Assembly (NCBI GenBank): GCA_934630375.1
Contig: CAKTVQ010000004.1
Location: 31,821 to 95,820, forward strand
Length of the DNA: 64,000 bases
DNA from: an uncultured Collinsella sp.
Lineage (GTDB): Bacteria > Actinomycetota > Coriobacteriia > Coriobacteriales > Coriobacteriaceae
Reading direction: 5' to 3'
Positions within the stretch are counted from its first letter, which is position 1; each line of letters starts with the position of its first letter. The translations under genes were made by a program, and so were the position numbers. Below the pieces are notes generated by a model. The model searched no databases. It had not been told where the DNA came from and worked only from the letters and a program-made list of their open reading frames with translations. Shown piece by piece: positions 1 through 64,000 of this stretch.

Positions 1-240
1 GGGATTGGCCTTGGCCTCTTCGAGCTGCTTGGCGATGGAGTTCTTAAATGCCTCCTCTAGGCCGTTGACCAGGTCGACCGGATAGGAGCCGGCGCTCTCG
101 AGTGCCGTGGAATCGATAACGTGGCCGATGATCAGCTTAGCGCCGTTGTTCGCGGCGACTTTGATGGCGCGTGCGAGCACAAAATCCTGCTGTTCAGTAC
201 CGTCGAGTGAAACAAATACCTTGGTGTAGCCCTCGTTCAT
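1..240 (-). CDS. Universal stress protein, UspA family (partial)
   Basis: This is the N-terminal 80 residues of a UspA-fold protein; the rest lies beyond the left edge. The reading starts MNEGYTKVFVSLDGTEQQ, with the first beta strand and an Asp (SLDG) at the usual nucleotide-contact place, then a helix (ARAIKVAANN) and the second strand (LIIGHVID), which is the typical Usp opening. The ATG at 238-240 has a GGAGG Shine-Dalgarno at 244-250, so the start is secure. It is divergent from uppP. Usp proteins are cytoplasmic, often ATP-binding, stress-survival proteins; a specific role cannot be assigned. Confidence 0.85.
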   Translation of the reverse strand, partial: MNEGYTKVFVSLDGTEQQDFVLARAIKVAANNGAKLIIGHVIDSTALESAGSYPVDLVNGLEEAFKNSIAKQLEEAKANP

Positions 241-489
241 GGTTTCCTCCTTGGTCTATCGCACGGGCGCGGGGCTCGTGCGTCGGGCGGGCGCGGGTGC
301 GTTGACCGCCGGACACTTTATCTTGTTGCAGTTATACCCAAGGATTTCGGTTTAACTGCTCGCAATTCTGTGAACGGGCGAGTTTTTTGGTAAGGGTAGG
401 CGCGGTCGCACCGCCAACGGTTGATAATGGGACATCGCCCGCATCGTCCGCAGAACATCTACCGGCGGGTGTCTAACGAGGGGGTCCCT

Positions 490-1470
490 TTGGATATTAT
501 CGAGCTTCTAAAGTCTGCCTTCATGGGCCTGGTCGAGGGCATCACCGAATGGCTGCCCGTTTCGTCGACGGGTCACATGATCTTGGTGGATGAGTTCGTC
601 AAGATGAACGTGAGCGAGACGTTCTGGAACATGTTCCTGGTCGTGATTCAGCTCGGCGCCATTCTGGCCGTCTGCGTGCTGTTTTTCCACGAGCTCAATC
701 CGTTCTCGCTCAGCAAGGGAAAGGATGGTCGTCGCGATACGTGGGTGCTGTGGGGCAAGATCGTGCTCGGCTGTATTCCCGCCGCGGCGATCGGCCTGCC
801 GCTCAACGACTGGATGGAGGAGCACTTCTACAACGCTCCCGTCGTGGCGCTGGCGCTCATCGTGTACGGCGTGCTGTTTATCGTGATCGAGAATTGGCGT
901 GCCAGCAAGCGCGAGGAAATGGCCGTCGCAGGTTCGTTTGGTTCGCGCGCCGTGGTGGCGGGCGGACGTCCCGCCGGTGCGCACTTTGCGGCGCCTGCTG
1001 CGGCCGTTGTCGAGGATGGGGATGATGACGAGGACCTGGACTTTGGGTCCATCACCACACTCGAGGACCTGAGCTGGAAGACGGCGCTGGGCATCGGCTG
1101 CTTCCAGGTGCTTTCGCTGGTGCCGGGTACATCCCGCTCCGGTTCCACCATCATCGGCGGCCTGCTTTTGGGCTGCACGCGCTCGGTGGCGTCCAAGTTC
1201 ACGTTCTTCCTGGCCATCCCCGTCATGTTTGGTGCGAGTGCGCTCAAGCTGGTCAAGTACTTCATTAAGGGCGGTACTTTCGGCGCCAACGAGATCGCCA
1301 TCCTGGGCGTGGGCTGCGTCGTGGCCTTTGTGGTCTCGCTCATTGCCATCAGGTGGCTCATGGGCTTTGTCCGCCGTCACGACTTCAAGTGTTTCGGCGT
1401 CTACCGCATCATCCTGGGCATCGTGGTGCTCGCATACTTCTTCGTCCTCCAGCCGATGCTCGGCCTGTAA
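490..1470 (+). CDS. uppP: Undecaprenyl-diphosphatase UppP (BacA family)
   Basis: Integral membrane phosphatase that dephosphorylates undecaprenyl diphosphate to recycle the lipid carrier for peptidoglycan and other wall polymers; overexpression of the family gives bacitracin resistance. Both signatures are visible: EGITEWLPVSSTGH at about residues 16-29 and PGTSRSGST at about 212-220. An ATG further upstream (426) is in frame, but TTG at 490 is preferred: it follows a purine-rich GAGGGGG and begins exactly where the family homology does (LDIIELLKSAF). The protein has an unusual hydrophilic insertion of about 55 residues (138-193), Ala/Gly-rich then Asp/Glu-rich, between two membrane segments. 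A strong terminator follows. Confidence 0.92.
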   Translation: MDIIELLKSAFMGLVEGITEWLPVSSTGHMILVDEFVKMNVSETFWNMFLVVIQLGAILAVCVLFFHELNPFSLSKGKDGRRDTWVLWGKIVLGCIPAAAIGLPLNDWMEEHFYNAPVVALALIVYGVLFIVIENWRASKREEMAVAGSFGSRAVVAGGRPAGAHFAAPAAAVVEDGDDDEDLDFGSITTLEDLSWKTALGIGCFQVLSLVPGTSRSGSTIIGGLLLGCTRSVASKFTFFLAIPVMFGASALKLVKYFIKGGTFGANEIAILGVGCVVAFVVSLIAIRWLMGFVRRHDFKCFGVYRIILGIVVLAYFFVLQPMLGL

Positions 1471-1514
1471 CTTGGTTGACGCTGCGCGGCGGCCAGAGCA
1501 ACAACTTGTCATTC

Positions 1515-1556
1515 AAAGAGGGCGGCATGACCAAAAGGTCTATGCCGCCCTCTTTT
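1515..1556 (+). terminator. Rho-independent terminator after uppP
   Basis: Near-perfect stem AAAGAGGGCGGCAT / ATGCCGCCCTCTTT around a short loop, ending in a T run. It closes the uppP transcript. Confidence 0.9.
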
Positions 1557-1620
1557 CATGCCAATTTGTTCGCTCTGGTCACCGCTCGCTGCCGTTGCCA
1601 GGACATCGGCGGCTCCGTGA

Positions 1621-1687
1621 TTGGTGCAATGGGGACAGGTTACTTTGCAGCAACATGGTGCAGACCAACCTGGCTCCATTGCGCCAA
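1621..1687. repeat. GGGAC-core inverted repeat (21-bp arms)
   Basis: Arms 1621-1641 and 1667-1687 are complementary at 18 of 21 positions. The left arm and loop contain GGGGACAGGTTACTTTGCA, which occurs in reverse complement at 8094-8113. It occupies the otherwise gene-free stretch between uppP and pcrA (1471-1825), where only a TATACT -10-like hexamer near 1757 and the pcrA ribosome-binding site are also seen. Confidence 0.75.
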
Positions 1688-1825
1688 ATCCACTGGGGCG
1701 GGCCTGACGGTCGCACGCGGAGTCGTGGTGTGATTTGCGTCGGTGTCCGCGCGGCTCGGTATACTGGTACGGCTCAAACTATGGCGTTGCCCGCAGGCGC
1801 GCCGTCCGTCAGATGAGGAGTCGCC

Positions 1826-4729
1826 ATGACCCAGCCCTTGCCCTGGGAAAAGAACACCGCCGCGCCCGTCCCGCCCGCGCCGGAGTCCGTGCCGCTCGAT
1901 GCGTACACTGCTCCCGCCGCGCCGGAACCCGAGCTCGTTCCGCTCGACATCTACGACGCCCCGGCTCTGGCACCCAAGCCCGCCAAGCCGCTCGTCGATA
2001 TCGATAGCCTGAACCCCGCCCAGCGCGAGGCAGTCCTGACCACCGAGGGCCCGCTGCTGGTCCTCGCCGGCGCCGGCTCGGGCAAGACCCGCGTCCTGAC
2101 CTTCCGCATCGCACATATGCTTGGCGACCTGGGCGTTAAGCCCTGGCAGGTCCTGGCCATCACGTTTACCAACAAGGCCGCGGCCGAGATGCGCGAGCGT
2201 CTGGCAGCGCTCATCCCCAGCGGCACCCGCGGCATGTGGGTGTGCACCTTCCACGCCATGTGCGTGCGCATGCTGCGCGAGGACGCCGACCTGCTGGGCT
2301 ACACCGGCCAGTTCACCATCTACGATGATGACGACTCAAAGCGCATGGTGCGCGACATTATGCAGGCCCTCGGCATCGAGCAAAAGCAGTTCCCCATCAA
2401 TATGATTCGCAGCAAGATCAGCTCGGCCAAAAACGCCATGATCGGGCCCGAGGACATGCTCAAATCCGCTGACAGCCCCAATGACAAAAAGGCCGCGCAG
2501 GTCTACCTGGAGCTGGAGCGCCGCCTGCGCGCCGCCAACGCGATGGACTTCGACGACCTGCTCGTGCGCACGCTCGAGCTGCTTCGCACCCGCCCCGAGG
2601 TGCTCGACAAGTACCAGGAGCGCTTCCGCTACATTAGCGTCGACGAGTATCAGGACACCAACCACGTCCAGTACGAGATCGCCAACCTGCTGGCCGCCAA
2701 GTACCAAAACCTCATGGTCGTGGGCGACGACGACCAGTCCATTTACAGCTGGCGTGGCGCCGACATCACCAATATCCTGGACTTTGAGAAGGACTTTAAA
2801 AACTGCAAGACCGTCAAGCTGGAGCAGAACTACCGCTCCACGGGCCATATCCTGAGCGCCGCCAACGCCGTGGTGCGCCATAACTCGCAGCGCAAGGACA
2901 AGCGCCTGTTTACGGCCGAGGGCGACGGCGAGAAGATCCAGGCTTTCCAGGCGAGCGATGAGCGTGACGAGGGCCGCTGGATTGCCGGCGAGATCGAAAA
3001 GCTGCACTCCAAGGGCACGAGCTACGACGACATCGCCGTGTTCTATCGCACCAACGCCCAGTCGCGTATTCTCGAAGATATGTTCCTGCGCGCGGGCGTG
3101 CCCTACAAGATCGTGGGCGGCACGCGATTCTTCGACCGTGCCGAGATCCGCGACGTCATGGCCTACCTCAAGATGATCGTGAACCCGGCAGACGAGATGA
3201 GCGTCAAGCGCGTCATCAACACGCCGCGTCGTGGCATCGGCTCCACCTCGATCCAAAAGATCGAGCAGCTGGCGCGCGACAACCGTTGCTCGTTCTTCCA
3301 AGCTTGCGAGATCGCGTGCGCCGAGACGGGCATGTTTAGCGCCAAGGTGCGCAACGGCCTGTCGAGCTTTGTGGCGCTGGTACGCGAGGGTCGCCGCATG
3401 GACGGCGAGCTCAAGGATGTCGTCGAGATGATTGTCGACAAGACGGGCTTGCTGCAGGCCTTCCGTGCCGAGGGCACCATGGAGTCCGAGAGCCGCGCCG
3501 AGAACATCCAGGAATTCCTGGGCGTTGCAGCCGAATTTGAGGAGACGCACGAGGATATCGAGGGCACGCTCGAGAGCCTGGAAGAGCTGCGTGCGGCTGG
3601 CGTTGCCGATGTGCCGGCCGGCGCCGAGCCCGAGCCCGTCGTGGTGAGTGCCCCGGCGCCCGAGCCTGGGCCGTCTGCGCCCGCGTCCTCGTTTGAGGCG
3701 CTGGTCGGCGCTCGCGATGCCGCTGGCTCCAATCCGCTCGATAGCTTGGCCGCCCCGGCGCTCTCGCCGCAGGATGCCTTGGCCGCTGCCATCGCGGGCA
3801 ACGCCTATGCTGTGCCGACGGAGCTGCCGGCCGGTGCCGTGCATGCTGACGAGATTGAGCGCACTTATGGTCCGCTCACCTGCAAGGCACTGCCCGCCCT
3901 CATGGAGTGGCTGGCCCTGCGCTCCGACCTGGACTCCCTCGCCGGCGAGACACATGCCATCACCATGATGACCATCCACTCCGCCAAGGGCCTGGAGTTC
4001 CCTGCGGTCTTCGTGGCCGGCATGGAAGAGGGTATCTTCCCGCACGTACACGACTTTGGCGGCAGCGATGATCCGGGCAAGCTCGAGGAGGAGCGTCGCT
4101 TGGCCTATGTCGCCATCACGCGCGCCCGCAAGCGCCTGTTCCTGACGTATGCGGCCACGCGCCGTACCTACGGCTCGACCTCGGCCAACCCGCGCTCGCG
4201 CTTCCTCAACGAGATTCCGTTTGAGGACATCGAGTTTAGCGGTATCGGCTCTGCCGGTTTTGAGGGCACGGGCTGGGAGAAGCGCGGCGACCGTCACGGC
4301 ACCTTTGGCTCGGGCATGGGCTCGGACATGTATGGTGGCAAGGTGTTTGGCTCGCGCACGCGCTCGACCGGCGGTTCTGCCTCGCGCGGTGGTTCGAGTT
4401 TCGACGACTTCTTTGGCGGCAGCAGCTACGGAACCGAGCGCCATCGTGGGGTTTCGCCCGACGCCGGCCGTGTTGCCTCGACCTTTGGATCGGGTGCGCC
4501 GCGCGCCAAGAAGCCGTCGTCCAAGGTGTCGCCGACGGTGGAGCGCAAGGTCGACCGCGCGAGCGCGTCGCAGGACTTTGCCGCGGGCGATACCGTGAGC
4601 CACAAGACCTTTGGCACGGGTACTGTGATTTCGGTCGTCGGAGACATGATCGAGGTCCAATTCGAAAAGACCGGCCAGACCAAAAAGCTCATGAAGGGCT
4701 TTGCGCCGATCGTCAAGCTGAATGCCTAA
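1826..4729 (+). CDS. pcrA: ATP-dependent DNA helicase PcrA/UvrD (SF1A)
   Basis: 3'-to-5' helicase for nucleotide excision and mismatch repair and for clearing replication-transcription conflicts. All SF1A motifs are present: Walker A AGAGSGKT (about residues 81-88), DEYQDTN (motif II), GDDDQSIYSWRGA (motif III), TIHSAKGLEFP (motif V) and AYVAITRARKRL (motif VI). The last 50 residues (DTVSHKTFGTGTVISVVGD) form the tudor-like domain that in PcrA contacts RNA polymerase. At 967 residues it is longer than usual PcrA (about 720-750): there is a Pro/Ala-rich extension of about 60 residues at the N terminus, an Ala/Pro-rich insertion of roughly 100 residues near 590-690, and a Gly/Ser-rich linker before the tudor domain. 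The ATG follows GATGAGGAG. Confidence 0.96.
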   Translation: MTQPLPWEKNTAAPVPPAPESVPLDAYTAPAAPEPELVPLDIYDAPALAPKPAKPLVDIDSLNPAQREAVLTTEGPLLVLAGAGSGKTRVLTFRIAHMLGDLGVKPWQVLAITFTNKAAAEMRERLAALIPSGTRGMWVCTFHAMCVRMLREDADLLGYTGQFTIYDDDDSKRMVRDIMQALGIEQKQFPINMIRSKISSAKNAMIGPEDMLKSADSPNDKKAAQVYLELERRLRAANAMDFDDLLVRTLELLRTRPEVLDKYQERFRYISVDEYQDTNHVQYEIANLLAAKYQNLMVVGDDDQSIYSWRGADITNILDFEKDFKNCKTVKLEQNYRSTGHILSAANAVVRHNSQRKDKRLFTAEGDGEKIQAFQASDERDEGRWIAGEIEKLHSKGTSYDDIAVFYRTNAQSRILEDMFLRAGVPYKIVGGTRFFDRAEIRDVMAYLKMIVNPADEMSVKRVINTPRRGIGSTSIQKIEQLARDNRCSFFQACEIACAETGMFSAKVRNGLSSFVALVREGRRMDGELKDVVEMIVDKTGLLQAFRAEGTMESESRAENIQEFLGVAAEFEETHEDIEGTLESLEELRAAGVADVPAGAEPEPVVVSAPAPEPGPSAPASSFEALVGARDAAGSNPLDSLAAPALSPQDALAAAIAGNAYAVPTELPAGAVHADEIERTYGPLTCKALPALMEWLALRSDLDSLAGETHAITMMTIHSAKGLEFPAVFVAGMEEGIFPHVHDFGGSDDPGKLEEERRLAYVAITRARKRLFLTYAATRRTYGSTSANPRSRFLNEIPFEDIEFSGIGSAGFEGTGWEKRGDRHGTFGSGMGSDMYGGKVFGSRTRSTGGSASRGGSSFDDFFGGSSYGTERHRGVSPDAGRVASTFGSGAPRAKKPSSKVSPTVERKVDRASASQDFAAGDTVSHKTFGTGTVISVVGDMIEVQFEKTGQTKKLMKGFAPIVKLNA

Positions 4730-4743
4730 CTGCAAGGTTGACC

Positions 4744-4858
4744 GGGCACGCCGGGGGCTTTGGTCGCCTGTTCGGACAGTCCTGCTCGCACGGAGAGCAC
4801 ATTAAGTGCTCTCCGGCTCGTGCGGAACTCGCGATCGACCAAAGCCCCCGGCGCGCCC
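4744..4858. repeat. Long imperfect inverted repeat between pcrA and manA
   Basis: Outer arms 4744-4766 and 4836-4858 match at 22 of 23 positions; an inner perfect 10-bp stem (CGGAGAGCAC, 4791-4800 with 4806-4815) surrounds an ATTAA loop. It lies between two convergent genes, upstream of the terminator at 4957. No T run follows, so it is more like a repeated palindromic element than a terminator. Confidence 0.75.
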
Positions 4859-4956
4859 TCTTCCTTGTGGCGTTTCGGCTTGCAGCATGCGAACGTCGCT
4901 TTGCTCGTTCGCTTTTTGATCTGGAGAGCCGGGTGGGCTGAATACTTAGACATGGC

Positions 4957-4992
4957 AAGGGGCTCCCCCGTTGATGAGTGGGGGAGCCCCTT
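4957..4992. terminator. Bidirectional terminator between convergent pcrA and manA
   Basis: AAGGGGCTCCCCC pairs with GGGGGAGCCCCTT across an 10-nt loop. A T-rich tail follows on the + strand, and the mirrored sequence can serve manA. Confidence 0.85.
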
Positions 4993-5057
4993 GTTGCTTT
5001 TTAGCTTGTTGTCCCAAACCCCGCGCCCATCCCGGTGAGCGTTCGGGGATCGGTAGC

Positions 5058-5990
5058 TTACAGGTGGCTGATGATCAGTTCCATCTTGCCTTCGAGGTCA
5101 ATGTCGCTGACGGTGCTGGGCGCCAGCAGGTGGCTTCCCTTGTGGACGGGGTCGCCGCAGACGGTGCCTTCGCCGTCGATGACCGACAGGCACATGAAGG
5201 GCCAGCGCTGCTCGAGGGTCTTGCTGCCGTCGACGCGCACGCGATCGACGGTGTAGCAGGGGTTGGACTCGAGCTCGGTTACGCCATCGACCTCGGGCGC
5301 GGTCACGGTACCGTCGGTCGGTGCCTGCGCGTTAAAGTTGATGCAGTCGAGGCTCTGCTCAATATGCAGCGGGCGCAGCTTGCCGTCGGTGCCGGGGCGG
5401 TCGTAGTCGTACAGGCGATAGGTCACGTCGCTCGACTGCTGCGTCTCCAAAATGAGCGTGCCGGTCTTGATGGCGTGCACGGTACCGGAGTCAATCTGGA
5501 AAAAGTCACCCTTGTGAATCGGCAGCACGTTGAGCATCTCGTCCCAATGGCCCTCCTCGATCATCTGTGCGGCCTCGGCGCGGTCCTTGGCGCGCTGGCC
5601 GACGATGATCGTGGCACCGGGCTCGCAGTCCAGTACATACCAGCACTCGGTTTTGCCCAGGCTGCCGTTCTCGTGCTCGGCGGCGTACTCGTCGTTGGGG
5701 TGAATCTGGATCGAAAGGTCGTCCTTGGCGTCCAGGATCTTAATGAGCAGCGGGAACTCTTTGCCCTCGCAGTTGTCAAAGAGCTCGCGGTGCTCGGCCC
5801 ACAGCCACGACAGCGTGTGGCCGGCATACGGGCCCTCAGCGATCTGGCAGTCGCCGTTGGGGTGTGCCGAGATGGCCCAGCACTCACCGATGGGACCCTC
5901 GGGAATGTCGTAACCAAATACGGTTTCGAGCTGGCGGCCGCCCCAGATCTTCTCGTGGAAGATCGGCGTCAGTTTAATCAAATCGGACAT
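5058..5990 (-). CDS. manA: Mannose-6-phosphate isomerase, class I short form
   Basis: Zinc-dependent cupin enzyme interconverting mannose-6-phosphate and fructose-6-phosphate in the cytoplasm. The sequence shows the LTPIFHEKIWGGR opening, the metal and substrate motif SIQIHPNDEYA, GKTECWYVLD, an SGTVHAI metal His, and YRLYDYDR. At 310 residues it matches the short Bacillus-like class. Two in-frame ATGs lie together; 5990 is chosen because a GGGGG Shine-Dalgarno sits about 7 nt upstream of it and too close to the other (5996). It lies 75 nt downstream of a GntR-family gene on the same strand, probably one transcript. Mannose entering by a PTS would reach glycolysis through it. Confidence 0.93.
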   Translation of the reverse strand: MSDLIKLTPIFHEKIWGGRQLETVFGYDIPEGPIGECWAISAHPNGDCQIAEGPYAGHTLSWLWAEHRELFDNCEGKEFPLLIKILDAKDDLSIQIHPNDEYAAEHENGSLGKTECWYVLDCEPGATIIVGQRAKDRAEAAQMIEEGHWDEMLNVLPIHKGDFFQIDSGTVHAIKTGTLILETQQSSDVTYRLYDYDRPGTDGKLRPLHIEQSLDCINFNAQAPTDGTVTAPEVDGVTELESNPCYTVDRVRVDGSKTLEQRWPFMCLSVIDGEGTVCGDPVHKGSHLLAPSTVSDIDLEGKMELIISHL

Positions 5991-6065
5991 GTTCATACCC
6001 CCATGGTGTTGCGCGGCCGCCCGCTCTAATCGAGTCATAACGAGCGCCCGCATGACTACAAAAAC

Positions 6066-6785
6066 CTATGCCAACGTTACGTTGTGCAGCTCAAAGCGGT
6101 CGCCGACGTTGCGCGAAATCGAGTACTCAAAGGCGTTGCCGCTATCCAAAAAGCCAATCTGGTTGAGTTCGAGCAGGGGAGAGCCGGGTTTGGTATCCAG
6201 GCGTTCAGCCTCTTCTTCAGTTGCCGCGACAGCGCGAATGGTGCGGTGGAAACTCGAGATCTTGAGTCCGCACTGCTCGCGGATGAAGCTGTAGATCGAT
6301 GCGTACAGGTCTTTTTTCTTAAGACCCGGAATCAGCTCGAGTGGCATATAGGTGTACTCAATAACGATGGGCTGACCATCGACCTCGCGCACGCGCACGA
6401 TGTGATAGGCAAAGTCGTCCTCGGCAATTCCCAGCTGAGTTGCGACGTCCGCTGGTGGATTGACGATCGAGAAATCGTAGACCACCGAGGTCACCTTCTC
6501 CCCGCGGTGCTCATACGAAAAGCCCTGGGCGCGGTCGTTTTTGCCCTGGAAAAACGCCTGGTCGGGAAGACCCGCCGTGTCCTTAACGTAGGTGCCCGAC
6601 CCGCGACGGCTGGTAACAAGACCCTCCTCGGTGATCTGCTCGATCGCGCGCTTGACGGTGATCTTGGAAACGCTATACAGCTCGCAAAACTCTACGACGG
6701 TGGGCAGTTTATCGCCCGGCTTAAGGGCGCCGTCCTCGATGCTTCGACGGATATCTGCAGCTATCGCCTCGTATTTGGGAATCAT
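6066..6785 (-). CDS. GntR-family (HutC/UTRA) transcriptional regulator
   Basis: 239-residue regulator. The N-terminal winged helix is clear (MIPKYEAIAADIRRSIEDG; KLPTVVEFCELYSVSKITVKRAIEQ; GLVTSRRGSGTYV), and the rest is a UTRA effector domain, which in the family senses phosphosugars or related ligands. ATG 6783-6785 is preceded by AAAGGAGG. It is upstream of and probably co-transcribed with manA and divergent from glucokinase, so mannose or hexose metabolism is the likely target. The palindromes at 6906-6948 are candidate operators. Confidence 0.9.
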   Translation of the reverse strand: MIPKYEAIAADIRRSIEDGALKPGDKLPTVVEFCELYSVSKITVKRAIEQITEEGLVTSRRGSGTYVKDTAGLPDQAFFQGKNDRAQGFSYEHRGEKVTSVVYDFSIVNPPADVATQLGIAEDDFAYHIVRVREVDGQPIVIEYTYMPLELIPGLKKKDLYASIYSFIREQCGLKISSFHRTIRAVAATEEEAERLDTKPGSPLLELNQIGFLDSGNAFEYSISRNVGDRFELHNVTLA

Positions 6786-6905
6786 GGAACCTCCTTTCCG
6801 GCTTGATTGAGTACAGAAGAAAGTATAGTCAACACCTAAGCATCCCTATTGCGTTTTTGAAAAGTTCGAGAAAGGTTTAATTAAAAAACGCTTCTCTTCA
6901 AAAAC

Positions 6906-6948
6906 TAGAGCGCTCTAAATGAATATGCATTCGAATATGCATTCGAAT
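6906..6948. promoter_or_regulatory. Palindrome and tandem GAATATGCATTC repeats, candidate GntR operator
   Basis: The 352-bp region between the divergent gntR and glk genes holds a perfect 12-bp palindrome TAGAGCGCTCTA (6906-6917) followed by two adjacent copies of GAATATGCATTC (6921-6944) plus a third GAAT. The region is AT-rich, as expected for two divergent promoters. Operator function is inferred from position. Confidence 0.5.
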
Positions 6949-7042
6949 AATGTGGTATTGAGCAAATTGATCGACTCGAGGATGGGGTTGAGCCGTTTTA
7001 CCGCCCAACGAACCAAATTCCATGCCCTGCGTTTTCACAGAT

Positions 7043-7084
7043 AAAACCTGCCAAAACAAACCTGTCCCTTTTTGGCAGGTTTTT
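7043..7084 (+). terminator. Terminator-like hairpin in the leader of glucokinase
   Basis: AAAACCTGCCAAAA (7043-7056) pairs with TTTTTGGCAGG (7069-7079) and continues into a T run. It lies 54 nt upstream of the glk start with no + strand gene before it, so it could be an attenuator, or a repeat copy: its loop contains CCTGTCCC like the GGGAC-core repeats. Confidence 0.55.
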
Positions 7085-7137
7085 GCCTTGGGAGCGGTAC
7101 CATACAGGCAATGTTTAAACGAGAAAGGCGGGCTCCC

Positions 7138-8091
7138 ATGGAACCTAAGCAGTATTACATCGGCATCGACGTCGGCGGCACTTCGGTTAAGGAGGGCCTG
7201 TTCGACGAGGACGGCAACCTGCTGGCCAAGGCCAGCGTGCCCACGCCGCCCATCGTTGACGCTGCGGGCTTTGCCGCGGTGACCGAGGCTATCGACCAGG
7301 TGGTCGCCAAGGCCCAGATTCCGCGCGCCTTTGTGGCGGGTATTGGCCTGGCCGTTCCGTGCCCCATCCCGGCATCGGGCGATGCCAAGGTCAAGGCCAA
7401 CATTGCCATTAACCTGCCCGAGCTAAGAGTCGCCATTCAGGAGCACTGCCCCGACGCGGTTGTTAAATACGAGAACGATGCCAACGCCGCTGCCATGGGC
7501 GAGGCCTGGCTCGGCTCTGCCAAGGGCGTACAGAACGTGGTGATGGTCACCATTGGTACCGGCGTGGGTGGCGGCGTTATCGTCAACGGCGACGTGGTGT
7601 CGGGCGTTGTGGGTGCCGGCGGCGAGATTGGCCACATGTGCCTGAACCCGGCTGAGGAACGCACCTGCGGCTGTGGTGGCCATGGCCATCTGGAGCAGTA
7701 TTCCAGCGCCACCGGCGTGGTGAGTAACTACCTTGCCGAGTGCAAGAAGGCGGGCGTCGAGCCCATCGAGCTCACCGGGCCTTCTGATTCCAAGGACGTG
7801 TTCCAGGCCTGCCGCGAGGGCGACAAGCTCGCGCTGGCAGCTGCCGATACCATGGCCGACTATCTCGGCCGCGCCCTGGCGCTTATTGCCAACGTGGTCG
7901 ACCCCGAGATGTTCCTGATCGGTGGCGGCGCGTCCGCTTCGGCCGATGTCTACCTCGACAAGGTCCGCGAGCACTTTAAGCAGTACGCGCTCTCCGCCTC
8001 GCGCGAGACGCCCATCAAGGTCGCTTCGCTCGGAAACGACGCCGGCATCATCGGTGCCGCCTACGTAGCCCTGCGCGCCGCCGGTAAATAG
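7138..8091 (+). CDS. glk: ROK-family glucokinase
   Basis: Cytoplasmic ATP-dependent sugar kinase, most likely glucose to glucose-6-phosphate. It starts with the phosphate-binding motif IGIDVGGTSVKEGLFDEDG and has GTGVGGGVIVNG, the ROK signature GAGGEIGHM and the cysteine cluster TCGCGGHGHLEQYSS. In most ROK kinases the zinc motif is CxCGxxGCxE; here the third Cys is His (GHLE), which could still ligate zinc. ATG 7138 is chosen over an in-frame upstream start at 7072 because homology begins there. Free glucose released by 6-phospho-beta-galactosidase further along the window would need this enzyme. 317 residues, usual length. Confidence 0.92.
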   Translation: MEPKQYYIGIDVGGTSVKEGLFDEDGNLLAKASVPTPPIVDAAGFAAVTEAIDQVVAKAQIPRAFVAGIGLAVPCPIPASGDAKVKANIAINLPELRVAIQEHCPDAVVKYENDANAAAMGEAWLGSAKGVQNVVMVTIGTGVGGGVIVNGDVVSGVVGAGGEIGHMCLNPAEERTCGCGGHGHLEQYSSATGVVSNYLAECKKAGVEPIELTGPSDSKDVFQACREGDKLALAAADTMADYLGRALALIANVVDPEMFLIGGGASASADVYLDKVREHFKQYALSASRETPIKVASLGNDAGIIGAAYVALRAAGK

Positions 8092-8093
8092 CT

Positions 8094-8113
8094 GGTGCAA
8101 AGTAACCTGTCCC
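8094..8113. repeat. Half copy of the GGGAC-core repeat
   Basis: In reverse complement this is the same 19-20 bp as at 1631-1649 (GGGGACAGGTTACTTTGCA). It lies directly after the glk stop codon. A further hairpin (ATGCCG...CGGCAT, 8132-8166) follows before ppaC. Confidence 0.7.
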
Positions 8114-8218
8114 CCGTGCCTGCCCCAAAATATGCCGTGGCCCTTCCGTCTGCGAAGGCTCGGCATCGGCGTGCTACCATAGCTACGTCCAAGTACACAT
8201 ATCAAGTGGAGGATATCC

Positions 8219-9142
8219 ATGGCAAACGTTCTTGTCTTTGGTCACCAGAACCCCGATAACGACGCCATCATGAGCGCCGTCGTCCTGTCCCAGCTGCTCA
8301 ACCAGGTTGAGTATGCCGGCAACACCTACGAGGCCTGCGCCCTTGGTCAGCTTCCGGCCGAGTCCGCCAAGCTGCTTGCCGACGCCGGCATTGCCGAGCC
8401 CCGCGTGATCGAGTCCGTCGAGGCCGGTCAGCTCGTCGTCCTCACCGACCACAACGAGTCCGCCCAGTCCGTCGCCGGCCTTAAGGACGCTACGGTCTTT
8501 GGCGTCGTCGATCATCACCGCATCGGCGACTTCGAGACCGCCGGCCCGCTGCACTACATCTGCCTGCCCTGGGGCTCCAGCTGCACCATCGTCACCAAGC
8601 TCGCCGGCGTGCTCGGCGTTGAGCTTTCCGACGTCCAGGCCAAGCTGCTGCTCTCGGCCATGATGACCGACACGCTCATGCTCAAGAGCCCCACCACCAC
8701 CGATGTCGACCGCGCCGTTGCCGCCAAGCTCGGCGAGCAGGTGGGCGTCGACCCGGTCAAGTTTGGCATGGAGGTCTTCCTCACCCGTCCGTCCGGCTCC
8801 TTCACCGCAGCCGAGATGGTCGGCAACGACATCAAGATGTTCGAGCCCGCTGGCAAGAAGCTGCTCATCGGCCAGTACGAGACCGTCGACAAGAGCCGCG
8901 CACTCGGCATGATCGACGAGATCCGCGAGGCCATGCGCGCCTACGCCGCCGAGAAGGGTGCCGACGGCATCGTCCTGTGCATCACCGACATCATGGAGGA
9001 GGGCTCGCAGGTCCTGCTCGAGGGTGAGACCGAGGCTGCTCAGAAAGGCCTGGGCATTGCCGATGAGCACGACGGCGTCTGGATGCCGGGCGTCCTCTCC
9101 CGTAAGAAGCAGGTCGCTGCCCCCATCATGGCCGCCTGCTAG
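8219..9142 (+). CDS. ppaC: Manganese-dependent inorganic pyrophosphatase (DHH family)
   Basis: Class II pyrophosphatase that hydrolyses pyrophosphate and pulls biosynthetic reactions forward. Metal-binding motifs are intact: GHQNPDND near residue 8, LTDHNE, VDHHRIGDF, and SAMMTDTLMLKSPTTT; the C-terminal DHHA2 domain has the SRKKQ substrate loop near residue 297. 307 residues, the family's usual size. ATG follows AAGTGGAGG. Monocistronic, with a terminator at 9162. Confidence 0.95.
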   Translation: MANVLVFGHQNPDNDAIMSAVVLSQLLNQVEYAGNTYEACALGQLPAESAKLLADAGIAEPRVIESVEAGQLVVLTDHNESAQSVAGLKDATVFGVVDHHRIGDFETAGPLHYICLPWGSSCTIVTKLAGVLGVELSDVQAKLLLSAMMTDTLMLKSPTTTDVDRAVAAKLGEQVGVDPVKFGMEVFLTRPSGSFTAAEMVGNDIKMFEPAGKKLLIGQYETVDKSRALGMIDEIREAMRAYAAEKGADGIVLCITDIMEEGSQVLLEGETEAAQKGLGIADEHDGVWMPGVLSRKKQVAAPIMAAC

Positions 9143-9161
9143 GTTTAGTTGACCGAACGCC

Positions 9162-9202
9162 ACGACCGGATCGCGGACGCCCCGCGCTCCGGTCGTTTTT
9201 TG
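9162..9202 (+). terminator. Rho-independent terminator after ppaC
   Basis: ACGACCGG pairs with CCGGTCGT around a GC-rich loop and is followed by six to seven T. Confidence 0.9.
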
Positions 9203-9409
9203 TGCACGGCGCCGCGTCGTCTCTTGGGCAGGCGCGCCCGTGCCGTTGAGCAAATAATGTTCAACCTGTGGTTCCGCTTTTCGGCCACGCCTGCGTGCTT
9301 GTCGTGCAGGGTAGGCTAGATGCAAGCGTAATACGTTAGAGCGCGGCGCCGCCACTTGGGCGGGCCGTGCTTTTTTAAGACGGGAGCTTTCCCGAGAAAG
9401 GAGCCGCCC

Positions 9410-10768
9410 ATGGCAGCACCCGAGCAGCTGTTCAACGTTCGTGAACGCAAGCGCTTTGAACGTCACGACATTTGGGAGCGCATCGCCGAGAACGGCACGA
9501 TTTCCGCCGCCGTCATGGTCTTCGCCGCTATCGCCGCCGTTATCTGCGCCAACACCGATGCCTACGAGGCCATCCATCACTTTTTGGAGACCCCGCTGTA
9601 TGTGGGCCTGGGCAACCTTACGGCCGGTCTCACCGTTGAGCTTTTCGTCAACGACTTCCTCATGGCGATTTTCTTTTTGTTGGTGGGCATTGAGCTTAAG
9701 TACGAGATGACGGTTGGCGAGCTCAAGAATCCGCGTCAGGCCATGCTTCCCATGCTGGCGGCCGTGGGCGGCGTCGTCGTTCCCGCCTGCATCTACCTGA
9801 TCTTTAACCATGCCGGTGCCCGCAACGGTTGGGCCATCCCCATGGCAACCGATATTGCCTTTGCGCTGGGCGTGCTGTCGCTTTTGGGCAATCGCGTGCC
9901 CAACGGCGTGCGCGTGTTCTTCTCGACGCTCGCCATCGCCGACGACCTCATCTCCATCGCCGCCATCGCCATCTTCTACGGTCAGAGCCCCAATCCGTTT
10001 TGGTTGGGCGCCGCCGCGCTTGTGACCTGCGCGCTCGTGTGGCTTAACAAGACGCAGCATTACCGCCTTGCCCCGTATTCGGTACTGGGTCTGCTGTTGT
10101 GGTTCTGCATGTTCAAGAGCGGCGTACATGCCACGCTTGCTGGCGTCATCTTGGCCTTTACCATCCCGGCCAAGTGCGGCGTCAAGCTCGATAGCCTCAC
10201 CGATTGGCTGGGCGAGTGCCTGCCGCTGCTCGATGACCGCTACGATGACGAGGCACACATCCTGGGCCAGCATGACTTTACCGTCTCGACCACCAAGGTC
10301 GAGCGCGTCATGCACCGCGTGACCCCGCCGCTCATCCGCATGGAGCGTCTGATCTCCACGCCGGTCAACTTTGTGATCCTGCCGATCTTTGCGTTCGTAA
10401 ACGCGCAGGTTCGCTTAGTGGGCGTGGACATGAGCACGCTGCTCACCGACCCGGTGACGCTCGGCGTGTACTTTGGCATGCTGCTGGGCAAGCCGATCGG
10501 CATCTTTGGTATGACGTTTGCCCTGGTTAAGCTTAAGGCCTGCGAGCTGCCGCACAATGTCAACTGGCACATGATTGCCGGCGTGGGCATTCTGGGCGGT
10601 ATCGGCTTTACCATGTCGATCCTCATCAGCGGCCTCGCCTTCCCGACGGCTCAGTTTGAGGTTCTGGCTGCCAAGGCCGCCATTCTTGCCGGTTCGGTCA
10701 CCGCAGCCGTGCTCGGCATGATCTACATGAGCGTGGTCTGCAAGCATCCCTCGCCCAAGGACGAGTAA
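9410..10768 (+). CDS. nhaA: Na+/H+ antiporter NhaA
   Basis: Membrane antiporter extruding Na+ in exchange for protons. Family hallmarks are seen: NDFLMAIFFLLVGIELKYE, IPMATDIAFALGVLSLLGNR with the helix-IV Asp, LAIADDLISIAAIAIFY with the paired Asp of helix V, KSGVHATLAGV and the C-terminal GGIGFTMSILIS. About 452 residues, somewhat longer than E. coli NhaA, through a loop near residues 260-310 (DDRYDDEAHILGQHDFTVS). ATG 9410 is chosen over 9356 because AGAAAGGAG precedes it and homology starts there. Monocistronic. Confidence 0.94.
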   Translation: MAAPEQLFNVRERKRFERHDIWERIAENGTISAAVMVFAAIAAVICANTDAYEAIHHFLETPLYVGLGNLTAGLTVELFVNDFLMAIFFLLVGIELKYEMTVGELKNPRQAMLPMLAAVGGVVVPACIYLIFNHAGARNGWAIPMATDIAFALGVLSLLGNRVPNGVRVFFSTLAIADDLISIAAIAIFYGQSPNPFWLGAAALVTCALVWLNKTQHYRLAPYSVLGLLLWFCMFKSGVHATLAGVILAFTIPAKCGVKLDSLTDWLGECLPLLDDRYDDEAHILGQHDFTVSTTKVERVMHRVTPPLIRMERLISTPVNFVILPIFAFVNAQVRLVGVDMSTLLTDPVTLGVYFGMLLGKPIGIFGMTFALVKLKACELPHNVNWHMIAGVGILGGIGFTMSILISGLAFPTAQFEVLAAKAAILAGSVTAAVLGMIYMSVVCKHPSPKDE

Positions 10769-10786
10769 AAGCACGTACAAGTTTGA

Positions 10787-10824
10787 AAACGCCGCCCGTG
10801 AACACCATCACAAGCGGCGTTTTT
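10787..10824 (+). terminator. Rho-independent terminator after nhaA
   Basis: AAACGCCGC pairs with GCGGCGTTT around a 17-nt loop and ends in T5. Confidence 0.88.
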
Positions 10825-10852
10825 AGTCATTCGGGACGTTCTTAAATGACTA
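10824..10852. repeat. Short GGGAC-core palindrome
   Basis: TAGTCATT (10824-10831) pairs with AATGACTA (10845-10852); the loop holds CGGGACGTTCTT. Same core as the repeats at 18275 and 60365. Confidence 0.6.
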
Positions 10853-10855
10853 GGT

Positions 10856-11110
10856 TTATTCCACGGTGCCGTAGATGGCGCCCCAGCCGTGGGCGGCCAA
10901 GGCGGAGTTGAGCTGGTCGCACAGCGACTGGCGGTCGTAATAGCCGGGCGGTAGCAGGTTGACGATTTCCATGAGATCGGGCGCCAGGTCTAAGATTTCG
11001 GCCTGTACGATCAGATCCAGGCGGTCGATGGCGTGGCGGTCGTAAAACAGTCCGTCGACCAGGCGCTGCAGGTCGCCGAATTCCTCGGCCTGAAACGATC
11101 CGTACTCCAT
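10856..11110 (-). CDS. Hypothetical protein (84 aa)
   Basis: Small soluble acidic protein starting MEYGSFQAEEFGDLQRLVD and ending HGWGAIYGTVE. It has no signal peptide or membrane segment and I recognise no domain. The ATG at 11108-11110 has a good AAGGAGG Shine-Dalgarno, which supports a real gene and excludes the longer in-frame start at 11140. Convergent with nhaA and divergent from the aminotransferase gene. Confidence 0.7.
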   Translation of the reverse strand: MEYGSFQAEEFGDLQRLVDGLFYDRHAIDRLDLIVQAEILDLAPDLMEIVNLLPPGYYDRQSLCDQLNSALAAHGWGAIYGTVE

Positions 11111-11269
11111 AGTGCCTCCTTGGGCGAACCGCGCCGCCATGTGGGACGCACGCGGCGATGTCGTAATTCATTGCGATGGACTTAATCTATCACGGCTTCA
11201 TAACGTTGCGGCGATGGCGGTCTATACTTAGAAGAATTGCAACGTACCGCTTCGTGAAAGGTCGCACCC

Positions 11270-12574
11270 ATGCAGACGATCTACCAGAAGATGGAAACCA
11301 CCGAACTCGATGCCGCCATCGAGGCGCTCAAGGCCGAGGTCGCCGAGGTCAAGGCCAAGGGCCTGGCGCTCGACATGGCCCGCGGCAAGCCGTCGCCCGC
11401 CCAGGTGGACATCTCGCGCCCCATGCTCGATATCCTCAATGCTAATTCCGACCTGCACGACGGCAACGTCGACTGCTCCAACTACGGTTGCTTTGAGGGC
11501 ATTCCCTCGGCACGCAAGCTGGCAGGGGAGTTCTTGGGCTGCCCTGCCGAGCAGACGCTTGTGTTGGGTTCGTCGAGCCTTTTGATCGAGCACGACATCG
11601 CCGGCATGTTCTGGCGCTGCGGTTCGTGCGGCAGCGAGCCCTGGGACGCCTACGAGGCCGCCCACGACGGCAAGAAGGTCAAGTTCCTGTGCCCCGTTCC
11701 CGGCTACGACCGCCACTTTGGCATCACCGCCGACCTGGGCATCGAGAACGTCCCCGTCGCGATGACCGACAACGGCCCCGACATGGACGAGATCGAGCGC
11801 CTCGTTGCCGCTGACGATTCCATCAAGGGCATCTGGTGCGTGCCAAAGTACTCCAACCCCACGGGCATTACCTTTAGCGAGGACACCGTGCGCCGCCTAG
11901 TCGAGATGCCCACGGCCGCGCCCGATTTCCGCATCTTCTGGGATAACGCCTACTGCGTGCACGACCTGTACGACGAGACCGACGAGCTCGCAAACATCTT
12001 TGACCTCGCTCGCGCGGCGGGCACCGAGGATCGCGTGGTGGCCTTTGCCTCGACGTCCAAGATTACCTTCCCGGGCGCCGGCATCGGCTTTATCGGTGCG
12101 AGCCCCGCGGTTATCGCGGAGTTCTCCAAGCGCCTGAAGGCCGGCCTCATCAGCGCCGACAAGCTCAACCAGCTGCGTCACGTGCGCTTCCTCCCCACCA
12201 TCGAGGCGGTCAAGGAGCACATGAAAAAGCATGCTGAGTTCCTGCGTCCGCGCTTTGAGGCCGTTGAGCGCAAGCTCACCGAGGGCCTGGGCGACACGGG
12301 TTGCGCCACCTGGACGCATCCCCGCGGCGGCTACTTTGTGAGCTTCGATGGTCCCGAGGGCTCGGCCCGGAAGGTCGCCGCGCTTTGCGCCGACCTGGGC
12401 GTCAAACTCACGCCGGCCGGTGCCACTTGGCCTTATGGCAAGGACCCGCGCGACACCAACATCCGCATCGCGCCGAGCTATCCCACGGTCGAGGACCTGG
12501 AGGCCGCGCTCGATGTGCTGGTGCTGGCTGTCAAGCTCGTCGCTGCCGAGCTTGCGCGTGCCGAGCGCGCCTAA
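11270..12574 (+). CDS. Aspartate aminotransferase, MocR-like subclass (PF12897 type)
   Basis: PLP-dependent class I/II aminotransferase of the subgroup typified by the Corynebacterium AspT enzyme, which moves the amino group between aspartate and 2-oxoglutarate. Visible: LALDMARGKPSPAQVDISRPM near the N terminus, LVLGSSSL, CPVPGYDRHF, PKYSNPTGITFS, the FWDNAYCVHDLY cofactor motif, and FASTSKITFPGAG with the PLP lysine; C-terminal RIAPSYPTVEDL carries the substrate-carboxylate Arg. 434 residues. A TATACT -10 hexamer lies at 11223-11228. ATG follows GTGAAAGG. Substrate preference is inferred from the subfamily only. Confidence 0.9.
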   Translation: MQTIYQKMETTELDAAIEALKAEVAEVKAKGLALDMARGKPSPAQVDISRPMLDILNANSDLHDGNVDCSNYGCFEGIPSARKLAGEFLGCPAEQTLVLGSSSLLIEHDIAGMFWRCGSCGSEPWDAYEAAHDGKKVKFLCPVPGYDRHFGITADLGIENVPVAMTDNGPDMDEIERLVAADDSIKGIWCVPKYSNPTGITFSEDTVRRLVEMPTAAPDFRIFWDNAYCVHDLYDETDELANIFDLARAAGTEDRVVAFASTSKITFPGAGIGFIGASPAVIAEFSKRLKAGLISADKLNQLRHVRFLPTIEAVKEHMKKHAEFLRPRFEAVERKLTEGLGDTGCATWTHPRGGYFVSFDGPEGSARKVAALCADLGVKLTPAGATWPYGKDPRDTNIRIAPSYPTVEDLEAALDVLVLAVKLVAAELARAERA

Positions 12575-12624
12575 CGTCCGCGCCCAGTACTATCCGCACT
12601 TTCGATACGTAAAGGAGCGTATAC

Positions 12625-12939
12625 ATGGATTTGGGTATTTCCACCAACCCCACGCCGGAGCTCTACACCATTAAGGTGACCGGCGAGATCGATATCTCTA
12701 ATGCCGACAGTCTGCGTAACGCCATCGACTTGGCGCTCGAGCAGCCCACCGAGGCCGTTGAGCTCGATTTTGCCCAGGTGAGCTACATCGATTCGACGGG
12801 CATTGGCGTGCTCGTGGGCGCCGCGCACCACGCGGTCGACCACGGCAAGCGCTTTAGCTGCACCAATGTGCAGCCCCAGGTGATGCGCGTGGTTCAGCTG
12901 TTGGGTGTCGACCAGGAGATTTCGATCACCGCTGCATAA
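12625..12939 (+). CDS. STAS-domain anti-sigma factor antagonist
   Basis: 104-residue single STAS domain similar to SpoIIAA/RsbV. In those systems the dephosphorylated protein binds an anti-sigma kinase and frees a sigma factor. The phosphorylatable Ser is present in SYIDSTGIGVLVGA (about residues 53-66), and the TGEIDISNADSLRNAI opening fits the fold. There is no kinase, phosphatase or sigma gene beside it, so it is an orphan here. ATG follows AAAGGAG. Confidence 0.9.
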   Translation: MDLGISTNPTPELYTIKVTGEIDISNADSLRNAIDLALEQPTEAVELDFAQVSYIDSTGIGVLVGAAHHAVDHGKRFSCTNVQPQVMRVVQLLGVDQEISITAA

Positions 12940-13092
12940 TCTTTGTCCCCAAAAGGGCGTGCCGTTTGGCATATGTTTGTGATGCGCTCGGATGTTTTGG
13001 CGTCCGGGCGCTATACTTGACCGAATGAATAGACGAGTTCCGGCCGAATGGCGCGGTGCGGGCTCGACTCACATCGAGCCTTGGAGGTATGT

Positions 13093-13668
13093 GTGTTTGG
13101 TATTGGAGAGGGTGAGCTCGCGATCATCGTGGTCTTCGGCTTTTTGCTGTTTGGCCCGGATAAGCTCCCGCAGATGGGCCGCACGATCGGCCGTGCCATC
13201 CGTCAGTTCCGCGAGACGCAGGAAAAGATGACGGCCGTTGTTCAGTCCGAGATTATCGATCCGGTGAGCGAGGCCGCGTCGGCCCCGGTCAAGCCCAAGA
13301 AGGCTGCCGCCGATGACGATTCCGATGCGGACGAGGATGCCGTCGAGGCAGCCGCGCCCGCAAAGAAGGAGACCTTTGCCGAGCGCCGCGCCCGCCTTGC
13401 TGCCGAGAAGGCCGCGAGCGAGGGTGCTGTCGAGAAGACTGAGACCGAGGGCGCCGAGCCCGAGCCTGCCGCCACTGCTGCTGCCGCCGCCGAGCCCGAG
13501 CCTGCTGCAGAGCCGGAGTCCGAGCCCGAGCCGGCAGAGCCCACGACGGCTGACCTCTACGCCCGTCGTCCCCGCAAGCGCAAAGCCGTCGTCGACCAGC
13601 TTGCTCGCGAGCTCGAGGCCGAGGACGACACCGCTACCGCCGACGCCCCGAAGGGAGGCGATGAGTAA
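13093..13668 (+). CDS. tatA: Sec-independent translocase subunit TatA/TatB
   Basis: Pore-forming subunit of the twin-arginine export system for folded proteins. The N terminus has one membrane helix, then FGPDKLPQMGRTIGRAIRQFRE, the hinge and amphipathic helix of the TatA/B family. An Ala/Glu/Pro-rich acidic tail of about 130 residues follows, unusually long. GTG 13093 is the start: GGAGG lies 5 nt upstream and homology begins there (VFGIGEGELAII); an upstream in-frame ATG has no support. Its stop overlaps the tatC start by one base (TAATG). With a single tatA/B-like gene beside tatC, it may serve both TatA and TatB roles. Confidence 0.9.
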   Translation: MFGIGEGELAIIVVFGFLLFGPDKLPQMGRTIGRAIRQFRETQEKMTAVVQSEIIDPVSEAASAPVKPKKAAADDDSDADEDAVEAAAPAKKETFAERRARLAAEKAASEGAVEKTETEGAEPEPAATAAAAAEPEPAAEPESEPEPAEPTTADLYARRPRKRKAVVDQLARELEAEDDTATADAPKGGDE

Positions 13669-14459
13669 TGCCTATCGGACCTGCGCGAATGCCGCTCTTC
13701 GATCATTTGGGAGAGCTCCGTCGCCGCTTGACCATCGTGGTCGTGTCGGTATTTGCCGCAGCCATCGTGCTGTATTTCGCCACGCCCGTGGTGCTCGACA
13801 TCTTGGAAGACCCCATCCGCTCCTTTGTGCCGGACGGTAAGTTCTACATCACCACTACGCTCGGCGGCTTTGGACTGCGCTTCTCGCTGGCCATCAAGAT
13901 GGCCGTGGTCATGTGCACGCCTATGATCATCTGGCAGATCCTGGCATTTTTCCTGCCGGCACTGCGCCCCAACGAGCGCAAGTGGGTTGTGCCCACGGTG
14001 CTCGCCTCGACGGTGCTGTTCTTCCTGGGTGCCATCTTCTGCTACTTCATCATCATCCCGGCCGGCTTTGAGTGGCTCATCGGCGAGACCTCGGCCGTCG
14101 CCACCGCGCTGCCCGACCTGGAGAACTACGTCAACATGGAGCTGCTCTTTATGATCGGCTTTGGCGTGGCGTTCGAGCTTCCACTCATCATCTTCTACCT
14201 GTCCGTTTTCCACATCGTGTCCTACGCCGCCTTCCGCAGCGCTTGGCGCTATGTGTACGTGGGCCTGCTCGTGGCTTCGGCCGTGATCACGCCCGACGGC
14301 TCGCCCGTCACCCTGGGCCTTATGTACGGCGCCCTGCTCTCGCTCTACGAGATCTCGCTTGCCGTCGCCCGCGTGGTCATCACCGCGCGCGAGGGCAAGG
14401 AGGGCCTGTTCGTGAGCCGTCTGGACCTGTTCTCGGACGACGAGGACGACGAGGAGTAA
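13668..14459 (+). CDS. tatC: Sec-independent translocase TatC
   Basis: Polytopic membrane receptor of the Tat system that binds twin-arginine signal peptides. It shows the conserved MPLFDHLGELRRRL N terminus, six predicted membrane segments, PNERKW in the first periplasmic region, and FGVAFELPLIIF with the conserved Glu. The C terminus is acidic (SDDEDDEE). 263 residues, normal size. Translationally coupled to tatA. HypA and HypB follow within 10 and 55 nt of their predecessors; Ni-hydrogenases are common Tat cargo, so the grouping makes functional sense. Confidence 0.95.
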   Translation: MPIGPARMPLFDHLGELRRRLTIVVVSVFAAAIVLYFATPVVLDILEDPIRSFVPDGKFYITTTLGGFGLRFSLAIKMAVVMCTPMIIWQILAFFLPALRPNERKWVVPTVLASTVLFFLGAIFCYFIIIPAGFEWLIGETSAVATALPDLENYVNMELLFMIGFGVAFELPLIIFYLSVFHIVSYAAFRSAWRYVYVGLLVASAVITPDGSPVTLGLMYGALLSLYEISLAVARVVITAREGKEGLFVSRLDLFSDDEDDEE

Positions 14460-14465
14460 ATCGGT

Positions 14466-14822
14466 ATGCACGAGGTTGGCATTGTCAACGGCATACTCGA
14501 TACAGTGATTCGCGCGGCGCGTGGGGCGGGGGCCTCGCGCGCCGTTTTGGTAACGCTGCGTATCGGGGATATGACCGAGGTCGTGCGCGAGGCGCTCGAC
14601 TTTGCGTGGGAGACATTTCGCGACGAGGACCCGCTCACGCGAGGCTGCGAGCTTGCCGTGGAGGAGGTCCATCCACAAAGCGAGTGTCTGGACTGCGGTG
14701 AGGTTTTCGACCACGATCGCTTCCACTGTCGCTGTCCCCAGTGTGGTGGTGCCAACGTGCGCCTACTGCACGGCCGCGAGCTCGATATCGCAAGTATCGA
14801 AATCGAAACCCCCGACGATTAG
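14466..14822 (+). CDS. hypA: Hydrogenase/urease nickel incorporation protein HypA
   Basis: Nickel metallochaperone that with HypB inserts Ni into [NiFe]-hydrogenase. The MHE N terminus (His2 is the nickel ligand) is present, as is the zinc site: two CxxC pairs, CLDC at about 78-81 and CPQC at about 96-99, separated by EVFDHDRFHCR. 118 residues, family length. No hydrogenase structural gene or hypCDEF is in the window, so the partners lie elsewhere. Confidence 0.94.
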   Translation: MHEVGIVNGILDTVIRAARGAGASRAVLVTLRIGDMTEVVREALDFAWETFRDEDPLTRGCELAVEEVHPQSECLDCGEVFDHDRFHCRCPQCGGANVRLLHGRELDIASIEIETPDD

Positions 14823-14877
14823 CCCGCTAGCCATCTGGTGATGGGGTATAAAGGGGCCAAAGTAAGGAGCGCTAAGT

Positions 14878-15561
14878 ATGGCCGAGAAAACGATTGATAT
14901 TGCATCGCCGATTCTGTCGCGCAACGAGCGCCTGGCAGATCAGCTGCGCAAGCGTTTTGAGCAGACGAACACCTACGTGATCAACGTGCTGTCGAGCCCC
15001 GGCTCGGGCAAGACCACCACGATTCTGGGCACCAACGAGCGCCTGCGTGACAAAGCCGGCCTGCGCTGCGCCGTCATCGAGGGCGATATCGCCTCGGATG
15101 TCGACGCCATCACCATGAAGGAAGCCGGCATGCCCGCCATCCAGATCAACACGGGCGGCCTGTGCCACCTCGAGGGCAACATGATCATGGAGGCCGTCGA
15201 TGCCTTCGACCAGGCTGTGGGTCTGGAGAACATCGACGTCATCTTTATCGAAAACGTGGGTAACCTGGTCTGCCCGGTCGACTTTGACCTGGGCGAGAAC
15301 CTGTCCATCATGATTCTCTCGGTGCCCGAGGGCGACGACAAGCCCATCAAGTACCCGGGCATCTTCCAACACGCCGGCGCGCAGCTGCTCAACAAGGTCG
15401 ACGTGGCTCCGGCTTTCGATTTTGACATGGATAGGTATACTAAGACACTCGATGACCTCAATCCGCAGGCGCCGCGGTTTGCCGTGAGCGCGCGCAAGGG
15501 CGAGGGCATGGATGCCTGGTGCGATTGGCTCATCGGGCAGATCGAGCAAGCAAGGGCGTAA
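14878..15561 (+). CDS. hypB: Hydrogenase nickel incorporation GTPase HypB
   Basis: SIMIBI-class GTPase that delivers nickel with HypA. The P-loop SSPGSGKTTT (about 39-48), the GDIASDVDA switch, the metal-binding CHLEGNM region, FIENVGNLVCP and the LLNKVD specificity motif are all present. It lacks both the N-terminal CxxCGC nickel site and the His-rich nickel-storage stretch that some HypB proteins carry. ATG follows AGTAAGGAGCG. It is in line with tatA-tatC-hypA. Confidence 0.94.
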   Translation: MAEKTIDIASPILSRNERLADQLRKRFEQTNTYVINVLSSPGSGKTTTILGTNERLRDKAGLRCAVIEGDIASDVDAITMKEAGMPAIQINTGGLCHLEGNMIMEAVDAFDQAVGLENIDVIFIENVGNLVCPVDFDLGENLSIMILSVPEGDDKPIKYPGIFQHAGAQLLNKVDVAPAFDFDMDRYTKTLDDLNPQAPRFAVSARKGEGMDAWCDWLIGQIEQARA

Positions 15562-15615
15562 GTCGGCCGCCATACGGGCGGGCGTAGCCGCAGAGATACG
15601 AGATAGGAGCCTCTT

Positions 15616-18210
15616 TTGAAGCTCATCATCGCCGAGAAAAACGACGCCGCGCGTCAGATCGCCGAGCGTCTGTCCACGGGCAAACCCAAAAAGGACAAGG
15701 TGTACAACACTGCCATCTACCGTTTTGAGTGGAAGGGCGAGGAGTGCGTGACCATCGGCCTTGCCGGTCACATCCTGGCGCCCGATTTTTGTGACAGCGT
15801 GCTGTTCGATAAAAAGCTGGGCTGGTATTCGGTCACGGAGGACGGCGAAATGCTGCCGGCCGACATGCCCGATGGCCTGGCTCGTCCGCCCTACGACACC
15901 AAGCGCAAGCCGTTCCTTGCCGACGGCATTTCCATCAAGGGCTGGAAGCTCGAGAGTCTCCCTTACCTTACCTGGGCGCCGGTCATTAAGCTGCCGGCCG
16001 AGAAGGAGCTCATCCGCTCGCTCAAGAACCTCGCCAAGAAATCCGACAGCGTTATCATTGCCACGGACTTCGATCGCGAGGGCGAGCTGATCGGCTCGGA
16101 CGCCCTTAACAAGGTGCGCGAGGTTGCGCCGGACTTGCCGGTCGCCCGCGCCCAGTATTCTTCATTTACCAAGGCCGAGATTACGCAGGCCTTCGACAAT
16201 CTTGTCTCGCTCGACCAGAATCTGGCCGACGCCGGCGAGAGCCGCCAGCACATCGACCTCATTTGGGGCGCGGTGCTCACGCGCTACCTGACGCTCGCCA
16301 AGTTTGGCGGCTTTGGCAACGTGCGCTCCGCCGGCCGCGTGCAGACGCCGACGCTCGCCCTGGTGGTCGAGCGCGAGCGCGAGCGCATGGCGTTTGTGCC
16401 CGAGGACTATTGGCAGATTCGCGGCATGGGTGCCGCGCAGGGCGCTGCCGAGGACGATCGCTTTAAGATTGCGCACAAAACAGCACGCTTTACCGACAAG
16501 GATGCTGCCGAGACGGCGTATGGCCACGTCGACGGCGCCAAGACGGCAACTGTCGCCGCGGTGACCAAGCGCTCGCGCAAGCAGCAGCCGCCCACGCCGT
16601 TTGCGACGACCTCGCTGCAGGCTGCCGCCGCGGCCGAGGGCATCTCGCCTGCGCGTACGATGCGCATCGCCGAGTCCCTCTACATGGCCGGTCTCATCAG
16701 CTACCCGCGTGTCGACAACACCGTGTATCCCGCGACGCTCGATCTGGGTGCCGTGGTGAGCGACCTGGCAAAGATCAACCCGGCGCTGGCACCCGTGTGC
16801 AAAAAGGTGCTCTCCGGTCCCATGAAGCCCACGCGCGGCAAGGTCGAGACCACCGACCACCCGCCCATCTACCCCACGGGCGAGGGCGATCCGTCCACGC
16901 TCGACGGCGGCCAGCGCAAGCTCTACGACCTCATCGCCCGTCGCTTCCTGGCAACGCTCATGGGCCCCGCGACCATCGAAAACACCAAGCTCGAGCTCGA
17001 CGTGAACGGTGAGCCGTTCGTGGCTTCGGGCGATGTGCTCGTGACCCCGGGTTTCCGCGAGGCGTATCCGTACGGACTCAAGCGCGACGAGCAGATGCCG
17101 CCGCTGGAGCAGGGCGATACGGTCGACGTTTTCGACATTAAGCTCGAGGCAAAGCAGACCGAGCCGCCCGCGCGCTACAGTCAGGGCAAACTCGTGCAGG
17201 AGATGGAGAAGCGCGGCCTGGGTACCAAGTCCACGCGCGCGAGCATCATCGAGCGCCTGTACGCCGTGCGCTACCTCAAAAACGATCCCGTGGAGCCAAG
17301 CCAGCTAGGCATCGCCATCATCGACGCGCTGACGCAGTTTGCCCCGCGCATCACGAGCCCCGATATGACCAGCGAGCTCGACGGCGACATGACTCGCGTC
17401 GAGCGCGGCGAGGACACCGAAGAGCATGTCGTGACGCACTCGCGTGCGCTGCTGGCCGGCGTGCTCGACGAGCTGCTCAAGCATACGCAGGAGCTGGGCG
17501 ACGCCATCAGCGACGCCGTCACGGCCGATGCGCGCGTGGGCGCCTGCCCCAAGTGCGGCAAGGATCTGGTTATGAAGACGAGCGCCAAGACCCGCGGCAG
17601 CTTCATTGGCTGCATGGGCTGGCCCGACTGCGACGTGACCTATCCGGTGCCGAGCGGCGTCAAGGTGAGCCCGCTCGAGGGCGAGGCCGCCGTGTGCCCC
17701 GAATGCGGTGCGCCGCGCATCAAGTGTCAGCCGTTCCGCCAGAAGGCTTTCGAGATCTGCGTGAACCCGACGTGCCCCACCAACTACGAGCCCGACCTTA
17801 AAGTGGGCGAGTGCAAGGTGTGTGCCGAGGCCGGACGCCATGGCGACCTGATCGCGCACAAGAGCGAGAAGAGCGGCAAGCGCTTTATCCGCTGCACCAA
17901 CTACGATGACTGCGGCGTGAGCTATCCGCTGCCGGCGCGTGGCAAGCTCGAGGCGACGGGCGAGACCTGTCCCGAGTGCGGCGCCCCCATCGTGGTGGTC
18001 AACACGGCGCGCGGTCCGTGGCGTATCTGCGTCAACATGGACTGCCCGACCAAGGAGAAGAAGCCCGCCCGCGGCCGCAAGACCGCGACTAAGGCGAGCT
18101 CGGCAAAGAAGACGACGGCGGCCAAGAAGACGACGGCTAAGAAAGCCATTGCCGCCAAGAAGACGACCGCGAAGAAGCCGACTGCCAAGAAAGCGGCCGC
18201 CGACAAGTAA
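15616..18210 (+). CDS. topA: Type IA DNA topoisomerase with Cys-rich and Lys/Ala-rich C terminus
   Basis: Relaxes or decatenates DNA through a 5'-phosphotyrosine intermediate. The Toprim domain starts at the N terminus (LIIAEKNDAARQI; IATDFDREGELIG acidic triad), and the strand-passage domain has RSAGRVQTPTLALVVERE and GLISYPRVDNTVYP with catalytic Tyr363. That active-site wording differs from ordinary bacterial TopA (GLITYMRTDS) and resembles archaeal-type enzymes. Several Cys4 zinc modules follow (CPKCGK..., CPECGAP..., CKVC..., CPECGAP...), then a tail of about 50 residues of KKTTAKK/AAK repeats, as in other actinobacterial TopA. TTG start with AGGAG 6 nt upstream. 864 residues. Confidence 0.93.
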   Translation: MKLIIAEKNDAARQIAERLSTGKPKKDKVYNTAIYRFEWKGEECVTIGLAGHILAPDFCDSVLFDKKLGWYSVTEDGEMLPADMPDGLARPPYDTKRKPFLADGISIKGWKLESLPYLTWAPVIKLPAEKELIRSLKNLAKKSDSVIIATDFDREGELIGSDALNKVREVAPDLPVARAQYSSFTKAEITQAFDNLVSLDQNLADAGESRQHIDLIWGAVLTRYLTLAKFGGFGNVRSAGRVQTPTLALVVERERERMAFVPEDYWQIRGMGAAQGAAEDDRFKIAHKTARFTDKDAAETAYGHVDGAKTATVAAVTKRSRKQQPPTPFATTSLQAAAAAEGISPARTMRIAESLYMAGLISYPRVDNTVYPATLDLGAVVSDLAKINPALAPVCKKVLSGPMKPTRGKVETTDHPPIYPTGEGDPSTLDGGQRKLYDLIARRFLATLMGPATIENTKLELDVNGEPFVASGDVLVTPGFREAYPYGLKRDEQMPPLEQGDTVDVFDIKLEAKQTEPPARYSQGKLVQEMEKRGLGTKSTRASIIERLYAVRYLKNDPVEPSQLGIAIIDALTQFAPRITSPDMTSELDGDMTRVERGEDTEEHVVTHSRALLAGVLDELLKHTQELGDAISDAVTADARVGACPKCGKDLVMKTSAKTRGSFIGCMGWPDCDVTYPVPSGVKVSPLEGEAAVCPECGAPRIKCQPFRQKAFEICVNPTCPTNYEPDLKVGECKVCAEAGRHGDLIAHKSEKSGKRFIRCTNYDDCGVSYPLPARGKLEATGETCPECGAPIVVVNTARGPWRICVNMDCPTKEKKPARGRKTATKASSAKKTTAAKKTTAKKAIAAKKTTAKKPTAKKAAADK

Positions 18211-18232
18211 CGGCGCAGTCGAAACAATGCCC

Positions 18233-18272
18233 AAAAAACGAGCGAGGGTCCTATGATCCTCGCTCGTTTTTT
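18233..18272 (+). terminator. Rho-independent terminator after topA
   Basis: AAAAAACGAGCGAGG pairs with CCTCGCTCGTTTTTT around a 10-nt loop. Confidence 0.93.
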
Positions 18273-18274
18273 GA

Positions 18275-18332
18275 CCGGCAGTTAGGGACGTTCCTTTTCT
18301 GCCGGCAGTTTAGGAACGTCCCTAACTGCCGG
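18275..18332. repeat. GGGAC-core inverted repeat, perfect 20-bp arms
   Basis: Arm 18275-18294 (starts CCGGCAGTTAGGGACG) is the exact reverse complement of 18313-18332, with an 18-nt centre that again contains CTGCCGGCAG. Thirty consecutive bases (18282-18311) recur identically at 60365-60394. It lies between topA and the convergent zinc-ribbon gene. Confidence 0.88.
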
Positions 18333-18350
18333 CTCGGGAACGACAAAGCG

Positions 18351-19334
18351 CTAGTTCACCTCGACAGGCTTGGCGCCGGGATAGCGCTCCTCAAAGTCTA
18401 GGCGGTACTTATTGTCATTGGTGCCCGCCACGTTGTCGCGCGACAGCGGCGCCACGATCTCATTCTTGTGGTCCGCAGGCTTGGCGTATTTCAGGCTGAT
18501 CTCCCAGGCATCACAGATTGCGTCAATGCGGTGATCCAGGTCGTCGTACAGGGCGATGATGTCCTTCCAGGAGCTGTAGTTCTTGGAGCTCGTCGGGACG
18601 TCCAGGTCCTCGACGATGTCGTAATACTGCTCGATGGTGTCCTCCGTGCGCTCGGCGACGTCGGCGAGATTTTGACGGGTGGTTCGATCCTCTTCCAGAT
18701 AGTTGCCGTTGAAGTTCTGCGCATCGGCGCGGACGTAGCTGTCGAGATCTTCGAGCAGGTCGTAGTATTCGCTCAGGCGACGGTAGAGGTTCTGCTCGGA
18801 GAGCGTTGCTTCGCCGCCATCCTCGCCGTCATCGTCATCATCGTCGTACAGGCTGTTGGGATCGCCGAGGGGCTTTAGGTCATCGTCGTCGACGTCATGG
18901 TGCAGCTTAGCTACCTCGGCAGTCGTCTGCGTGGCGGCGTTGTCGAACGGTCTGATTGCAAAGAAGATGACCAGGGCGATGATGATCGCCACCAGCACAA
19001 CGATAACGGCGATAAGCGGCCCGGTGCCGCTCTTTTTGGGAGCGGGGGTCTGTGGCGAAGCGGGCGCGTATGCGGGAGTCGGCTGCTGTTGGGGCGAGCC
19101 GCTCGCGACGGGTATGCGCTGCGTGGTCTCGACGGCCTCGGTCCTTACGGCGGGGTCGGGGCTATAGGCGAGGGGGTCGTCCGCCTTGGCTTGCGGCGTA
19201 TCAAGGGAGCCGGTCTGCTCAAAAGCGGGCTGGCTATCGCTCGCGGCTGTTTGCTCAACGGGTGCACCGCACGAGGTGCAGAACTTGGCATCATCTGCAA
19301 GAAGCTTGCCGCACGAGGCGCAATACCGAGACAT
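18351..19334 (-). CDS. Zinc-ribbon single-pass membrane protein, unknown function
   Basis: The protein begins with a zinc ribbon (YCASCGKLL...FCTSCGAPV, CxxC twice), then a Pro/Gln/Ala-rich linker of about 75 residues, one membrane helix (LIAVIVVLVAIIIALVIFF, about 110-130), and an extracytoplasmic domain of about 190 residues that opens with a run of Asp/Glu (DDDDDDGEDGG). I recognise no enzymatic motif in the outer domain. ATG 19334 follows AAAGGAG; an upstream in-frame ATG (19352) lacks a ribosome-binding site. Zinc-ribbon/TM proteins of this layout are common in Actinobacteria and often of unknown role. Confidence 0.8.
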   Translation of the reverse strand: MSRYCASCGKLLADDAKFCTSCGAPVEQTAASDSQPAFEQTGSLDTPQAKADDPLAYSPDPAVRTEAVETTQRIPVASGSPQQQPTPAYAPASPQTPAPKKSGTGPLIAVIVVLVAIIIALVIFFAIRPFDNAATQTTAEVAKLHHDVDDDDLKPLGDPNSLYDDDDDDGEDGGEATLSEQNLYRRLSEYYDLLEDLDSYVRADAQNFNGNYLEEDRTTRQNLADVAERTEDTIEQYYDIVEDLDVPTSSKNYSSWKDIIALYDDLDHRIDAICDAWEISLKYAKPADHKNEIVAPLSRDNVAGTNDNKYRLDFEERYPGAKPVEVN

Positions 19335-19404
19335 TGCCACTCCTTTCGCCACATTTCAATGCAATACGACGATTATACCCAGCATCCAAAATTCCCCATC
19401 ATAC

Positions 19405-19469
19405 GTTGCGGTGAAATAGGGACTGTTTGGCGGTCTCAGAGCTTCAATCAGTCCCTATTTCACCGCAAC
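19405..19469. repeat. GGGAC-core inverted repeat, perfect 21-bp arms
   Basis: Arm 19405-19425 (ending AAATAGGGACTG) is the exact reverse complement of 19449-19469, with a 23-nt loop. It is in the spacer upstream of tmk. A further CATTGGGGACG core is at 19490-19500. Confidence 0.88.
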
Positions 19470-19573
19470 TTTGGAAAGGCGCCTTTAGCCATTGGGGACG
19501 CGCCGAGCACTGGGGTATCATGGCTTGGTTGATATATCTGCATTTACGCGCCTTGTAGGAAGGGGCTGCGCCC

Positions 19574-20257
19574 ATGGCTTTTGAGCCCGCTCAACATAGC
19601 TTCATTACGCTCGAGGGCGTCGATGGCGCCGGCAAGTCCACGCAGGCGCGCCTGCTTGCCCGCGCGCTCGACCTCGCTGGCTATCAGGTCGTAACTCTGC
19701 GCGAGCCGGGTGGCACTGCCATCAGCGAGAAGATTCGCGCCCTGCTGCTCGACCCCGCCAACACGGCGATGGGCGATACCTGCGAGTTGCTGCTCTACGA
19801 GGCGGCGCGTGCCCAGCTGGTGCACGAGGTCATCGCGCCCGCCCTTGCGGCCGGCAAGGTGGTCCTGTGCGATCGCTTCTACGATTCCACGACCTGCTAC
19901 CAGGCATTTGCCGATGGCCTCGATCGCCAGATGGTGCGCGACGCCAACAACCTGGCCGTCGCGGGAACGCACCCGGCGCTCACACTCGTCTACCACATCA
20001 CGCCCGAGCAGGCGGCGCTGCGCATGGCGGCCCGCGGTGCGACCGATCGCATGGAGGCCAAGGGCATGGCCTTCCAGGAGCATGTCTATCAGGGATTTTG
20101 TGCCATTGCCGCCGAGGAGCCAGACCGCGTAAAGCTCATCGACGCGACCGCGTCCATCGAGGATGTCTTCGCGCAGACGGTCGAGCAGGTTCGCGCGTAC
20201 GGCCTCGACATTTCCCAGGATGCCGTCGCTGCCGCGCTTGCCCAGGAGGCCGAGTAA
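19574..20257 (+). CDS. tmk: Thymidylate kinase
   Basis: Phosphorylates dTMP to dTDP. Visible are the P-loop LEGVDGAGKSTQ (about residues 13-24), the DR(F/Y) motif CDRFYDSTTCYQ, LREPGGT for dTMP binding, and a lid region GATDRMEAKG. 227 residues, slightly longer than usual. First gene of a tmk-holB-ricT set that is conserved in Gram-positives; holB starts 1 nt after the tmk stop codon. Confidence 0.95.
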   Translation: MAFEPAQHSFITLEGVDGAGKSTQARLLARALDLAGYQVVTLREPGGTAISEKIRALLLDPANTAMGDTCELLLYEAARAQLVHEVIAPALAAGKVVLCDRFYDSTTCYQAFADGLDRQMVRDANNLAVAGTHPALTLVYHITPEQAALRMAARGATDRMEAKGMAFQEHVYQGFCAIAAEEPDRVKLIDATASIEDVFAQTVEQVRAYGLDISQDAVAAALAQEAE

Positions 20258-20258
20258 C

Positions 20259-21386
20259 ATGGCCCCCGCTCAGGCAAGCCTGCTGGCCAAGCTCAACACC
20301 CAAGAGCGCGTGCGCGACTTTTTGACCAATGCCGTCGCCAGCGGTCGCGCATCGCACGCCTACCTGTTCTTGGGCGCGCCCGGTGCCGGTAAGCTCGACG
20401 CCGCGTGGGCGCTCGCCCAGGCCTTCCTGTGCGAGCAGGACGGCTGCGGCTCATGCGATAGCTGCGTGCGCGTTGCGCGGCACACGCATCCCGACGTGCA
20501 CTATTACACGCCCGAGAGCGCCACGGGTTACCTCATTGCCCAGACCCGCGAGCTGCTCGATGACGTGCCGCTGGCGCCCATTCGTGCCAAAGCCAAGGTC
20601 TACATCATCGACCGTGCCGAGCAGCTGCGCGCCAACACCGCCAACGCGCTGCTCAAAACGCTCGAGGAACCGCCCGAGGGCGTCATGTTCATCCTGCTGG
20701 GCACCTCGGCCGACGTGATGCTGCCCACCATCGTGAGCCGCTGCCAGTGCGTACCGTTTCGGCTGGTGTCGCCCGTTGTGGCCGCGCAGGCCGTGAGCCG
20801 CGCCACCGGTCAGGACCCCGCGCGCTGCCGCATGGCCGTCGCTGTGGCGGGAAGCCCTACGCGTGGTATCGAGTTCCTCAAGAGCGCCGAGCGCCAGGAC
20901 GCCCGCCGCCAGATGGTCCGCGCCATCGATTCGCTCATCGCTGCCGACGAGGCCGATGTGCTCAGCCGCGCTAAGTCGCTCATCATCGTCGTCAAGGCAC
21001 CGCTCGCCGAGGTCAAGTCCACGCAGGAAAAGGTGCTCGAGCAAAATGCCGACTACCTGTCGCGTGGAGCATTGAAGCAGCTTGAGGACCGTAACAAGCG
21101 CGAACTCAACGCGCGCGAGCGTTCGGGTATCATGGAAGCGCTGGCGAGCGCACGGACGCTCATGCGCGACGTGCTGCTGACGCTTCAGGATGAGGCGGCA
21201 GACGTTGTGAACGAGGACGTGCGCGACACGATCGGGCGGCTTGCCGCCGCGACCAATGTTGCGGGTGCCACCCAGGCGCTCGAGGCGGTTGCCACCGCCG
21301 AGCGCAACATCGCCAGAAACGTTACTCCCCAGCTGGCCATCGAGGTCATGCTGTTCGATATCAGGAAGGCACTGAAATGCCGTTAG
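20259..21386 (+). CDS. holB: DNA polymerase III delta' subunit (HolB)
   Basis: Clamp-loader AAA+ subunit. It contains a degenerate Walker A (FLGAPGAGKLDAAWALA), a zinc module CGSCDSC preceded by CEQDGC, KVYIIDRAEQL, ANTANALLKTLEEPP and the sensor-1 segment LPTIVSRCQ with the SRC motif. ATG 20259 is preferred over the upstream frame extension that runs into tmk: it is 1 nt past the tmk stop and begins the homology. 375 residues. The end overlaps ricT by 10 nt, so expression is coupled. Confidence 0.93.
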   Translation: MAPAQASLLAKLNTQERVRDFLTNAVASGRASHAYLFLGAPGAGKLDAAWALAQAFLCEQDGCGSCDSCVRVARHTHPDVHYYTPESATGYLIAQTRELLDDVPLAPIRAKAKVYIIDRAEQLRANTANALLKTLEEPPEGVMFILLGTSADVMLPTIVSRCQCVPFRLVSPVVAAQAVSRATGQDPARCRMAVAVAGSPTRGIEFLKSAERQDARRQMVRAIDSLIAADEADVLSRAKSLIIVVKAPLAEVKSTQEKVLEQNADYLSRGALKQLEDRNKRELNARERSGIMEALASARTLMRDVLLTLQDEAADVVNEDVRDTIGRLAAATNVAGATQALEAVATAERNIARNVTPQLAIEVMLFDIRKALKCR

Positions 21387-23077
21387 TCGTACCCGTTAAG
21401 TTTACCTACGCCTCGCGCGACCTGTGGTTCGACCCGCAGGACCTGGATATCCTCGAGGCCGATTATGCCATTTGCTCCACCGAGCGCGGAACCGAGATCG
21501 GCCTGGTCACGGCCGATCCCTTCGAGGTGCCGCAAGACGAGATCGGTCAGCCGCTCAAGCCCGTGCTGCGCGTGGCGAGTGACATCGACCTGCAGCTTGC
21601 CGACGACCTGGCCATCCAGGGCGACGAGGCTATGGTCGACTTTCGTCGCCTGGTCAAGGAGCTCGACCTCGAGATGAAGCCGGTGGGCGTCGAGTACCTG
21701 TTTGGCGGTGAGAAGGCCGTGTTCTACTTTGCGGCCGAGGAGCGCGTCGATTTTCGCCAGCTCGTCAAAGACCTGTCCTCGACGCTGCACATTCGCGTCG
21801 ACATGCGCCAGATCGGTGTGCGCGACGAGACCCGTCTGGTGGGTGGTTATGCCCAGTGCGGCCAGGAGCTCTGCTGCACGCGCTTTGGCGGACAGTTTGA
21901 GCCGGTTTCGATCCGCATGGCAAAAGAGCAGGACCTGCCGCTCAACTCGTCCAAGATCAGCGGCGTTTGCGGCCGCCTGATGTGCTGCCTGCGCTACGAG
22001 TTCGAGGCGTACAAGGACTTTAAGAGCCGCGCGCCCAAAAAGAAGACGCTCATCGATACGCCGCTCGGCAAGGCGCGTATCCAGGAATACGACACCCCGC
22101 GCGAGCAGCTGGTGCTGCGCCTGGAGAACGGCAAGGTCTTTAAGGTCAACCTGGCCGACATGACCTGCTCCGAGGGCTGCAAGAAGAAAGCCGCCGAGCA
22201 GGGCTGCAACTGCCGCCCCGACTGCGTGACGCGCGATGTGCTCGAGCGCATCGAGTCGCCCGAGATGCGCCTGGCGCTCATGGAGCTCGACCGCGAGAAC
22301 GGCGTCGACGTGGGCGATGGCCTGTCGAGCGCCGATCGTCTGGCGGGCACGTCGATGCCCAAGCGCCGTCGCCGCGATTCAGATGCCGATGCCCGCGCTG
22401 CTCAGAGTCAGGGCGAGGGCCGTGGCCGCGGTAAGGGTCGCGGTAAGGCCGAGGCGCCCGAGGCCGAGGAGGCCGCCGGTGGCCGCCGCCGTCGCAAGCG
22501 TGCGGGCTCGGGCGATGCCGGCGAGACCGCGGCTGCAGGCAAGAATGCCTCACGCGAGCGCGAGGCTCAGCAGCCCCAGCAGCAAAACCGCGGCGGTGGC
22601 ATGAACCCCACGCGCCGTCGTCGCCGTCATCTGTCGAGCGAGGAGCGCGAGGACGCTTTCCGCGCCGCAGCCGCTCGCGAGGCCGGTGCCGCTCCCAAGG
22701 GCGGCTCGGCCTCCGACGCACCTGCCGACAAGGGCGGCAAGCCGCGTGGTGATGAGGAACGCACGCCGCGTCCGCGCCGTCGCCATTCCTCGGGCACGCA
22801 GCAGAAGCCTTCGGTGCCTTCCGTGGCCGATCAGGTTTCGGATGGCGAGGTCAAGGTCACGCGTCGTCGTCCCGGTGACGGCGGAGGTGCGGCTGCCAAG
22901 GCCGCGCGCGGCGCCGCCCGCGACGAGCACGAGCCGCGTGAGGATCGCGGTGGCGAGGGCTCTGCCGACCAGGGCCAGAAGCGCCGTCGCCGTCGCCGCT
23001 CCCGTAAGCCGCGCCAGGATGGTGGCGAGGGCTCGACCCTGGGCTCGTCCGCACCGCAACCGCCTGCCGGCGAATAG
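21377..23077 (+). CDS. ricT: RicT/YaaT (PSP1-domain) RNase Y-complex protein with Arg/Gly-rich tail
   Basis: PSP1-domain protein. In Bacillus, RicT (YaaT) with RicA and RicF forms an Fe-S complex that steers RNase Y in mRNA maturation. The N-terminal ~270 residues match (VVPVKFTYASRDLWFDP; GGYAQCGQELCCTRFGG; GVCGRLMCCLRYEFEAYKD), with the cluster-ligand cysteines intact and further cysteines at CSEGC and CNCRPDC. Beyond about residue 330 there is a 230-residue disordered tail rich in Arg, Gly, Ala and Glu with RRRRR, RRRRRH and RRRRRRS blocks, reminiscent of the arginine-rich RNA-binding arms of actinobacterial RNase E/G. This tail is absent from Bacillus RicT (about 275 residues). Confidence 0.9.
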   Translation: MPLVVPVKFTYASRDLWFDPQDLDILEADYAICSTERGTEIGLVTADPFEVPQDEIGQPLKPVLRVASDIDLQLADDLAIQGDEAMVDFRRLVKELDLEMKPVGVEYLFGGEKAVFYFAAEERVDFRQLVKDLSSTLHIRVDMRQIGVRDETRLVGGYAQCGQELCCTRFGGQFEPVSIRMAKEQDLPLNSSKISGVCGRLMCCLRYEFEAYKDFKSRAPKKKTLIDTPLGKARIQEYDTPREQLVLRLENGKVFKVNLADMTCSEGCKKKAAEQGCNCRPDCVTRDVLERIESPEMRLALMELDRENGVDVGDGLSSADRLAGTSMPKRRRRDSDADARAAQSQGEGRGRGKGRGKAEAPEAEEAAGGRRRRKRAGSGDAGETAAAGKNASREREAQQPQQQNRGGGMNPTRRRRRHLSSEEREDAFRAAAAREAGAAPKGGSASDAPADKGGKPRGDEERTPRPRRRHSSGTQQKPSVPSVADQVSDGEVKVTRRRPGDGGGAAAKAARGAARDEHEPREDRGGEGSADQGQKRRRRRRSRKPRQDGGEGSTLGSSAPQPPAGE

Positions 23078-23140
23078 CGCCCGCGAGCGGATTTAACCTG
23101 CCTTGCCCCGAGCGCATCGGGGTATCATAGCGCTGAATCA

Positions 23141-23176
23141 ACAACCCTCCCTCTGCCTTTGCATAGGGAGGGTTGT
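23141..23176 (+). promoter_or_regulatory. Hairpin covering the comF ribosome-binding site
   Basis: ACAACCCTCCCT (23141-23152) is the exact complement of AGGGAGGGTTGT (23165-23176), a perfect 12-bp stem with a 12-nt loop. The right arm contains the AGGGAGGG Shine-Dalgarno of comF, 4-8 nt before its GTG. There is no T run after it, so RBS masking is more likely than termination. Confidence 0.6.
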
Positions 23177-23179
23177 GTC

Positions 23180-23986
23180 GTGAAGAGACATTTGAATGTG
23201 TTGGGTTGCCTACAAAGCGTCGGCGCCCTACCGTTTGCGGACGAATTGCTACCGTTTGCCGAGCGGGCGGCATGCGAGGCGCTCGAGGCATTGTCGCCAA
23301 CACGATGTGCCGGCTGCGAGCGCGCCGGTGCGCTTATTTGCCAAGACTGCCTGGCCGCGCTCACGCTCATCGACCCACGTCATAGCTGCACCCGATGCGG
23401 CGCCCCGTTTGGGGATTTGCTGTGCACCGAGTGCTCGGTCGAGGGTGCGTCCTCGGCAATGGCCGATGCACTCGACCGGTGCCTGGCATGTGCCGTTTAC
23501 ACACATCCGCTGCCGCGCATCATTAAAGCGTACAAAGACGCGGGCGAGCGCCGTCTGGCTCCGTATCTGGCAGAGCTGCTATACGACACCGCCCTGCATG
23601 CCCAGGTCGCAGCTCCCGATCGCTATGGCGGCGTGTTGTCCGCTGCCGACGCAGTGGTGTTTGTGCCTGCGACGGCGGCAGCGTTTCGGCGGCGCGGCTT
23701 TGATCATATGGAGGCCATTGCGCGCCCATTTTGCGAGCTGTCGGGTGTTCCCCTGCTCGATGCCCTCGTCAAGTACGGGCATGGCGACCAGCGCGAACTC
23801 GGTCGTGAGGAGCGTCGCGAGCGTGCCCAAGGCATGTACGAGACGGTTGAGGACGTGCACGGCCGCCGCCTACTGCTTATCGATGACGTTATCACCACGG
23901 GCGCGACCATGGCAGCAGCCTCGGCGGAGCTCAAGCGTGCCGGCGCTGCGGCAGTCGATGGCCTTGCTATCGCACGTGTTTGGTAG
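23180..23986 (+). CDS. comF: ComF-family phosphoribosyltransferase-like protein
   Basis: ComF/GntX-family protein: an N-terminal zinc finger (CAGCERAGALICQDC, then CTRCG...LLCTEC) and a C-terminal PRTase-like domain with the PRPP loop RRLLLIDDVITTGATMAAA. In naturally competent bacteria ComF acts in DNA uptake; in others it has no settled role. GTG 23180 is chosen since AGGGAGGG lies just upstream; the in-frame TTG at 23159 lies inside the hairpin. About 268 residues. The next gene begins 11 nt downstream. Confidence 0.88.
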   Translation: MKRHLNVLGCLQSVGALPFADELLPFAERAACEALEALSPTRCAGCERAGALICQDCLAALTLIDPRHSCTRCGAPFGDLLCTECSVEGASSAMADALDRCLACAVYTHPLPRIIKAYKDAGERRLAPYLAELLYDTALHAQVAAPDRYGGVLSAADAVVFVPATAAAFRRRGFDHMEAIARPFCELSGVPLLDALVKYGHGDQRELGREERRERAQGMYETVEDVHGRRLLLIDDVITTGATMAAASAELKRAGAAAVDGLAIARVW

Positions 23987-23997
23987 GGGTGGTTCGT

Positions 23998-25110
23998 GTG
24001 GCGGTAAAAATCAAGCAGCGCAGCAAGCCGATGAAAGAGCAGCTCGCGGCGTCCGTAATCCTGACGGGCGCTTCGGCGCTGCGCATGATGCGCGCCGAGC
24101 GCCGGCAGATGGGCTACATCGGCTGGAAGGACCTCGAGCCCGAGGAGGAGCGCCGTGTGCTGCGCACATCATCGCCCTCGGCCGAGGACATCTATCTTCC
24201 CGACCTGGTGAGGATCGGGGCCAAAAGCGGCGAGGTGCAAGAAGACTTGTGCCTGCTAGTGGGGTCTGCGGCGCAGCGCCGTCGCATGCCTGGTGTAAGT
24301 TGGTCTGTCTGCTCCGCGGGGTTGCCGGCCTGCTCGATTCTAGAGGTAGAGCCGGGGGTATACAGTCTGTCTCCCGAGGCCCTCTGCGTTGCCGTCGAGC
24401 GCGAAGTCGGCTGTATCCAAGCATTTGCCCTGGCCCAGGAGCTATGCTCCAAGATTTCCCTCAGCGATCGCGGCAAGTTTCTGCCTCCCTACAGCTCGCC
24501 TGTTGCGAACAAACTTGCAAAGGACAAGGACCAGCCACCAGACGTGGGTTACTTCGAAGTCGAACCGGTGCTGACGCCCGAACGGCTGATGGACTATCTC
24601 GCGGTATGCAAGGGGAGTGCGGCCAAACAACTGCGGCGTTTGTGTCCGTATCTGTCGGAAAACCTGCGCTCACCCATGGAGTGCATCATGCTCGCCATGT
24701 TTTCACTTCCGTTTTCCTATGGCGGATTTTCCTGTGGTCCTTTTAAGACCGACTACAAAATCGAGTTCAACGATCGTGCGCAGGCAATCTCGGGAATGCC
24801 CCATGCGATTTGCGATGCGTACCAGGAAGCAGCCCGGTTTGACCTGGAATACAACGGTGAACAGGGCCATGGATCCCGAAGCGGACGCATCCACGACGAA
24901 AAGCGTAACACGGGCTTTCTAGCCATGGGGATCGAGGTCGCAACCGTCAACAACGAGATGCTTTGCGACATGGAAGCGATGGAAGCACTCGCATGGCGTA
25001 TCCATCAACGCATGGGCAAGCGGTACCAAAACCGCGTGGAGGCTCGTCGAAAGAAGCAAGATGTTCTGCTGAACACGCTCCGAGCGTGCTTTGGGCTTAA
25101 ACCAGCTTAG
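23998..25110 (+). CDS. Protein with C-terminal DUF559/PD-(D/E)XK-like domain
   Basis: About 370 residues. The C-terminal part has the layout of DUF559/Vsr-like nucleases: an SPME motif (NLRSPMECIMLAMFSLPF), then AARFDLEYNGEQGHG followed by HDEKRNTGFLAMGIEV; that is, an acidic residue, ExNGxQ.H, and HDxxRNxxLxxxGxxV spaced as in that family. The N-terminal half (TGASALRMMRAERRQ; EEERRVL) is unknown to me. In Actinobacteria similar proteins are often annotated as AbiEi-like or hypothetical. GTG 23998 is chosen (GGGGTGG just upstream); other GTGs at 23989 are possible. A MITE-like element follows immediately. Function unproven. Confidence 0.65.
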   Translation: MAVKIKQRSKPMKEQLAASVILTGASALRMMRAERRQMGYIGWKDLEPEEERRVLRTSSPSAEDIYLPDLVRIGAKSGEVQEDLCLLVGSAAQRRRMPGVSWSVCSAGLPACSILEVEPGVYSLSPEALCVAVEREVGCIQAFALAQELCSKISLSDRGKFLPPYSSPVANKLAKDKDQPPDVGYFEVEPVLTPERLMDYLAVCKGSAAKQLRRLCPYLSENLRSPMECIMLAMFSLPFSYGGFSCGPFKTDYKIEFNDRAQAISGMPHAICDAYQEAARFDLEYNGEQGHGSRSGRIHDEKRNTGFLAMGIEVATVNNEMLCDMEAMEALAWRIHQRMGKRYQNRVEARRKKQDVLLNTLRACFGLKPA

Positions 25111-25145
25111 TTGTATGGCTTCAAAGGGGGTTCGTTCAGGGGCTC

Positions 25146-25362
25146 TGTGCAAAAAATGGCAAATATGAGTACTGCTACTAGATTAGTAGCAGCAAAATCA
25201 CTGTTTATCGAACTGGGAACGGTCAAATAATGGAAAGATAATAAACAAATGTGGAGTATCTTGGCGCCAAATAGACTGTGCGGAGCTCAAAAAAGGCTTG
25301 CAAGGCTGAATAACGCTGCTACTAAATCGGTAACAGTACTCATATTTGATGTTTTTTGCACA
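25146..25362. repeat. MITE-like element with 48-bp terminal inverted repeats
   Basis: Left arm 25146-25193 and right arm 25315-25362 are complementary at 40 of 48 positions; both start TGTGCAAAAAA at the outer ends and carry CAAATATGAGTACTG. The left arm also folds on itself (CTGCTACTA gat TAGTAGCAG). The element is 217 bp, AT-rich against its surroundings and has no credible ORF. No clear target-site duplication could be assigned by eye. Confidence 0.75.
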
Positions 25363-25363
25363 C

Positions 25364-25411
25364 GGCACCCGGGAACGGGTGCCCCGGAGCTCCCCGTAGG
25401 GGAGCTCCGGG
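25364..25411 (+). terminator. Two adjacent hairpins, terminator-like without T run
   Basis: GGCACCC-GGGAAC-GGGTGCC (25364-25383) is followed by a perfect 13-bp stem CCCGGAGCTCCCC / GGGGAGCTCCGGG (25383-25411) with a 3-nt loop. No U tract follows. Confidence 0.5.
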
Positions 25412-25483
25412 CTTCACAGGGGCACGAATAGCCCACTCCGACCTGCGAAATCTGTACTCGCGATGCGAATGACGCCCCTAACC

Positions 25484-25512
25484 TTAAACTTTAGCTTGAA
25501 CTTAGCTATAAT
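25484..25512 (+). promoter_or_regulatory. Sigma-70-type promoter for the binding-protein gene
   Basis: TTAAAC (25484-25489), 17-nt spacer, TATAAT (25507-25512), a consensus -10. Transcription would begin near 25519, about 325 nt before the assigned start codon. Confidence 0.75.
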
Positions 25513-25518
25513 GCGCTA

Positions 25519-25843
25519 CGTTCCTACCAGGCTGTGGTTGCGGACGGACGAAATGCCCGTCCTAGTCCAAGACAGACGCGGTCAAAGGGATCCACGTAAG
25601 CGACCGCGTGCGCGCGGCGCGATCATGGCGCGTCCTAGATGTAAGCCGCACCGTCCGTTCTACTTTCTTTGGGGCAATACCGCCTCGCGGGCGAGCGGGC
25701 CAGTCGTGAAGGTGGCTGCGGCCTCCCGAGCAAACACCCCGGTGCGCAAGTGTGGGGTCAAATACCAGGTCAGCTGGTGGGAACAATCTGATATTCCGCG
25801 CAACGCACGGATCGTATACGACACAGAAGGCAGGGTAGTGGAC
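25519..25843 (+). other. Long untranslated leader, possible structured RNA
   Basis: About 325 nt lie between the predicted transcription start and the lipoprotein start. The frame stays open by chance, but the encoded residues look non-protein-like (Arg/Pro-rich, no domain) and the lipoprotein signal peptide begins only at 25844. The segment has stem potential, for example ACGCGGTC (25573-25580 region) with GACCGCGT (about 25601-25608). I could not match it to a known riboswitch, 6S, SRP, tmRNA or RNase P RNA by its conserved cores. Confidence 0.35.
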
Positions 25844-26854
25844 ATGGTGAGGGGCAGCTTGATGCACGCGGCTCGGTTAGGTGCTGGGACCGCAGCGGTC
25901 ATCGCCGTTTTGGGCCTGAGCGGATGCGCGTTCAACCCGCTGTCTACGTTCACGACTCCCACGATCGACCAGATCGAGTACGAGACCGTCACGCCCACGG
26001 TGTCGGATGATGCCCTGGTCACTCCCGGTACCCTGACGGTCGCCCTCGATACCTCCGATGCGCCGCAGGCCATGCAGGGCGCTGACGGCGAGCTCACGGG
26101 GTATGCAGTCGACGCTGCCCGCGCCCTCGCAAGCCGCATGGGCCTTAAGGTCGCCTTTGTCGATGCGTCCTCGGCAGGTTCCGCGCTCGGCGACAAAAAG
26201 GCTGATATCTTTATCGGCGAGATCAACTCCACGGACGGGGACGTTAGCTCGCTCGGCACCTGCCTGTACGATGCCGCTTCTGTGTTCGGTAGAACCAGCG
26301 ATGGTGGGTCGCTAAACGTTTCCACCGATACCCTTAACACGTCTACTCTGGGTGTCCAGATGTCCTCGGCCTCGCAGGAGGCGCTTGCTAAGCAGAGCAT
26401 CACCGCCAACCAAAAGACCTACCCCAACATCAACGAGTGCTTTGAGGCGCTCGAGTCCGGCGAAGTCGACTATGTGATCTGCGACTCCACGGCCGGCGGC
26501 TACCTTGCACGCCTGATGAGCGAGATCTCCTATGTCGGTGCGCTCGAGGCGCCCTCGACGCTTGGTGTTGCGGGCGCCTCGTCCAATGACGAACTGTGTC
26601 GTGCCGTGAGCGATGCCCTCGACGGCATCACGGTCGACGGTACGCTCGAGGCGGTCCACTGCGTCTGGTATGGCACGATGCCCTACGACCTCACCACTAA
26701 GACAGTATCTGGTGTCAACCTTCAGTCGTCTGGCTCCGCATCCTCCGGCAGCGAGTCCTCCGATTCCAACAATGAGACCGCATCCTCCGAAGACAAATCG
26801 TCCAGCCAGGAAGACACCATCACCGACGACGACATTAACAAGCTTAATAGCTAG
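25844..26854 (+). CDS. Amino-acid-type ABC transporter substrate-binding lipoprotein (family 3)
   Basis: Exported lipoprotein: MVRGSLMHAARLGAGTAAVI then VLGLSGC, a signal peptide with lipobox Cys at about residue 28. The mature part has the family-3 solute-binding (SBP_bac_3) pattern: GTLTVALDTSDAPQAM, GYAVDAARALASRMGLKVAFVDA, KKADIFIGEINST, and CFEALESGEVDYVICDS. A Ser/Glu/Asp-rich tail of about 50 residues ends the protein. Start 25844 is given; ATG 25862 with GAGGGG upstream is an equally possible start. No permease or ATPase gene is adjacent, so it is an orphan binding protein here and the ligand is unknown. Terminator at 26921. Confidence 0.82.
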   Translation: MVRGSLMHAARLGAGTAAVIAVLGLSGCAFNPLSTFTTPTIDQIEYETVTPTVSDDALVTPGTLTVALDTSDAPQAMQGADGELTGYAVDAARALASRMGLKVAFVDASSAGSALGDKKADIFIGEINSTDGDVSSLGTCLYDAASVFGRTSDGGSLNVSTDTLNTSTLGVQMSSASQEALAKQSITANQKTYPNINECFEALESGEVDYVICDSTAGGYLARLMSEISYVGALEAPSTLGVAGASSNDELCRAVSDALDGITVDGTLEAVHCVWYGTMPYDLTTKTVSGVNLQSSGSASSGSESSDSNNETASSEDKSSSQEDTITDDDINKLNS

Positions 26855-26920
26855 TTATTGCTAGGGGTGGCGTCTCCTATGCGCTAGGAGAGACGCCTCT
26901 TCACGGTTTCAACACGCACT

Positions 26921-26953
26921 GCCGGGCTTCCCCAATAGGGGAGCCCGGCTTTT
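26921..26953 (+). terminator. Rho-independent terminator
   Basis: GCCGGGCTTCCCC pairs with GGGGAGCCCGGC over an AATA loop, then TTTTT. A weaker hairpin (GGCGTCTC...GAGACGCC, 26867-26896) precedes it. The rest of 26855-27171 holds only the hpf upstream region. Confidence 0.9.
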
Positions 26954-27171
26954 TCATCTCTATAAAACCATCAGGTCAAAGCCAATTTTCGGGACCAAAT
27001 ACAAAGTCGCCGGCTCCCTCCTATAGCGCACTTTGCCACAGAAAAGTGCGAGACTTCGGTATGCGGTATCAAGCAATCGTTATTCGGGTCTTTGGGAATC
27101 CGCGTGATTAAATGCACGGCAATGGGTACATAGCCAGTACAGTAAGTCCCCGAGGCAGATTGGAGCCACGT

Positions 27172-27756
27172 ATGGATATCAAGGTTTCTGGACGCAAGAC
27201 GACGGTAACCGATGCTCTGCGTGCGCATGTGGATGAGAAGATCGGCGAGGCGCTCAAGGTTTTCGATATCGAGCCCATGACGGTCGACGTTGTACTTCGC
27301 TATGAGAAGAACCCCTCGAACCCCAACCCGGCAATCGTCGAGGTCACGGTTCGCGCTCGCGGTTCTGTGATTCGCGTTGCCGAGCACGGTGCCGATATGT
27401 ACGCCGCCATCGACCTTTCCGCCGATAAGGTCACCCGTCAGCTGCGCAAGTTCAAGACCAAGGTCGTGGACAACCGTCAGGGTGGTGCCAGCGCCGCGGA
27501 CGTCGCGCCGGTTGAGCGCGTTGAGGATCTGGCCGATCTGCTGCTGCCCGAGGAGGAGGACGACCTGCTCGTCCGCGAGAAGGTCATCGACGTCACCCCG
27601 ATGACTGAGGAGCAGGCGCTGGTGCAGACCGATCTGCTGGGCCACGACTTCTACGTGTTCGAGAACTCGACGACTGGCCTCATCAATGTGGTGTATCACC
27701 GTAAGAATGGTGGATATGGCATCATCAAGCCCCGTATCGAAACACTTGACGAGTAA
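27172..27756 (+). CDS. hpf: Ribosome hibernation promoting factor, long form
   Basis: Binds the 30S subunit and drives 100S ribosome dimers in stationary phase or stress. The N-terminal domain (MDIKVSGRKTTVTDALRAHV; VDVVLRYEKNPSNPNPAIVEVTV; AAIDLSADKVTRQLRKFKTK) is the S30AE fold; after a linker, the C-terminal dimerisation domain (VREKVIDVTPMTEEQALVQ; LGHDFYVFENSTTGLINVVYHRKNGGYGIIKP) marks the long form. 194 residues. ATG 27172 follows TTGGAG and begins the homology, which rules out the longer frame start. Confidence 0.95.
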   Translation: MDIKVSGRKTTVTDALRAHVDEKIGEALKVFDIEPMTVDVVLRYEKNPSNPNPAIVEVTVRARGSVIRVAEHGADMYAAIDLSADKVTRQLRKFKTKVVDNRQGGASAADVAPVERVEDLADLLLPEEEDDLLVREKVIDVTPMTEEQALVQTDLLGHDFYVFENSTTGLINVVYHRKNGGYGIIKPRIETLDE

Positions 27757-27785
27757 AATACGTTAACTTGCATGAGTTAACGGCT

Positions 27786-27817
27786 GGCGGCCATCCCATG
27801 CGGGTGGCCGCCTTTTT
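27786..27817 (+). terminator. Rho-independent terminator after hpf
   Basis: GGCGGCCA pairs with TGGCCGCC around an 11-nt loop, then T5. Confidence 0.88.
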
Positions 27818-27835
27818 ACGTAAGGAGTCGCTTTG

Positions 27836-28789
27836 ATGGACAAGGCTGCATCCGCCGGCCATTCTGACCGCTGCCGCATCGTCGTCGATACCTGCTGCGA
27901 CTTTAGCCCCGAGGTCGCCGCGAACCTCGATGTCGATATCTTGGGCTTCCCCTTCATCATCGATGGCGAGGAGCGCACGGACGACATCTGGTCGAGCATC
28001 ACGCCCAAGGAGTTCTACGACCGCATGCGCGCCGGCGCCCGCGTGTCCACCTCGGCTGTGTCGCTCGGTCGCTATATCGAGTTCTTTACCGAGTGCGCCA
28101 AAGAGGGCACACCCACGGTCTACCTGTGCTTTACCTCGGCGCTGTCGTCGAGCTACAACTCCGCGTGCCAGGCGGCAGATGCCGTGCGCGCCGAGTATCC
28201 CAACTTTGAGCTCTACGTGGTGGACAACGCCCTGCCCTGCGCGACCGGCGAGCTGCTGGCGCTCGAGGCTGTCCGTCAGCGCTCGGCGGGGCTCACCGCC
28301 AAGCAGCTGGTCGAATGGGCAAACGAGGCCAAGACCTACGTCCACGGCTACTTTACGCTCGAGAGCTTCGACGCGCTGGCTGCCGGCGGCCGCATCCCGC
28401 CCGCGGCGGCGCAGCTCACGGCAAAGCTCGACGTCAAGCCCGAGCTGTCCTATGACCTGGCCGGCTCGCTGTCGCTAATCGGCGTCAACCGCGGCCGTAA
28501 GAAGGCGCTCAAGTCCATCCTCAAGTCGTTCCGCGAGAACTACGTGCCCGATCGCACCATGCCCATCGCCATCATGACGGCCGATGCCGAGAAGGACGGC
28601 GATTGGCTCGAGGCCGCCATCCGCAAGGAGGAAGGCTGCGCCGACGTCACCATCATCCGCAGCTCCGTGGGCCCCACCATTGGCTCGCACGTGGGTCCCG
28701 GCATGGTGGCCTGCGCGTTTTGGGGCAAGAACCGCGCTGACAAGGCGTCGCTTTCCGACCGCATCGCCCGCCGCGTGCGCGGTCAGTAG
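27836..28789 (+). CDS. DegV-family fatty-acid-binding protein
   Basis: DegV proteins bind a fatty acid between two domains; some (FakB) hand it to the fatty acid kinase FakA for phosphorylation. Visible: IVVDTCCDFSPEVAANLDVDILGFPFIIDGEE, a TSAVS loop, CFTSALSSSYNSA, VVDNALPCATGE, and the GAGGR-like segment ALAAGGRIPPAAAQL. 318 residues, larger than FakB (about 280). ATG 27836 with AAGGAG 8 nt upstream is preferred over TTG 27833. No fakA is nearby. Confidence 0.88.
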   Translation: MDKAASAGHSDRCRIVVDTCCDFSPEVAANLDVDILGFPFIIDGEERTDDIWSSITPKEFYDRMRAGARVSTSAVSLGRYIEFFTECAKEGTPTVYLCFTSALSSSYNSACQAADAVRAEYPNFELYVVDNALPCATGELLALEAVRQRSAGLTAKQLVEWANEAKTYVHGYFTLESFDALAAGGRIPPAAAQLTAKLDVKPELSYDLAGSLSLIGVNRGRKKALKSILKSFRENYVPDRTMPIAIMTADAEKDGDWLEAAIRKEEGCADVTIIRSSVGPTIGSHVGPGMVACAFWGKNRADKASLSDRIARRVRGQ

Positions 28790-28887
28790 GCAAGTAACGC
28801 GGCCGTAATCGATCCCAACTCACAGCCCAAACGCTGGCACCGAGTATTCAACCTGGTAACAACACCCAACCCAAAAGGAAAGGTTTC

Positions 28888-29967
28888 ATGGCAAACAAGC
28901 TCTCCGTCGCATTCATCGGCACCGGAATCATGGGTGCCCCCATCGCCGGCCACATCCTGGATGCCGGCTATCCCGTCACGGTCAACAACCGTACCAAGTC
29001 CAAGGCCGCCGCGCTTATCGAGCGCGGTGCCGTTTGGGCCGATACGCCGGCCGACGCCGTGGCGAACGCCGATGTCGTCTTTACCATGGTGGGCTATCCC
29101 TCCGAGGTCGAGGAGCTCTACCTGGCGGGCGACGGCCTGCTCGCGTGCACCAAGCCGGGCGCGGTGCTGATCGACCTCACCACGAGCTCCCCCGAGCTGG
29201 CGCGCGACATTGCCGAGGCCGCCCAGGTTTCCGGCCGCATGGCGTTTGACTGCCCCGTCACCGGCGGCGAGTCTGGTGCTATCGCCGGCACGCTCACGGC
29301 TATCGTGGGCGCCACCGAGAACGATATCGCCCCGGTCCGCGACATCCTTGCCACCTTTGCGGCCAACATCTGCTGCTTCGACGGTGCCGGCAAGGGCCAG
29401 GCTGCCAAGCTCGCCAACCAGGTGTCGCTGGGCGCCTGCATGGTCGGCATGGCAGACGCCATGGCATTTGCCGAGCTGAGCGGCCTTGATTTGGAGAAGA
29501 CCCGTCAGATGATCTTGGGCGGCACCGGCAAGTCCGGCGCCATGGAGAGTCTGGCTCCCAAGGCGCTCGACGGCGATTACAAGCCCGGCTTTATGGTCGA
29601 GCACTTCATTAAGGACCTGCGTCTGGCGCTCGCTTACGCCGACGACCGCGAGCTCGCGCTGCCCGGTGCCGACGTGGCCTTTACGCTCTACGACATGCTC
29701 GACGCCATCGGTGGCGCCAAGCTGGGCACCCAGGCCATCACGGTGCTCTACAAGGAGGAGGCCGACGCCATCGCCGCCGGTCTGGACTGGTCGCAGTATC
29801 GCCCCGAGGAGCACGGCGCTCACGAGGACGGCTGCGGTTGCGGCGAGCACGGCGACGACCACGAGTGCGGTTGCGGCCACCACCACGGCGAGGATCACGA
29901 GTGCTGCGGCGGCCACGGCCACGATGACGGCCACGAGTGCTGCTGCGGCCACCATCACGAGGAGTAG
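28888..29967 (+). CDS. Beta-hydroxyacid dehydrogenase (GarR/GlxR/HIBADH type) with His/Cys-rich tail
   Basis: NAD(P)-dependent dehydrogenase of the 3-hydroxyisobutyrate / tartronate semialdehyde reductase family. Rossmann motif FIGTGIMGAPIAGHILDAGY, substrate loop FDCPVTGGESGAIAGTL, catalytic Lys in GKGQAAKLANQVSLGACM, and the HFIKDLRLAL segment near the C terminus of the enzymatic part. The core ends near residue 306; the last 53 residues contain 14 His and 9 Cys plus 16 acidic residues (for example CGCGEHGDDHECGCGHHH), absent from the normal ~295-residue family. This looks like a metal-binding tail. The next gene's ribosome-binding site lies inside the tail's last codons. Substrate unknown. 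Confidence 0.88.
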   Translation: MANKLSVAFIGTGIMGAPIAGHILDAGYPVTVNNRTKSKAAALIERGAVWADTPADAVANADVVFTMVGYPSEVEELYLAGDGLLACTKPGAVLIDLTTSSPELARDIAEAAQVSGRMAFDCPVTGGESGAIAGTLTAIVGATENDIAPVRDILATFAANICCFDGAGKGQAAKLANQVSLGACMVGMADAMAFAELSGLDLEKTRQMILGGTGKSGAMESLAPKALDGDYKPGFMVEHFIKDLRLALAYADDRELALPGADVAFTLYDMLDAIGGAKLGTQAITVLYKEEADAIAAGLDWSQYRPEEHGAHEDGCGCGEHGDDHECGCGHHHGEDHECCGGHGHDDGHECCCGHHHEE

Positions 29968-29972
29968 CGCCC

Positions 29973-30401
29973 ATGAGCTGGACGTTCGTGGTGCTCGCGC
30001 TGGTGCTCTTTATCTTTGCGATCTACATTGGCTTTTTGTGCGGCCAGTGGGCCTGCGAAAAGCGCGTGATCACCAAGCGCGACTACTGGATCGCCAACTT
30101 TGCAGGTGCGGCGGCCGTCATCCTGCTGACCTGGGTGTTCTCGCTGTTCCCGTTGGTGCAGTTTGCGCCGATCGGCTGGCTTGGCGGTTTTATCGCCGGC
30201 CTTAAGATGAGCTTTGGCGAGTCCGTGGGCCCGTGGCGCAAGCATGACGAGGTCTTTAACGTCAACAAGTCCCATCGCACCGCCGCCGATGCGGGCAACG
30301 CCGAGGAGCGCCGTCGTGCGCGTCGCAATGGCGCTGCCGACCGACAGCTCATCTCGGTCACCGATGACAGCAAGGGTGCTGACAAGCACGCTAAGAAATA
30401 A
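29973..30401 (+). CDS. Small two-helix membrane protein, unknown function
   Basis: 142 residues. Two membrane helices (WTFVVLALVLFIFAIYIGFL and AGAAAVILLTWVFSLFPLVQF) flank a short basic loop KRVITKRDYW, followed by a Gly-rich segment and a charged C-terminal tail (EERRRARRNGAADRQ). No family recognised. ATG follows GAGGAG at 29960-29965. It is placed tightly between the dehydrogenase and the HEAT-like gene, likely in one operon running to icd. Confidence 0.75.
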   Translation: MSWTFVVLALVLFIFAIYIGFLCGQWACEKRVITKRDYWIANFAGAAAVILLTWVFSLFPLVQFAPIGWLGGFIAGLKMSFGESVGPWRKHDEVFNVNKSHRTAADAGNAEERRRARRNGAADRQLISVTDDSKGADKHAKK

Positions 30402-30413
30402 GAAGAGGTAACT

Positions 30414-31112
30414 ATGGCAGAAAACAAAGACGAACAGCTTACCGACGAGGAGCTGGCACAGCTTCAGCTGGCAGAGGAGAACGAGAATGCCGTCGACCGT
30501 CTGGTCCAGGAGCTCGGCTGCCCCACGCGCCGCATCCGCCAGTTTGCCGCCCGCGTGCTGCACCTGCTGGCCGAGCGCGACCCGCAGCGCGTCGTGCCCT
30601 GCGTGCCCGCGCTGATCGAGGCGCTCGACCGCCCCGAGGCTCAGACCCGCTGGGAGGCCCTCGATGCCCTGACGGCGCTCGCCACCACCTGCCCCGAGCA
30701 GATGGGCGACGCCTTTGAGGGTGCCGAGACCGCGCTGTTCGACGAGCTTTCCTCCACGCTGCGCTACGCCGCCTTCCGCCTGCTGTGCGTGTGGGGCGCC
30801 ACGAGCGTCGAGCGTTCGCGCGAGGCCTGGCCTATCCTGGACGAGGCCATCCAGTGCTACCACGGCGATCTTGAGTATCGCGACATGCTCGGTTGCCTGT
30901 ACGAGTTTGGCCAGGGCGAGATCGACGCCGAGGTCGCCGAGAAGCTCGCGCTGCGCCTTAAGTTCGACGCCGAGAACGGCAAGGGCAGCTATCTCAAGGC
31001 CCGCTCGAGCGAAATTTGCGAAATGCTTGTTAAACGTTTTGGCCTGGATCTCTCCAAAAAGAAGAAGCGTGCTAGCGTTAAAAAATCTGACGACGCCGAA
31101 GACGAGGAGTAA
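30414..31112 (+). CDS. HEAT-repeat-like protein
   Basis: 232 residues, cytoplasmic. Helical repeats resembling HEAT/PBS-lyase type occupy residues 25-130: LVQELGCPTRRIRQFAARVLHLLAE, VPCVPALIEALDRPEAQTRWEALDALTALA, and FDELSSTLRYAAFRLLCVWG. The rest is predicted helical with a Lys-rich then acidic end (KKKKRASVKKSDDAEDEE). Such proteins are scaffolds; a partner cannot be named. Its stop codon lies 6 nt before icd's ATG, implying co-transcription. Confidence 0.78.
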   Translation: MAENKDEQLTDEELAQLQLAEENENAVDRLVQELGCPTRRIRQFAARVLHLLAERDPQRVVPCVPALIEALDRPEAQTRWEALDALTALATTCPEQMGDAFEGAETALFDELSSTLRYAAFRLLCVWGATSVERSREAWPILDEAIQCYHGDLEYRDMLGCLYEFGQGEIDAEVAEKLALRLKFDAENGKGSYLKARSSEICEMLVKRFGLDLSKKKKRASVKKSDDAEDEE

Positions 31113-31118
31113 CAGATT

Positions 31119-32204
31119 ATGGCGCACGATGTAGTCCTGATTCCCGGTGACGGTATCGGTCCCGAGATTACGCAGGCCATGCGCCGCGTGGTCGAGGCCA
31201 CCGGTGTCCAGATCAACTGGAACGTCCAGGAGGCCGGTGCCGGCGTCATGGACGAGTTTGGCACGCCGCTGCCCCAGCACGTGCTCGATGCGGTCGCCGA
31301 GACCAAGGTTGCCATCAAGGGCCCCATCACCACGCCGGTCGGCACGGGCTTCCGCAGCGTCAACGTGGCCCTGCGCAAGCACTTTGACCTGTACGCCTGC
31401 GTGCGCCCCTGCCTGTCGCAGCCGGGCGACGGCTCGCGCTTCCGCGACGTCGACCTGGTCATCGTGCGCGAGAACACCGAGGACCTCTACGCCGGCATCG
31501 AGTTTGACGAGGGCGCTGCCGAGGTCGAGGAGCTCTCGCAGCTCGTTGAGCGCTCGGGCCAGAAGACCTTTGCTGCCGATTCCGCCATCTCGATCAAGCC
31601 GATCTCCATCGCCAAGAGCCGTCGCATTGTGGAGTATGCCTTTGAGTATGCCCGTCGCTGCGGCCGCAAAAAGGTGACGGCCGTGCACAAGGCTAACATC
31701 ATGAAGGCGACCGACGGCCTGTTCCTACGCGTTGCGCGCGAGGTGGCCGCCAACTATCCCGATATCGAGTTCAACGACAAGATTGTCGACGCCACCTGCA
31801 TGGGCCTGGTCCAGAACCCCAACGACTTCGATGTTCTGGTGCTGCCCAACCTGTACGGCGATATCGTGAGCGACCTGTGCGCCGGCCTGGTGGGCGGCTT
31901 AGGCATGGCCCCCGGCTCCAACATCGGTGCCGACTGCGCCATCTTCGAGGCAACGCACGGCTCCGCGCCCGATATCGCGGGCCAGGATATTGCCAACCCC
32001 ACGGCCGAGATCCTCTCTGCTGCGATGATGCTCGACCACCTGGGCGAGAACGATGCTGCCAACCGCATTCGTGCCGCCGTATCTGCCACGCTCGACGAGG
32101 GCGAGCAGGTTACCGGTGACGTACGTCGTGCCCAGACCGGCTCCGTTGAGGGCGCCGTGGGCACGCAGGCCTTTGCCGATGCCGTTATCGCGCACCTGGT
32201 CTAA
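31119..32204 (+). CDS. icd: Isocitrate/isopropylmalate dehydrogenase family, probably NAD+-isocitrate dehydrogenase
   Basis: Oxidative decarboxylase of the beta-decarboxylating dehydrogenase family. The substrate-specifying loop reads [18 protein letters not shown]: Ser and Asn at the isocitrate positions with the conserved Arg residues, as in NAD-type isocitrate dehydrogenases; isopropylmalate dehydrogenases differ there. [27 protein letters not shown]-like [12 protein letters not shown] and [18 protein letters not shown] are present. 361 residues. Homoisocitrate dehydrogenase is a less likely alternative. A terminator follows at 32264. Confidence 0.85.
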
Positions 32205-32263
32205 GGTATGCACGCTGCAAACGCCTAAATAGTACTTAAGTGTTTGCGTATAACCTAAGAATC

Positions 32264-32292
32264 AATACGCCCGGCGCCTCGTCGGGCGTATT
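32264..32292 (+). terminator. Hairpin after icd
   Basis: AATACGCCCG pairs with CGGGCGTATT around a 9-nt loop. The tail is only partly T-rich. A second, weaker stem (GCAAAC...GTTTGC, 32216-32249) precedes it. Confidence 0.7.
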
Positions 32293-32330
32293 CTATTGGG
32301 GACTATGTTTCCTAACAAGGAGTAATCGAT

Positions 32331-33413
32331 ATGGGTCTGATTCAAAAGAAGGACGAGAAGGACGAGATCGACGGCATCCAGATCATCGAGCGCGGCGAAG
32401 GTCCCGACGGTGACGAGGAAGAGAAGATCGACCTGGTCGCCGGTACGTCTGCCGAGCATATTGCCGCCGGTACGACCGCCGAGGAAGAGGATGCCCGCCT
32501 GGAGGCTCAGATCGCCGTGGACGCTGCTGACGAGAACCTCATGCCTGAGGAGCAGGACGAGGACGACTCCGATGCGGACGACCATGCATCCAAGCACAAG
32601 AAGACGATGATCGCCGCCTTCGTGGTTGCAGTCGTGATCGCTGCGGTGGTCGGCTTCTTTATTGGCAATGGCGGCTTTGGCGGCAAGGGTGTCGGCTCGG
32701 CGACCCTCACCGAGGACCAGCTCGATTCGACCGTGGCAAGCTATAGCTACAACGGCAAGAAGAGCGATATCACCGCGCGCGAGGCCATCGAGAGCCAGTA
32801 CAGCCTCGACACCGTCAAGGATAGCGATGGCAACTACACCGCTCCGTCTGCCGACGTTATCCTGTCCTACGTGCGCAACCAGATTCTGCTGGACGCTGCC
32901 GAGGACGAGGGCATTACCGTTTCTTCCAAGGAAATGAAGCAGTACGCCGAGGATTCCATCGGCACCTCCGACTACAAGACCATGGCCACGCAGTACGGTG
33001 TTTCCAAGGACCAGGCCAAGCAGATCGTCCGCCAGTCTGCGACGCTGCAGAAGCTCTACAAGAAGAAGGTGGGCGATAGCTCCGCAAGCATGCCGACCGC
33101 CCCGACCGAGCCTGCTGACGGCAACGAGGAGACCGCGAGTAAGGACTACGCCGACTACATCATCAACCTTGCCGGCGATGAGTGGGATAGCTCAAAGGGC
33201 ACCTGGAAGGACGCCGACAGCACCTATGCCAAGGCCTTCGCCGACGATGCCTTTACGGCCGATAGCGCAACCTATAAGCAGGCCATGACCGCCTACTACA
33301 CTGCCTATCAGCAGTATTCCTCGCAGGCCTCGAGCGCCAGCTCCAAGTGGACCGAGTATGCTAACGGCCTCTACGCCAAGGCCAACATCAGCATCTACGG
33401 CCTGTTTGCGTAA
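32331..33413 (+). CDS. Membrane-anchored protein with SurA-N-like domain
   Basis: 360 residues. An acidic cytoplasmic N terminus of about 90 residues, one membrane helix (TMIAAFVVAVVIAAVVGFFIG), then an outside domain whose segment ADVILSYVRNQILLDAA, EDEGITVSSKEMKQYAEDSI and YGVSKDQAKQIVRQSATLQKLY resembles the helical N-terminal chaperone domain of SurA/PrsA-type foldases. I see no parvulin PPIase domain; the C-terminal part is Ser/Tyr/Ala-rich. So it may be a chaperone without isomerase activity. Monocistronic, with a terminator at 33457. Confidence 0.7.
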   Translation: MGLIQKKDEKDEIDGIQIIERGEGPDGDEEEKIDLVAGTSAEHIAAGTTAEEEDARLEAQIAVDAADENLMPEEQDEDDSDADDHASKHKKTMIAAFVVAVVIAAVVGFFIGNGGFGGKGVGSATLTEDQLDSTVASYSYNGKKSDITAREAIESQYSLDTVKDSDGNYTAPSADVILSYVRNQILLDAAEDEGITVSSKEMKQYAEDSIGTSDYKTMATQYGVSKDQAKQIVRQSATLQKLYKKKVGDSSASMPTAPTEPADGNEETASKDYADYIINLAGDEWDSSKGTWKDADSTYAKAFADDAFTADSATYKQAMTAYYTAYQQYSSQASSASSKWTEYANGLYAKANISIYGLFA

Positions 33414-33456
33414 AGGTTTGCCTGCACTACTGCGCGCAACCGATCTTTCTGATTAA

Positions 33457-33492
33457 GCCCGCTAGAACGGACAACGTTCTAGCGGGCTTTTT
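33457..33492 (+). terminator. Rho-independent terminator
   Basis: Perfect stem GCCCGCTAGAAC / GTTCTAGCGGGC with a 7-nt loop, then T5. Confidence 0.93.
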
Positions 33493-33525
33493 GCGTTGAG
33501 GGCGTGATTGGCGGCTTAATTATGG

Positions 33526-33765
33526 CTATTCATCCTTAAGTCCAAAAAGGCTATCGGCTTCATCGTCGGATATATATTCCAGTACATCGCCCGGTTGGCA
33601 GTCGAGCGCTCGGCATATCGCGTCAAGAGTTGAAAAGCGCACGGCAGAAACCTTGCCCGTCTTGATGCGCGACATATTGACCTGGGAGATGCCCACGCGT
33701 TCCGCAAGCTCTTTGGATGAGATCTTGCGTTCGGCAAGCATGCGGTCGAGCCGCAGAATAATCAT
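33526..33765 (-). CDS. XRE-family small transcriptional regulator (YozG/Cro-like)
   Basis: 79 residues, essentially one helix-turn-helix: MLAERKISSKELAERVGIS then VNMSRIKTGKVSAVRFSTLDAICRALDCQPGDVLEYI. It lies 9 nt downstream of a DUF2975 membrane protein gene on the same strand, a very common pairing in Gram-positives whose function is not settled. Probably autoregulatory; the palindrome at 34444-34456 is a candidate operator. Confidence 0.88.
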   Translation of the reverse strand: MIILRLDRMLAERKISSKELAERVGISQVNMSRIKTGKVSAVRFSTLDAICRALDCQPGDVLEYISDDEADSLFGLKDE

Positions 33766-33774
33766 GGATTCCCC

Positions 33775-34413
33775 CTAGAGCAACTCGTCATCTTGTTTTT
33801 GCAGGATACACCCATAGCGGAAAACGATGGCGACTAGGCTTATGATCAGGCCTGCAAAGAGCATGGAAGGTTCGAATAGCTGTCCAGCGAAGGCATCTGT
33901 AAAGCACCCGCCAAATCCGGCAAGAATCAATCCCGTGACCATGGCACCAAAAGGCTTCACGACGGCACCACCAATAAAGAACAGGTGTCCTGCTTGACGG
34001 AGGATGCAGATGCATTCAAGTTCAAAGGGCCTGCCTGTCTTTTCGATGCTGGAGAAAAGACTACAAACGCTTAGTGCGATAGCGAACGCGAGGCAAGTCA
34101 TCAAGAGACTGCCTATGGCCGTGTGGCCATCGCCTGCAACGAGCATAAGCGGGGACTGCGCATCGGAGCCGACGAGAGCGAGGCACGGCCCTTCGCCGCT
34201 CTTGAGATCTATGGATTGAAGGTTCATTCCCTGGAAAAAACTAGGCCTTATAACCAGAAGATAGATTGCCGCGACCGCAAAGACCCCCAGAGCAATCAGC
34301 GCGGCAATGCCGGCTGAGACCCATTTGCACATACGTGCGAGTTTCTTCAGCTCGGTTATTGTCTGTTCACGATTGATGACTTCATTCGATTCATATTTGT
34401 TGCTGCGAATCAT
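33775..34413 (-). CDS. DUF2975-type membrane protein
   Basis: About 212 residues with four predicted membrane helices (WVSAGIAALIALGVFAVAAI; LLMTCLAFAIALSVCSLF; GAMVTGLILAGFGGCF; LFAGLIISLVAIVFRYG) and the motif IEKTGRPFELECICILRQAG between helices 2 and 3, typical of DUF2975. ATG 34413 is chosen since GGAGG lies just upstream; 34428 is an in-frame alternative inside that ribosome-binding site. Partner of the following XRE gene. The codon use and lower GC of this pair differ from neighbours and suggest acquisition. Confidence 0.8.
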   Translation of the reverse strand: MIRSNKYESNEVINREQTITELKKLARMCKWVSAGIAALIALGVFAVAAIYLLVIRPSFFQGMNLQSIDLKSGEGPCLALVGSDAQSPLMLVAGDGHTAIGSLLMTCLAFAIALSVCSLFSSIEKTGRPFELECICILRQAGHLFFIGGAVVKPFGAMVTGLILAGFGGCFTDAFAGQLFEPSMLFAGLIISLVAIVFRYGCILQKQDDELL

Positions 34414-34443
34414 GACTCCTCCAATCATTACTTCTGCTGATAC

Positions 34444-34456
34444 TTGTATCTTACAA
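34444..34456. promoter_or_regulatory. TTGTA-TCT-TACAA palindrome upstream of the DUF2975/XRE pair
   Basis: Perfect 5-bp arms with a 3-bp centre, next to AT-rich promoter-like sequence of the minus-strand pair. Candidate operator, inferred from position. Confidence 0.4.
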
Positions 34457-34646
34457 TATAATTAACGATAAACGATAAATAGTTACGAATATCGAGAAGA
34501 TAATGCTTGCTCCATGAAGCCGGAGGCAATGATCTTGTATTGAGTACCGGTGTCAGACGCATGGGGTATAGGCTAAGAGCTGAGATATCTCTCGAATATG
34601 CAAGTGCTTCACCGCGTTTCCCCAATTCATCTGGGAAAACACCCTG

Positions 34647-34693
34647 TAAACGATTGCAAATTACCGGTGAACGGTCGAAAACTACCGTTCACC
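34647..34693. promoter_or_regulatory. LytTR-like site cluster A upstream of the mannose-family PTS operon
   Basis: TAAACGAT (34647-34654) and TGAACGGT (34668-34675) are 21 bp apart, and an inverted copy ACCGTTCA follows at 34684-34691, making the perfect hairpin CGGTGAACGGT / ACCGTTCACCG (34665-34694). The 704-bp region 34414-35117 has no credible gene; it holds this, site B and a GntR-like operator. Confidence 0.5.
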
Positions 34694-34885
34694 GATATTT
34701 TCGAAACTGGTTCAAACTGGTATTAAGTCAAAAAGACCAATTCACAAATCTTCATAATGACCTGCATTTTTTCTACATGCGATTTTTAGCCACCCTACGT
34801 TGTTTAGACGCAGAGCAAGACCCGATCGGACGCCGAATCATTTCGAAACGGTTTCAAAACCGCAGGTAGAAGTGTTAACGAGCGG

Positions 34886-34914
34886 TAAACGGTCGGTTTT
34901 TTGCCGTGAGCGGT
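34886..34914. promoter_or_regulatory. LytTR-like tandem site B
   Basis: TAAACGGT (34886-34893) and TGAGCGGT (34907-34914), start-to-start 21 bp. Downstream, TATAGT at 34966-34971 is a possible -10 without a recognisable -35, as expected for an activator-dependent promoter. Confidence 0.55.
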
Positions 34915-34988
34915 GCAAAAACGTTTTACTGTATGAATCAACGAAAGCGACCTCTTCTGTGGTGATATAGTGACAACAACACGTCACG

Positions 34989-35019
34989 TGGTTACTACCA
35001 GTTGAGAGACCACTGGTCT
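34989..35019. promoter_or_regulatory. GntR-like operators before the PTS operon
   Basis: TGGTTACTACCAG (34989-35001) recurs exactly at 39282-39294 before agaS; AGACCACTGGTCT (35007-35019) is a 13-bp palindrome next to it. Both resemble the TGGT/ACCA boxes of NagR/DasR-type GntR regulators. Confidence 0.6.
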
Positions 35020-35117
35020 TCAAAGAACGCTTTCAAAGAAGCTTTAAGGGCGCCCGCCCGCTGGCTTCCGAAAACCATCGAACTCAGATCGTACACACCT
35101 TCGGAAGGGAAATTTGA

Positions 35118-35561
35118 ATGGTTGGCTTTATTCTTACCGGTCATGGACAGTTCGCACCCGGCCTTGCAAGCGCTATCGCTATGGTCGCTGGCGACCAGCC
35201 CGCTTTTACCGTCGTTCCTTTCGAGGGCGACCAGGCTGCCTCCTACGGTGAGGATCTCCGCGCCGCCATCACCGCTATGCGCGAGGAGTGCGATGGTGTG
35301 CTCGTCTTTACCGACCTGCTCGGTGGTACCCCCTTCAATCAGTCGATGATGATTGCCCAGGATGTCGACAACGTCGAGATTCTGACCGGCACCAACCTCC
35401 CCATGGTTATTGAGCTCCTGTTCCTCCGCGGCAATGCCACGCTCGCCGAGCTTGGCGAGCAGGCCGTGACCGTTGGCCAAACGGGCATCACCGCCCAGAC
35501 GGTCGCCTCCGTCGCTGGTGCCGAGGAAGAGGATATCTTCGGCGACGAGGACGGCATCTAA
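35118..35561 (+). CDS. PTS mannose-family EIIA component
   Basis: Accepts phosphate from HPr on a histidine and passes it to IIB. The N terminus VGFILTGHGQFAPGLASAI carries the active His (residue 9), and FTDLLGGTPFNQS is the conserved loop. 147 residues, single-domain. First gene of the PTS operon; the start of yajC overlaps its stop (TAATG). The genes downstream (AgaS, NagA, LacC) point to N-acetylgalactosamine or a related amino sugar as substrate. Confidence 0.93.
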   Translation: MVGFILTGHGQFAPGLASAIAMVAGDQPAFTVVPFEGDQAASYGEDLRAAITAMREECDGVLVFTDLLGGTPFNQSMMIAQDVDNVEILTGTNLPMVIELLFLRGNATLAELGEQAVTVGQTGITAQTVASVAGAEEEDIFGDEDGI

Positions 35562-35842
35562 TGGCCGATTTCGGAGCCAGCATCCTGAGCTCTTCGATCG
35601 CTCTTTTGGGTCTGCTTGTCATCATGGGTGTTATTTACACCATCTGGTCTCAGATCAACATGAAGAAGAAGCAGAAGTACTTCAAAGAGCTGCACACCGA
35701 GCTCAAGCCGGGTCAGGAGGTCCTTTTCGCCGGCGGTATCTACGGAACCGTCAAAGGCATCGAAGGCGATAAGGTCCAGATCAAAGTCCGATCCGGAGCC
35801 GTCGTAGATGTTTCGCGTTACGCGATTCAGGAGATCAAGTAA
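35561..35842 (+). CDS. yajC: YajC-family membrane protein inside the PTS operon
   Basis: 93 residues: one membrane helix (SIALLGLLVIMGVIYTIW), a basic patch MKKKQKYFKELHTELKPG, and the compact domain EVLFAGGIYGTVKGIEGDKVQIKVRSGAVVDVSRYAI that defines YajC, the accessory subunit of SecDF. Its start overlaps the IIA stop by one base and IIB follows in 36 nt, so it is part of the PTS operon. YajC-like genes are also known inside mannose-family PTS/glycosaminoglycan loci of streptococci, hence a PTS-specific paralogue rather than the Sec subunit is plausible. Confidence 0.9.
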   Translation: MADFGASILSSSIALLGLLVIMGVIYTIWSQINMKKKQKYFKELHTELKPGQEVLFAGGIYGTVKGIEGDKVQIKVRSGAVVDVSRYAIQEIK

Positions 35843-35878
35843 CTGTCGTCAGCAAACAACGAAAGGAAGCTGATCAAC

Positions 35879-36361
35879 ATGGCAGAACCCAACATTCTTC
35901 TTACCCGCATCGATAACCGACTGGTTCATGGTCAGGTTGCCACCCAGTGGAACTCCACCCTGGGCTCCAACCTCATCCTCGTCGCCAACGACGACGTGTC
36001 GACCAACACCATGCGCCAGAACCTCATGAAGATGGCCGCTCCCACCGGCGTCGCTACGCGTTTCTTCTCCCTGCAGAAGACCATCGACGTCATTGGCAAG
36101 GCGAGCCCGCGCCAGAAGATCTTCATCGTGGCCGAAACACCGGAAGACGTGCTTACGCTCGTCAAGGGCGGTGTGCCTATAAAGAAGGTAAACATCGGCA
36201 ACATGCACATGTCGGAAGGAAAGCGCCAAGTCGCCACCTCCGTCGCAGTTAACGACGAGGATGTCGCTGCGTTTAAAGAGCTGCAGGAATTGGGGGTGGA
36301 GTTGGAGATCAGGCGCGTTCCGAGCACGCCTGTTGAGGATACGAGCAAGCTCTTCTCGTAA
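35879..36361 (+). CDS. PTS mannose-family EIIB component
   Basis: 160 residues. The phosphorylated His lies in LLTRIDNRLVHGQVATQW (about residue 18), followed by NLILVANDDVSTNTMRQNLMKMAAP, RFFSLQKTIDVI, and LTLVKGGVPIKKVNIGNMHM, all typical of ManX/AgaV-type IIB. ATG follows GAAAGGAAGC. It has a close paralogue at 45622 in which this histidine is lost. Confidence 0.94.
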   Translation: MAEPNILLTRIDNRLVHGQVATQWNSTLGSNLILVANDDVSTNTMRQNLMKMAAPTGVATRFFSLQKTIDVIGKASPRQKIFIVAETPEDVLTLVKGGVPIKKVNIGNMHMSEGKRQVATSVAVNDEDVAAFKELQELGVELEIRRVPSTPVEDTSKLFS

Positions 36362-36451
36362 TCCTCGTGATCCACGTTGTCAGGAGTGAAACCCTGACAT
36401 TCTGTACGTGAAATCCAAAGTGCGTACATACATTTTGAAAGGAGGAGCAAG

Positions 36452-37252
36452 ATGGAATACTCGATCATCCAGGTCGCTCTGGTCTTCGTCGTCACGTTCA
36501 TCGCGGCAATCGACCAGTTCAACTTCCTCGAGTCTCTCTATCAGCCCATCGTCACCGGCGCCGTCATCGGTCTTATCCTTGGCGACCTCAACACCGGTCT
36601 TCTCGTGGGTGGTACTTATCAGCTCATGACGATCGGCAACATGCCGATCGGAGGCGCTCAGCCGCCTAACGCCGTTATCGGCGGCATCATGGCAGCCATT
36701 CTCGCAATCGCCACGGGCCTCGAGCCCAACGCGGCTGTCGGCCTTGCCATTCCGTTCGCTCTGCTTGGTCAGCTCGGCGTTACCCTCGTCTTCACCCTTA
36801 TGTCGCCGCTTATGTCCTCTGCGGACAACATGGCTCACAACGCTGACACCAAGGGTATCGAGCGTCTGAACTACTTCGCCATGGCCCTGCTCGGCCTGAT
36901 CTTCGCTGTCGTCGTCACCCTGTTCTTCATCGCTGGCGCCACCATCGGTCAGACCATCGCTTCCGCCATCCCGACTTGGCTGCAGACCGGTCTCTCCGCT
37001 GCAGGCGGCATGATGCGCTTCGTCGGCTTCGCCGTCCTGCTCAAGGTTATGATGAACCGCGATATGTGGGGCTTCTTCCTCATGGGCTTTGGCCTCGCGC
37101 TCATCACCGTTGCCAACGATTCTCTGGCAACCCCTGCTCTGCTCATCCTCGCTCTCATCGGCTTCGGCATCGCTTTCTGGGACTTCCAGCAGCAGACCGA
37201 GCTGAAGGGTGCAGCTGTTTCTGACGGAGGTGACTTCGAAGATGGCATCTAA
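36452..37252 (+). CDS. PTS mannose-family EIIC component
   Basis: 266-residue membrane permease subunit. Starts MEYSIIQVALVFVVTFIAAID; conserved PIVTGAVIGLILGDLNTGLLVGG and GGAQPPNAVIGGIMA segments; about seven hydrophobic segments. The C-terminal tail is short and acidic. Its last 11 nt overlap the IID gene. ATG is preceded by AAAGGAGGAG. It forms the sugar channel with IID. Confidence 0.94.
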   Translation: MEYSIIQVALVFVVTFIAAIDQFNFLESLYQPIVTGAVIGLILGDLNTGLLVGGTYQLMTIGNMPIGGAQPPNAVIGGIMAAILAIATGLEPNAAVGLAIPFALLGQLGVTLVFTLMSPLMSSADNMAHNADTKGIERLNYFAMALLGLIFAVVVTLFFIAGATIGQTIASAIPTWLQTGLSAAGGMMRFVGFAVLLKVMMNRDMWGFFLMGFGLALITVANDSLATPALLILALIGFGIAFWDFQQQTELKGAAVSDGGDFEDGI

Positions 37253-38324
37253 TGAGTATGTGATCCCGGAGCACTACGAGGATCTCACTCCTGCTCCGCA
37301 GCTCGACCAGAAGACCCTCAACAAGATGGCTTGGCGCTCCTGCTTCCTGCAGGCATCGTTCAACTACGAGCGTATGCAGGCCGCTGGCTGGCTCTACTCC
37401 ATCATCCCCGGTCTGGAGAAGATCCACACCAACAAGAACGACCTCGCGGCTTCCATGAGCCACAACCTGGAGTTCTTCAACACCCACCCGTTCCTTGTCA
37501 CCTTTGTTATGGGTATCGTGCTTTCGCTCGAGCAGAACAAGGTTGACATCCCCACGATCCGCGCCGTCCGCGTTGCCGCAATGGGCCCGCTCGGTGGTAT
37601 CGGTGACGCCCTGTTCTGGCTGACGCTCGTGCCTATCACGGCCGGCATCACCTCCAACATGGCCATCAACGGCAACGCCGCTGCGCCGATCATCTTCCTG
37701 GTGATCTTCAACGCCGTCCAGTTCGCTCTGCGCTTCTGGCTCATGAACTGGTCCTACAAGCTTGGCACCAGCGCTATTGACGCTCTGACCGCCAACATGC
37801 AGGCCTTCACGCGTGCCGCTTCCATCATGGGCGTCTTCGTCGTCGGTTGCCTGGTCGTCACCATGGGTGGCACCCAGATCAACCTCCAGATCCCCAACGG
37901 CACTACCCGCGGCATCGCTGCCCACACGGTTGTCGTCTCCGAGGAGGAGGCCGAGAACTTCACCGGCCTGGAGGGTATTGATACCGAGACCGCTGAGGCC
38001 GGCACCATGGCCATGACCGATGCTGATGGCAACGCCCTCACCGCCACCGATGCCGACGGCAACGCTGTCGAGTGCGGCGTCACCGATCTGGGCAACGGCA
38101 TGGAGTCCGTTACCTACGGTACCGTCACCGAGGATCCGGTCAACTTCTCCGTTGCCGACACCCTCAACACCATCGTCCCGAAGCTCGTCCCGCTTATGCT
38201 TACGCTGCTGCTTTACTACATGTTCGCTAAGCACAGCTGGACCCCGACCAAGGGCATTCTCCTGCTCTTTGTCCTGGGCATCCTGGGCGCTGGCCCGCTT
38301 GGTCTCTGGCCGAGCATCTGGTAA
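37242..38324 (+). CDS. PTS mannose-family EIID component with extra loop
   Basis: 360 residues from ATG 37242, overlapping IIC by 11 nt; GGAGG at 37226-37230. The family core is clear: LNKMAWRSCFLQASFNYERMQAAGW, FFNTHPFLVTFVMGIVLSLEQ, AAMGPLGGIGDALFWLTLVPI and the C-terminal LLLYYMFAKHSWTPTKGI. Usual IID proteins have about 270-300 residues; here about 70 extra residues (around 240-310), acidic with repeated TDADGNA, sit between the last membrane segments, probably outside. Terminator at 38391 ends the operon. Confidence 0.92.
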   Translation: MASNEYVIPEHYEDLTPAPQLDQKTLNKMAWRSCFLQASFNYERMQAAGWLYSIIPGLEKIHTNKNDLAASMSHNLEFFNTHPFLVTFVMGIVLSLEQNKVDIPTIRAVRVAAMGPLGGIGDALFWLTLVPITAGITSNMAINGNAAAPIIFLVIFNAVQFALRFWLMNWSYKLGTSAIDALTANMQAFTRAASIMGVFVVGCLVVTMGGTQINLQIPNGTTRGIAAHTVVVSEEEAENFTGLEGIDTETAEAGTMAMTDADGNALTATDADGNAVECGVTDLGNGMESVTYGTVTEDPVNFSVADTLNTIVPKLVPLMLTLLLYYMFAKHSWTPTKGILLLFVLGILGAGPLGLWPSIW

Positions 38325-38390
38325 GGCTCTAGCTTGAGGGGTGTGTCCCTACGCGGCTCACACCCCGACCCCTTAAGCCATGTGTATGTT

Positions 38391-38424
38391 AAAAGCCGCG
38401 TGCTCGAAAGAGCGCGCGGCTTTT
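38391..38424 (+). terminator. Rho-independent terminator after the PTS operon
   Basis: AAAAGCCGCGTGCTC pairs with GAGCGCGCGGCTTTT (one mismatch) over GAAA. Confidence 0.9.
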
Positions 38425-38509
38425 GTTTTCTTGATGATTCAGGGTGCAGCAGACAGATAATGCTAAACACCCTAGGTAGTAGCCGAGTTCGAGCAAATGG
38501 GAGGATAGG

Positions 38510-39241
38510 ATGGCGATCGGAGCGCGTAAGCAACCGCTGTACGATCAGCTGGTCGATATTCTGACCGAAAAGATTGACCACGAATATCACGCCGGCGACA
38601 TGATTCCTTCCGAGCGCGAACTTTCGGAGCGCTATGGTCTCTCGCGCACCACGGTGCGTCTGGCTCTGCAGGAGCTGGAGCGTCTGGGACTGGTGGTTCG
38701 GCAGCACGGTCGCGGTACTTTTGTGACCGACCGTTCGGCAAAGGCAACCAACCTTATGCAGTCCTACAGCTTTACCGAGCAGATGCGTGCGATGGGTCGC
38801 GATCCAGAGACTACGATTCTCGAGTTTTGCGAGATGGAGGCCGATAAGAATCTGGCTGAGCATATGGGATTGCGTATCGGCGATCGCATTTTTAAGCTCA
38901 AGCGCCTTCGTTCTGCCGACAACATGCCCATGATGGTCGAACGCAGCTATCTACCGGTTCGTCAATTTATGTCCCTAAAGCGACCGCTGCTGGAGCGTAA
39001 ACCGCTTTACGATGTGATTGAACAAGACTTTCAGCAAAAGATACGCGTGGCCGAAGAGGAATTCTATGCGAGCATCGCGCGTCCCACCGATGCCCACCTC
39101 TTGGGCATTGTCGAGGGTTCGCCCGTGCTCGATTTGGTCCGTACAACGTATAACGAGTCAAACGAGGTTGTGGAGTATACGCTCTCGGTTGCTCGTGCCG
39201 ATCAGTTTAAATACAAGGTTTATCACCAGCGCAACGTTTAG
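38510..39241 (+). CDS. GntR-family (UTRA) regulator of the amino-sugar locus
   Basis: 243 residues: winged helix (LYDQLVDILTEKIDHEYHAGDMIPSERELSERYGLSRTTVRLALQELERLGLVVRQHGRGTFV, described here by parts only) then a UTRA domain, like NagR/YvoA and AgaR2-type regulators that respond to GlcNAc-6-P or similar phosphosugars. It sits between the PTS operon and agaS-nagA. A TGGTTACTACCAG box occurs upstream of both transcription units (34989 and 39282), so it most likely represses them in the absence of an amino-sugar phosphate. ATG follows GGGAGGATAGG. Confidence 0.9.
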   Translation: MAIGARKQPLYDQLVDILTEKIDHEYHAGDMIPSERELSERYGLSRTTVRLALQELERLGLVVRQHGRGTFVTDRSAKATNLMQSYSFTEQMRAMGRDPETTILEFCEMEADKNLAEHMGLRIGDRIFKLKRLRSADNMPMMVERSYLPVRQFMSLKRPLLERKPLYDVIEQDFQQKIRVAEEEFYASIARPTDAHLLGIVEGSPVLDLVRTTYNESNEVVEYTLSVARADQFKYKVYHQRNV

Positions 39242-39280
39242 CGTCTCCAGTGTTGTCATGTGATGATTCTTTGCATTTAA

Positions 39281-39316
39281 CTGGTTACTACCAGATAACC
39301 AACCGAAGTGTATAAT
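39281..39316 (+). promoter_or_regulatory. agaS promoter with overlapping GntR-like operator
   Basis: CTGGTTACTACCAG (39281-39294) followed by ATAACCA and a -10 TATAAT at 39311-39316. The operator occupies the expected -35 zone, a good position for repression. The 13-bp core is identical to 34989-35001. Confidence 0.65.
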
Positions 39317-39355
39317 TGCACGTCAGAGGATTACTTCTAGAGAGAGGTATTAGAA

Positions 39356-40522
39356 ATGTTCGAGAAGAGTGTCGAGGAGCTCACCGAGCTCGGCGCCCAG
39401 ATCACCACGGCCGAGATTGCCCAGCAGCCCGAGCTTTGGCGTGATACGCTCAACATCTACCGCGAGAACAAGGAGGCCATCGAGGCCTTCCTGGCCGAGG
39501 CTCGCGCCATGGGCGAGGGCCGTCTGTCCGTTGTCTTCACTGGTGCCGGTACTTCTGACTACGTGGGCGATACCTGCGCTCCGTACCTGCGTCACGCTGG
39601 CAACACTGATCTCTACGACTTTAAGCCCATCGCCACGACTGATATCGTGAGCGCCCCGCGCGACTTCCTGCGCGCCGAGGATCCCACGCTCGTGGTTTCC
39701 TTTGCCCGCTCTGGCAACAGCCCCGAGAGCCTTGCTGCTGTCGCCGTTGCCAAGGAACTCGTCCACAACGTCAAGTTCCTCAACATCACCTGCGCTCCCG
39801 AGGGCAAGCTCGCTGTCGAGTCCGCCGATGATCCCAATGCGCTGACGCTGCTCATCCCGCGCGCCAACGACAAGGGCTTTGCCATGACCGGCTCCTACAC
39901 CTGCATGACCCTGCTCTCTACCCTCATCTTTGACGAGGCTTCCGACGAGCAGAAGGCCGAGTGGGTCGAGACCATCGCCAAGATGGGCGAGGAGGTCATC
40001 GCACGTGAGTCCGAGGTTGCCGACTACCTGGCTGGCGACTTCAACCGCGTGACCTACTTGGGTTCCGGCTCCTTCGGCGGCCTTGCCCAGGAGAGCCAGC
40101 TCAAGATCCTCGAGCTCGCTCACGGTCTGGTTGCTACTTCCTACGACACCTCCATGGGCTATCGTCACGGACCTAAGTCCTTCGTCGACGATAAGACGCT
40201 CGTCTTCGTGTTCGTCAACAACGACGCCTACACCCGTCAGTACGACATCGACATCCTTAACGAGATCGGTGGCGACAAGATCGCTCAGCACACCGTTGCC
40301 GTTCAGCAGGATGGCGCTACCGTCTACGAGGGCGAGTCTTTCACCTTTAAGGGCTATGAGGCACTCCCCGAGGGTTACCTCGCCCTGCCGTTCGTGATGT
40401 TTGCCCAGGCCATCAGCCTGCTCAACTCCGTCCGCGTGGGCAACACGCCCGATACGCCGAGCCCCACCGGCACGGTCAACCGCGTGGTTAAGGGCGTGAC
40501 GATTCACCCCTTCACCGCTTAA
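39356..40522 (+). CDS. agaS: AgaS-type SIS-domain sugar-phosphate isomerase/deaminase
   Basis: 388 residues with two SIS domains. FTGAGTSDYVGDTCAPYL, SFARSGNSPESLAAV and GSGSFGGLAQESQLKILEL with GYRHGPKSFVDD are the conserved phosphosugar sites. In the Aga pathway AgaS converts galactosamine-6-phosphate to tagatose-6-phosphate and ammonia; the presence of NagA next door and of LacC (tagatose-6-phosphate kinase) 3 kb on supports this. Separately promoted (TATAAT at 39311), with a terminator at 40540. Confidence 0.9.
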   Translation: MFEKSVEELTELGAQITTAEIAQQPELWRDTLNIYRENKEAIEAFLAEARAMGEGRLSVVFTGAGTSDYVGDTCAPYLRHAGNTDLYDFKPIATTDIVSAPRDFLRAEDPTLVVSFARSGNSPESLAAVAVAKELVHNVKFLNITCAPEGKLAVESADDPNALTLLIPRANDKGFAMTGSYTCMTLLSTLIFDEASDEQKAEWVETIAKMGEEVIARESEVADYLAGDFNRVTYLGSGSFGGLAQESQLKILELAHGLVATSYDTSMGYRHGPKSFVDDKTLVFVFVNNDAYTRQYDIDILNEIGGDKIAQHTVAVQQDGATVYEGESFTFKGYEALPEGYLALPFVMFAQAISLLNSVRVGNTPDTPSPTGTVNRVVKGVTIHPFTA

Positions 40523-40539
40523 TCGCGTCCCCCTGTAAG

Positions 40540-40577
40540 GGCGCCCGTCCGCTCATAACGGCGGGCGGGCGCTTTTT
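40540..40577 (+). terminator. Rho-independent terminator after agaS
   Basis: GCGCCCGTCCG pairs with CGGGCGGGCGC, then TTTTT. Confidence 0.85.
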
Positions 40578-40640
40578 GTTTTACGTGAGCTGGGTATAAG
40601 CATCACCACAGTCAACTGCTTTTAGAAGCAAGGAGTGCAT

Positions 40641-41810
40641 ATGAGCACATACGCAATTAAGGCTGACAAGTTCTTCTTGCCGGCGGGCCCGCAACTGGGC
40701 GGCTATCTCATGGTCGAGGACGGCGTCTTTGGCGCCTGGCAGGCCGATGAGCCCGCTTGCGAGATCAAGGACTACACGGGATCGTGGATCGCGCCGGGCA
40801 TGGTCGACACCCACATCCATGGCTTCTATAACCACTCGACTACCGATAACGATCCCGAGGGCATCGATATCAGCTCGACCGAGCTCGCCCGTCGCGGTAC
40901 CACCAGCTGGCTGCCCACGACGTTCACCGATGGCGTCGAGCAGATCAAGGATGCCTGCGCCGCCATCGCCCAGGCCGACGAGGGCCGTGGCCCCGACTTC
41001 TGCGGTGCTCGCATCCAGGGCATCTACCTGGAGGGTCCTTTCTTTACCATGAAGCACGTGGGTGCGCAGAACCCCGCCTATCTGATCGATCCCTCCGAGG
41101 AGGTCTTCGACCAGTGGCAGGAGGCTGCCGGTGGGCGCATCGTCAAGAGCGCTATGGCCGCCGAGCGTGACGGTGCCGCCGCCTACGCTGCTGCCCTGAA
41201 CGCCAAGGGCGTGGTGACTAGCATCGGTCACTCCGACGCCACCTACGATGAGTGCATTGCCGCCATCAACGCCGGTGCCAGCTGCTTTACGCACACCTAC
41301 AACGGCCAGCGCGGCCTGCATCATCGCGAGCCCGGTGTTGTGGGTGCCGCTATGACCACCCCCGAGACCTACGCCGAGATCATCTGCGACGGCAAGCATG
41401 TGAACCCTGCCGCCATCAAGGCGCTGCTGCAGGCAAAGGGCTGGCAGCACACGGTGCTTATCACCGACTGCCTGGGCTGCGGTGGCATGCCCGAGGGCAG
41501 CTACACCAGCGGTGGCATGGATGTCATCATGAAGGACAACCTGTGCTGGCTCGCCGACGGCAAGAGCATCGCCGGCTCGGTGCTCACGCTTGCCCAGGGC
41601 GTCAAGAACATCGTTGATTGGGGCATCGCCAGCGCTGATATCGCCATCCGCATGGCGACCGAGGTGCCGGCTCGTTCCGCGCACATCGAGGATAAGTGCG
41701 GCAGCATCATGCCGGGTCGCGACGCCGACTTTGTTGTGTTCGACCACGAGCTCACCCTCGTTGAGACCTACGTTGGCGGCCAGAGCGTCGGCAACGCATT
41801 TACCGAGTAA
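40641..41810 (+). CDS. nagA: N-acetylglucosamine/galactosamine-6-phosphate deacetylase
   Basis: Amidohydrolase removing acetate from GlcNAc-6-P or GalNAc-6-P. Metal and catalytic motifs: APGMVDTHIHGFYNHST, YLEGPFFTMKHVGAQN, SIGHSDATYDE, FTHTYNGQRGLHHREPG, and ITDCLGCGGMPEG with the catalytic Asp. The C terminus ends KCGSIMPGRDADFVVFD. 389 residues. ATG 40641 follows AAGGAG by 6 nt. Given AgaS and LacC it probably acts on GalNAc-6-P (AgaA role); sequence alone does not separate the two. Confidence 0.93.
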   Translation: MSTYAIKADKFFLPAGPQLGGYLMVEDGVFGAWQADEPACEIKDYTGSWIAPGMVDTHIHGFYNHSTTDNDPEGIDISSTELARRGTTSWLPTTFTDGVEQIKDACAAIAQADEGRGPDFCGARIQGIYLEGPFFTMKHVGAQNPAYLIDPSEEVFDQWQEAAGGRIVKSAMAAERDGAAAYAAALNAKGVVTSIGHSDATYDECIAAINAGASCFTHTYNGQRGLHHREPGVVGAAMTTPETYAEIICDGKHVNPAAIKALLQAKGWQHTVLITDCLGCGGMPEGSYTSGGMDVIMKDNLCWLADGKSIAGSVLTLAQGVKNIVDWGIASADIAIRMATEVPARSAHIEDKCGSIMPGRDADFVVFDHELTLVETYVGGQSVGNAFTE

Positions 41811-41815
41811 CGACA

Positions 41816-41854
41816 GAAAAAGACGGCGGGCCCGAATTTGCTCGGACCCGCCGT
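41816..41854 (-). terminator. Terminator of the minus-strand flavodoxin gene
   Basis: ACGGCGGG...CCCGCCGT (41822-41854) with inner pairing CCGA/TCGG; read on the minus strand it runs into a T stretch (plus-strand AAAAAG). Probably also stops nagA transcripts. Confidence 0.75.
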
Positions 41855-41884
41855 ATGGGTTAACGCTCAAAAGCACCTTAACAG

Positions 41885-42469
41885 TTACAGCTTGTTAGCG
41901 ATCTTCTTTGCCGTGCGCTTGACGCCGGCCACCAGGCCTCCCGCAGGATGCTCCTTTTCATAGGCAAGACGCTTCTCACGTTTGGCGTACTCTTCGACGA
42001 TGATGTCGCCGTACTCATCTTCGATCTTATCGAAGAAATCGACGGCTCCCTTAATTTCCTCTGCGGTCGGGTGTCCCTTCTGGACGCCGCCCGTGAGTTT
42101 GAACGGGCCCCACGTATCAAAGCCGGTGCAACCGTAGACACCCATAAAGATGGCCTGCCTCATGCGGCAGATGCCATCGATATCCTTGCCGTACCACTTG
42201 TTTTTGCCGCCGTAGGTCATAAGACCAAACACCTTGTCTTGCGGCTGCAGCACGTTGGTGAGCACACGTGCCATGTCCTTGTCAATCTCGGAGTAATAGA
42301 TGCCCGTGGCGACACCAATTAAATGGTATTCGTGCAGGTCGGGGTACTCGTTTTTACCGAGTGCCTTTACGTCGAGGGTATCGATTTCGGGATGCGCCTC
42401 GACAATGGCGTCCACGAGCTTTTTCGTGTTGCCGTGGTGGCGCGAGGCGTAGAGGATGATGGTTCGCAT
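41885..42469 (-). CDS. Flavodoxin-domain protein
   Basis: 194 residues. It begins MRTIILYASRHHGNTKKLVDAI, an FMN-phosphate loop of the flavodoxin fold; GVATGIYYSEIDKDMARVL and KVFGLMTYGG continue the fold. A basic C-terminal end (GVKRTAKKIANKL) follows. ATG 42469 is chosen as the domain starts there. Electron-carrier or quinone-reductase-like functions are possible; the partner is unknown. Lies alone between convergent nagA and divergent lacX. Confidence 0.82.
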   Translation of the reverse strand: MRTIILYASRHHGNTKKLVDAIVEAHPEIDTLDVKALGKNEYPDLHEYHLIGVATGIYYSEIDKDMARVLTNVLQPQDKVFGLMTYGGKNKWYGKDIDGICRMRQAIFMGVYGCTGFDTWGPFKLTGGVQKGHPTAEEIKGAVDFFDKIEDEYGDIIVEEYAKREKRLAYEKEHPAGGLVAGVKRTAKKIANKL

Positions 42470-42625
42470 AAGAAGGCCTTTCAGCTGTAATGAAGTCAAT
42501 GTCAATATGGTACCCCGTTGGATAGCTGGGATACCGGACACATCGATGAACGTGCGGATTTGTTCTATGGTTAGGACTGAGATGGGTGCTTGCGAGTAAA
42601 GGGCAGTTGTTCGAAAGGATGGGCA

Positions 42626-43507
42626 ATGGAATACGCTCTTTCCAACGATTCGATTTCTATTAAGGTGTCCACAGCTGGCGGCTCGTTCACCTCAATCGAG
42701 GCCGACGGTTGCGAGTATCTGTGGCAGGGCGACCCTGCCGTATGGTCCGGTCAGGCGCCGATCTGCTTCCCGATTTGCGGAGGCCTGCGCGACGGCAATG
42801 CCATGACGTTTGCCGGACATCACGTGAAGCTCGCCCGTCACGGGTTTGCGCGCAAGCAGGAGTGGAAGCTGCTGAGCCAAAGCGAGAGCGAGCTGGCGAT
42901 GTGCCTGGCTTCGGAGGATAACGCCGCGTTGCTGAGCGACTATCCGTATCCGTTTAAGCTCGTTGCCCGCTATACGCTCGAGGGCACTGCCGTGCGCGTC
43001 TCCTACGAGGTGACCAACGAAGGTACCGAGGACATGCCGTTCTTTATTGGCGGACATCCCGGTTTTAGGTGCCCGCTCGACGAGGGCGAGGCCTATACGG
43101 ACTACGAGCTGCGGTTTGAGAAGGACGAGGCTGCGGAGCTTTGCACCGCCGTTCCCTCGACCGGATTGATCGACGTGCACAACCGCTCCAAGAACCCCAT
43201 GGTAGGAAAGACTCTGCCGTTGTCACACGAGCTCTTCGACTTTGCGGAGACCATCTTTGACGTGCTCGAAAGCCGTCAGGTCACGCTCTCCAAGAAGGGC
43301 GAGGACAAGGGCGTTCGCCTGAGCTTTGAGGGCTTCCCGTACCTCATTGTGTGGAGCAAACCCGAGGGCGATTTTGTGGCGGTTGAGCCTTGGGGCGGTC
43401 TTTCGACCTGCTCTGATGAGGATGACGTGCTTGAACACAAGCGCGGCTGCCTTGTCGCCAAGCCCAAGGAGACCGTCGTCCGTTCGTTCACGATTGAGAT
43501 TCTGTAA
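42626..43507 (+). CDS. lacX: LacX-like aldose 1-epimerase family protein (copy 1)
   Basis: 293 residues of the galactose mutarotase-like superfamily, LacX/YihR-like subgroup: TAGGSFTSIEADGCEYLWQG, APICFPICGGLRDG, KLARHGFARKQEW, SYEVTNEGTEDMPFFIGGHPGF with conserved His, and VAVEPWGGLSTC. Related proteins sit in lac operons of lactococci and may interconvert anomers of sugar phosphates. It is about three-quarters identical to the copy at 62965, and both precede a lacC gene by about 55-60 nt, so the pair is a duplicated module. ATG follows AAAGGATGGG. Confidence 0.88.
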   Translation: MEYALSNDSISIKVSTAGGSFTSIEADGCEYLWQGDPAVWSGQAPICFPICGGLRDGNAMTFAGHHVKLARHGFARKQEWKLLSQSESELAMCLASEDNAALLSDYPYPFKLVARYTLEGTAVRVSYEVTNEGTEDMPFFIGGHPGFRCPLDEGEAYTDYELRFEKDEAAELCTAVPSTGLIDVHNRSKNPMVGKTLPLSHELFDFAETIFDVLESRQVTLSKKGEDKGVRLSFEGFPYLIVWSKPEGDFVAVEPWGGLSTCSDEDDVLEHKRGCLVAKPKETVVRSFTIEIL

Positions 43508-43566
43508 TTCCGTTTTGTCGACTCGTATCGCGAGGCATAAGGAGCCTGCGAGATAAGGAGCTAAAA

Positions 43567-44502
43567 ATGATCCTCACCGTTACGATGAACCCGTCCGTCG
43601 ATACGCGCTATCAGCTCGATGAGCTCGTCATCGACGACGTCAACCGTGTAACGCCCGAAAAGACCGCCGGCGGCAAGGGCCTCAACGTGGCCCGTGTCCT
43701 GGGCCAGCTGGGCGACGATGTTGTTGCTACCGGTCTGCTCGGCGGTCACATGGGCGCCTACATGGCGGAGCTCATGGATGCCAACGGCATCAAGAACGAT
43801 TTTGTACCCATCGCCGGCGAGACCCGCATTTGCCTCAATATTCTCCACGCCGGCAACCAGACCGAGCTGCTCGAGAGCGGCCCGACGATTGCCCCCGAAG
43901 AGCTCGATGCCTTCACCGCCAAGTTTACTGAGCTTGCGAGCAAGGCCGACGTCGTCACTATCTCGGGCTCGCTGCCCCGCGGCGTCGAGGCCGACTACTA
44001 TGCCAAGATTACCGGCATTGCCGAGAACGCCGGCGCCAAGGTGCTGCTCGATACCTCGGGTGCCTCGCTCGAGGCCGCCCTTAAGTCCGAGGTCAAGCCC
44101 GAGCTGGTTAAGCCTAACCTGACCGAGATCAACGGCCTTCTGGGCACGAGCTTTACCACCGACGATGTGGACGAGCTCCGTGCCGCGCTTGCCTCCGACG
44201 CCCGCTTTTCCGATATCCCCTGGGTCGTCGTGTCCATGGGCGCTGCCGGCTCTGTGGGCTTCCACAACGGTCGTGCGTTCCGCGCCAAGACGCCCGATAT
44301 CCCGGCTGTTAACGCCACTGGCTCCGGCGACTCCACCATCGCCGGCTTTGCGCATGCCATCGCTGCTGGCGCGGACGACGAGACGGTGCTGCGTACCGCC
44401 AACACCTGCGGCAAGCTCAATGCCATGGATCCGATGACCGGCCATCTGGTCATGGACCGTTGGGACGAGGTCTACAACGGTGTTGTCGTAACCGAGCTGT
44501 AA
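43567..44502 (+). CDS. lacC: Tagatose-6-phosphate kinase (PfkB family, copy 1)
   Basis: 311-residue PfkB-fold kinase making tagatose-1,6-bisphosphate from tagatose-6-phosphate. MILTVTMNPSVDTRYQLDEL, TAGGKGLNVARVLGQLG (PfkB signature 1), TISGSLPRGV, and VNATGSGDSTIAGF (signature 2, catalytic Asp) are present. 1-phosphofructokinase is the closest alternative; the NagA-AgaS context and the second copy beside lacAB favour tagatose-6-phosphate. An aldolase (LacD/GatY) is not in the window. Confidence 0.86.
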   Translation: MILTVTMNPSVDTRYQLDELVIDDVNRVTPEKTAGGKGLNVARVLGQLGDDVVATGLLGGHMGAYMAELMDANGIKNDFVPIAGETRICLNILHAGNQTELLESGPTIAPEELDAFTAKFTELASKADVVTISGSLPRGVEADYYAKITGIAENAGAKVLLDTSGASLEAALKSEVKPELVKPNLTEINGLLGTSFTTDDVDELRAALASDARFSDIPWVVVSMGAAGSVGFHNGRAFRAKTPDIPAVNATGSGDSTIAGFAHAIAAGADDETVLRTANTCGKLNAMDPMTGHLVMDRWDEVYNGVVVTEL

Positions 44503-44526
44503 GAGTTTGGGTTGCGCCTCGGTATT

Positions 44527-44673
44527 GCTCGCTCCTTGTTTGTCCGTGTGGACGACAAGTGCGGTAGCATTATGCCGGGGCGCGACGCCGACTTTGTCGT
44601 GTTCAATCCCGACCTTACCCTGGTCGAGACGTATGCGAGCGGCAACAGCGTCGGTAACGCGTTTACCGAGTAG
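44527..44673 (+). pseudogene. nagA: nagA remnant (C-terminal fragment)
   Basis: The frame ending at the TAG 44671-44673 encodes DDKCGSIMPGRDADFVVF, then NPDLTLVETYASGNSVGNAF and TE, matching the last 40 residues of NagA at 41810 in 33 positions. Upstream similarity fades after about residue ARS; no start codon or ribosome-binding site serves it. It is the 3' end of a second nagA whose remainder has been deleted, right behind lacC. Confidence 0.85.
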
Positions 44674-44705
44674 CTGCCAAAGAGACGATCCGAGAGGGGA
44701 TTTAG

Positions 44706-45179
44706 ATGATTTACGGTGCACTGGGCGATATCGAGGAATACCGCGGCATGCTCAAGGGCCTCGATGTGCTGATCGATTGGCTCGAGGAGAACGATCCGGC
44801 GGAGCTCGAGGTCGGCAGCCATCCGATTCTGGGCGACAAGGTCTTTGCGAACGTTATGGCCCCCACGACGCGCCCCGAGGCCGATGCTCACTATGAGACG
44901 CATCAGCGTTATCACGACCTTCAGATCGATGTTGAGGGTCGCGAGGCCTTTAAGGTCGCCACGGGCAGCCTGACGCTGGTTCAGGAGTTCGACGAGAAGG
45001 ACGACTACGATCTGGTCGATTCCGACGCCTCGATCGCCGGCGATCTGGCCGACGACAAGTTTGCTCTGTTTGTTGCCGGCGAACCTCACATGCCCACGCT
45101 CGAGTTCCCGGGCGATGGCGCGCAGCCGGTCAAGAAGATCTGCTTTAAGCTACTTGCCGACGCCTACTGGGAGGAGTAG
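44706..45179 (+). CDS. YhcH/YjgK/YiaL family (EbgC/NanQ-like) protein
   Basis: 157 residues, DUF386 cupin fold: MIYGALGDIEEYRGM, THQRYHDLQIDVEGRE with the metal His residues, and PHMPTLEFPGDGAQPVKKICFK. Members act as sugar anomerases (NanQ on sialic acid) or are subunits of beta-galactosidase (EbgC). Here a role in amino-sugar or galactose anomer conversion is inferred from place only. ATG follows GAGAGGGG. Confidence 0.87.
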   Translation: MIYGALGDIEEYRGMLKGLDVLIDWLEENDPAELEVGSHPILGDKVFANVMAPTTRPEADAHYETHQRYHDLQIDVEGREAFKVATGSLTLVQEFDEKDDYDLVDSDASIAGDLADDKFALFVAGEPHMPTLEFPGDGAQPVKKICFKLLADAYWEE

Positions 45180-45209
45180 CGCGCCGCTCGGCTGAGCCGT
45201 GTATTGGCG

Positions 45210-45286
45210 CGATTCCCTTGAGGGAGTCGCGCTTGAGCCCCGTTGATCGTGGTTTCCCGTTTGGGAGACCGCGGTCGGCGGGGCTA
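45210..45286 (+). terminator. Hairpins after the yhcH-like gene
   Basis: GCGATTCCC/GGGAGTCGC (45210-45231) and a longer AGCCCCG...CGGGGCT stem (about 45235-45286) containing GGTTTCCC/GGGAGACC. No strong T run. Confidence 0.45.
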
Positions 45287-45354
45287 TTATGTTTGAGTAG
45301 GGGGTTGCCGGCGACGTTGCGCTTGGATTGGCGGGCGCACGAGAAATCGGCAAC

Positions 45355-45376
45355 AAAAAAGCCGCCCGAAGGCGGC
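45355..45376 (-). terminator. Terminator of tRNA-Thr
   Basis: On the minus strand AGCCGCC-TTCG-GGCGGCT then six T, 13 nt after the CCA end. Confidence 0.9.
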
Positions 45377-45388
45377 TATCTTGTGCAA

Positions 45389-45464
45389 TGGAGCCAGCGA
45401 CCGGGCTCGAACCGGTGACCCCCGCTTTACGAGAGCGGTGCTCTACCAACTGAGCTACGCTGGC
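45389..45464 (-). tRNA. tRNA-Thr (anticodon CGT)
   Basis: 76 nt with encoded CCA. Acceptor GCCAGCG/CGCTGGC, D stem GCTC/GAGC, anticodon stem CCGCT/AGCGG with loop CTCGTAA (anticodon CGT, codon ACG), T stem ACCGG/CCGGT with TTCGAGC loop. All stems pair fully. Confidence 0.97.
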
Positions 45465-45621
45465 GGCCATGAGGTGACGCAACTGAGGCGTCAACGGCTG
45501 TCTATGATACGGGACATCGCAAATCCGCGCAAGTGTTCTGTTGAGTTTTCTCACTTTAAATGCACTAATATTGGAGACGCGATATCTTGCTCTTACGGGC
45601 CTCGAACAGAATGGGGCGGCG

Positions 45622-46104
45622 ATGGCTCAACCCAAGATTTTCCTTACGCGAATCGATGACCGCTTTATCTATGGGCAGGATGTTGAGCTGTGGAATGAGG
45701 CCGTGGGCAGCAATCTCGTTCTGATCGTCAATGACGAGATCGCGGCGGATTCGCGCAAGTGGGCACCCATGAGGGTGGCGGCGCCCGAGGGCGTTTGGAC
45801 GCGGTTCTTCTCGGTGCAAAAGACTATCGACGTCATTCATACCGCAACGCCGCGCCAATGGATCCTGATCATGGTAGCGTCACCTGCGGACGCACTGGCG
45901 CTGGTTAAGGGCGGCGTGCCCATCACCAAGATCAGCATCGGTCACATGCAGGCAGGGGAGGGTAAGCGTCCCGTAACGCCCGCAGTTGCCGTAGACGACG
46001 AGGACGTCGCCGCCCTCAAAGAGCTACAAGAACTCGGCATAGAGCTAGAAATCCGCTACCTCCCCAACTCCAACCCCGACCCCATCGACAATCTGCTCAA
46101 CTGA
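45622..46104 (+). CDS. Orphan PTS mannose-family IIB-like protein lacking the phosphorylation His
   Basis: 160 residues, clearly paralogous to the IIB at 35879 (RFFSVQKTIDVIHTATPRQW; LALVKGGVPITKISIGHMQAGEGKRPV; DDEDVAALKELQELGIELEIR). The active-site segment reads RIDDRFIYGQDVELW where IIB has RIDNRLVHGQVATQW: the phosphorylated His is Tyr (codon TAT). So phosphotransfer through this residue is impossible. No IIA, IIC or IID is next to it. ATG 45622 is chosen because homology starts there. It could be a regulatory decoy or a decaying duplicate; the rest of the domain is intact with no frameshift, which favours retained function. Confidence 0.88.
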   Translation: MAQPKIFLTRIDDRFIYGQDVELWNEAVGSNLVLIVNDEIAADSRKWAPMRVAAPEGVWTRFFSVQKTIDVIHTATPRQWILIMVASPADALALVKGGVPITKISIGHMQAGEGKRPVTPAVAVDDEDVAALKELQELGIELEIRYLPNSNPDPIDNLLN

Positions 46105-46171
46105 TTCCGTGGGGACGGAGGAAAACGAATCATTTTGCCCTCGCGAAGGATGCGCGCGATGCCGCCTGTCA

Positions 46172-46323
46172 AAAACTATGCCTGTTTACTACGTTTGATC
46201 GGTTATCGCCGAGCATGTCGAATTTGAGAAAAACAAAACCGCAGGTAGACGGCTTGCTAATTTTAGAAAAAACGGTGCATGCTCGAGCATCCTCGACCAA
46301 ACGTAGTAAATGGGCATAGTTTT
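46172..46323. repeat. MITE-like long inverted repeat
   Basis: Arms 46172-46202 and 46293-46323 match at 27 of 31 positions (outer ends AAAACTATGCC, then TTTACTACGTTTG), with weaker pairing continuing about 20 bp inward (GAGCATG on both sides). Core of about 55 bp, AT-rich. A GGGGACGG core like the other repeats sits just before (46112). This accounts for the 326-bp gene-free stretch 46105-46430. Confidence 0.7.
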
Positions 46324-46368
46324 GATATGCCACTCACTTAGTGACAGCGAAAATGAACCCTAGGGATG

Positions 46369-46404
46369 AAAAAGCGCCCGTCGGCGGTGGTGCCGGCGGG
46401 CGCT
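46369..46404 (-). terminator. Terminator of galM
   Basis: AGCGCCCG(TCGGC)/(GCCGG)CGGGCGCT stem; minus-strand T run at 46369-46372. Confidence 0.88.
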
Positions 46405-46430
46405 GCTGTGCGATATGTCGCGTAGTGGGC

Positions 46431-47483
46431 TTAGTGTCTCATAAAGTGGTACTCGATCACATTGCTGTAGGGGTGACCCGGGCCTACGATGCCCTGGGGG
46501 AACAGCACATGGTGCGGCGTATCGGGATACATCTCGGCCTCGAGGGCAAAGCCGGCGCCCCAGCCATAGTTGGCGTCGTCCTTGGCGTGCTCGTCGCCCA
46601 GCCAGTTGCCGGTGTAGAGCTGCACGCCCGGCGCGGTGGTGTAGTAATCCATCTCGCGACCGGTCCACATCTCCTCAACATGCAGGGCGCGTCGCAAGTT
46701 GCGGCCGTACTGGTAGCCGCCGATGCACAGGCAGTGGTCGTAGCCGCGGGCCTGCTTAATCTGCGGATCGTCGGCTTCCATGCCGGGTGCGACGGGACGC
46801 AGCTCGCGGAAGTCAAACGGCGTGCCCTCGACCGGGGCAATCTCGCCGGTGGGGATGTTCTGCTCGTCGATGGGCAGGTAGTGAGCAGCGTTGGCCACAA
46901 AGAAGTGCTCACAGTCTATACCGGCGTTGTGGCCGGCAAGGTTAAAGTACGTGTGGTTGGTCATGGACACGTAGGTGGCGCGGTCGCTCTCGCAGCCGTA
47001 CTCGATACGGAAGCGGCCCGTCGGCGTTACGGTAAACACGGCCGTAAACGTGCGGTTGCCGGGAAGTCCCAGCTCGCCGTCCTCGAGCGAGGTGGTCATA
47101 CGCACGGCGTTGTGACTCTCGTCGAGCTCAACGTCCCACACGCGCTTGTGCAGGCCGTGCTCAAGGTCGCTGTGTAGGTTGTTGGCGCCCTCGTTGGTCG
47201 GCATATGCCAGTCCGTGCCATCGATGGTGATCGTTGCGTCCGCGGTGCGGTTGGCCACGGGGCCGATGGTTGCGCCAAAGCAGGCGGGGTTGTCAAAGTA
47301 ATCCTCGAGCTTATCGAAGCCCAGCACCACATCGCGTACGTTGCCGGGGATGTCGGGCACGTCGATGCCCAGTACGGTGGCTCCATAGTCCATAATGCGA
47401 ACACAGATCTCGGGCCCGTTGAGGGTGTAGCGATGAACGGGGGTACCGCACGGCGCGGTGCCGAAAAGCTCGGAAGTGATCAT
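46431..47483 (-). CDS. galM: Aldose 1-epimerase (galactose mutarotase)
   Basis: About 350 residues of the canonical GalM family: IMDYGATVLGIDVPD, CFGATIGPVANRTADA with the Asn-Arg substrate contact, NNLHSD, YVSMTNHTYFNLAGH with catalytic His, and the Glu near the C terminus (GFALEAEMYPDTPHH). It interconverts alpha and beta galactose or glucose. ATG 47483 follows AGGAAC by 6 nt. Divergent from the DeoR regulator, 205 bp apart. Confidence 0.93.
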   Translation of the reverse strand: MITSELFGTAPCGTPVHRYTLNGPEICVRIMDYGATVLGIDVPDIPGNVRDVVLGFDKLEDYFDNPACFGATIGPVANRTADATITIDGTDWHMPTNEGANNLHSDLEHGLHKRVWDVELDESHNAVRMTTSLEDGELGLPGNRTFTAVFTVTPTGRFRIEYGCESDRATYVSMTNHTYFNLAGHNAGIDCEHFFVANAAHYLPIDEQNIPTGEIAPVEGTPFDFRELRPVAPGMEADDPQIKQARGYDHCLCIGGYQYGRNLRRALHVEEMWTGREMDYYTTAPGVQLYTGNWLGDEHAKDDANYGWGAGFALEAEMYPDTPHHVLFPQGIVGPGHPYSNVIEYHFMRH

Positions 47484-47630
47484 TTGGTTCCTAACATCGA
47501 GGTATTTCGGACAAACTGTAGCGCGAACAGGCGAGATTATCACTACACCTCACTAAAGCAGGGGGTATTTTTCTCAAAAAAAGTAATGGAGGCGCAGTTG
47601 AAGGCTCATTTTTGGTCCGCGCAAGTCTGA

Positions 47631-47651
47631 TACAATTTGTTTATTATTGTT
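47631..47651 (+). promoter_or_regulatory. deoR promoter with TTTGTTT-type operator
   Basis: Extended -10 TGATACAAT (hexamer 47631-47636) overlapped by ATTTGTTTATTATTGTT (47635-47651). The reverse complement of 61673-61689 matches it at 15 of 17 bases, in front of lacA. Suggests autoregulation and control of lacA by the same DeoR-family protein. Confidence 0.55.
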
Positions 47652-47687
47652 TGAATTGACGCATGCGCGGAACAGCGAGGACTCATC

Positions 47688-48452
47688 GTGATTAAGGCAG
47701 AGCGACAGGATAAGGTTCGCCAGCTGCTCGAGGAACAGGGAACGGTCTCGGTCAAGGAGATCTCGGACGCGCTGGGCGTCTCGGACATGACGATCCGCCG
47801 CGACCTAGAGGAGCTTGCGAGCTTGGGCGAGATCGAGCGCGTGCACGGTGGCGCCCGCAGCGCGCAGGTTCGCCCCCATGCCATGCTTCGCCATGAGTAC
47901 TCGCATAGTGAAAAGCGCTCCAAGCACGCTGAGGAAAAGCTTCAGATCGCACGCCGTGCGGTGGAGCTTATCGAGGAGGGCTCGACTATCTTTTTGGGTA
48001 CGGGTACCACGGTTGAGCAGATGGCCTCGATGCTGCCGGCGTTTCGCCTGCGTATTGTGACTAACTCGCTTTCGGTGTTTAACCTGCTCGAGGAGCGCGA
48101 GGACTGCGACTTGTGCCTGGTGGGCGGTATGTACCGTCGCCGCACTGCCGCCTTTGTGGGCCCCACGGCCGAGGACACCCTGCGCGCACTGGGAATCGAC
48201 GCGGCGTTTATCGGCGCCAACGGCATTCTGGATGGCGACGTGTCTACGTCCAATATGAATGAGGGCCGTATCCAGCAGCTTGCCTTTAGCAAGGCCGACT
48301 CGCGCTATCTGATTGCCGATTCCAGCAAGATCGGCAAGCGCGACTTCTACACCTTCTGCCGCCTGGACAGTCTGGATGCCGTGGTGTGCGAGCCGGGTAT
48401 TACCGCCGAGGACCGCGCCGCCATCGAGGAACACACGCAGGTCATCTGCTAA
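47688..48452 (+). CDS. lacR: DeoR-family regulator, probable LacR
   Basis: 254 residues: N-terminal DeoR helix-turn-helix (RQDKVRQLLEEQGTVSVKEISDALGVSDMTIRRDLEELA) given by parts, then the sugar-phosphate-binding domain (IFLGTGTTVEQMASML; VTNSLSVFNLL; LVGGMYRR; AFIGANGI; DSSKIGKRDF). GTG start with GAGGA upstream. In streptococci and lactococci LacR of this family represses lac genes and responds to tagatose-6-phosphate. The shared TTTGTTT-type box before this gene, lacA and lacF supports that role; the name is an inference. Confidence 0.85.
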   Translation: MIKAERQDKVRQLLEEQGTVSVKEISDALGVSDMTIRRDLEELASLGEIERVHGGARSAQVRPHAMLRHEYSHSEKRSKHAEEKLQIARRAVELIEEGSTIFLGTGTTVEQMASMLPAFRLRIVTNSLSVFNLLEEREDCDLCLVGGMYRRRTAAFVGPTAEDTLRALGIDAAFIGANGILDGDVSTSNMNEGRIQQLAFSKADSRYLIADSSKIGKRDFYTFCRLDSLDAVVCEPGITAEDRAAIEEHTQVIC

Positions 48453-48577
48453 CTAGCGCAACAGGCGATACTTCTGCCCTCTACCGGCGCAGGTGATAAG
48501 AGCTTTACAATGACGAGCAAAGTGAAACGTAAAAGTCAAAACGCCATTTGAGCGTCAAAAAATATGACACGTAAAAA

Positions 48578-48624
48578 TTTGCGCGTCATTTTACGCGTCA
48601 ACGTGACGCGAAATGACGCGCAAA
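48578..48624. repeat. TGACGCG hairpin between convergent lacR and fic
   Basis: TTTGCGCGTCATTTTACGCG plus TCA (48578-48600) pairs with 48604-48624 with one 2-nt bulge, separated by ACG. The element is made of alternating CGCGTCA/TGACGCG units; a further TGACACG lies at 48565. Confidence 0.7.
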
Positions 48625-48664
48625 TGTGCGCGGATAGCAAGAACGAGGTTATTCCGAGAAATGA

Positions 48665-49897
48665 CTAGATTCCGTATTTTGCCCTGATGTCCCTTGAGAA
48701 TGAATCGTAGTCTTCGTAGAGCCCCTCGCTGCTTTCGTCCTCGGCTCGGTTCATGCGCTCAAGGAGCTTATCCTTTGGGGATTCTTTTGTAATTGTTTGC
48801 TCGCCATCGGGTGTTGTGGATTGCATGAATAATTCCAGAGCGTGGTCGTCTTTGATTATGTAGCCCGTTGAACGACCAGCTCCTGTTTTTTCGATTGCAC
48901 CGCAACCAACAAGCTGGCTGAGGGTCCGTTTTACGGTCACCTCGCTGATATCGGGACAGTTGGACTGAATGTCGGATTTCTTTATGACACCAGGTCTCTG
49001 CTGGAATAGGGCGGCGATACGTGCTTGCTTCGATATAGGGCGCGTGCTGGAGTCTATCAAGGTGCGCTGCTCGAGTTGTCGGTAGGCGGCCAGGGTGGTT
49101 CCAAGCATGAAGCGGATAAAGGGTGCCTCGATGTTTTGATTTTCATCCCATCCAGCGGAGCTCGCGGCGAGGGCGTCGTAATAAAGCGCCTTGTTGTCTT
49201 CTATGAGTCGTTCGATGCTGATGTAACGCGCAACGTCGTATCCGGTCTTTTCGAGCAACAGCGTTGTGAGGAGTCGGCTCATCCTGCCATTGCCATCGTT
49301 GAAGGGATGAATGCTGACAAAATCGAAGATGAAGCGGAATGATATAAGGAGGGGGTCGCAGACTTGGCGAGATAAAGCATCGTTGAGGGATTGACAGGCT
49401 TCTTCGATAAGCCCCGGGGTTGCTAGGGCCGAAGGGGGTCTAAAGCGCACAAATCGATTACCTTGATCGTCGATGGAGACGATTTCGTTATCGCTGTCTT
49501 TCCAACGGCCCCCATACGAGATTGCCGTGTGTGCCATAAGGTCACGATGCAACTGCAGAATGACCGACGGCGTAATGGGAATGGAGTCATGTTGCTCGTG
49601 AATAAGCGAAAGCACATCTCGGTATCCGGCGATTTCTTCCTCTGCGCGGGAGTTTGGCTTGGCGGAATACGCCATGATCGCTTTGAGTCTTTTTTGGGTG
49701 GTAACAATTCCCTCAAGTCCGTTGGAGGATTGGGTGCTTTGGATTTTGGCCTCCTCCATAAGGGACGATAGAAGCTCGGGTTTAACTTGACTCAGAACAA
49801 GCTGCCTGCCTTTATGTTCTCGTATTGAGAGAAGGAGGTTGGTGATTGGAGTTGCTTCGAGTTCCGCTGGAACTGTGGCGTAATCGAACTGGCGCAT
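48665..49897 (-). CDS. Fic-domain protein with winged-helix C terminus
   Basis: 410 residues. The Fic core HPFNDGNGRMSR (about residue 195) is intact, so AMP- or other nucleotidyl transfer to a target protein is expected. The N-terminal part contains an inhibitory (S/T)xxxE(G/N) motif, SNGLEG (about 58-63), as in class II self-inhibited Fic proteins. The C-terminal region (ARIAALFQQRPGVIKKSDI; SEVTVKRTLSQLVGCGAIEKTG) is a winged helix, suggesting DNA binding and autoregulation at the large palindrome just upstream. An extra acidic tail of about 60 residues follows. Codon use is less GC-rich than the surroundings, hinting at acquisition. Confidence 0.9.
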   Translation of the reverse strand: MRQFDYATVPAELEATPITNLLLSIREHKGRQLVLSQVKPELLSSLMEEAKIQSTQSSNGLEGIVTTQKRLKAIMAYSAKPNSRAEEEIAGYRDVLSLIHEQHDSIPITPSVILQLHRDLMAHTAISYGGRWKDSDNEIVSIDDQGNRFVRFRPPSALATPGLIEEACQSLNDALSRQVCDPLLISFRFIFDFVSIHPFNDGNGRMSRLLTTLLLEKTGYDVARYISIERLIEDNKALYYDALAASSAGWDENQNIEAPFIRFMLGTTLAAYRQLEQRTLIDSSTRPISKQARIAALFQQRPGVIKKSDIQSNCPDISEVTVKRTLSQLVGCGAIEKTGAGRSTGYIIKDDHALELFMQSTTPDGEQTITKESPKDKLLERMNRAEDESSEGLYEDYDSFSRDIRAKYGI

Positions 49898-49908
49898 GAG
49901 GTTCCTTT

Positions 49909-49977
49909 CGGTATCACGAACATACTTTCGGTATCATATTACCATGAAATGATACCGAAAGTATGTTCGTGATACCG
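49909..49977. promoter_or_regulatory. Perfect 29-bp inverted repeat at the fic promoter
   Basis: Arms 49909-49937 and 49949-49977 are exactly complementary with an 11-bp spacer. Each arm contains two TGATACCG half-sites, so four in total, spaced about 20 bp. It ends 11 nt before the fic start codon; the Shine-Dalgarno AAAGGAAC touches it. Probable autoregulatory operator. Confidence 0.8.
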
Positions 49978-50035
49978 ATAACTAGAGACCGCGTTTCATG
50001 GCTGCGTGGAAAGATTGGATTCCACCATCTAATTG

Positions 50036-50251
50036 TCTCAATTTGTAACAGCTAGGGGTGAAAAACTCGGCTAGATGTTACAGATTGAGATTCTGTTGGA
50101 ACGGGTCACGGGTTTGTCTCGTTCTGTAACATCTGGGCGGCAAAAATCGGTCTAGATGTTATGGATTGAGATCTTGCAGGGCAGCCCATCCGTTTGTCTT
50201 GATCTGTAACAGTTAGGACCGAAAAACCCTGCTAGATGTTACGGATTAAGA
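50036..50251. repeat. Three tandem copies of a 55-bp palindromic unit
   Basis: Copies at 50036-50090, 50117-50171 and 50197-50251, start-to-start 81 and 80 bp. Each begins TCTYRWTYTGTAACA and ends TGTTAYRGATTRAGA, with an A-rich centre (GAAAAAN, CAAAAAT). A fourth copy is at 54927-54981. Outer flanks of the third copy extend the pairing (GTTTG/CAAAC). They fill the gene-free region between fic and lacG. Confidence 0.85.
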
Positions 50252-50279
50252 CAAACGCGCGGTGCCAGCCGAATCAAAG

Positions 50280-50324
50280 AAAAAAAGGCCGCATGCGAAC
50301 CCGTGGAGGGATTCGCATGCGGCC
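50280..50324 (-). terminator. Terminator of the lacE-lacG operon (copy 1)
   Basis: GGCCGCATGCGAA / TTCGCATGCGGCC stem with 12-nt loop; T run on the minus strand (plus A run 50280-50286). Confidence 0.92.
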
Positions 50325-50346
50325 GACAGGGGGTATGCGGCGGAAA

Positions 50347-51768
50347 CTAGGCCATGAGCAGACCGGTCTCCGCGACGTTCTTGTACCAGTACGCGCTCGC
50401 CTTGGGATAGCGCTTCTGGGTCTCAAAGTCGATGTAGAACAGGCCATAGCGCTTGTTATAGCCGTTGGTCCAGGAGAACTGGTCCTGCAGCGACCACACA
50501 AAGTAACCGTCGACGTTCACGCCGCCGTCGATTGCCTTGAGGATCCACGCGAGATGCTGGCGCATGTAATCGATACGAGGGGCGTCGTCGATAAAGCCGT
50601 CCTCGAAGTCGTCCTTATAGCCCATGCCGTTCTCGGTGATGTAGATCTTCTTGTAGTTGGGGTAATCGTTCTTAATGCGGAGCAGCAGGTCGTACAGGCC
50701 CTCGGGATAGATGATCCAGTCCCAATCGGTGGTGGGTACGCCTTCGCGCACGCATGACTCGCCCACGCCCTTGAGGAACCAGCGCGAGGAGCCCTTGTCG
50801 CCGGTGCCATTGTGGTTGATGTCGTTTTCGCCCTCGGCGGCACGCAGGAACTGGCACTTGTAGGTGTTGACACCCAGGCAATCGTTGTAGGGGAGCGCGG
50901 CGGTCAGCGCGGCGATGTCCTCGTCGCGGACGTCGAGCTCGCCGCCGGCGATATGGGTCAGCTTGGTCGCAGCCTCCATGGTGTCGGCTGCATAGTGGCC
51001 GCGGAAGGTGGCGTCGAGTACCCAGCGGTTGTTGATGACGTCGGCCATGCGAGCTGCCTCGCAGTCGGCGGCGTTGTTGGGGTTGAGGGGATACTTGGGC
51101 TCCAGGTTCTGGACAATGCCGATCTCGCCCTCAAAGCCGCCCTCATGGAAGGCGACGACAGCCTTGGCGTGGGCCACCATCATGTTGTGCATGAGCTGGA
51201 AGGCCTTGTCCAGGCGGTACTTCTCGCCGTGCGGCCAGTTGCCGACGATAAAGCTGCCCTCGGCGGTTGCGGGAATCTCGTTAAAGGTAAACCAGTGCTT
51301 GACCTCGGTGAACTCGGCAAAGCAGAACTTGGCGTACTCGACGAAGGCGTCGATCGTCGTGCGCGTCAGAAAGCCCTCGCCGCCGTCCTGGTAGAAGGCC
51401 TCGGGCGTATCGAAGTGATCGAGCGTGACATAGGGGATAACGCCAGCTTTGTTGCAGGTGGCAAAAAGCTCGTGATAGAAGGCGACGCCCTCGGGGTTAA
51501 TCTCGCCGGTGCCGTTGGGGAAGATACGGCTCCAAGCGATGGAGACGCGAATACCGTTGATGCCGAAGCGCTGGCACAGGTCGATATCGACCGGATACTT
51601 GTTGTAGAAATCGCTTGCGGGGTCGGGGGAGAAGCGACCTTGGGCTGCCAGGAAATCGTCCCAGGGCACTTTGCCCTTGCCGTGCGTGCGGGTCTCGCCC
51701 TCAACCTGGTAAGCGGCGGTGGCGCCGCCAAACACAAAGCCGTCGGGGAACTGCATGGGATTGGTCAT
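50347..51768 (-). CDS. lacG: 6-phospho-beta-galactosidase, GH1 (copy 1)
   Basis: 473-residue GH1 enzyme that splits PTS-imported lactose-6'-phosphate to galactose-6-phosphate and glucose. FPDGFVFGGATAAYQVEGE, the acid/base HWFTFNEI, the nucleophile YITENGMGYKD, and the phosphate-binding FSWTNGYNKRYGLFY (Ser, Lys, Tyr) are present; the Trp after that Ser and the TDWDWIIYPEGLYDLLLRIK stretch are LacG-like. A 6-phospho-beta-glucosidase role on other beta-galactosides/glucosides cannot be excluded. Follows its PTS gene by 74 nt. ATG follows AAAGGATG. Confidence 0.88.
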   Translation of the reverse strand: MTNPMQFPDGFVFGGATAAYQVEGETRTHGKGKVPWDDFLAAQGRFSPDPASDFYNKYPVDIDLCQRFGINGIRVSIAWSRIFPNGTGEINPEGVAFYHELFATCNKAGVIPYVTLDHFDTPEAFYQDGGEGFLTRTTIDAFVEYAKFCFAEFTEVKHWFTFNEIPATAEGSFIVGNWPHGEKYRLDKAFQLMHNMMVAHAKAVVAFHEGGFEGEIGIVQNLEPKYPLNPNNAADCEAARMADVINNRWVLDATFRGHYAADTMEAATKLTHIAGGELDVRDEDIAALTAALPYNDCLGVNTYKCQFLRAAEGENDINHNGTGDKGSSRWFLKGVGESCVREGVPTTDWDWIIYPEGLYDLLLRIKNDYPNYKKIYITENGMGYKDDFEDGFIDDAPRIDYMRQHLAWILKAIDGGVNVDGYFVWSLQDQFSWTNGYNKRYGLFYIDFETQKRYPKASAYWYKNVAETGLLMA

Positions 51769-51842
51769 GAGTCATCCTTTCTGTGGGATACGAATAGGGA
51801 GAGGTGCCCGAACTGGGGATTCGAGCACCAACAGGGGAGAAA

Positions 51843-53621
51843 CTAGTCGAGGTTCTCGCGGAGCCACTTGATGGCGCCAGCGGGGTCGCGGGTAAGGTCG
51901 ATATATTCCTTGCCGCGCGGGGCGAGCAGCTTAATGCCCAGACGATCGGTGTCGGCCTTCATGTCGTTGTAGTAGCTACGAACCTGCGGGGCGAGCACGA
52001 TGACGTCGTACTGATCCATGATGGCAGTGTGCTGGCCATAGGCGCCTGCGGAGGAAGCGATGTTCTCTCCGGTCTGCGCGGCACCTTCCTTGATGGCGTT
52101 GGCAAGCATGGCGGAGGTGCCGGCGCCGGCGCACAGGACGAGGACCTTCAGACCGTCGACATCCTTCTTGGCGGATGCGTCGGCGGCGGGCTCGGGCTGA
52201 TCGGCGACAGGCTTGCTGTCGGCGGCAGCGGCGGTCGGCTCGACGGAAGCGGTGGCCTGCTCGACAGCGGGCGCAGAGGGCTTGGCGGCGATGGCAGTGG
52301 CACCATTGGACTCGAGACCCAGCTCGGCGGCGCGCTCGGCCTCCTGGTCGCAGAGCAGCTTATCGTACGCCTTCAAGAACGGCAGGTAGATGATGGCGTC
52401 CAGCAAGATGATGATCGCGACAAATACCAGGGCGATAAGCTGGAAGTTCGTGGTGATGAAGATGCCGATGGGGGCAGGGGTAGCCCAAGGCACCACGAAG
52501 GAGAAGCCGTTCATGCCTACGTTATCGATAAAGAACTTGGCAACACTCACGTTGACGCAGCCGGCGGCAACAAAGGGGATGAGCATGTAGGGGTTAAGGA
52601 TCATCGGCGCGCCAAAGAGCAGCGGTTCGTTGACGGCGAAGGCAACAGGAACAATCGAGGCCTTACCGACGGCTTTGAGCTGCTTGGACTTCATAAAGAG
52701 AATCAGCAGAAGCGGCACGATGAACGTGGCGCCGGTGCCGCCGAACTCGCCCACGAGCGACATGTTAAAGGTGAGGGAGTGGGCGGGGTGACCACCGGCC
52801 AGCAGAACCTGCAGGTTCTCGGCCTGGTTGGCAAGACGGATGGGGTCGATGCCCGGCTGGACGATCGAGGGGCCGTGGACGCCGATGAACCAGAAGAACG
52901 CGGTGGCTGCCTGGATAAGGATAAGGCCAGGGTAGGTCTCTGCCGCAGTGAAGAGCGGGGAGAGCAGCTTGATGAGCAGCTCGGAGAACGGAACGCCCAT
53001 GAGGTTGCGCACAACGACATCGATGATGCCGCAGATGATGACGGCGCCGCCAAAGGGGATGATGTCGCGGAAGTTCTGAGCGATGGCGCCCGGGACCTCC
53101 TTGGGCAGCTTAATGGTCAGATCGCGCGAGACGCAGAACTTATAGACCCAAACGGTAATGAACGCGGCGATATAGGCCGAGAACAGACCGCGCGTACCCA
53201 TGCTGGTGCAATCGAAGACCGAAAGCTCGGAGCCGTTGAACTTGGTGGTGAACTGCGTGACTGCGAGCAGCAGCATGCTGCACTGGGCGGCCACCATGGT
53301 GGAGCCGTCGTTGAGCACCTTGCCGGCGGGCATGCGACGGTTCATGGAAGCCGTAAAGTTCTTGGCAGTGGTGCCGGCAACCATGATGCCCATGACGCCC
53401 ATGGTGAAGTTGTACAGCTTGTTACACCAGTCGATGAGCGGCTGGGGCAGCGTGATGCCAACTACGCCAGGAAGGGTGGCAATCAGTAGAAAGATCGAAG
53501 AGGTGAGGACGATGGGCATGCACCCAAGGAATCCGTCCTTAATGGCCTGGAGGTAGATGTTCCTCGAGATCTTCTCAAAGAACGGTTGATGCTTTTCGAG
53601 CATCTTTACGATGGCGTCCAT
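51843..53621 (-). CDS. lacE: PTS lactose-family EIICB (LacE type, copy 1)
   Basis: 592 residues: an N-terminal IIC of about 430 residues with some ten membrane segments (GFLGCMPIVLTSSIFLLIA; FIGVHGPSIVQPGIDP; FGGTGATFIVPLLLILFM; VAFAVNEPLLFGAPMILNP), an Ala/Pro-rich linker (460-490), and a C-terminal IIB with the phosphocysteine in VLVLCAGAGTSAMLANAI. This fused layout is that of LacE. The IIA partner must be LacF at 59950. A lacI regulator is divergent, with operator-like repeats between. Confidence 0.92.
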   Translation of the reverse strand: MDAIVKMLEKHQPFFEKISRNIYLQAIKDGFLGCMPIVLTSSIFLLIATLPGVVGITLPQPLIDWCNKLYNFTMGVMGIMVAGTTAKNFTASMNRRMPAGKVLNDGSTMVAAQCSMLLLAVTQFTTKFNGSELSVFDCTSMGTRGLFSAYIAAFITVWVYKFCVSRDLTIKLPKEVPGAIAQNFRDIIPFGGAVIICGIIDVVVRNLMGVPFSELLIKLLSPLFTAAETYPGLILIQAATAFFWFIGVHGPSIVQPGIDPIRLANQAENLQVLLAGGHPAHSLTFNMSLVGEFGGTGATFIVPLLLILFMKSKQLKAVGKASIVPVAFAVNEPLLFGAPMILNPYMLIPFVAAGCVNVSVAKFFIDNVGMNGFSFVVPWATPAPIGIFITTNFQLIALVFVAIIILLDAIIYLPFLKAYDKLLCDQEAERAAELGLESNGATAIAAKPSAPAVEQATASVEPTAAAADSKPVADQPEPAADASAKKDVDGLKVLVLCAGAGTSAMLANAIKEGAAQTGENIASSAGAYGQHTAIMDQYDVIVLAPQVRSYYNDMKADTDRLGIKLLAPRGKEYIDLTRDPAGAIKWLRENLD

Positions 53622-53726
53622 AGAGCTCCTTTGCTGCTTGATGCGCGATGCATGTGGATGGAACTGGTCGTCGATGGATGGTCAGGACTGCCCGGAAACC
53701 TTCCTGCTTAAGGAAGGCATTGCGAA

Positions 53727-53769
53727 ATGACAACGTAGGACATTTCGTTAATGACAACGTAAGACATTT
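53727..53769. promoter_or_regulatory. Two tandem operator-like repeats between lacE1 and lacI1
   Basis: ATGACAACGTAGGACATTT (53727-53745) and ATGACAACGTAAGACATTT (53751-53769), period 24, each with AATGWC...GWCATT symmetry. Likely binding sites of the adjacent LacI-family protein. Confidence 0.6.
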
Positions 53770-53795
53770 TTGGAAGAGCAACAAGGATTTACGGG

Positions 53796-53824
53796 TGAAC
53801 GGTCGATATTGTCCGATAAACGGC
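53796..53824. promoter_or_regulatory. LytTR-like tandem site C
   Basis: TGAACGGT (53796-53803) and TAAACGGC (53817-53824), 21 bp apart, between divergent lacE1 and lacI1. Confidence 0.55.
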
Positions 53825-53897
53825 TGATTTGTCAGTCGGGCAGGTAGTGTATGCTAGAACGCAAAAAAGAAGCGATGCAAAACCGACTGGAGAAGTA

Positions 53898-54908
53898 GTG
53901 GCAACGATGGACAAGAAAAATGTCTCAATGAATGATGTGGCAGTTGCCGCGGGTGTTTCTCTCAAGACGGTGTCGCGCGTGATCAACGAGCCCGATAGCG
54001 TGCGCGAGTCGACGCGCGATAAGGTCCATGCGGCTATGGAGGCGCTTGGGTTCCGGACCAACTTTGCCGCGCGTTCGCTCAAGTTGGGCCGTTACGGGTG
54101 CATCGGCGTGGTGCTGTTCCACTTGTCGGGCGGCGCCGTGGACATGATTGACGGTATCGCCGATGCCGCCGAAGAGCGTGGTTTTGCACTTACGATGATC
54201 AAAAAGCGGGCGGGGGAGAAGATGACCCTTGCCGAAGCGGCGCGTAGGATGTCGCAACTTCCCGTCGACGGCATGATTTTCAACCTGCGCCAGATGGTCG
54301 ACGATTTCGATACGTTTGAGGCGCCGAAGGACCTCAAGACGGTGATTATCACGCCGATGGAGCATCCTACCTGCTCTACCGTTAGCGACGATCAAGAGGA
54401 TGGTGCGCGCATGGCGTGCGAGTACTTCTTAAATCGCGGGCACAAGAACGTGTACTTCGTCTCTGGTAAGAAAGAGTCGCTGTCGAGCCAGTGTCGTATG
54501 AAAGGTTGGCGTGCGGCACTCGAGGCGCGTGGCATTGAGCCGCCCGAGCCTCTGCAAGGCGATTGGAATGCGGATAGTGGCTATGCCGCGGGCCTTGTGC
54601 TTGCCGATAAGCCCGATTGCACGGCGGTCCTCGCTGCTAACGACTGCATGGCAAACGGCGTGATGATGGCTCTACGTGACAAAGGGCTCAGTGTGCCCGA
54701 CGACGTGTCCGTGATCGGCTTCGACGATGAGCTCTACAAGACGATTCCCAATTCGATTCTGACGTCGGTAAAGTTTCGCCACCGCGAGCTGGGCATCCGT
54801 GCGCTCAACGAGGTCGTCGCAGGCCTGGAAGCCCCGAGCTCCAGAAGCCGTACGCTCGTCTCGGGCGTGTTGGTCGAGCGTTCCAGCGTAAAGGACCTGC
54901 GGGCGTAG
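53898..54908 (+). CDS. LacI-family regulator (copy 1)
   Basis: About 336 residues: N-terminal LacI helix-turn-helix (SMNDVAVAAGVSLKTVSRVINEPDSV; LGFRTNFAARSLKLGR hinge), then the periplasmic-binding-like sensor domain (IGVVLFHLSG; SDDQEDGARMACEYFLNRGHKNVYF; VSVIGFDDELYKT). GTG 53898 with GGAG 5 nt upstream is preferred; ATG 53907 is too far from it. Divergent from lacE1-lacG1, which it presumably controls in response to a sugar. It is clearly related to the second LacI protein at 58731. Confidence 0.9.
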   Translation: MATMDKKNVSMNDVAVAAGVSLKTVSRVINEPDSVRESTRDKVHAAMEALGFRTNFAARSLKLGRYGCIGVVLFHLSGGAVDMIDGIADAAEERGFALTMIKKRAGEKMTLAEAARRMSQLPVDGMIFNLRQMVDDFDTFEAPKDLKTVIITPMEHPTCSTVSDDQEDGARMACEYFLNRGHKNVYFVSGKKESLSSQCRMKGWRAALEARGIEPPEPLQGDWNADSGYAAGLVLADKPDCTAVLAANDCMANGVMMALRDKGLSVPDDVSVIGFDDELYKTIPNSILTSVKFRHRELGIRALNEVVAGLEAPSSRSRTLVSGVLVERSSVKDLRA

Positions 54909-54926
54909 ACGTGCTCGGCTCGTTCA

Positions 54927-54981
54927 TCTTAATCTGTAACAGGTAGGACCAAAATACTCGGCTACGTGTTACAGATCGAGA
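54927..54981. repeat. Fourth copy of the 55-bp palindromic unit
   Basis: TCTTAATCTGTAACAGG ... GTGTTACAGATCGAGA with an A-rich centre, same length and symmetry as the three copies at 50036-50251. Confidence 0.85.
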
Positions 54982-55002
54982 TAAACGGCTTCCGACCTGC
55001 AC

Positions 55003-55046
55003 AAAAAGGCCGGGGGCGGCGCGCCGTGTGACGTGCCGCCCCCGGC
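55003..55046 (-). terminator. Terminator of the lacE-lacG operon (copy 2)
   Basis: GCCGGGGGCGGC / GCCGCCCCCGGC stem, T5 on the minus strand. Just downstream (55056) is a GGGGACAGGTT core of the dispersed repeat. Confidence 0.9.
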
Positions 55047-55091
55047 TGAGAAATGGGGACAGGTTGTGTGAGCGGGCAACCCCGCCAGCCG

Positions 55092-56531
55092 CTAGTCCAG
55101 ACGACGGGTCTGCGCCACGTGCTTGTACCAGTAGGCGCTTGCCTTGGGCGTGCGCTTCTGGGTTTCAAAGTCAACGTAGAAGAAGCCGTAACGCTTGTTA
55201 TAGCCATTTGTCCAGGAGAACTGGTCCTGCAGGCTCCACAGGAAGTAGCCGCCCACGTTGACGCCCACCTCCATGGCCTTGAGCAGCCAGCGCAGGTGCT
55301 GCTCGATGTAGTCGATGCGCGGCTGGTCGTCCACAAAGCCGTCCTTGTAGGGGTCCTTGTAGCCCATACCGTTTTCGGTGATGAAGATCTGCTTGTAGTT
55401 GGGGTAGCGCTGCTTAATGTAGACGAGCAGGTCGAACAGGCCCTCGGGATAGATGATCCAGTCCCAGTCGGTGGTGGGGATGCCGGGCTTGTTCACATGC
55501 TCGCCAATGCCCTTGACGCGCCAGCGACCGGTGCCCTTCTCGCCCGTACCGTTGTGGTGCAGGTCGTTCTCGCCATCGTAAGCCTTCAAAAAACGGCACT
55601 GGTAGTTGTTAACGCCCAGGTAGTCGTTGTAGAGCGCTGCTTCGCGCATAATCTTGAGGTCTTCGTCTAGGATCTCGATGGTGCCGCCCGAGACGGCAGC
55701 CAGGCGGTTGGCGCACTCGAGGGTGTCGGGGGCATAGTCGCCGCGGAAGGTGGCGTCGAGCAAAAACTGGTTTTGCAGCACGTGCTCGTTGTTGGCGGCC
55801 TTGATGTCGGCGGGGTCGTTCTCGTTGAGCGGATACTTGAACTCCAGCGACTGAATGACGCCGATCTTGCCCTTAAAACCGCCGTTGTGGAAGGCCAGTA
55901 CTGCCTTGGCGTGGGCGAGCATCATGTTGTGCTCGCACTGGAAGGCCTCGGCCAGATGGGCTTTGACGCCGCCCGGGAAGGTGCCCTCGATGTAGGTGTT
56001 GGAGGCGTCGGCCCAGATTTCGTTAAAGGTGAACCAGTAGGTTACCTGGTCGGCGTACTCCTTAAAGCAGAAGGTGGCAAAGTCCACAAAGGCGTCGATG
56101 GTCTCGCGGTTGAGGAAGTCGCCCTTCTCAAAGAGGGGCAGCGGCGTGTCAAAGTGATGCAGCGTGACAAACGGCTCAACGTGGTGCTTGTGGCACTCGG
56201 CGAAGAGATCGTGGTAGAACTGGACACCCTCGGGGTTGATTTCGCCGGTGCCGTTGGGGAAGATGCGGCTCCAGGCAATGGAGAGGCGGATGCCGTTGAT
56301 GCCGAACTCCTCGCACAGCTGCAGATCGACGGGGTACTGGTTGTAGAAGTCGGAAGCGGGATCGGGGGAGAAACGGCCCTGGGCCTCCAGGAAGTCGTCC
56401 CAGGCAACCTTGCCCTTACCGTGAGTGCGGGTCTCGCCCTCTACCTGGTAGGCAGCAGTGGCGCCGCCAAAGACAAAGTCCTCGGGAAACTGCGCAGGCG
56501 GGTTGGTGACGCTAGCAGGGTTAACGGACAT
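55092..56531 (-). CDS. lacG: 6-phospho-beta-galactosidase, GH1 (copy 2)
   Basis: 479 residues, paralogue of the enzyme at 50347. FPEDFVFGGATAAYQVEGE, VTLHHFDTPLPLFEKGDFLN, acid/base YWFTFNEIWAD, nucleophile FITENGMGYKD and phosphate site FSWTNGYNKRYGFFY are intact. The HHFDTP wording is closer to staphylococcal/lactococcal LacG than the DHFDTP of copy 1, so the two may differ in substrate. It has ten extra N-terminal residues; the ATG at 56531 gives an unusual SVNPASVTNPP lead. 66 nt after lacE2 on the same strand. Confidence 0.88.
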   Translation of the reverse strand: MSVNPASVTNPPAQFPEDFVFGGATAAYQVEGETRTHGKGKVAWDDFLEAQGRFSPDPASDFYNQYPVDLQLCEEFGINGIRLSIAWSRIFPNGTGEINPEGVQFYHDLFAECHKHHVEPFVTLHHFDTPLPLFEKGDFLNRETIDAFVDFATFCFKEYADQVTYWFTFNEIWADASNTYIEGTFPGGVKAHLAEAFQCEHNMMLAHAKAVLAFHNGGFKGKIGVIQSLEFKYPLNENDPADIKAANNEHVLQNQFLLDATFRGDYAPDTLECANRLAAVSGGTIEILDEDLKIMREAALYNDYLGVNNYQCRFLKAYDGENDLHHNGTGEKGTGRWRVKGIGEHVNKPGIPTTDWDWIIYPEGLFDLLVYIKQRYPNYKQIFITENGMGYKDPYKDGFVDDQPRIDYIEQHLRWLLKAMEVGVNVGGYFLWSLQDQFSWTNGYNKRYGFFYVDFETQKRTPKASAYWYKHVAQTRRLD

Positions 56532-56597
56532 GATGATCCAATCGTCTAAATCGAAGGGCCAGCCGGTCTTGGATGGTCGGCTGGCCCTGGGCGTTAC

Positions 56598-58373
56598 TTA
56601 CTTCGAGAGTTGCTCGGAGACGAAGGCGAGAGACTTGTCGCCGTTCTGGGAGAGCTCGATGTACTGCTTACCGCGGCAGGCGACGCACTTGTTGCCCACA
56701 CGCTCGCAGTCTTTCTGCAGGTCGGCCAGGTAGCTGGCGGCCTGCGGGGCCAGGACGACCAGATCAAAGTCGGGGAGCATGTCGACGTGGTTGCCATATG
56801 CTTCGGCAGCGGTTTCGAGGTTAATGCCGCGCTCCTTGGCGGCCTTGGCCAGCGCGTTGGCGAGCAGGCCCGAGGTGCCGCCGCCCTGGCAGAGCACGAG
56901 CACGCGCTTGCCGTTGAGGTCGCTGGCGGTCGTAGCCTCGGCAGCGGGTGCTGCGGAAGCGGCGGGGGTGTCAGCCTTCACAGCCTCGGCAGCGGCGCCG
57001 GCGGCAACGCTCTTGGCATCGGCCTTGCCCTGGAAGGCGTCGTTGAGCTTGGCGGCCTTCTCGGCGTTCTTGGCGGCGAGCTCCTCCTGGGAGATCTCGG
57101 CCTCCTCGGCGCACTTCTGGGCGTCATAGGCACGGAAGAACGGGTAGTACAGGGCAAAGTCGACGACCAGGATGAGGGCGAGCATCACAAAGGCGAGCGG
57201 CTGGAAGCCCAAGCCCATGATGGTGCCGATGGGGCCGGGAACGGTCCAAGGCAGGGTGTACATAAAGCCGTTCATGCCCAAGAAGTCGATAAAGATCTTG
57301 AGGATCCAGATGTTGGCGATCGGAGCAAAGACAAACGGGACAAAGAAGACGGGGTTGAGCACGATGGGTGCGGCGAACAGCAGCGGCTCGTTGACGGCAA
57401 AGCACACGGGGACGATGGCTGCCTTACCGACGGCGCGCATCTCCTGAGACTTGGCCAGGAAGCAGAACATGAAGACCAGGACGAGCGTGGCACCGGTGCC
57501 GCCCATACAGACGACGAAGTACTGGGCACCCTGGGTCAGGACAGCGGAAGCGTGCTGGCCGGCCTGGAACGCAGCCAGGTTGTCGGTCATGTTGGCAACG
57601 AGAGCAGCGGCGATGGCGGGCTCGACGATCGAGGGGCCGTGGACGCCCACGAACCAGAACAGGCTCATAGCGCCGTAGATCACAGCGAGGCCGATGTAGC
57701 CGTCGGCAGCGGTGAACAGTGGCTGGAACACTTGGATGACGCCCTGGGCAAAGCAGAAGCCAAAGGCAGCGCGGAAGACGATGTCAAAGACCCAAAAGAC
57801 GGTGATGCAGACGGAGAAGGGGATGATGTCCTTAAAGGTCTGCGAGATGTTGGGCGGAACCTGCTCGGGCATCTTGACGGTGATGTTGCGCTTGATGAAG
57901 AACTTGTAGATGATGCCGGTCACAAACGCAGCAATAAAGGCGGTCAACAGGCCTTTGGAACCAAGGTAGGTGGTGTTGAAGCCGCTGGCAGCGTCCGTGG
58001 CGATGGTGTCGCTCGAAAGGAGCAAGAAGCCGATGATGGCCGCGCACATGCACGAGATGAAGTTAATCTGGTTGTTCTTGGGCAGATCGCGGTTCTGAGC
58101 GTCGGCGAAGTGCTTGGCCGTGGTGGCGGCGCAGGCGATGGCCAGGATGCCCATGGAGTAGTTGTAGCACTTCCACAGGGCGTTGTTGATGTCATCGGGC
58201 CAATAGAAACCCCAGATGTTGGGGACCGAGGCTACCAGGCAGAAGATGGACGAGAAGATGATGATGGGGATGACGGAGATAAAGCCGTCGCGGATCGCCT
58301 TGAGGTACTTGTTGCGGGCGATCGCGTTGAAAAAGGGCTGGCCCTTTTCGATGATGGCGATGAGTTGCTCCAT
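56598..58373 (-). CDS. lacE: PTS lactose-family EIICB (LacE type, copy 2)
   Basis: 591 residues, same fusion as the copy at 51843: IIC membrane part (GFISVIPIIIFSSIFCLVAS; FVGVHGPSIVEPAIAA; MGGTGATLVLVFMFCFLAKS; FAVNEPLLFAAPIVLNPVFF), Ala-rich linker, and IIB with phosphocysteine in VLVLCQGGGTSGLLANAL. The IIB loop differs (CQGGGTSG against CAGAGTSA). It shares LacF with copy 1, since no other lactose-type IIA is in view. The lacI-type gene at 58731 is divergent. Confidence 0.92.
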   Translation of the reverse strand: MEQLIAIIEKGQPFFNAIARNKYLKAIRDGFISVIPIIIFSSIFCLVASVPNIWGFYWPDDINNALWKCYNYSMGILAIACAATTAKHFADAQNRDLPKNNQINFISCMCAAIIGFLLLSSDTIATDAASGFNTTYLGSKGLLTAFIAAFVTGIIYKFFIKRNITVKMPEQVPPNISQTFKDIIPFSVCITVFWVFDIVFRAAFGFCFAQGVIQVFQPLFTAADGYIGLAVIYGAMSLFWFVGVHGPSIVEPAIAAALVANMTDNLAAFQAGQHASAVLTQGAQYFVVCMGGTGATLVLVFMFCFLAKSQEMRAVGKAAIVPVCFAVNEPLLFAAPIVLNPVFFVPFVFAPIANIWILKIFIDFLGMNGFMYTLPWTVPGPIGTIMGLGFQPLAFVMLALILVVDFALYYPFFRAYDAQKCAEEAEISQEELAAKNAEKAAKLNDAFQGKADAKSVAAGAAAEAVKADTPAASAAPAAEATTASDLNGKRVLVLCQGGGTSGLLANALAKAAKERGINLETAAEAYGNHVDMLPDFDLVVLAPQAASYLADLQKDCERVGNKCVACRGKQYIELSQNGDKSLAFVSEQLSK

Positions 58374-58432
58374 GCAATGCTCCTAAGAGTCGGTGGGTTA
58401 GCAACGATGGTAGCTTTTGACTTTCGGTTGCC

Positions 58433-58572
58433 AAAATGTTGACGTTGCCATTTTGTGACACAAAAAAAGAAGCGAACCGGTGGTTTCTGTGCCTGCGAAC
58501 CGTCGATTCCTTACGCGTAAACGTTTGAGCCGCCCGGTGGCTCTGTGTTTGCACAATGGCAACGTTAACATT
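58433..58572. promoter_or_regulatory. LacI-type operators between lacE2 and lacI2
   Basis: Two related palindromes with a central ACGT: AATGTTGACGTTGCCATT (58435-58452) and AATGGCAACGTTAACATT (58555-58572), about 120 bp apart and inverted relative to each other. LacI-family operators typically have a central CG; a looped repressor complex is conceivable. The region 58374-58730 has no gene. Confidence 0.6.
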
Positions 58573-58610
58573 TGGGCGACAAAAGCCGTTCGGGGAAGCA
58601 AAAATGTCGG

Positions 58611-58639
58611 TGAACGGTAGGTTTTGGGTGGTGAGCGTA
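58611..58639. promoter_or_regulatory. LytTR-like tandem site D
   Basis: TGAACGGT (58611-58618) and TGAGCGTA (58632-58639), 21 bp apart, between divergent lacE2 and lacI2. Confidence 0.5.
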
Positions 58640-58730
58640 TGGTGGGGGAGGCGTTGGATATACTTGAAGGCGTTAAAAATGACTGCGCAAGGTGCCACCA
58701 ATGGCATCGTTGACATAGAAAGATCGACCT

Positions 58731-59735
58731 ATGGCCGCTGTTAAAAAATCGGTATCCGTCAAAGACGTAGCGCGCCTCGCGGGCGTCTCGGAGCAGACGG
58801 TCTCGCGTACGGTGCACGATTCGCCCAGCGTGCGCCCCGAGACCAAGGAACGCGTGCGTGCCGCCATGCGCGAGCTGGGGTATCGCCCCAATTTTGCCGG
58901 TCGATCGCTGCGCCGCGGTAAGTTTAAGACCGTCGGCGTCGCCATGTTCAACATTACCGGCACCGGCAATCTCGACCGTATGGAGGGCTTTGCCGCAGCG
59001 GCCGACAAACATGGCTATGCCATCACCCTCACTAAAGTAGATGGACATCCCTATACCCTCGAGAGCGCATCGTCGCGCATGAGCGCACTGCCGGTGGATG
59101 GCATGGTTGTGATTATGAACCGCATGCCGGCGGACTTTGGAACCTTCGGGCCGCTGCCCGGCATGCAGACGGTGCTCGTTACGATGTTGGAGCACCCGCT
59201 CTGTTCAACGGTCGATAACGACCAGTTCGATTGCTCGCGCCAGGTGGTCGAGTACTTGCTGGAGCAGGGGCACAAAACCGTGCACTTTATCTCGTGCCCC
59301 GAGCGCTCGCTTTCGGGCATGCGGCGCGAGGAAGGCTGGCGCGAGACATTGCGTGCGCATGGTATTGAGCCACCGCAGCTCGTGCGCGGCGACTGGACGG
59401 CGCAGAGTGGATATGCCGCAGGCCAGGCTCTGGCGGATGATCCGACCTGTACCGCCATCTATGCCTCCAACGATGCCATGGCATATGGCTGCATCCGTGG
59501 GCTCGAGTCGCGCGGGAAGTGCGTGCCCCAGGACGTGAGCGTGGTGGGTGTTGATGACAGCCTGGGCGATATCGTGCCCGATTGTCGCCTGACCACGGTG
59601 CGCTTTGATAACAAGCGCGTCGGCATGTGGGCGGTCGACAAGATTGCCGGCGCCGAGGGCGTTGCGCCCGGTGTGGAGCACATGCTATTTCCGGGCGTGC
59701 TCGTCGAGGGCGATACGGTGCGCGATGTACGCTAG
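58731..59735 (+). CDS. LacI-family regulator (copy 2)
   Basis: 334 residues. Helix-turn-helix SVKDVARLAGVSEQTVSRTV and the hinge RPNFAGRSLRRGKFKTVG, then the sensor domain (STVDNDQFDCSRQVVEYLLEQGHKTVHF; YASNDAMAYGCIRGLESRG; VSVVGVDDSLGDIVPD). The recognition helix (SEQTVSRT) differs from copy 1 (SLKTVSRV), in keeping with the different palindromes at the two loci. Divergent from lacE2-lacG2. The start codon lacks a strong Shine-Dalgarno (AGAAAGAT). Confidence 0.9.
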   Translation: MAAVKKSVSVKDVARLAGVSEQTVSRTVHDSPSVRPETKERVRAAMRELGYRPNFAGRSLRRGKFKTVGVAMFNITGTGNLDRMEGFAAAADKHGYAITLTKVDGHPYTLESASSRMSALPVDGMVVIMNRMPADFGTFGPLPGMQTVLVTMLEHPLCSTVDNDQFDCSRQVVEYLLEQGHKTVHFISCPERSLSGMRREEGWRETLRAHGIEPPQLVRGDWTAQSGYAAGQALADDPTCTAIYASNDAMAYGCIRGLESRGKCVPQDVSVVGVDDSLGDIVPDCRLTTVRFDNKRVGMWAVDKIAGAEGVAPGVEHMLFPGVLVEGDTVRDVR

Positions 59736-59795
59736 GGCGCAGGTCTGTTTGGGTTGCCGCTAATTATGTTCGATATTGTTCAGATTGGTTTAAAA

Positions 59796-59824
59796 ACCGT
59801 TCACGGGCAAAAATTGACCGTTCA
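59796..59824. promoter_or_regulatory. LytTR-like tandem site E upstream of lacF
   Basis: ACCGTTCA at 59796-59803 and again at 59817-59824, exactly 21 bp apart; the best-conserved pair in the window. Orientation is opposite to sites B, C, D and F on the + strand. Confidence 0.6.
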
Positions 59825-59855
59825 TAGCTTGAAATTACGTTTTGCGCTGTTCTTT

Positions 59856-59876
59856 TTTGTTTGAATGTTATTGTTT
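59856..59876. promoter_or_regulatory. TTTGTTT / TTATTGTTT repeats before lacF
   Basis: Contains TTTGTTTGAATG followed by TTATTGTTT, sharing both half-sites with the deoR promoter box at 47635 but with wider spacing. Candidate LacR site. Confidence 0.4.
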
Positions 59877-59949
59877 CTGTCATACACAACGCAGCGCGTA
59901 TGCCCGGACGCGATGCTCTCCATTGGTTCATATGTGAAAGGAACGCAAC

Positions 59950-60288
59950 ATGGCAACCAAAGAAGAAATCTCGATGGTTGGATTCGAGATTGTCGCATAC
60001 GCAGGTGACGCCCAGACCGATCTGCTTGCAGCGCTCGATGCTGCTCGCGAGGGTGACTTTGAGAAGGCCGAGCAGCTGCACAAGGATGCCAGCGATGCGC
60101 TCATCGGTGCCCACGACACGCAGACCAAGCTGCTTTCGCAGGAGGCCGGCGGTGGCGAGATGGAGATGACCTTCATCATGGCTCACGCTCAGGACACCCT
60201 CATGACCACTATGATCCTGGAGAAGCAGGCCCGCTTTACCATCGATGCCTACAAGCGCATCGCCGAGCTCGAGGCCAAGCTCGCTTAA
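59950..60288 (+). CDS. lacF: PTS lactose-family EIIA (LacF)
   Basis: 112 residues, all-helical IIA of the lactose/chitobiose type: EEISMVGFEIVAYAGDAQTDLLAALDAAREGDFEKAEQL, and the active-site segment TFIMAHAQDTLMTTMIL, with the phosphorylated His at about residue 80. The trimer core LLSQEAGGGEMEM is typical. ATG follows GAAAGGAACG. It is the only lactose-type IIA in the window and stands apart from both LacE genes, so it must serve both. Confidence 0.93.
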   Translation: MATKEEISMVGFEIVAYAGDAQTDLLAALDAAREGDFEKAEQLHKDASDALIGAHDTQTKLLSQEAGGGEMEMTFIMAHAQDTLMTTMILEKQARFTIDAYKRIAELEAKLA

Positions 60289-60315
60289 CGAGCCCTCACA
60301 ACCAAGTCCCCTTCC

Positions 60316-60350
60316 AAAAGCTCTGCCGCATTTCGCAGCAGGGCTTTTTC
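60316..60350 (+). terminator. Terminator after lacF
   Basis: AAAGCTCTGC pairs imperfectly with GCAGCAGGGCTTT, then T5. Confidence 0.65.
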
Positions 60351-60364
60351 TGTTTACCCGGCAC

Positions 60365-60394
60365 TTAGGGACGTTCCTTTTCTGCCGGCAGTTT
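60365..60394. repeat. GGGAC-core repeat, exact 30-bp copy of 18282-18311
   Basis: Thirty identical bases, starting TTAGGGACGTTCC and ending CTGCCGGCAGTTT. Two more cores follow within 50 bp (TTGGGACACTCC, ATTGGGGACAGTC), so this spacer is a cluster of the dispersed element. Confidence 0.85.
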
Positions 60395-60521
60395 GGGACA
60401 CTCCTTCAGTCGGGGCAGTCATTGGGGACAGTCTTGGGATGCTCTGCCGCCTCCCGTTCGGTTTTTCGATGGGTGGGTATACTTTCCACCGCAATACAGG
60501 CCGGAATGAGGAGGTATCCAA

Positions 60522-61523
60522 ATGCCGGACAACGGATCAATTCAAAAAAGAGACGCGTATGAGATGGCTCATGGGCATCCTGTCCAGATAATCGAGCATA
60601 CGACGGTAACCGAGCTGCAGCCCAGCCTGTCCGATGTCGTGTGCGCAAACAAAAAGCTGCAGATTGGCTTTATCGTTGCGCTCGTGGTGCTGGCGCTGCT
60701 GTCGGGCTTTGTCGCGCGCCCGCATTTTGCCGATACCAAGACTTGGGACTCCACCATCGAGGTTATCGATCAAAAGAAAGGTAACGTACTGGCGCTCACG
60801 ACCTCGTGCGTGGCGCTGTCTGCGGGCATTACGGCGTTGCCGGGTGATACGGGAACGCCGGTCGCCGAGCAGCTCGCGCAGCTTTCAGGTAACTTGGGCA
60901 TCGTACTTGCCGTGCTCTACCTCGAGAAATATCTGTTGACCATTTTGTGGTCGGTTGGCTTGGGCATCTTAATCCCGTTTGCGTTGGTGCTCTTTGCGGT
61001 GTCGCTCGGCATTCACGGGCGCTGGAGCACGAGCGCCGTCCTGCGCCGTGTGGCGACGCGCGTGCTGGTGGTTGCCGTGATCGGCATGGCGCTTGTACCC
61101 GCGAGTGTGTGGGTATCGCAAAAGGTCGATGAGACGTATCAGGTGAGTATCGAGCAGACAGAGCAAAAGGCGACAGGCGCGGCTGAGGCGAGCTCGTCAA
61201 AGAGCAAAAAGAAATCTGAAGCAAAGACAGACAAAAACGTGCTTGAGCAACTGACCGAAGGCGCCTCGAGTCTGCTGACTTCGGTGACCGATAGCGCCAA
61301 GTCGATGACCGACGAGGTTGTCCAGCAGGTGACTGATCTCATCGAAGGTGTCATCGTGATGATTGTGACTTCGTGCGTGATTCCGCTGCTGGTGCTTGCT
61401 GCATTCTTGTGGCTTGGGCACGTACTGCTGGGGATCGATATCTCCGGTCCCACGAACTATCTGACGGGTCGTTTTCTGAGCGCCCCCTCCAAGCACGTCA
61501 AGAAGGGCGGGCAGACTGAGTAG
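60522..61523 (+). CDS. Multi-pass membrane protein, unknown function
   Basis: 333 residues. Predicted membrane segments near residues 47-65 (QIGFIVALVVLALLSGFV), 130-165 (two, LLTILWSVGLGILIPFALVL), 180-200 (VLVVAVIGMALVPASVWV) and 275-300 (VIVMIVTSCVIPLLVLAAFL); a Ser/Lys-rich charged stretch (SSSKSKKKSEAKTDK) lies between. No family recognised. ATG follows GAGGAGGT at 60506-60513. It separates lacF from lacAB, with its own terminator at 61557; no evident link to sugar use. Confidence 0.78.
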   Translation: MPDNGSIQKRDAYEMAHGHPVQIIEHTTVTELQPSLSDVVCANKKLQIGFIVALVVLALLSGFVARPHFADTKTWDSTIEVIDQKKGNVLALTTSCVALSAGITALPGDTGTPVAEQLAQLSGNLGIVLAVLYLEKYLLTILWSVGLGILIPFALVLFAVSLGIHGRWSTSAVLRRVATRVLVVAVIGMALVPASVWVSQKVDETYQVSIEQTEQKATGAAEASSSKSKKKSEAKTDKNVLEQLTEGASSLLTSVTDSAKSMTDEVVQQVTDLIEGVIVMIVTSCVIPLLVLAAFLWLGHVLLGIDISGPTNYLTGRFLSAPSKHVKKGGQTE

Positions 61524-61556
61524 CTAAAAGGATCGTTTTGCTGATCCATATCTCCG

Positions 61557-61593
61557 AAAGGGCGACCGAGATGCGTTCTCGGTCGCCCTTTTT
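61557..61593 (+). terminator. Rho-independent terminator
   Basis: Perfect 15-bp stem AAAGGGCGACCGAGA / TCTCGGTCGCCCTTT, 5-nt loop, then T run. Confidence 0.95.
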
Positions 61594-61628
61594 GTTGAGT
61601 GCGTGACCGCTCACGCCTCCGTCAGGCC

Positions 61629-61657
61629 CAAACGGTCAACAAACACCCGCGAACGGT
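61629..61657. promoter_or_regulatory. LytTR-like tandem site F upstream of lacA
   Basis: CAAACGGT (61629-61636) and CGAACGGT (61650-61657), exactly 21 bp apart. Confidence 0.5.
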
Positions 61658-61659
61658 AA

Positions 61660-61730
61660 TTGTTCAAAAAAGAACAAAGATAAACAAATAGTTGTTGCAG
61701 TCGTTGTTCGAATGTGTTCAAATAAACATG
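61660..61730. promoter_or_regulatory. LacR-like operator cluster upstream of lacA
   Basis: TTGTTC-N6-GAACAA (about 61660-61677), AACAAAGATAAACAAAT (61673-61689, the reverse of the deoR promoter box in 15 of 17 bases), and TGTTCA-N8-TGAACA (about 61711-61730). AT-rich promoter region of the lacA-lacB-lacX-lacC operon. Confidence 0.55.
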
Positions 61731-61828
61731 AACAGTGAAGAACCGCACATTCAGATGCCCGGACCTGAACGCGATTCAACACTTCCAAACAGAAACTACG
61801 CACCTGCGTATCTCTCAAGGAGGATGTC

Positions 61829-62257
61829 ATGAGGGTTGTAATCGCTTCCGATGCCGACGGTATGTCGATGAAGGAGTCCATCAAGGAGATGCTCATCGCC
61901 GACGGTCACGAGGTCGTCGACTATTCCGAGACCCCTGCCGCGGACTTTGTTGACTCTGCGACCGCCGTTGCCAAGGACCTGCTGGAGCACAAGGATTCCC
62001 AGGGCTTCGCATTCGATAAGTACGGCGTCGGTTCCTATATGGCCGCCGTCAAGATGAAGGGCATGGTCGTCGCCAACATTTCCGACGAGCGCTCCGCCTA
62101 CATGACCCGCGAGCACAACGGTTCGCGCATGGTCACCATGGGCCCGGGCGTCGTTGGCACCGAGGTCGCCAAGAAGATCGCTCGCGAGTTCCTGCGCGCC
62201 CAGTACGCCGGCGGTCGTCACCAGATCCGTGTCGACATGCTCAACAAGATGGCCTAA
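61829..62257 (+). CDS. lacA: Galactose-6-phosphate isomerase subunit LacA
   Basis: 142 residues of the RpiB/LacAB family. VVIASDADGMSMKESIKEML, FVDSATAVAKDLLEHKD, ISDERSAYMTREHNGSRMVTMG and GGRHQIRVDMLNKM match lactococcal/staphylococcal LacA, including the C-terminal end. Unlike RpiB it lacks the active-site Cys region, which LacB provides in the heteromeric enzyme that converts galactose-6-phosphate to tagatose-6-phosphate. ATG follows AAGGAGG. Confidence 0.95.
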   Translation: MRVVIASDADGMSMKESIKEMLIADGHEVVDYSETPAADFVDSATAVAKDLLEHKDSQGFAFDKYGVGSYMAAVKMKGMVVANISDERSAYMTREHNGSRMVTMGPGVVGTEVAKKIAREFLRAQYAGGRHQIRVDMLNKMA

Positions 62258-62320
62258 CGAGAGCCACCGAGAACTCGAACTTCTATCTCAACTTGTGAAT
62301 TCAGACGAAAGGACGTTCTG

Positions 62321-62845
62321 ATGAAGAAGACCATCGCAATCGGTTGCGACCATATCGTTACGGACGAGAAGATCTATCTCGCCGACCGTCTTGAGCAGGC
62401 CGGCTACCAGGTGCTCGACTGCGGTACCTACAGCCACAGCCGCACGCACTATCCCATTTACGGCAAGGCCGTGGGCGAGGCTGTTGCCAGCGGCAAGGCC
62501 GACTTTGGCGTGGCCCTGTGCGGCACCGGTATCGGCATCACCAACGCTGTCAACAAGGTCCCCGGCGCCCGTTGCGCCCTGGTCCGCGACATGACCTCTG
62601 CCCTGTATGCCCGTCGCGAGCTCAACGCCAACATCGTGGGCTTTGGCGGCAAGATCACCGGTGAGTTCCTGATGGCCGACATTATGCTCGCCTTCCTGGA
62701 GGAGCCCTACGAGAAGACTCCCGAGCACGATGCCCTGATCGCCAAGATCGATGCCTGCAACAAGGCCGACGCCGAGGCCCAGGCCGACCCGCATTTCTTC
62801 GACGAGTTCTTGGAGAAGTGGGATCGCGGCGAGTATCACGATTAG
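62321..62845 (+). CDS. lacB: Galactose-6-phosphate isomerase subunit LacB
   Basis: 174 residues: [37 protein letters not shown], catalytic Cys in [38 protein letters not shown] and the characteristic end [19 protein letters not shown], practically the LacB C terminus of lactic acid bacteria. With LacA it forms the isomerase. 63 nt after lacA; ATG follows GAAAGGACG. Confidence 0.96.
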
Positions 62846-62964
62846 CGGGGATCCGGCGTAATTAACTAGTCCGTTGACGGCTCGCGTTTCTGTGAGGGGG
62901 CGCGGGCCGGTTTTCTATCAGCCCCACTGACTCGGCGGGCTGGCGTACGAAAGGGAAGGCTCCT

Positions 62965-63846
62965 ATGGAGTTTGTTCTTGATAACGGTTCTGTTCGTGTG
63001 GCACTGAGCACGGCTGGCGGATCGTTCACTTCGATTAAAGCCAACGGTCGCGAGTACCTGTGGCAGGGCGATCCTTCGGTCTGGTCGGGCCAGGCGCCCA
63101 TTTGCTTTCCGATTTGCGGCGGCCTTCGTGACGGCCGCGCGATGACCATGGGCGGCCGCGAGGTCAAGCTTGCCCGCCACGGCTTTGCCCGCAAGCAGGA
63201 GTGGAAGCTCGAGGAGCAGGGCGACAACATGGTTGCGCTGAGCCTAAGCTCTGCCGACCATGCCGAGTTGCTCGAGCAGTACCCGTATCCGTTTAAGATC
63301 GTTGCTCGCTACAAGGTCGATTCGGAAAAGGTGGCCGTGTCGTACGAGGTGACCAATGAGGGCACCGAGGATATGCCATTCTTTGTGGGCGGTCACCCCG
63401 GCTTTAAGTGCCCGCTCGACGAGGGCGAGTCCTATGACGACTATGAACTTCGTTTTGATCAGCGTGAGGCCGCCGAGCTCTGTACTGCCGTTCCCTCGAC
63501 GGGCCTGATTGATGTCGAGCATCGCAGTAAGAACCCCATGATCGGCCAGAACCTGTCGCTGACCCACGAACTTTTCGACTTCGCGGAGACCATCTTTGAC
63601 GTGCTCGAGAGCCGCGTGGTTACGCTGACCAAGAAAACCGAGGACAAGGGCGTGCGCCTAACGTTCCCCGATATGCCATACCTGATTGTGTGGAGCAAGC
63701 CCGAGGGCGACTTTGTGGCCGTGGAACCGTGGGGCGGCCTGTCCACCTGCTCCGACGAGGACGATATCTTGGAGCACAAGCGTTGCTGCCTGGTTGCCAA
63801 GCCGGGAGAGACCGTCATCCGCGGCTTTGAGATTGAGATCCTTTAA
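62965..63846 (+). CDS. lacX: LacX-like aldose 1-epimerase family protein (copy 2)
   Basis: 293 residues, same length as the copy at 42626 and about three-quarters identical, with identical blocks such as STAGGSFTSI, YLWQGDP, WSGQAPICFPICGGLRDG, KLARHGFARKQEWKL, SYEVTNEGTEDMPFF and ELFDFAETIFDVLESR. Here it follows lacAB, the position LacX has relative to tagatose genes in lactococci. ATG follows GAAAGGGAAGG. A GGGGCGG/CCGCCCC hairpin (63864-63883) separates it from lacC. Confidence 0.9.
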   Translation: MEFVLDNGSVRVALSTAGGSFTSIKANGREYLWQGDPSVWSGQAPICFPICGGLRDGRAMTMGGREVKLARHGFARKQEWKLEEQGDNMVALSLSSADHAELLEQYPYPFKIVARYKVDSEKVAVSYEVTNEGTEDMPFFVGGHPGFKCPLDEGESYDDYELRFDQREAAELCTAVPSTGLIDVEHRSKNPMIGQNLSLTHELFDFAETIFDVLESRVVTLTKKTEDKGVRLTFPDMPYLIVWSKPEGDFVAVEPWGGLSTCSDEDDILEHKRCCLVAKPGETVIRGFEIEIL

Positions 63847-63900
63847 CGAGTTATCGTATGTTTGGGGCGGGTCATGCCGCCCCGGAACAGGAGTTCAACA

Positions 63901-64000
63901 TGATTCTGACCGTTACCATGAATCCGTCGATTGATACGCGCTATCAGCTCGACAAGCTGATCATCGACGATGTTAACCGTGTGACGCCCGAAAAGACCGC
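63901..64000 (+). CDS. lacC: Tagatose-6-phosphate kinase (copy 2, partial)
   Basis: Only the first 33 codons are in the window: MILTVTMNPSIDTRYQLDKL then IIDDVNRVTPEKT, which differ from the copy at 43567 in only three of those residues (Val to Ile, Glu to Lys, Val to Ile). ATG follows AACAGGAG. Runs off the right edge; the remaining operon (perhaps lacD aldolase) would follow. Confidence 0.9.

Follow-up and report, generated by a model that had tools for sequence, protein, structure and literature searches.

The BtsR-type half-site reads ACC-R-C-T-Y-A and occurs with a spacer of 13 nt (N13). CRP and CcpA, which belong to protein families other than LytTR, have palindromic sites, and direct repeats with 21-bp spacing are also known from the AraC/XylS family. 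In Escherichia coli, BtsR is an activator of btsT, according to the available part of the source (PMC10653868). The operators of the LytTR regulators AgrA, VirR and FsrA are described as two direct or inverse repeats of 9–11 nt with a spacer of 11–13 nt, and the available part of that source attributes no common consensus to LytTR operators and gives GGCATTTCAT as the YpdB-type half-site at yhjX (PMC4847170). Since no common consensus is described there, the general family does not predict the Collinsella motif reported here, while BtsR does.

The window that we analyzed, a stretch of 64,000 nucleotides from an uncultured Collinsella sp., contains pairs of the motif ACCGYTYR-N13-ACCGYTYR, a direct repeat with halves of about 8 nt that lie 13 nt apart and thus follow each other in 21-bp steps. 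At the E. coli btsT promoter the repeat is ACCGCTTA-N13-ACCACTCA; it reads in the direction of the gene and fits ACCRYTYA-N13-ACCRYTYA with zero mismatches. Judged from sequence comparison, the pairs are probably operators of one two-component system, consisting of a LytS-type GAF kinase and a REC-LytTR regulator, which is encoded outside the window.

Candidate operator pairs in the window

All six pairs listed in a preliminary description of this DNA are present with a start-to-start spacing of 21 bp. Their halves had been given as TRAACGGT, which holds perfectly and twice for 59796/59817, while none of the other five pairs is literally TRAACGGT twice: imperfect halves were found at 34647 (TAAACGAT), 34907 (TGAGCGGT), 53817 (TAAACGGC) and 58632 (TGAGCGTA), and the pair at 61629/61650 reads CAAACGGT/CGAACGGT. 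A literal TRAACGGT search missed most pairs and was rejected, so a scoring matrix was used instead. It was trained on 15 sites of another, related genome, none of them syntenic with the window; a first matrix had included sites of the genome G001 that are syntenic with the window, and the second, from which these were excluded, was used for the window scores, the conservation in relatives and the scans of regulator neighbourhoods in distant families.

The matrix scan of the window gave nine matches with a score of at least 14, namely seven pairs and the overlapping frames at 34663 and 34668. With the same matrix, 40 Markov-3 shuffles of the window averaged 0.4 such matches and never had more than 2, so that the pairs are far denser than in shuffled sequence, and 30 column-permuted matrices gave 0 or 1 match each on the real window. 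Same-strand ACCGYTYR pairs 8–60 bp apart showed a spacing of 21 bp in four cases and of 28 bp in one case in the window, of 21 bp in all 50 cases at 23 loci chosen by their LacI protein and not by the motif, and of 21 bp in 3 of 8 cases at 48 loci chosen by a LytTR gene. Among relatives, the halves were better conserved than the flanks at four lac sites.

The highest score in the window (36.5) belongs to the candidate pair at 59796..59824 (plus strand), which was found in 20 of 20 relatives reaching this place and extends through a weak third half at 59775 to a triple at 21-bp steps. It precedes the candidate target lacF (59950..60288, plus strand), a lactose-type PTS IIA gene with 118.2 bits in the NCBIfam EIIA-LAC model, under the cut-off of 136.95. 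The pair at 53796..53824 (minus strand; score 31.0; 15 of 18 relatives) lies in the interval between a lacE-type PTS gene and a LacI gene; both of its halves are retained in the 15 relatives, while spacer and flanks diverge. The candidate target, a lactose-type PTS IIBC gene at 51843..53621 (minus strand), scored 238.5 in the NCBIfam lacE family (cut-off 236) and fell below the cut-off of the stricter lac_pts_IIC profile. A weaker candidate pair at 58611..58639 (minus strand; score 21.3; 20 of 20 relatives), with a spacer as conserved as its halves, lies between a LacI gene starting at 58731 (plus strand) and a second lactose-type PTS IIBC gene (56598..58373, minus strand), a candidate target above the lacE family cut-off of NCBIfam. 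The pair at 61629..61657 (minus strand; score 25.0; 19 of 19 relatives) precedes, and reads against, the candidate target lacA (61829..62257, plus strand), which encodes a galactose-6-phosphate isomerase subunit and scored above the cut-off of NF006380 (NCBIfam).

Two candidate pairs occupy the divergent intergenic region before agaF, one at 34886..34914 (minus strand; score 32.5; counterpart in G001 at C10:42004) and one at 34647..34675 (minus strand; score 28.3; counterpart at C10:42243), which overlaps an inverted copy at 34663-34696. The candidate target (35118..35561, plus strand) encodes a GalNAc-type PTS IIA and reached 127 bits in the NCBIfam AgaF model, slightly under the cut-off of 130. 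Contrary to the preliminary description, which saw no pairs elsewhere in the window, a seventh candidate pair (ACCGTTTGcggacgaattgctACCGTTTG) lies at 23230..23258 (plus strand; score 31.4), with an identical counterpart in G001 at C10:52647. This pair stands before a ComF-like gene (23159..23986, plus strand) with zinc-ribbon and phosphoribosyltransferase domains (Pfam DZR_2 and Pribosyltran, both above cut-off). The start at 23159 is a mechanical ORF start that precedes the site, and the gene itself probably begins downstream of the site. A single, partnerless TGAACGGT was found at 17003.

Distribution of the motif and the candidate regulator

The motif was detected in all 43 Collinsella-family genomes that were searched, with 469 matches compared to 18 for a reversed control, so that conservation in sister species, which had been proposed as a check, was observed. 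These counts were restricted to 0–1 mismatch because in a genome-wide pattern search with two mismatches, which was rejected, the reversed control was about equally frequent (75 vs 92; 114 vs 143). The C. aerofaciens locus L148 carries the same lac sites as contig C10 of G001 and backs the assignment of family f1 to the Coriobacteriaceae; the names Atopobiaceae (f2) and Eggerthellaceae (f3) are, like that of f1, inferred, and f1 is the only one so backed.

One complete genome has 16 exact sites, of which 10 are next to sugar or PTS genes, and the neighbours of the remaining ones include arginine deiminase, argG and xanthine permease. Across the family, sites stand beside sugar-transport genes (lactose, GalNAc, GlcNAc-like and fructose PTS, EIIA-Glc), galactokinase-like and rhamnulokinase-like genes, LicT-like antiterminators, and genes for arginine deiminase, diaminopropionate ammonia-lyase and xanthine permease. 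The proposed LytTR regulon of PTS genes therefore stands with respect to LytTR, but "PTS" is too narrow, as arginine and purine genes also adjoin sites. Target genes were called by GC content at codon positions, which sometimes selected antisense or over-long ORFs (L162, L163, L165, L172, L173); targets in divergent regions were chosen by judgement, and L163 was assigned to EIIA-Glc through synteny with L022 of G001.

The regulator of these sites is very probably, on sequence grounds, a BtsR-like protein encoded outside the window, with REC and LytTR domains both above cut-off in profile searches. An orthologue with 80–100% identity is present in 55 of 56 family genomes, intact in 54 and split over two contigs in G206; in G192 (96% complete, 100 contigs), regulator and kinase were not found, yet there are 9 sites. 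A LytTR-family regulator, whose presence the preliminary description had made a test, does occur: the nearest genome has three, and 195 of 196 genomes of the class have at least one in Pfam searches, a frequency at which Pfam LytTR presence alone was rejected as a discriminator. The gene block comprises a LytS-type histidine kinase gene with a GAF domain, the REC-LytTR response regulator gene, located at L190:12649-13389 in G122, and then a metallophosphatase gene. The 5TM-5TMR_LYT sensor domain present in BtsS is absent from the G122 kinase and from one distant kinase (L110), and pyruvate sensing is therefore not implied. No site was found beside the kinase-regulator-phosphatase block in five family loci scanned, and these loci thus have no local or autoregulatory site there. 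Among the best 60 of 225 PDB sequence-search matches there were receiver-domain matches and no LytTR-DNA complex.

In distant families, whose regulators are in most loci 73–89% identical to the L039 or C21b query, motif scores averaged over the loci reach their maximum at a single offset, 450–600 bp past the regulator gene. For 20 newer loci, chosen without regard to the motif, a scan of all offsets gave a peak mean of 5.01, with 1.72 at the next place. Four of the 20 earlier loci (L096, L103, L108, L110) had been noticed beforehand for a motif near the regulator and gave the four top scores; without them the peak kept its place, and the 16 older loci that were left had a mean of 2.65, compared to 5.36 before. 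For all 36 loci that were not preselected, the peak mean was 3.96, compared to 2.75 for the best of 20 permuted matrices, whose offsets were scattered. Single-locus scores are mostly weak, exceeding 5 in 15 of these 36 loci, compared to 21–36.5 for the window sites. Since the offset windows of the first permutation test had been picked after an earlier scan, we rely on scans over all offsets. In another 16 loci (15 of f3, one of f4), the peak lies directly upstream of the regulator gene (7.84 vs at most 1.86 elsewhere).

Proposed regulatory role and alternative readings

Since the pairs exceed shuffled sequence, are conserved in sister species and occur together with a LytTR regulator, the LytTR interpretation is supported, as it also is by the btsT repeat and by the fixed place of the motif beside an orthologous LytTR gene. 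From motif, spacing, conservation, distribution and this positional link to one LytTR gene, we infer binding, activation and signal as follows. Two LytTR domains would bind direct half-sites ACCGYTYA that are separated by two helical turns and lie on the same DNA face, just upstream of the promoter, and the bound regulator would most likely activate transcription. Within the Collinsella family, dispersed carbon and energy genes with a common site would then form a genome-wide carbon-status regulon.

Activation is suggested by the geometry: in 20 hand-picked promoters, evaluated against a mononucleotide null, the sites precede the -10-like peak and do not overlap it. This position speaks against repression of the sugar genes, as does the activation of btsT by E. 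coli BtsR in the available part of the source (PMC10653868), and we consider repression rather unlikely, although some sites are distant from their gene (171 bp at lacA, 203 bp at agaF, 218 bp at pbuX) or read against it (4 of 23 listed site–gene pairs), and repressor-type genes (LacI, GntR, RpiR) are adjacent. It is less probable still that the sites are bound by a LytTR paralogue (C21a in G001), whose gene lies some 6 kb from that of the favoured regulator, or by both proteins. The paralogue is also BtsR-like (35% identity to E. coli BtsR, 44% to C21b), adjoins a permease and an amidohydrolase-like gene in G122, and in G018 has a site nearby before a permease-like gene (L194:506). However, a second BtsR-like match is missing in 19 of the 55 genomes with the favoured regulator, 14 of which were examined and all have 4–15 sites, and in other families it is the favoured regulator's orthologue that shows the positional link.

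A regulator of the AraC/XylS family would account for the spacing, and 8 of the 9 genomes tested for AraC-type HTH domains have them; such a regulator is nevertheless very doubtful, as G136 has 4 sites and no HTH_18 match, the domain numbers range from 0 to 7 unrelated to the sites, and neither the btsT site nor the constant position of the motif next to the LytTR gene would be explained. That the candidate targets look like a catabolite regulon would fit operators of CRP or CcpA, a reading that we regard as extremely improbable: the motif is a direct repeat and no palindrome, cNMP-binding domains were not found in G001, G122, G092 and G145 (one or two in the other four of eight genomes tested), and CcpA was above the curated cut-off in none of the eight.

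Returning to the LytS/LytTR system, we tentatively propose, at somewhat less than even chances, that in the Collinsella family this system, without the BtsS sensor domain, serves as global carbon-catabolite regulator in place of CRP/CcpA. An ancestral local switch, seen at one usp/symporter promoter in distant families and as a site before the regulator in Eggerthellaceae-like genomes, would have been rewired into about 20–30 sugar, arginine and purine promoters. The genus Collinsella is common in the gut, and neither an account of its global carbon control nor anything relevant on LytTR carbon regulons was found in the accessible part of the open-licence literature. If this is true, the two-component system would acquire a site, a set of targets and a testable function, and a conserved pair of regulator and site would have expanded from one local target to a regulon spanning the genome, with a kinase devoid of the sensor domain of its E. 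coli relative.

Comparison with known systems

The CRP and CcpA catabolite regulons resemble the Collinsella set in their target functions, sugar uptake and catabolism, but depend on other protein families, neither of which was found in the four genomes named above. Compared with LytTR operators in general, the Collinsella repeats of about 8 nt with a 13-nt spacer are similar in layout, as far as the available description goes (PMC4847170). E. coli YpdA/YpdB with yhjX is likewise a LytS/LytTR system with a direct-repeat site, but its half-site, as given in the same partial source, is unlike the Collinsella motif (PMC4847170). There is also a likeness to E. coli BtsSR: both have a LytS-type kinase and a REC-LytTR regulator, BtsR is 32–39% identical to the orthologues of the class, and the half-site ACC-R/G-Y-T-Y-A is repeated with N13 at the btsT promoter. 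The two differ in that BtsS has the 5TM-5TMR_LYT domain and the Collinsella kinase does not, in that the family loci scanned have no site beside their own regulator genes, and in that Collinsella has many candidate sites scattered over the genome where E. coli has the btsT promoter.

Paired sites in the window and its close relatives

All six pairs that the preliminary description had placed at 21-bp spacing before sugar genes (starting at 34647, 34886, 53796, 58611, 59796 and 61629) are present, whereas the octamer TRAACGGT, which it had read in both halves of each, is perfect in both halves only at 59796/59817. Nor are they the sole pairs in the window, as had been thought, since a seventh was found at 23230, before a ComF-like gene. 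The nearest genome compared (G001) carries counterparts of all seven on its contig C10. To score them, a matrix was built from 15 G001 sites, none from C10; the pairs reached 21.3-36.5 and held up against shuffled sequence, as 40 Markov-3 shuffles averaged 0.4 matches at a threshold of 14.

On the opposite strand the motif reads ACCGYTYR-N13-ACCGYTYR and, judged by the information per column, CSG is preferred after the first half and the middle is A/T-rich. Exact ACCGTTYA pairs, searched in G001 with a free spacer of 4-30 bp, occur three times, every time at 13 bp. Likewise, 50 of 50 same-strand half-site pairs lie 21 bp apart in 23 named lac loci that were fetched by protein, without using the motif for selection. 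Querying with the window's LacI protein (58731-59732) returned 24 loci, of which four match at 81, 63, 63 and 31% and 20 at 95-98% identity; all 20 are labelled C. aerofaciens, Collinsella sp. or uncultured Collinsella, and the window thus stems from a C. aerofaciens-like genome. In 20 close relatives, the four lac sites are kept in 15/18, 20/20, 20/20 and 19/19 of the loci reaching the respective place, and the half-sites are more conserved than their 25-bp flanks at each (identities of 0.873/0.540, 0.957/0.875, 0.987/0.859 and 0.903/0.759). At 53796 both halves are retained, with strongly diverged spacer and flanks. The spacer at 58611 equals the halves in conservation (0.990), and this site by itself therefore proves little.

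Two arrangements depart from the simple pair. At 34663-34696, an inverted copy overlaps site 34647, with half-sites facing each other across ~16 bp and two overlapping matrix frames scoring 23.7 and 17.5. Before lacF (59775-59824), half-sites form a triple at 21-bp steps (ATTGTTCA, ACCGTTCA, ACCGTTCA), the first of which, at 59775, is weak and absent from some relatives. Two sites are also adjoined by a 217-aa membrane-type ORF (33775-34428), divergent from agaF, for which Pfam and NCBIfam gave no match at the thresholds used.

Distribution and candidate targets

The expected recurrence in relatives was confirmed by a survey of 196 class genomes with a stricter pattern (≤1 mismatch) and its reversal as a control. 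All 43 genomes of the Collinsella family had matches (469 vs 18 in the control; 3-19 per genome), as did 47 of 49 genomes in family f2 (133, control 11) and 16 of 46 in family f3 (19, control 10). As 137 genomes had matches in all, subtraction leaves 31 among the other 58.

Candidate targets were named from neighbouring genes in a complete genome, G122 (EIIA-Glc by synteny), several names being matches below the curated cut-off. Ten of its 16 exact sites are next to sugar genes, PTS genes or regulators of either (EIIA-Glc, RpiR-type, lacF, lacE-type, GlcNAc-like PTS, rhamnulokinase-like, fucose-isomerase-like, two LicT-like antiterminators and GH4), while the remaining six comprise two at arcA, one at argG, one at a xanthine permease and two without an assigned target. 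Of 16 further sites with one mismatch, 14 were read; five have an unclear target, and the others point again to arcA and to a fructose PTS, a galactokinase-like gene, lacA, a GH35-like gene, diaminopropionate ammonia-lyase, an ABC sugar-binding protein, a fructoselysine-deglycase-like gene and a ComF-like gene. Three sites (320843, 323676 and 323933; L160, L161 and L177) adjoin arginine deiminase arcA genes, of which there are apparently two copies, and hint at a connection with energy derived from arginine.

A search of eight family genomes gave no cNMP-binding domain in four, including G001 and G122, and no CcpA over the cut-off in any, leaving scope for a carbon regulon based on LytTR.

The candidate regulator and the position of sites near its gene

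A LytTR-family regulator was indeed found, but as the Pfam LytTR domain occurs in 195 of the 196 genomes, its presence decides nothing. G001 encodes three LytTR proteins, two of them BtsR-like and ~6 kb apart on contig C21, the third on C54 (L033). The latter adjoins a GHKL-domain membrane kinase gene, an arrangement like that of Agr-type peptide systems. Of 56 family genomes, 55 encode the favoured BtsR-like protein, C21b (80-100% identity), counting G206, where the gene is split over two contigs. A second BtsR-like match (42-52% identity) accompanies it in 36 of the 55; among the 19 genomes without one, the 14 also covered by the motif survey have 4-15 sites. Genome G192 has 9 sites, yet searches for regulator and kinase were negative, reflecting either an assembly gap or real loss; two other genomes of its genus, G161 and G108, do have the regulator. 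In G018, a permease-like gene near the LytTR paralogue is preceded by a site (L194:506; 21.3 with the first matrix).

The strongest link between sites and regulator is positional. Loci around the orthologous regulator gene were scored at every offset with the Collinsella-trained matrix. In the first 20 loci from distant families, four of which had been noticed beforehand as having the motif, the best score, averaged over the loci, is highest 450-600 bp past the regulator (5.36; elsewhere ≤1.06). Removal of these four weakened the peak to 2.65 in the same place, and 20 fresh loci, fetched regardless of motif, restored it (5.01 at 450-600 bp; next place 1.72). Across all 36 loci not preselected the peak is 3.96, compared with 2.75 for the best of 20 permuted matrices, which fell at scattered offsets, and 15 of the 36 score >5 there. 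Where genes are listed, this place lies between a metallophosphatase gene and a usp/DUF485-like/sodium-symporter operon. The second-best place, ~900 bp before the regulator's end, is directly upstream of the regulator gene. It is here that 16 loci of f3 (15) and f4 (1) peak (7.84; ≤1.86 away from there), with scores >15 in five. The best match of L132 (13.9), one of four f2 loci scanned, is near this upstream place, and nothing was seen in the other three. No site was found beside the kinase-regulator-phosphatase block in five Collinsella-family loci scanned. Given this and the fixed place in distant families, the site-protein pairing looks ancestral, and the sites appear to have spread to many other promoters in the family of the window.

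Promoter geometry and comparison with E. coli BtsSR

In the probable mechanism, two LytTR domains would sit upstream of the promoter, on direct half-sites separated by two turns. Consistent with this, -10-like elements peak 30-50 bp past the site end (20 promoters; z up to 4.3). The site is oriented with the gene in 19 of 23 listed site-gene pairs, whose genes were chosen by the analyst and include btsT, and against it in four. This geometry and the role of BtsR at btsT make activation of the targets the favoured mode.

The E. coli btsT promoter carries ACCGCTTA-N13-ACCACTCA, oriented with the gene and 135 bp before the start codon; a BtsR motif has reportedly been published. The Collinsella kinase has GAF, His_kinase and HATPase_c domains. 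In contrast to BtsS, neither it nor the kinase of one distant locus contains a 5TM-5TMR_LYT domain, and the pyruvate sensing of BtsS is therefore not transferable. The initial proposal of LytTR control of the sites is well supported and can be narrowed to a BtsR-like regulator on a BtsR-like site. Such a pairing is known as a kind; the novelty lies in how large the candidate regulon is and what it contains, in the different sensor and in targets that change within the class.
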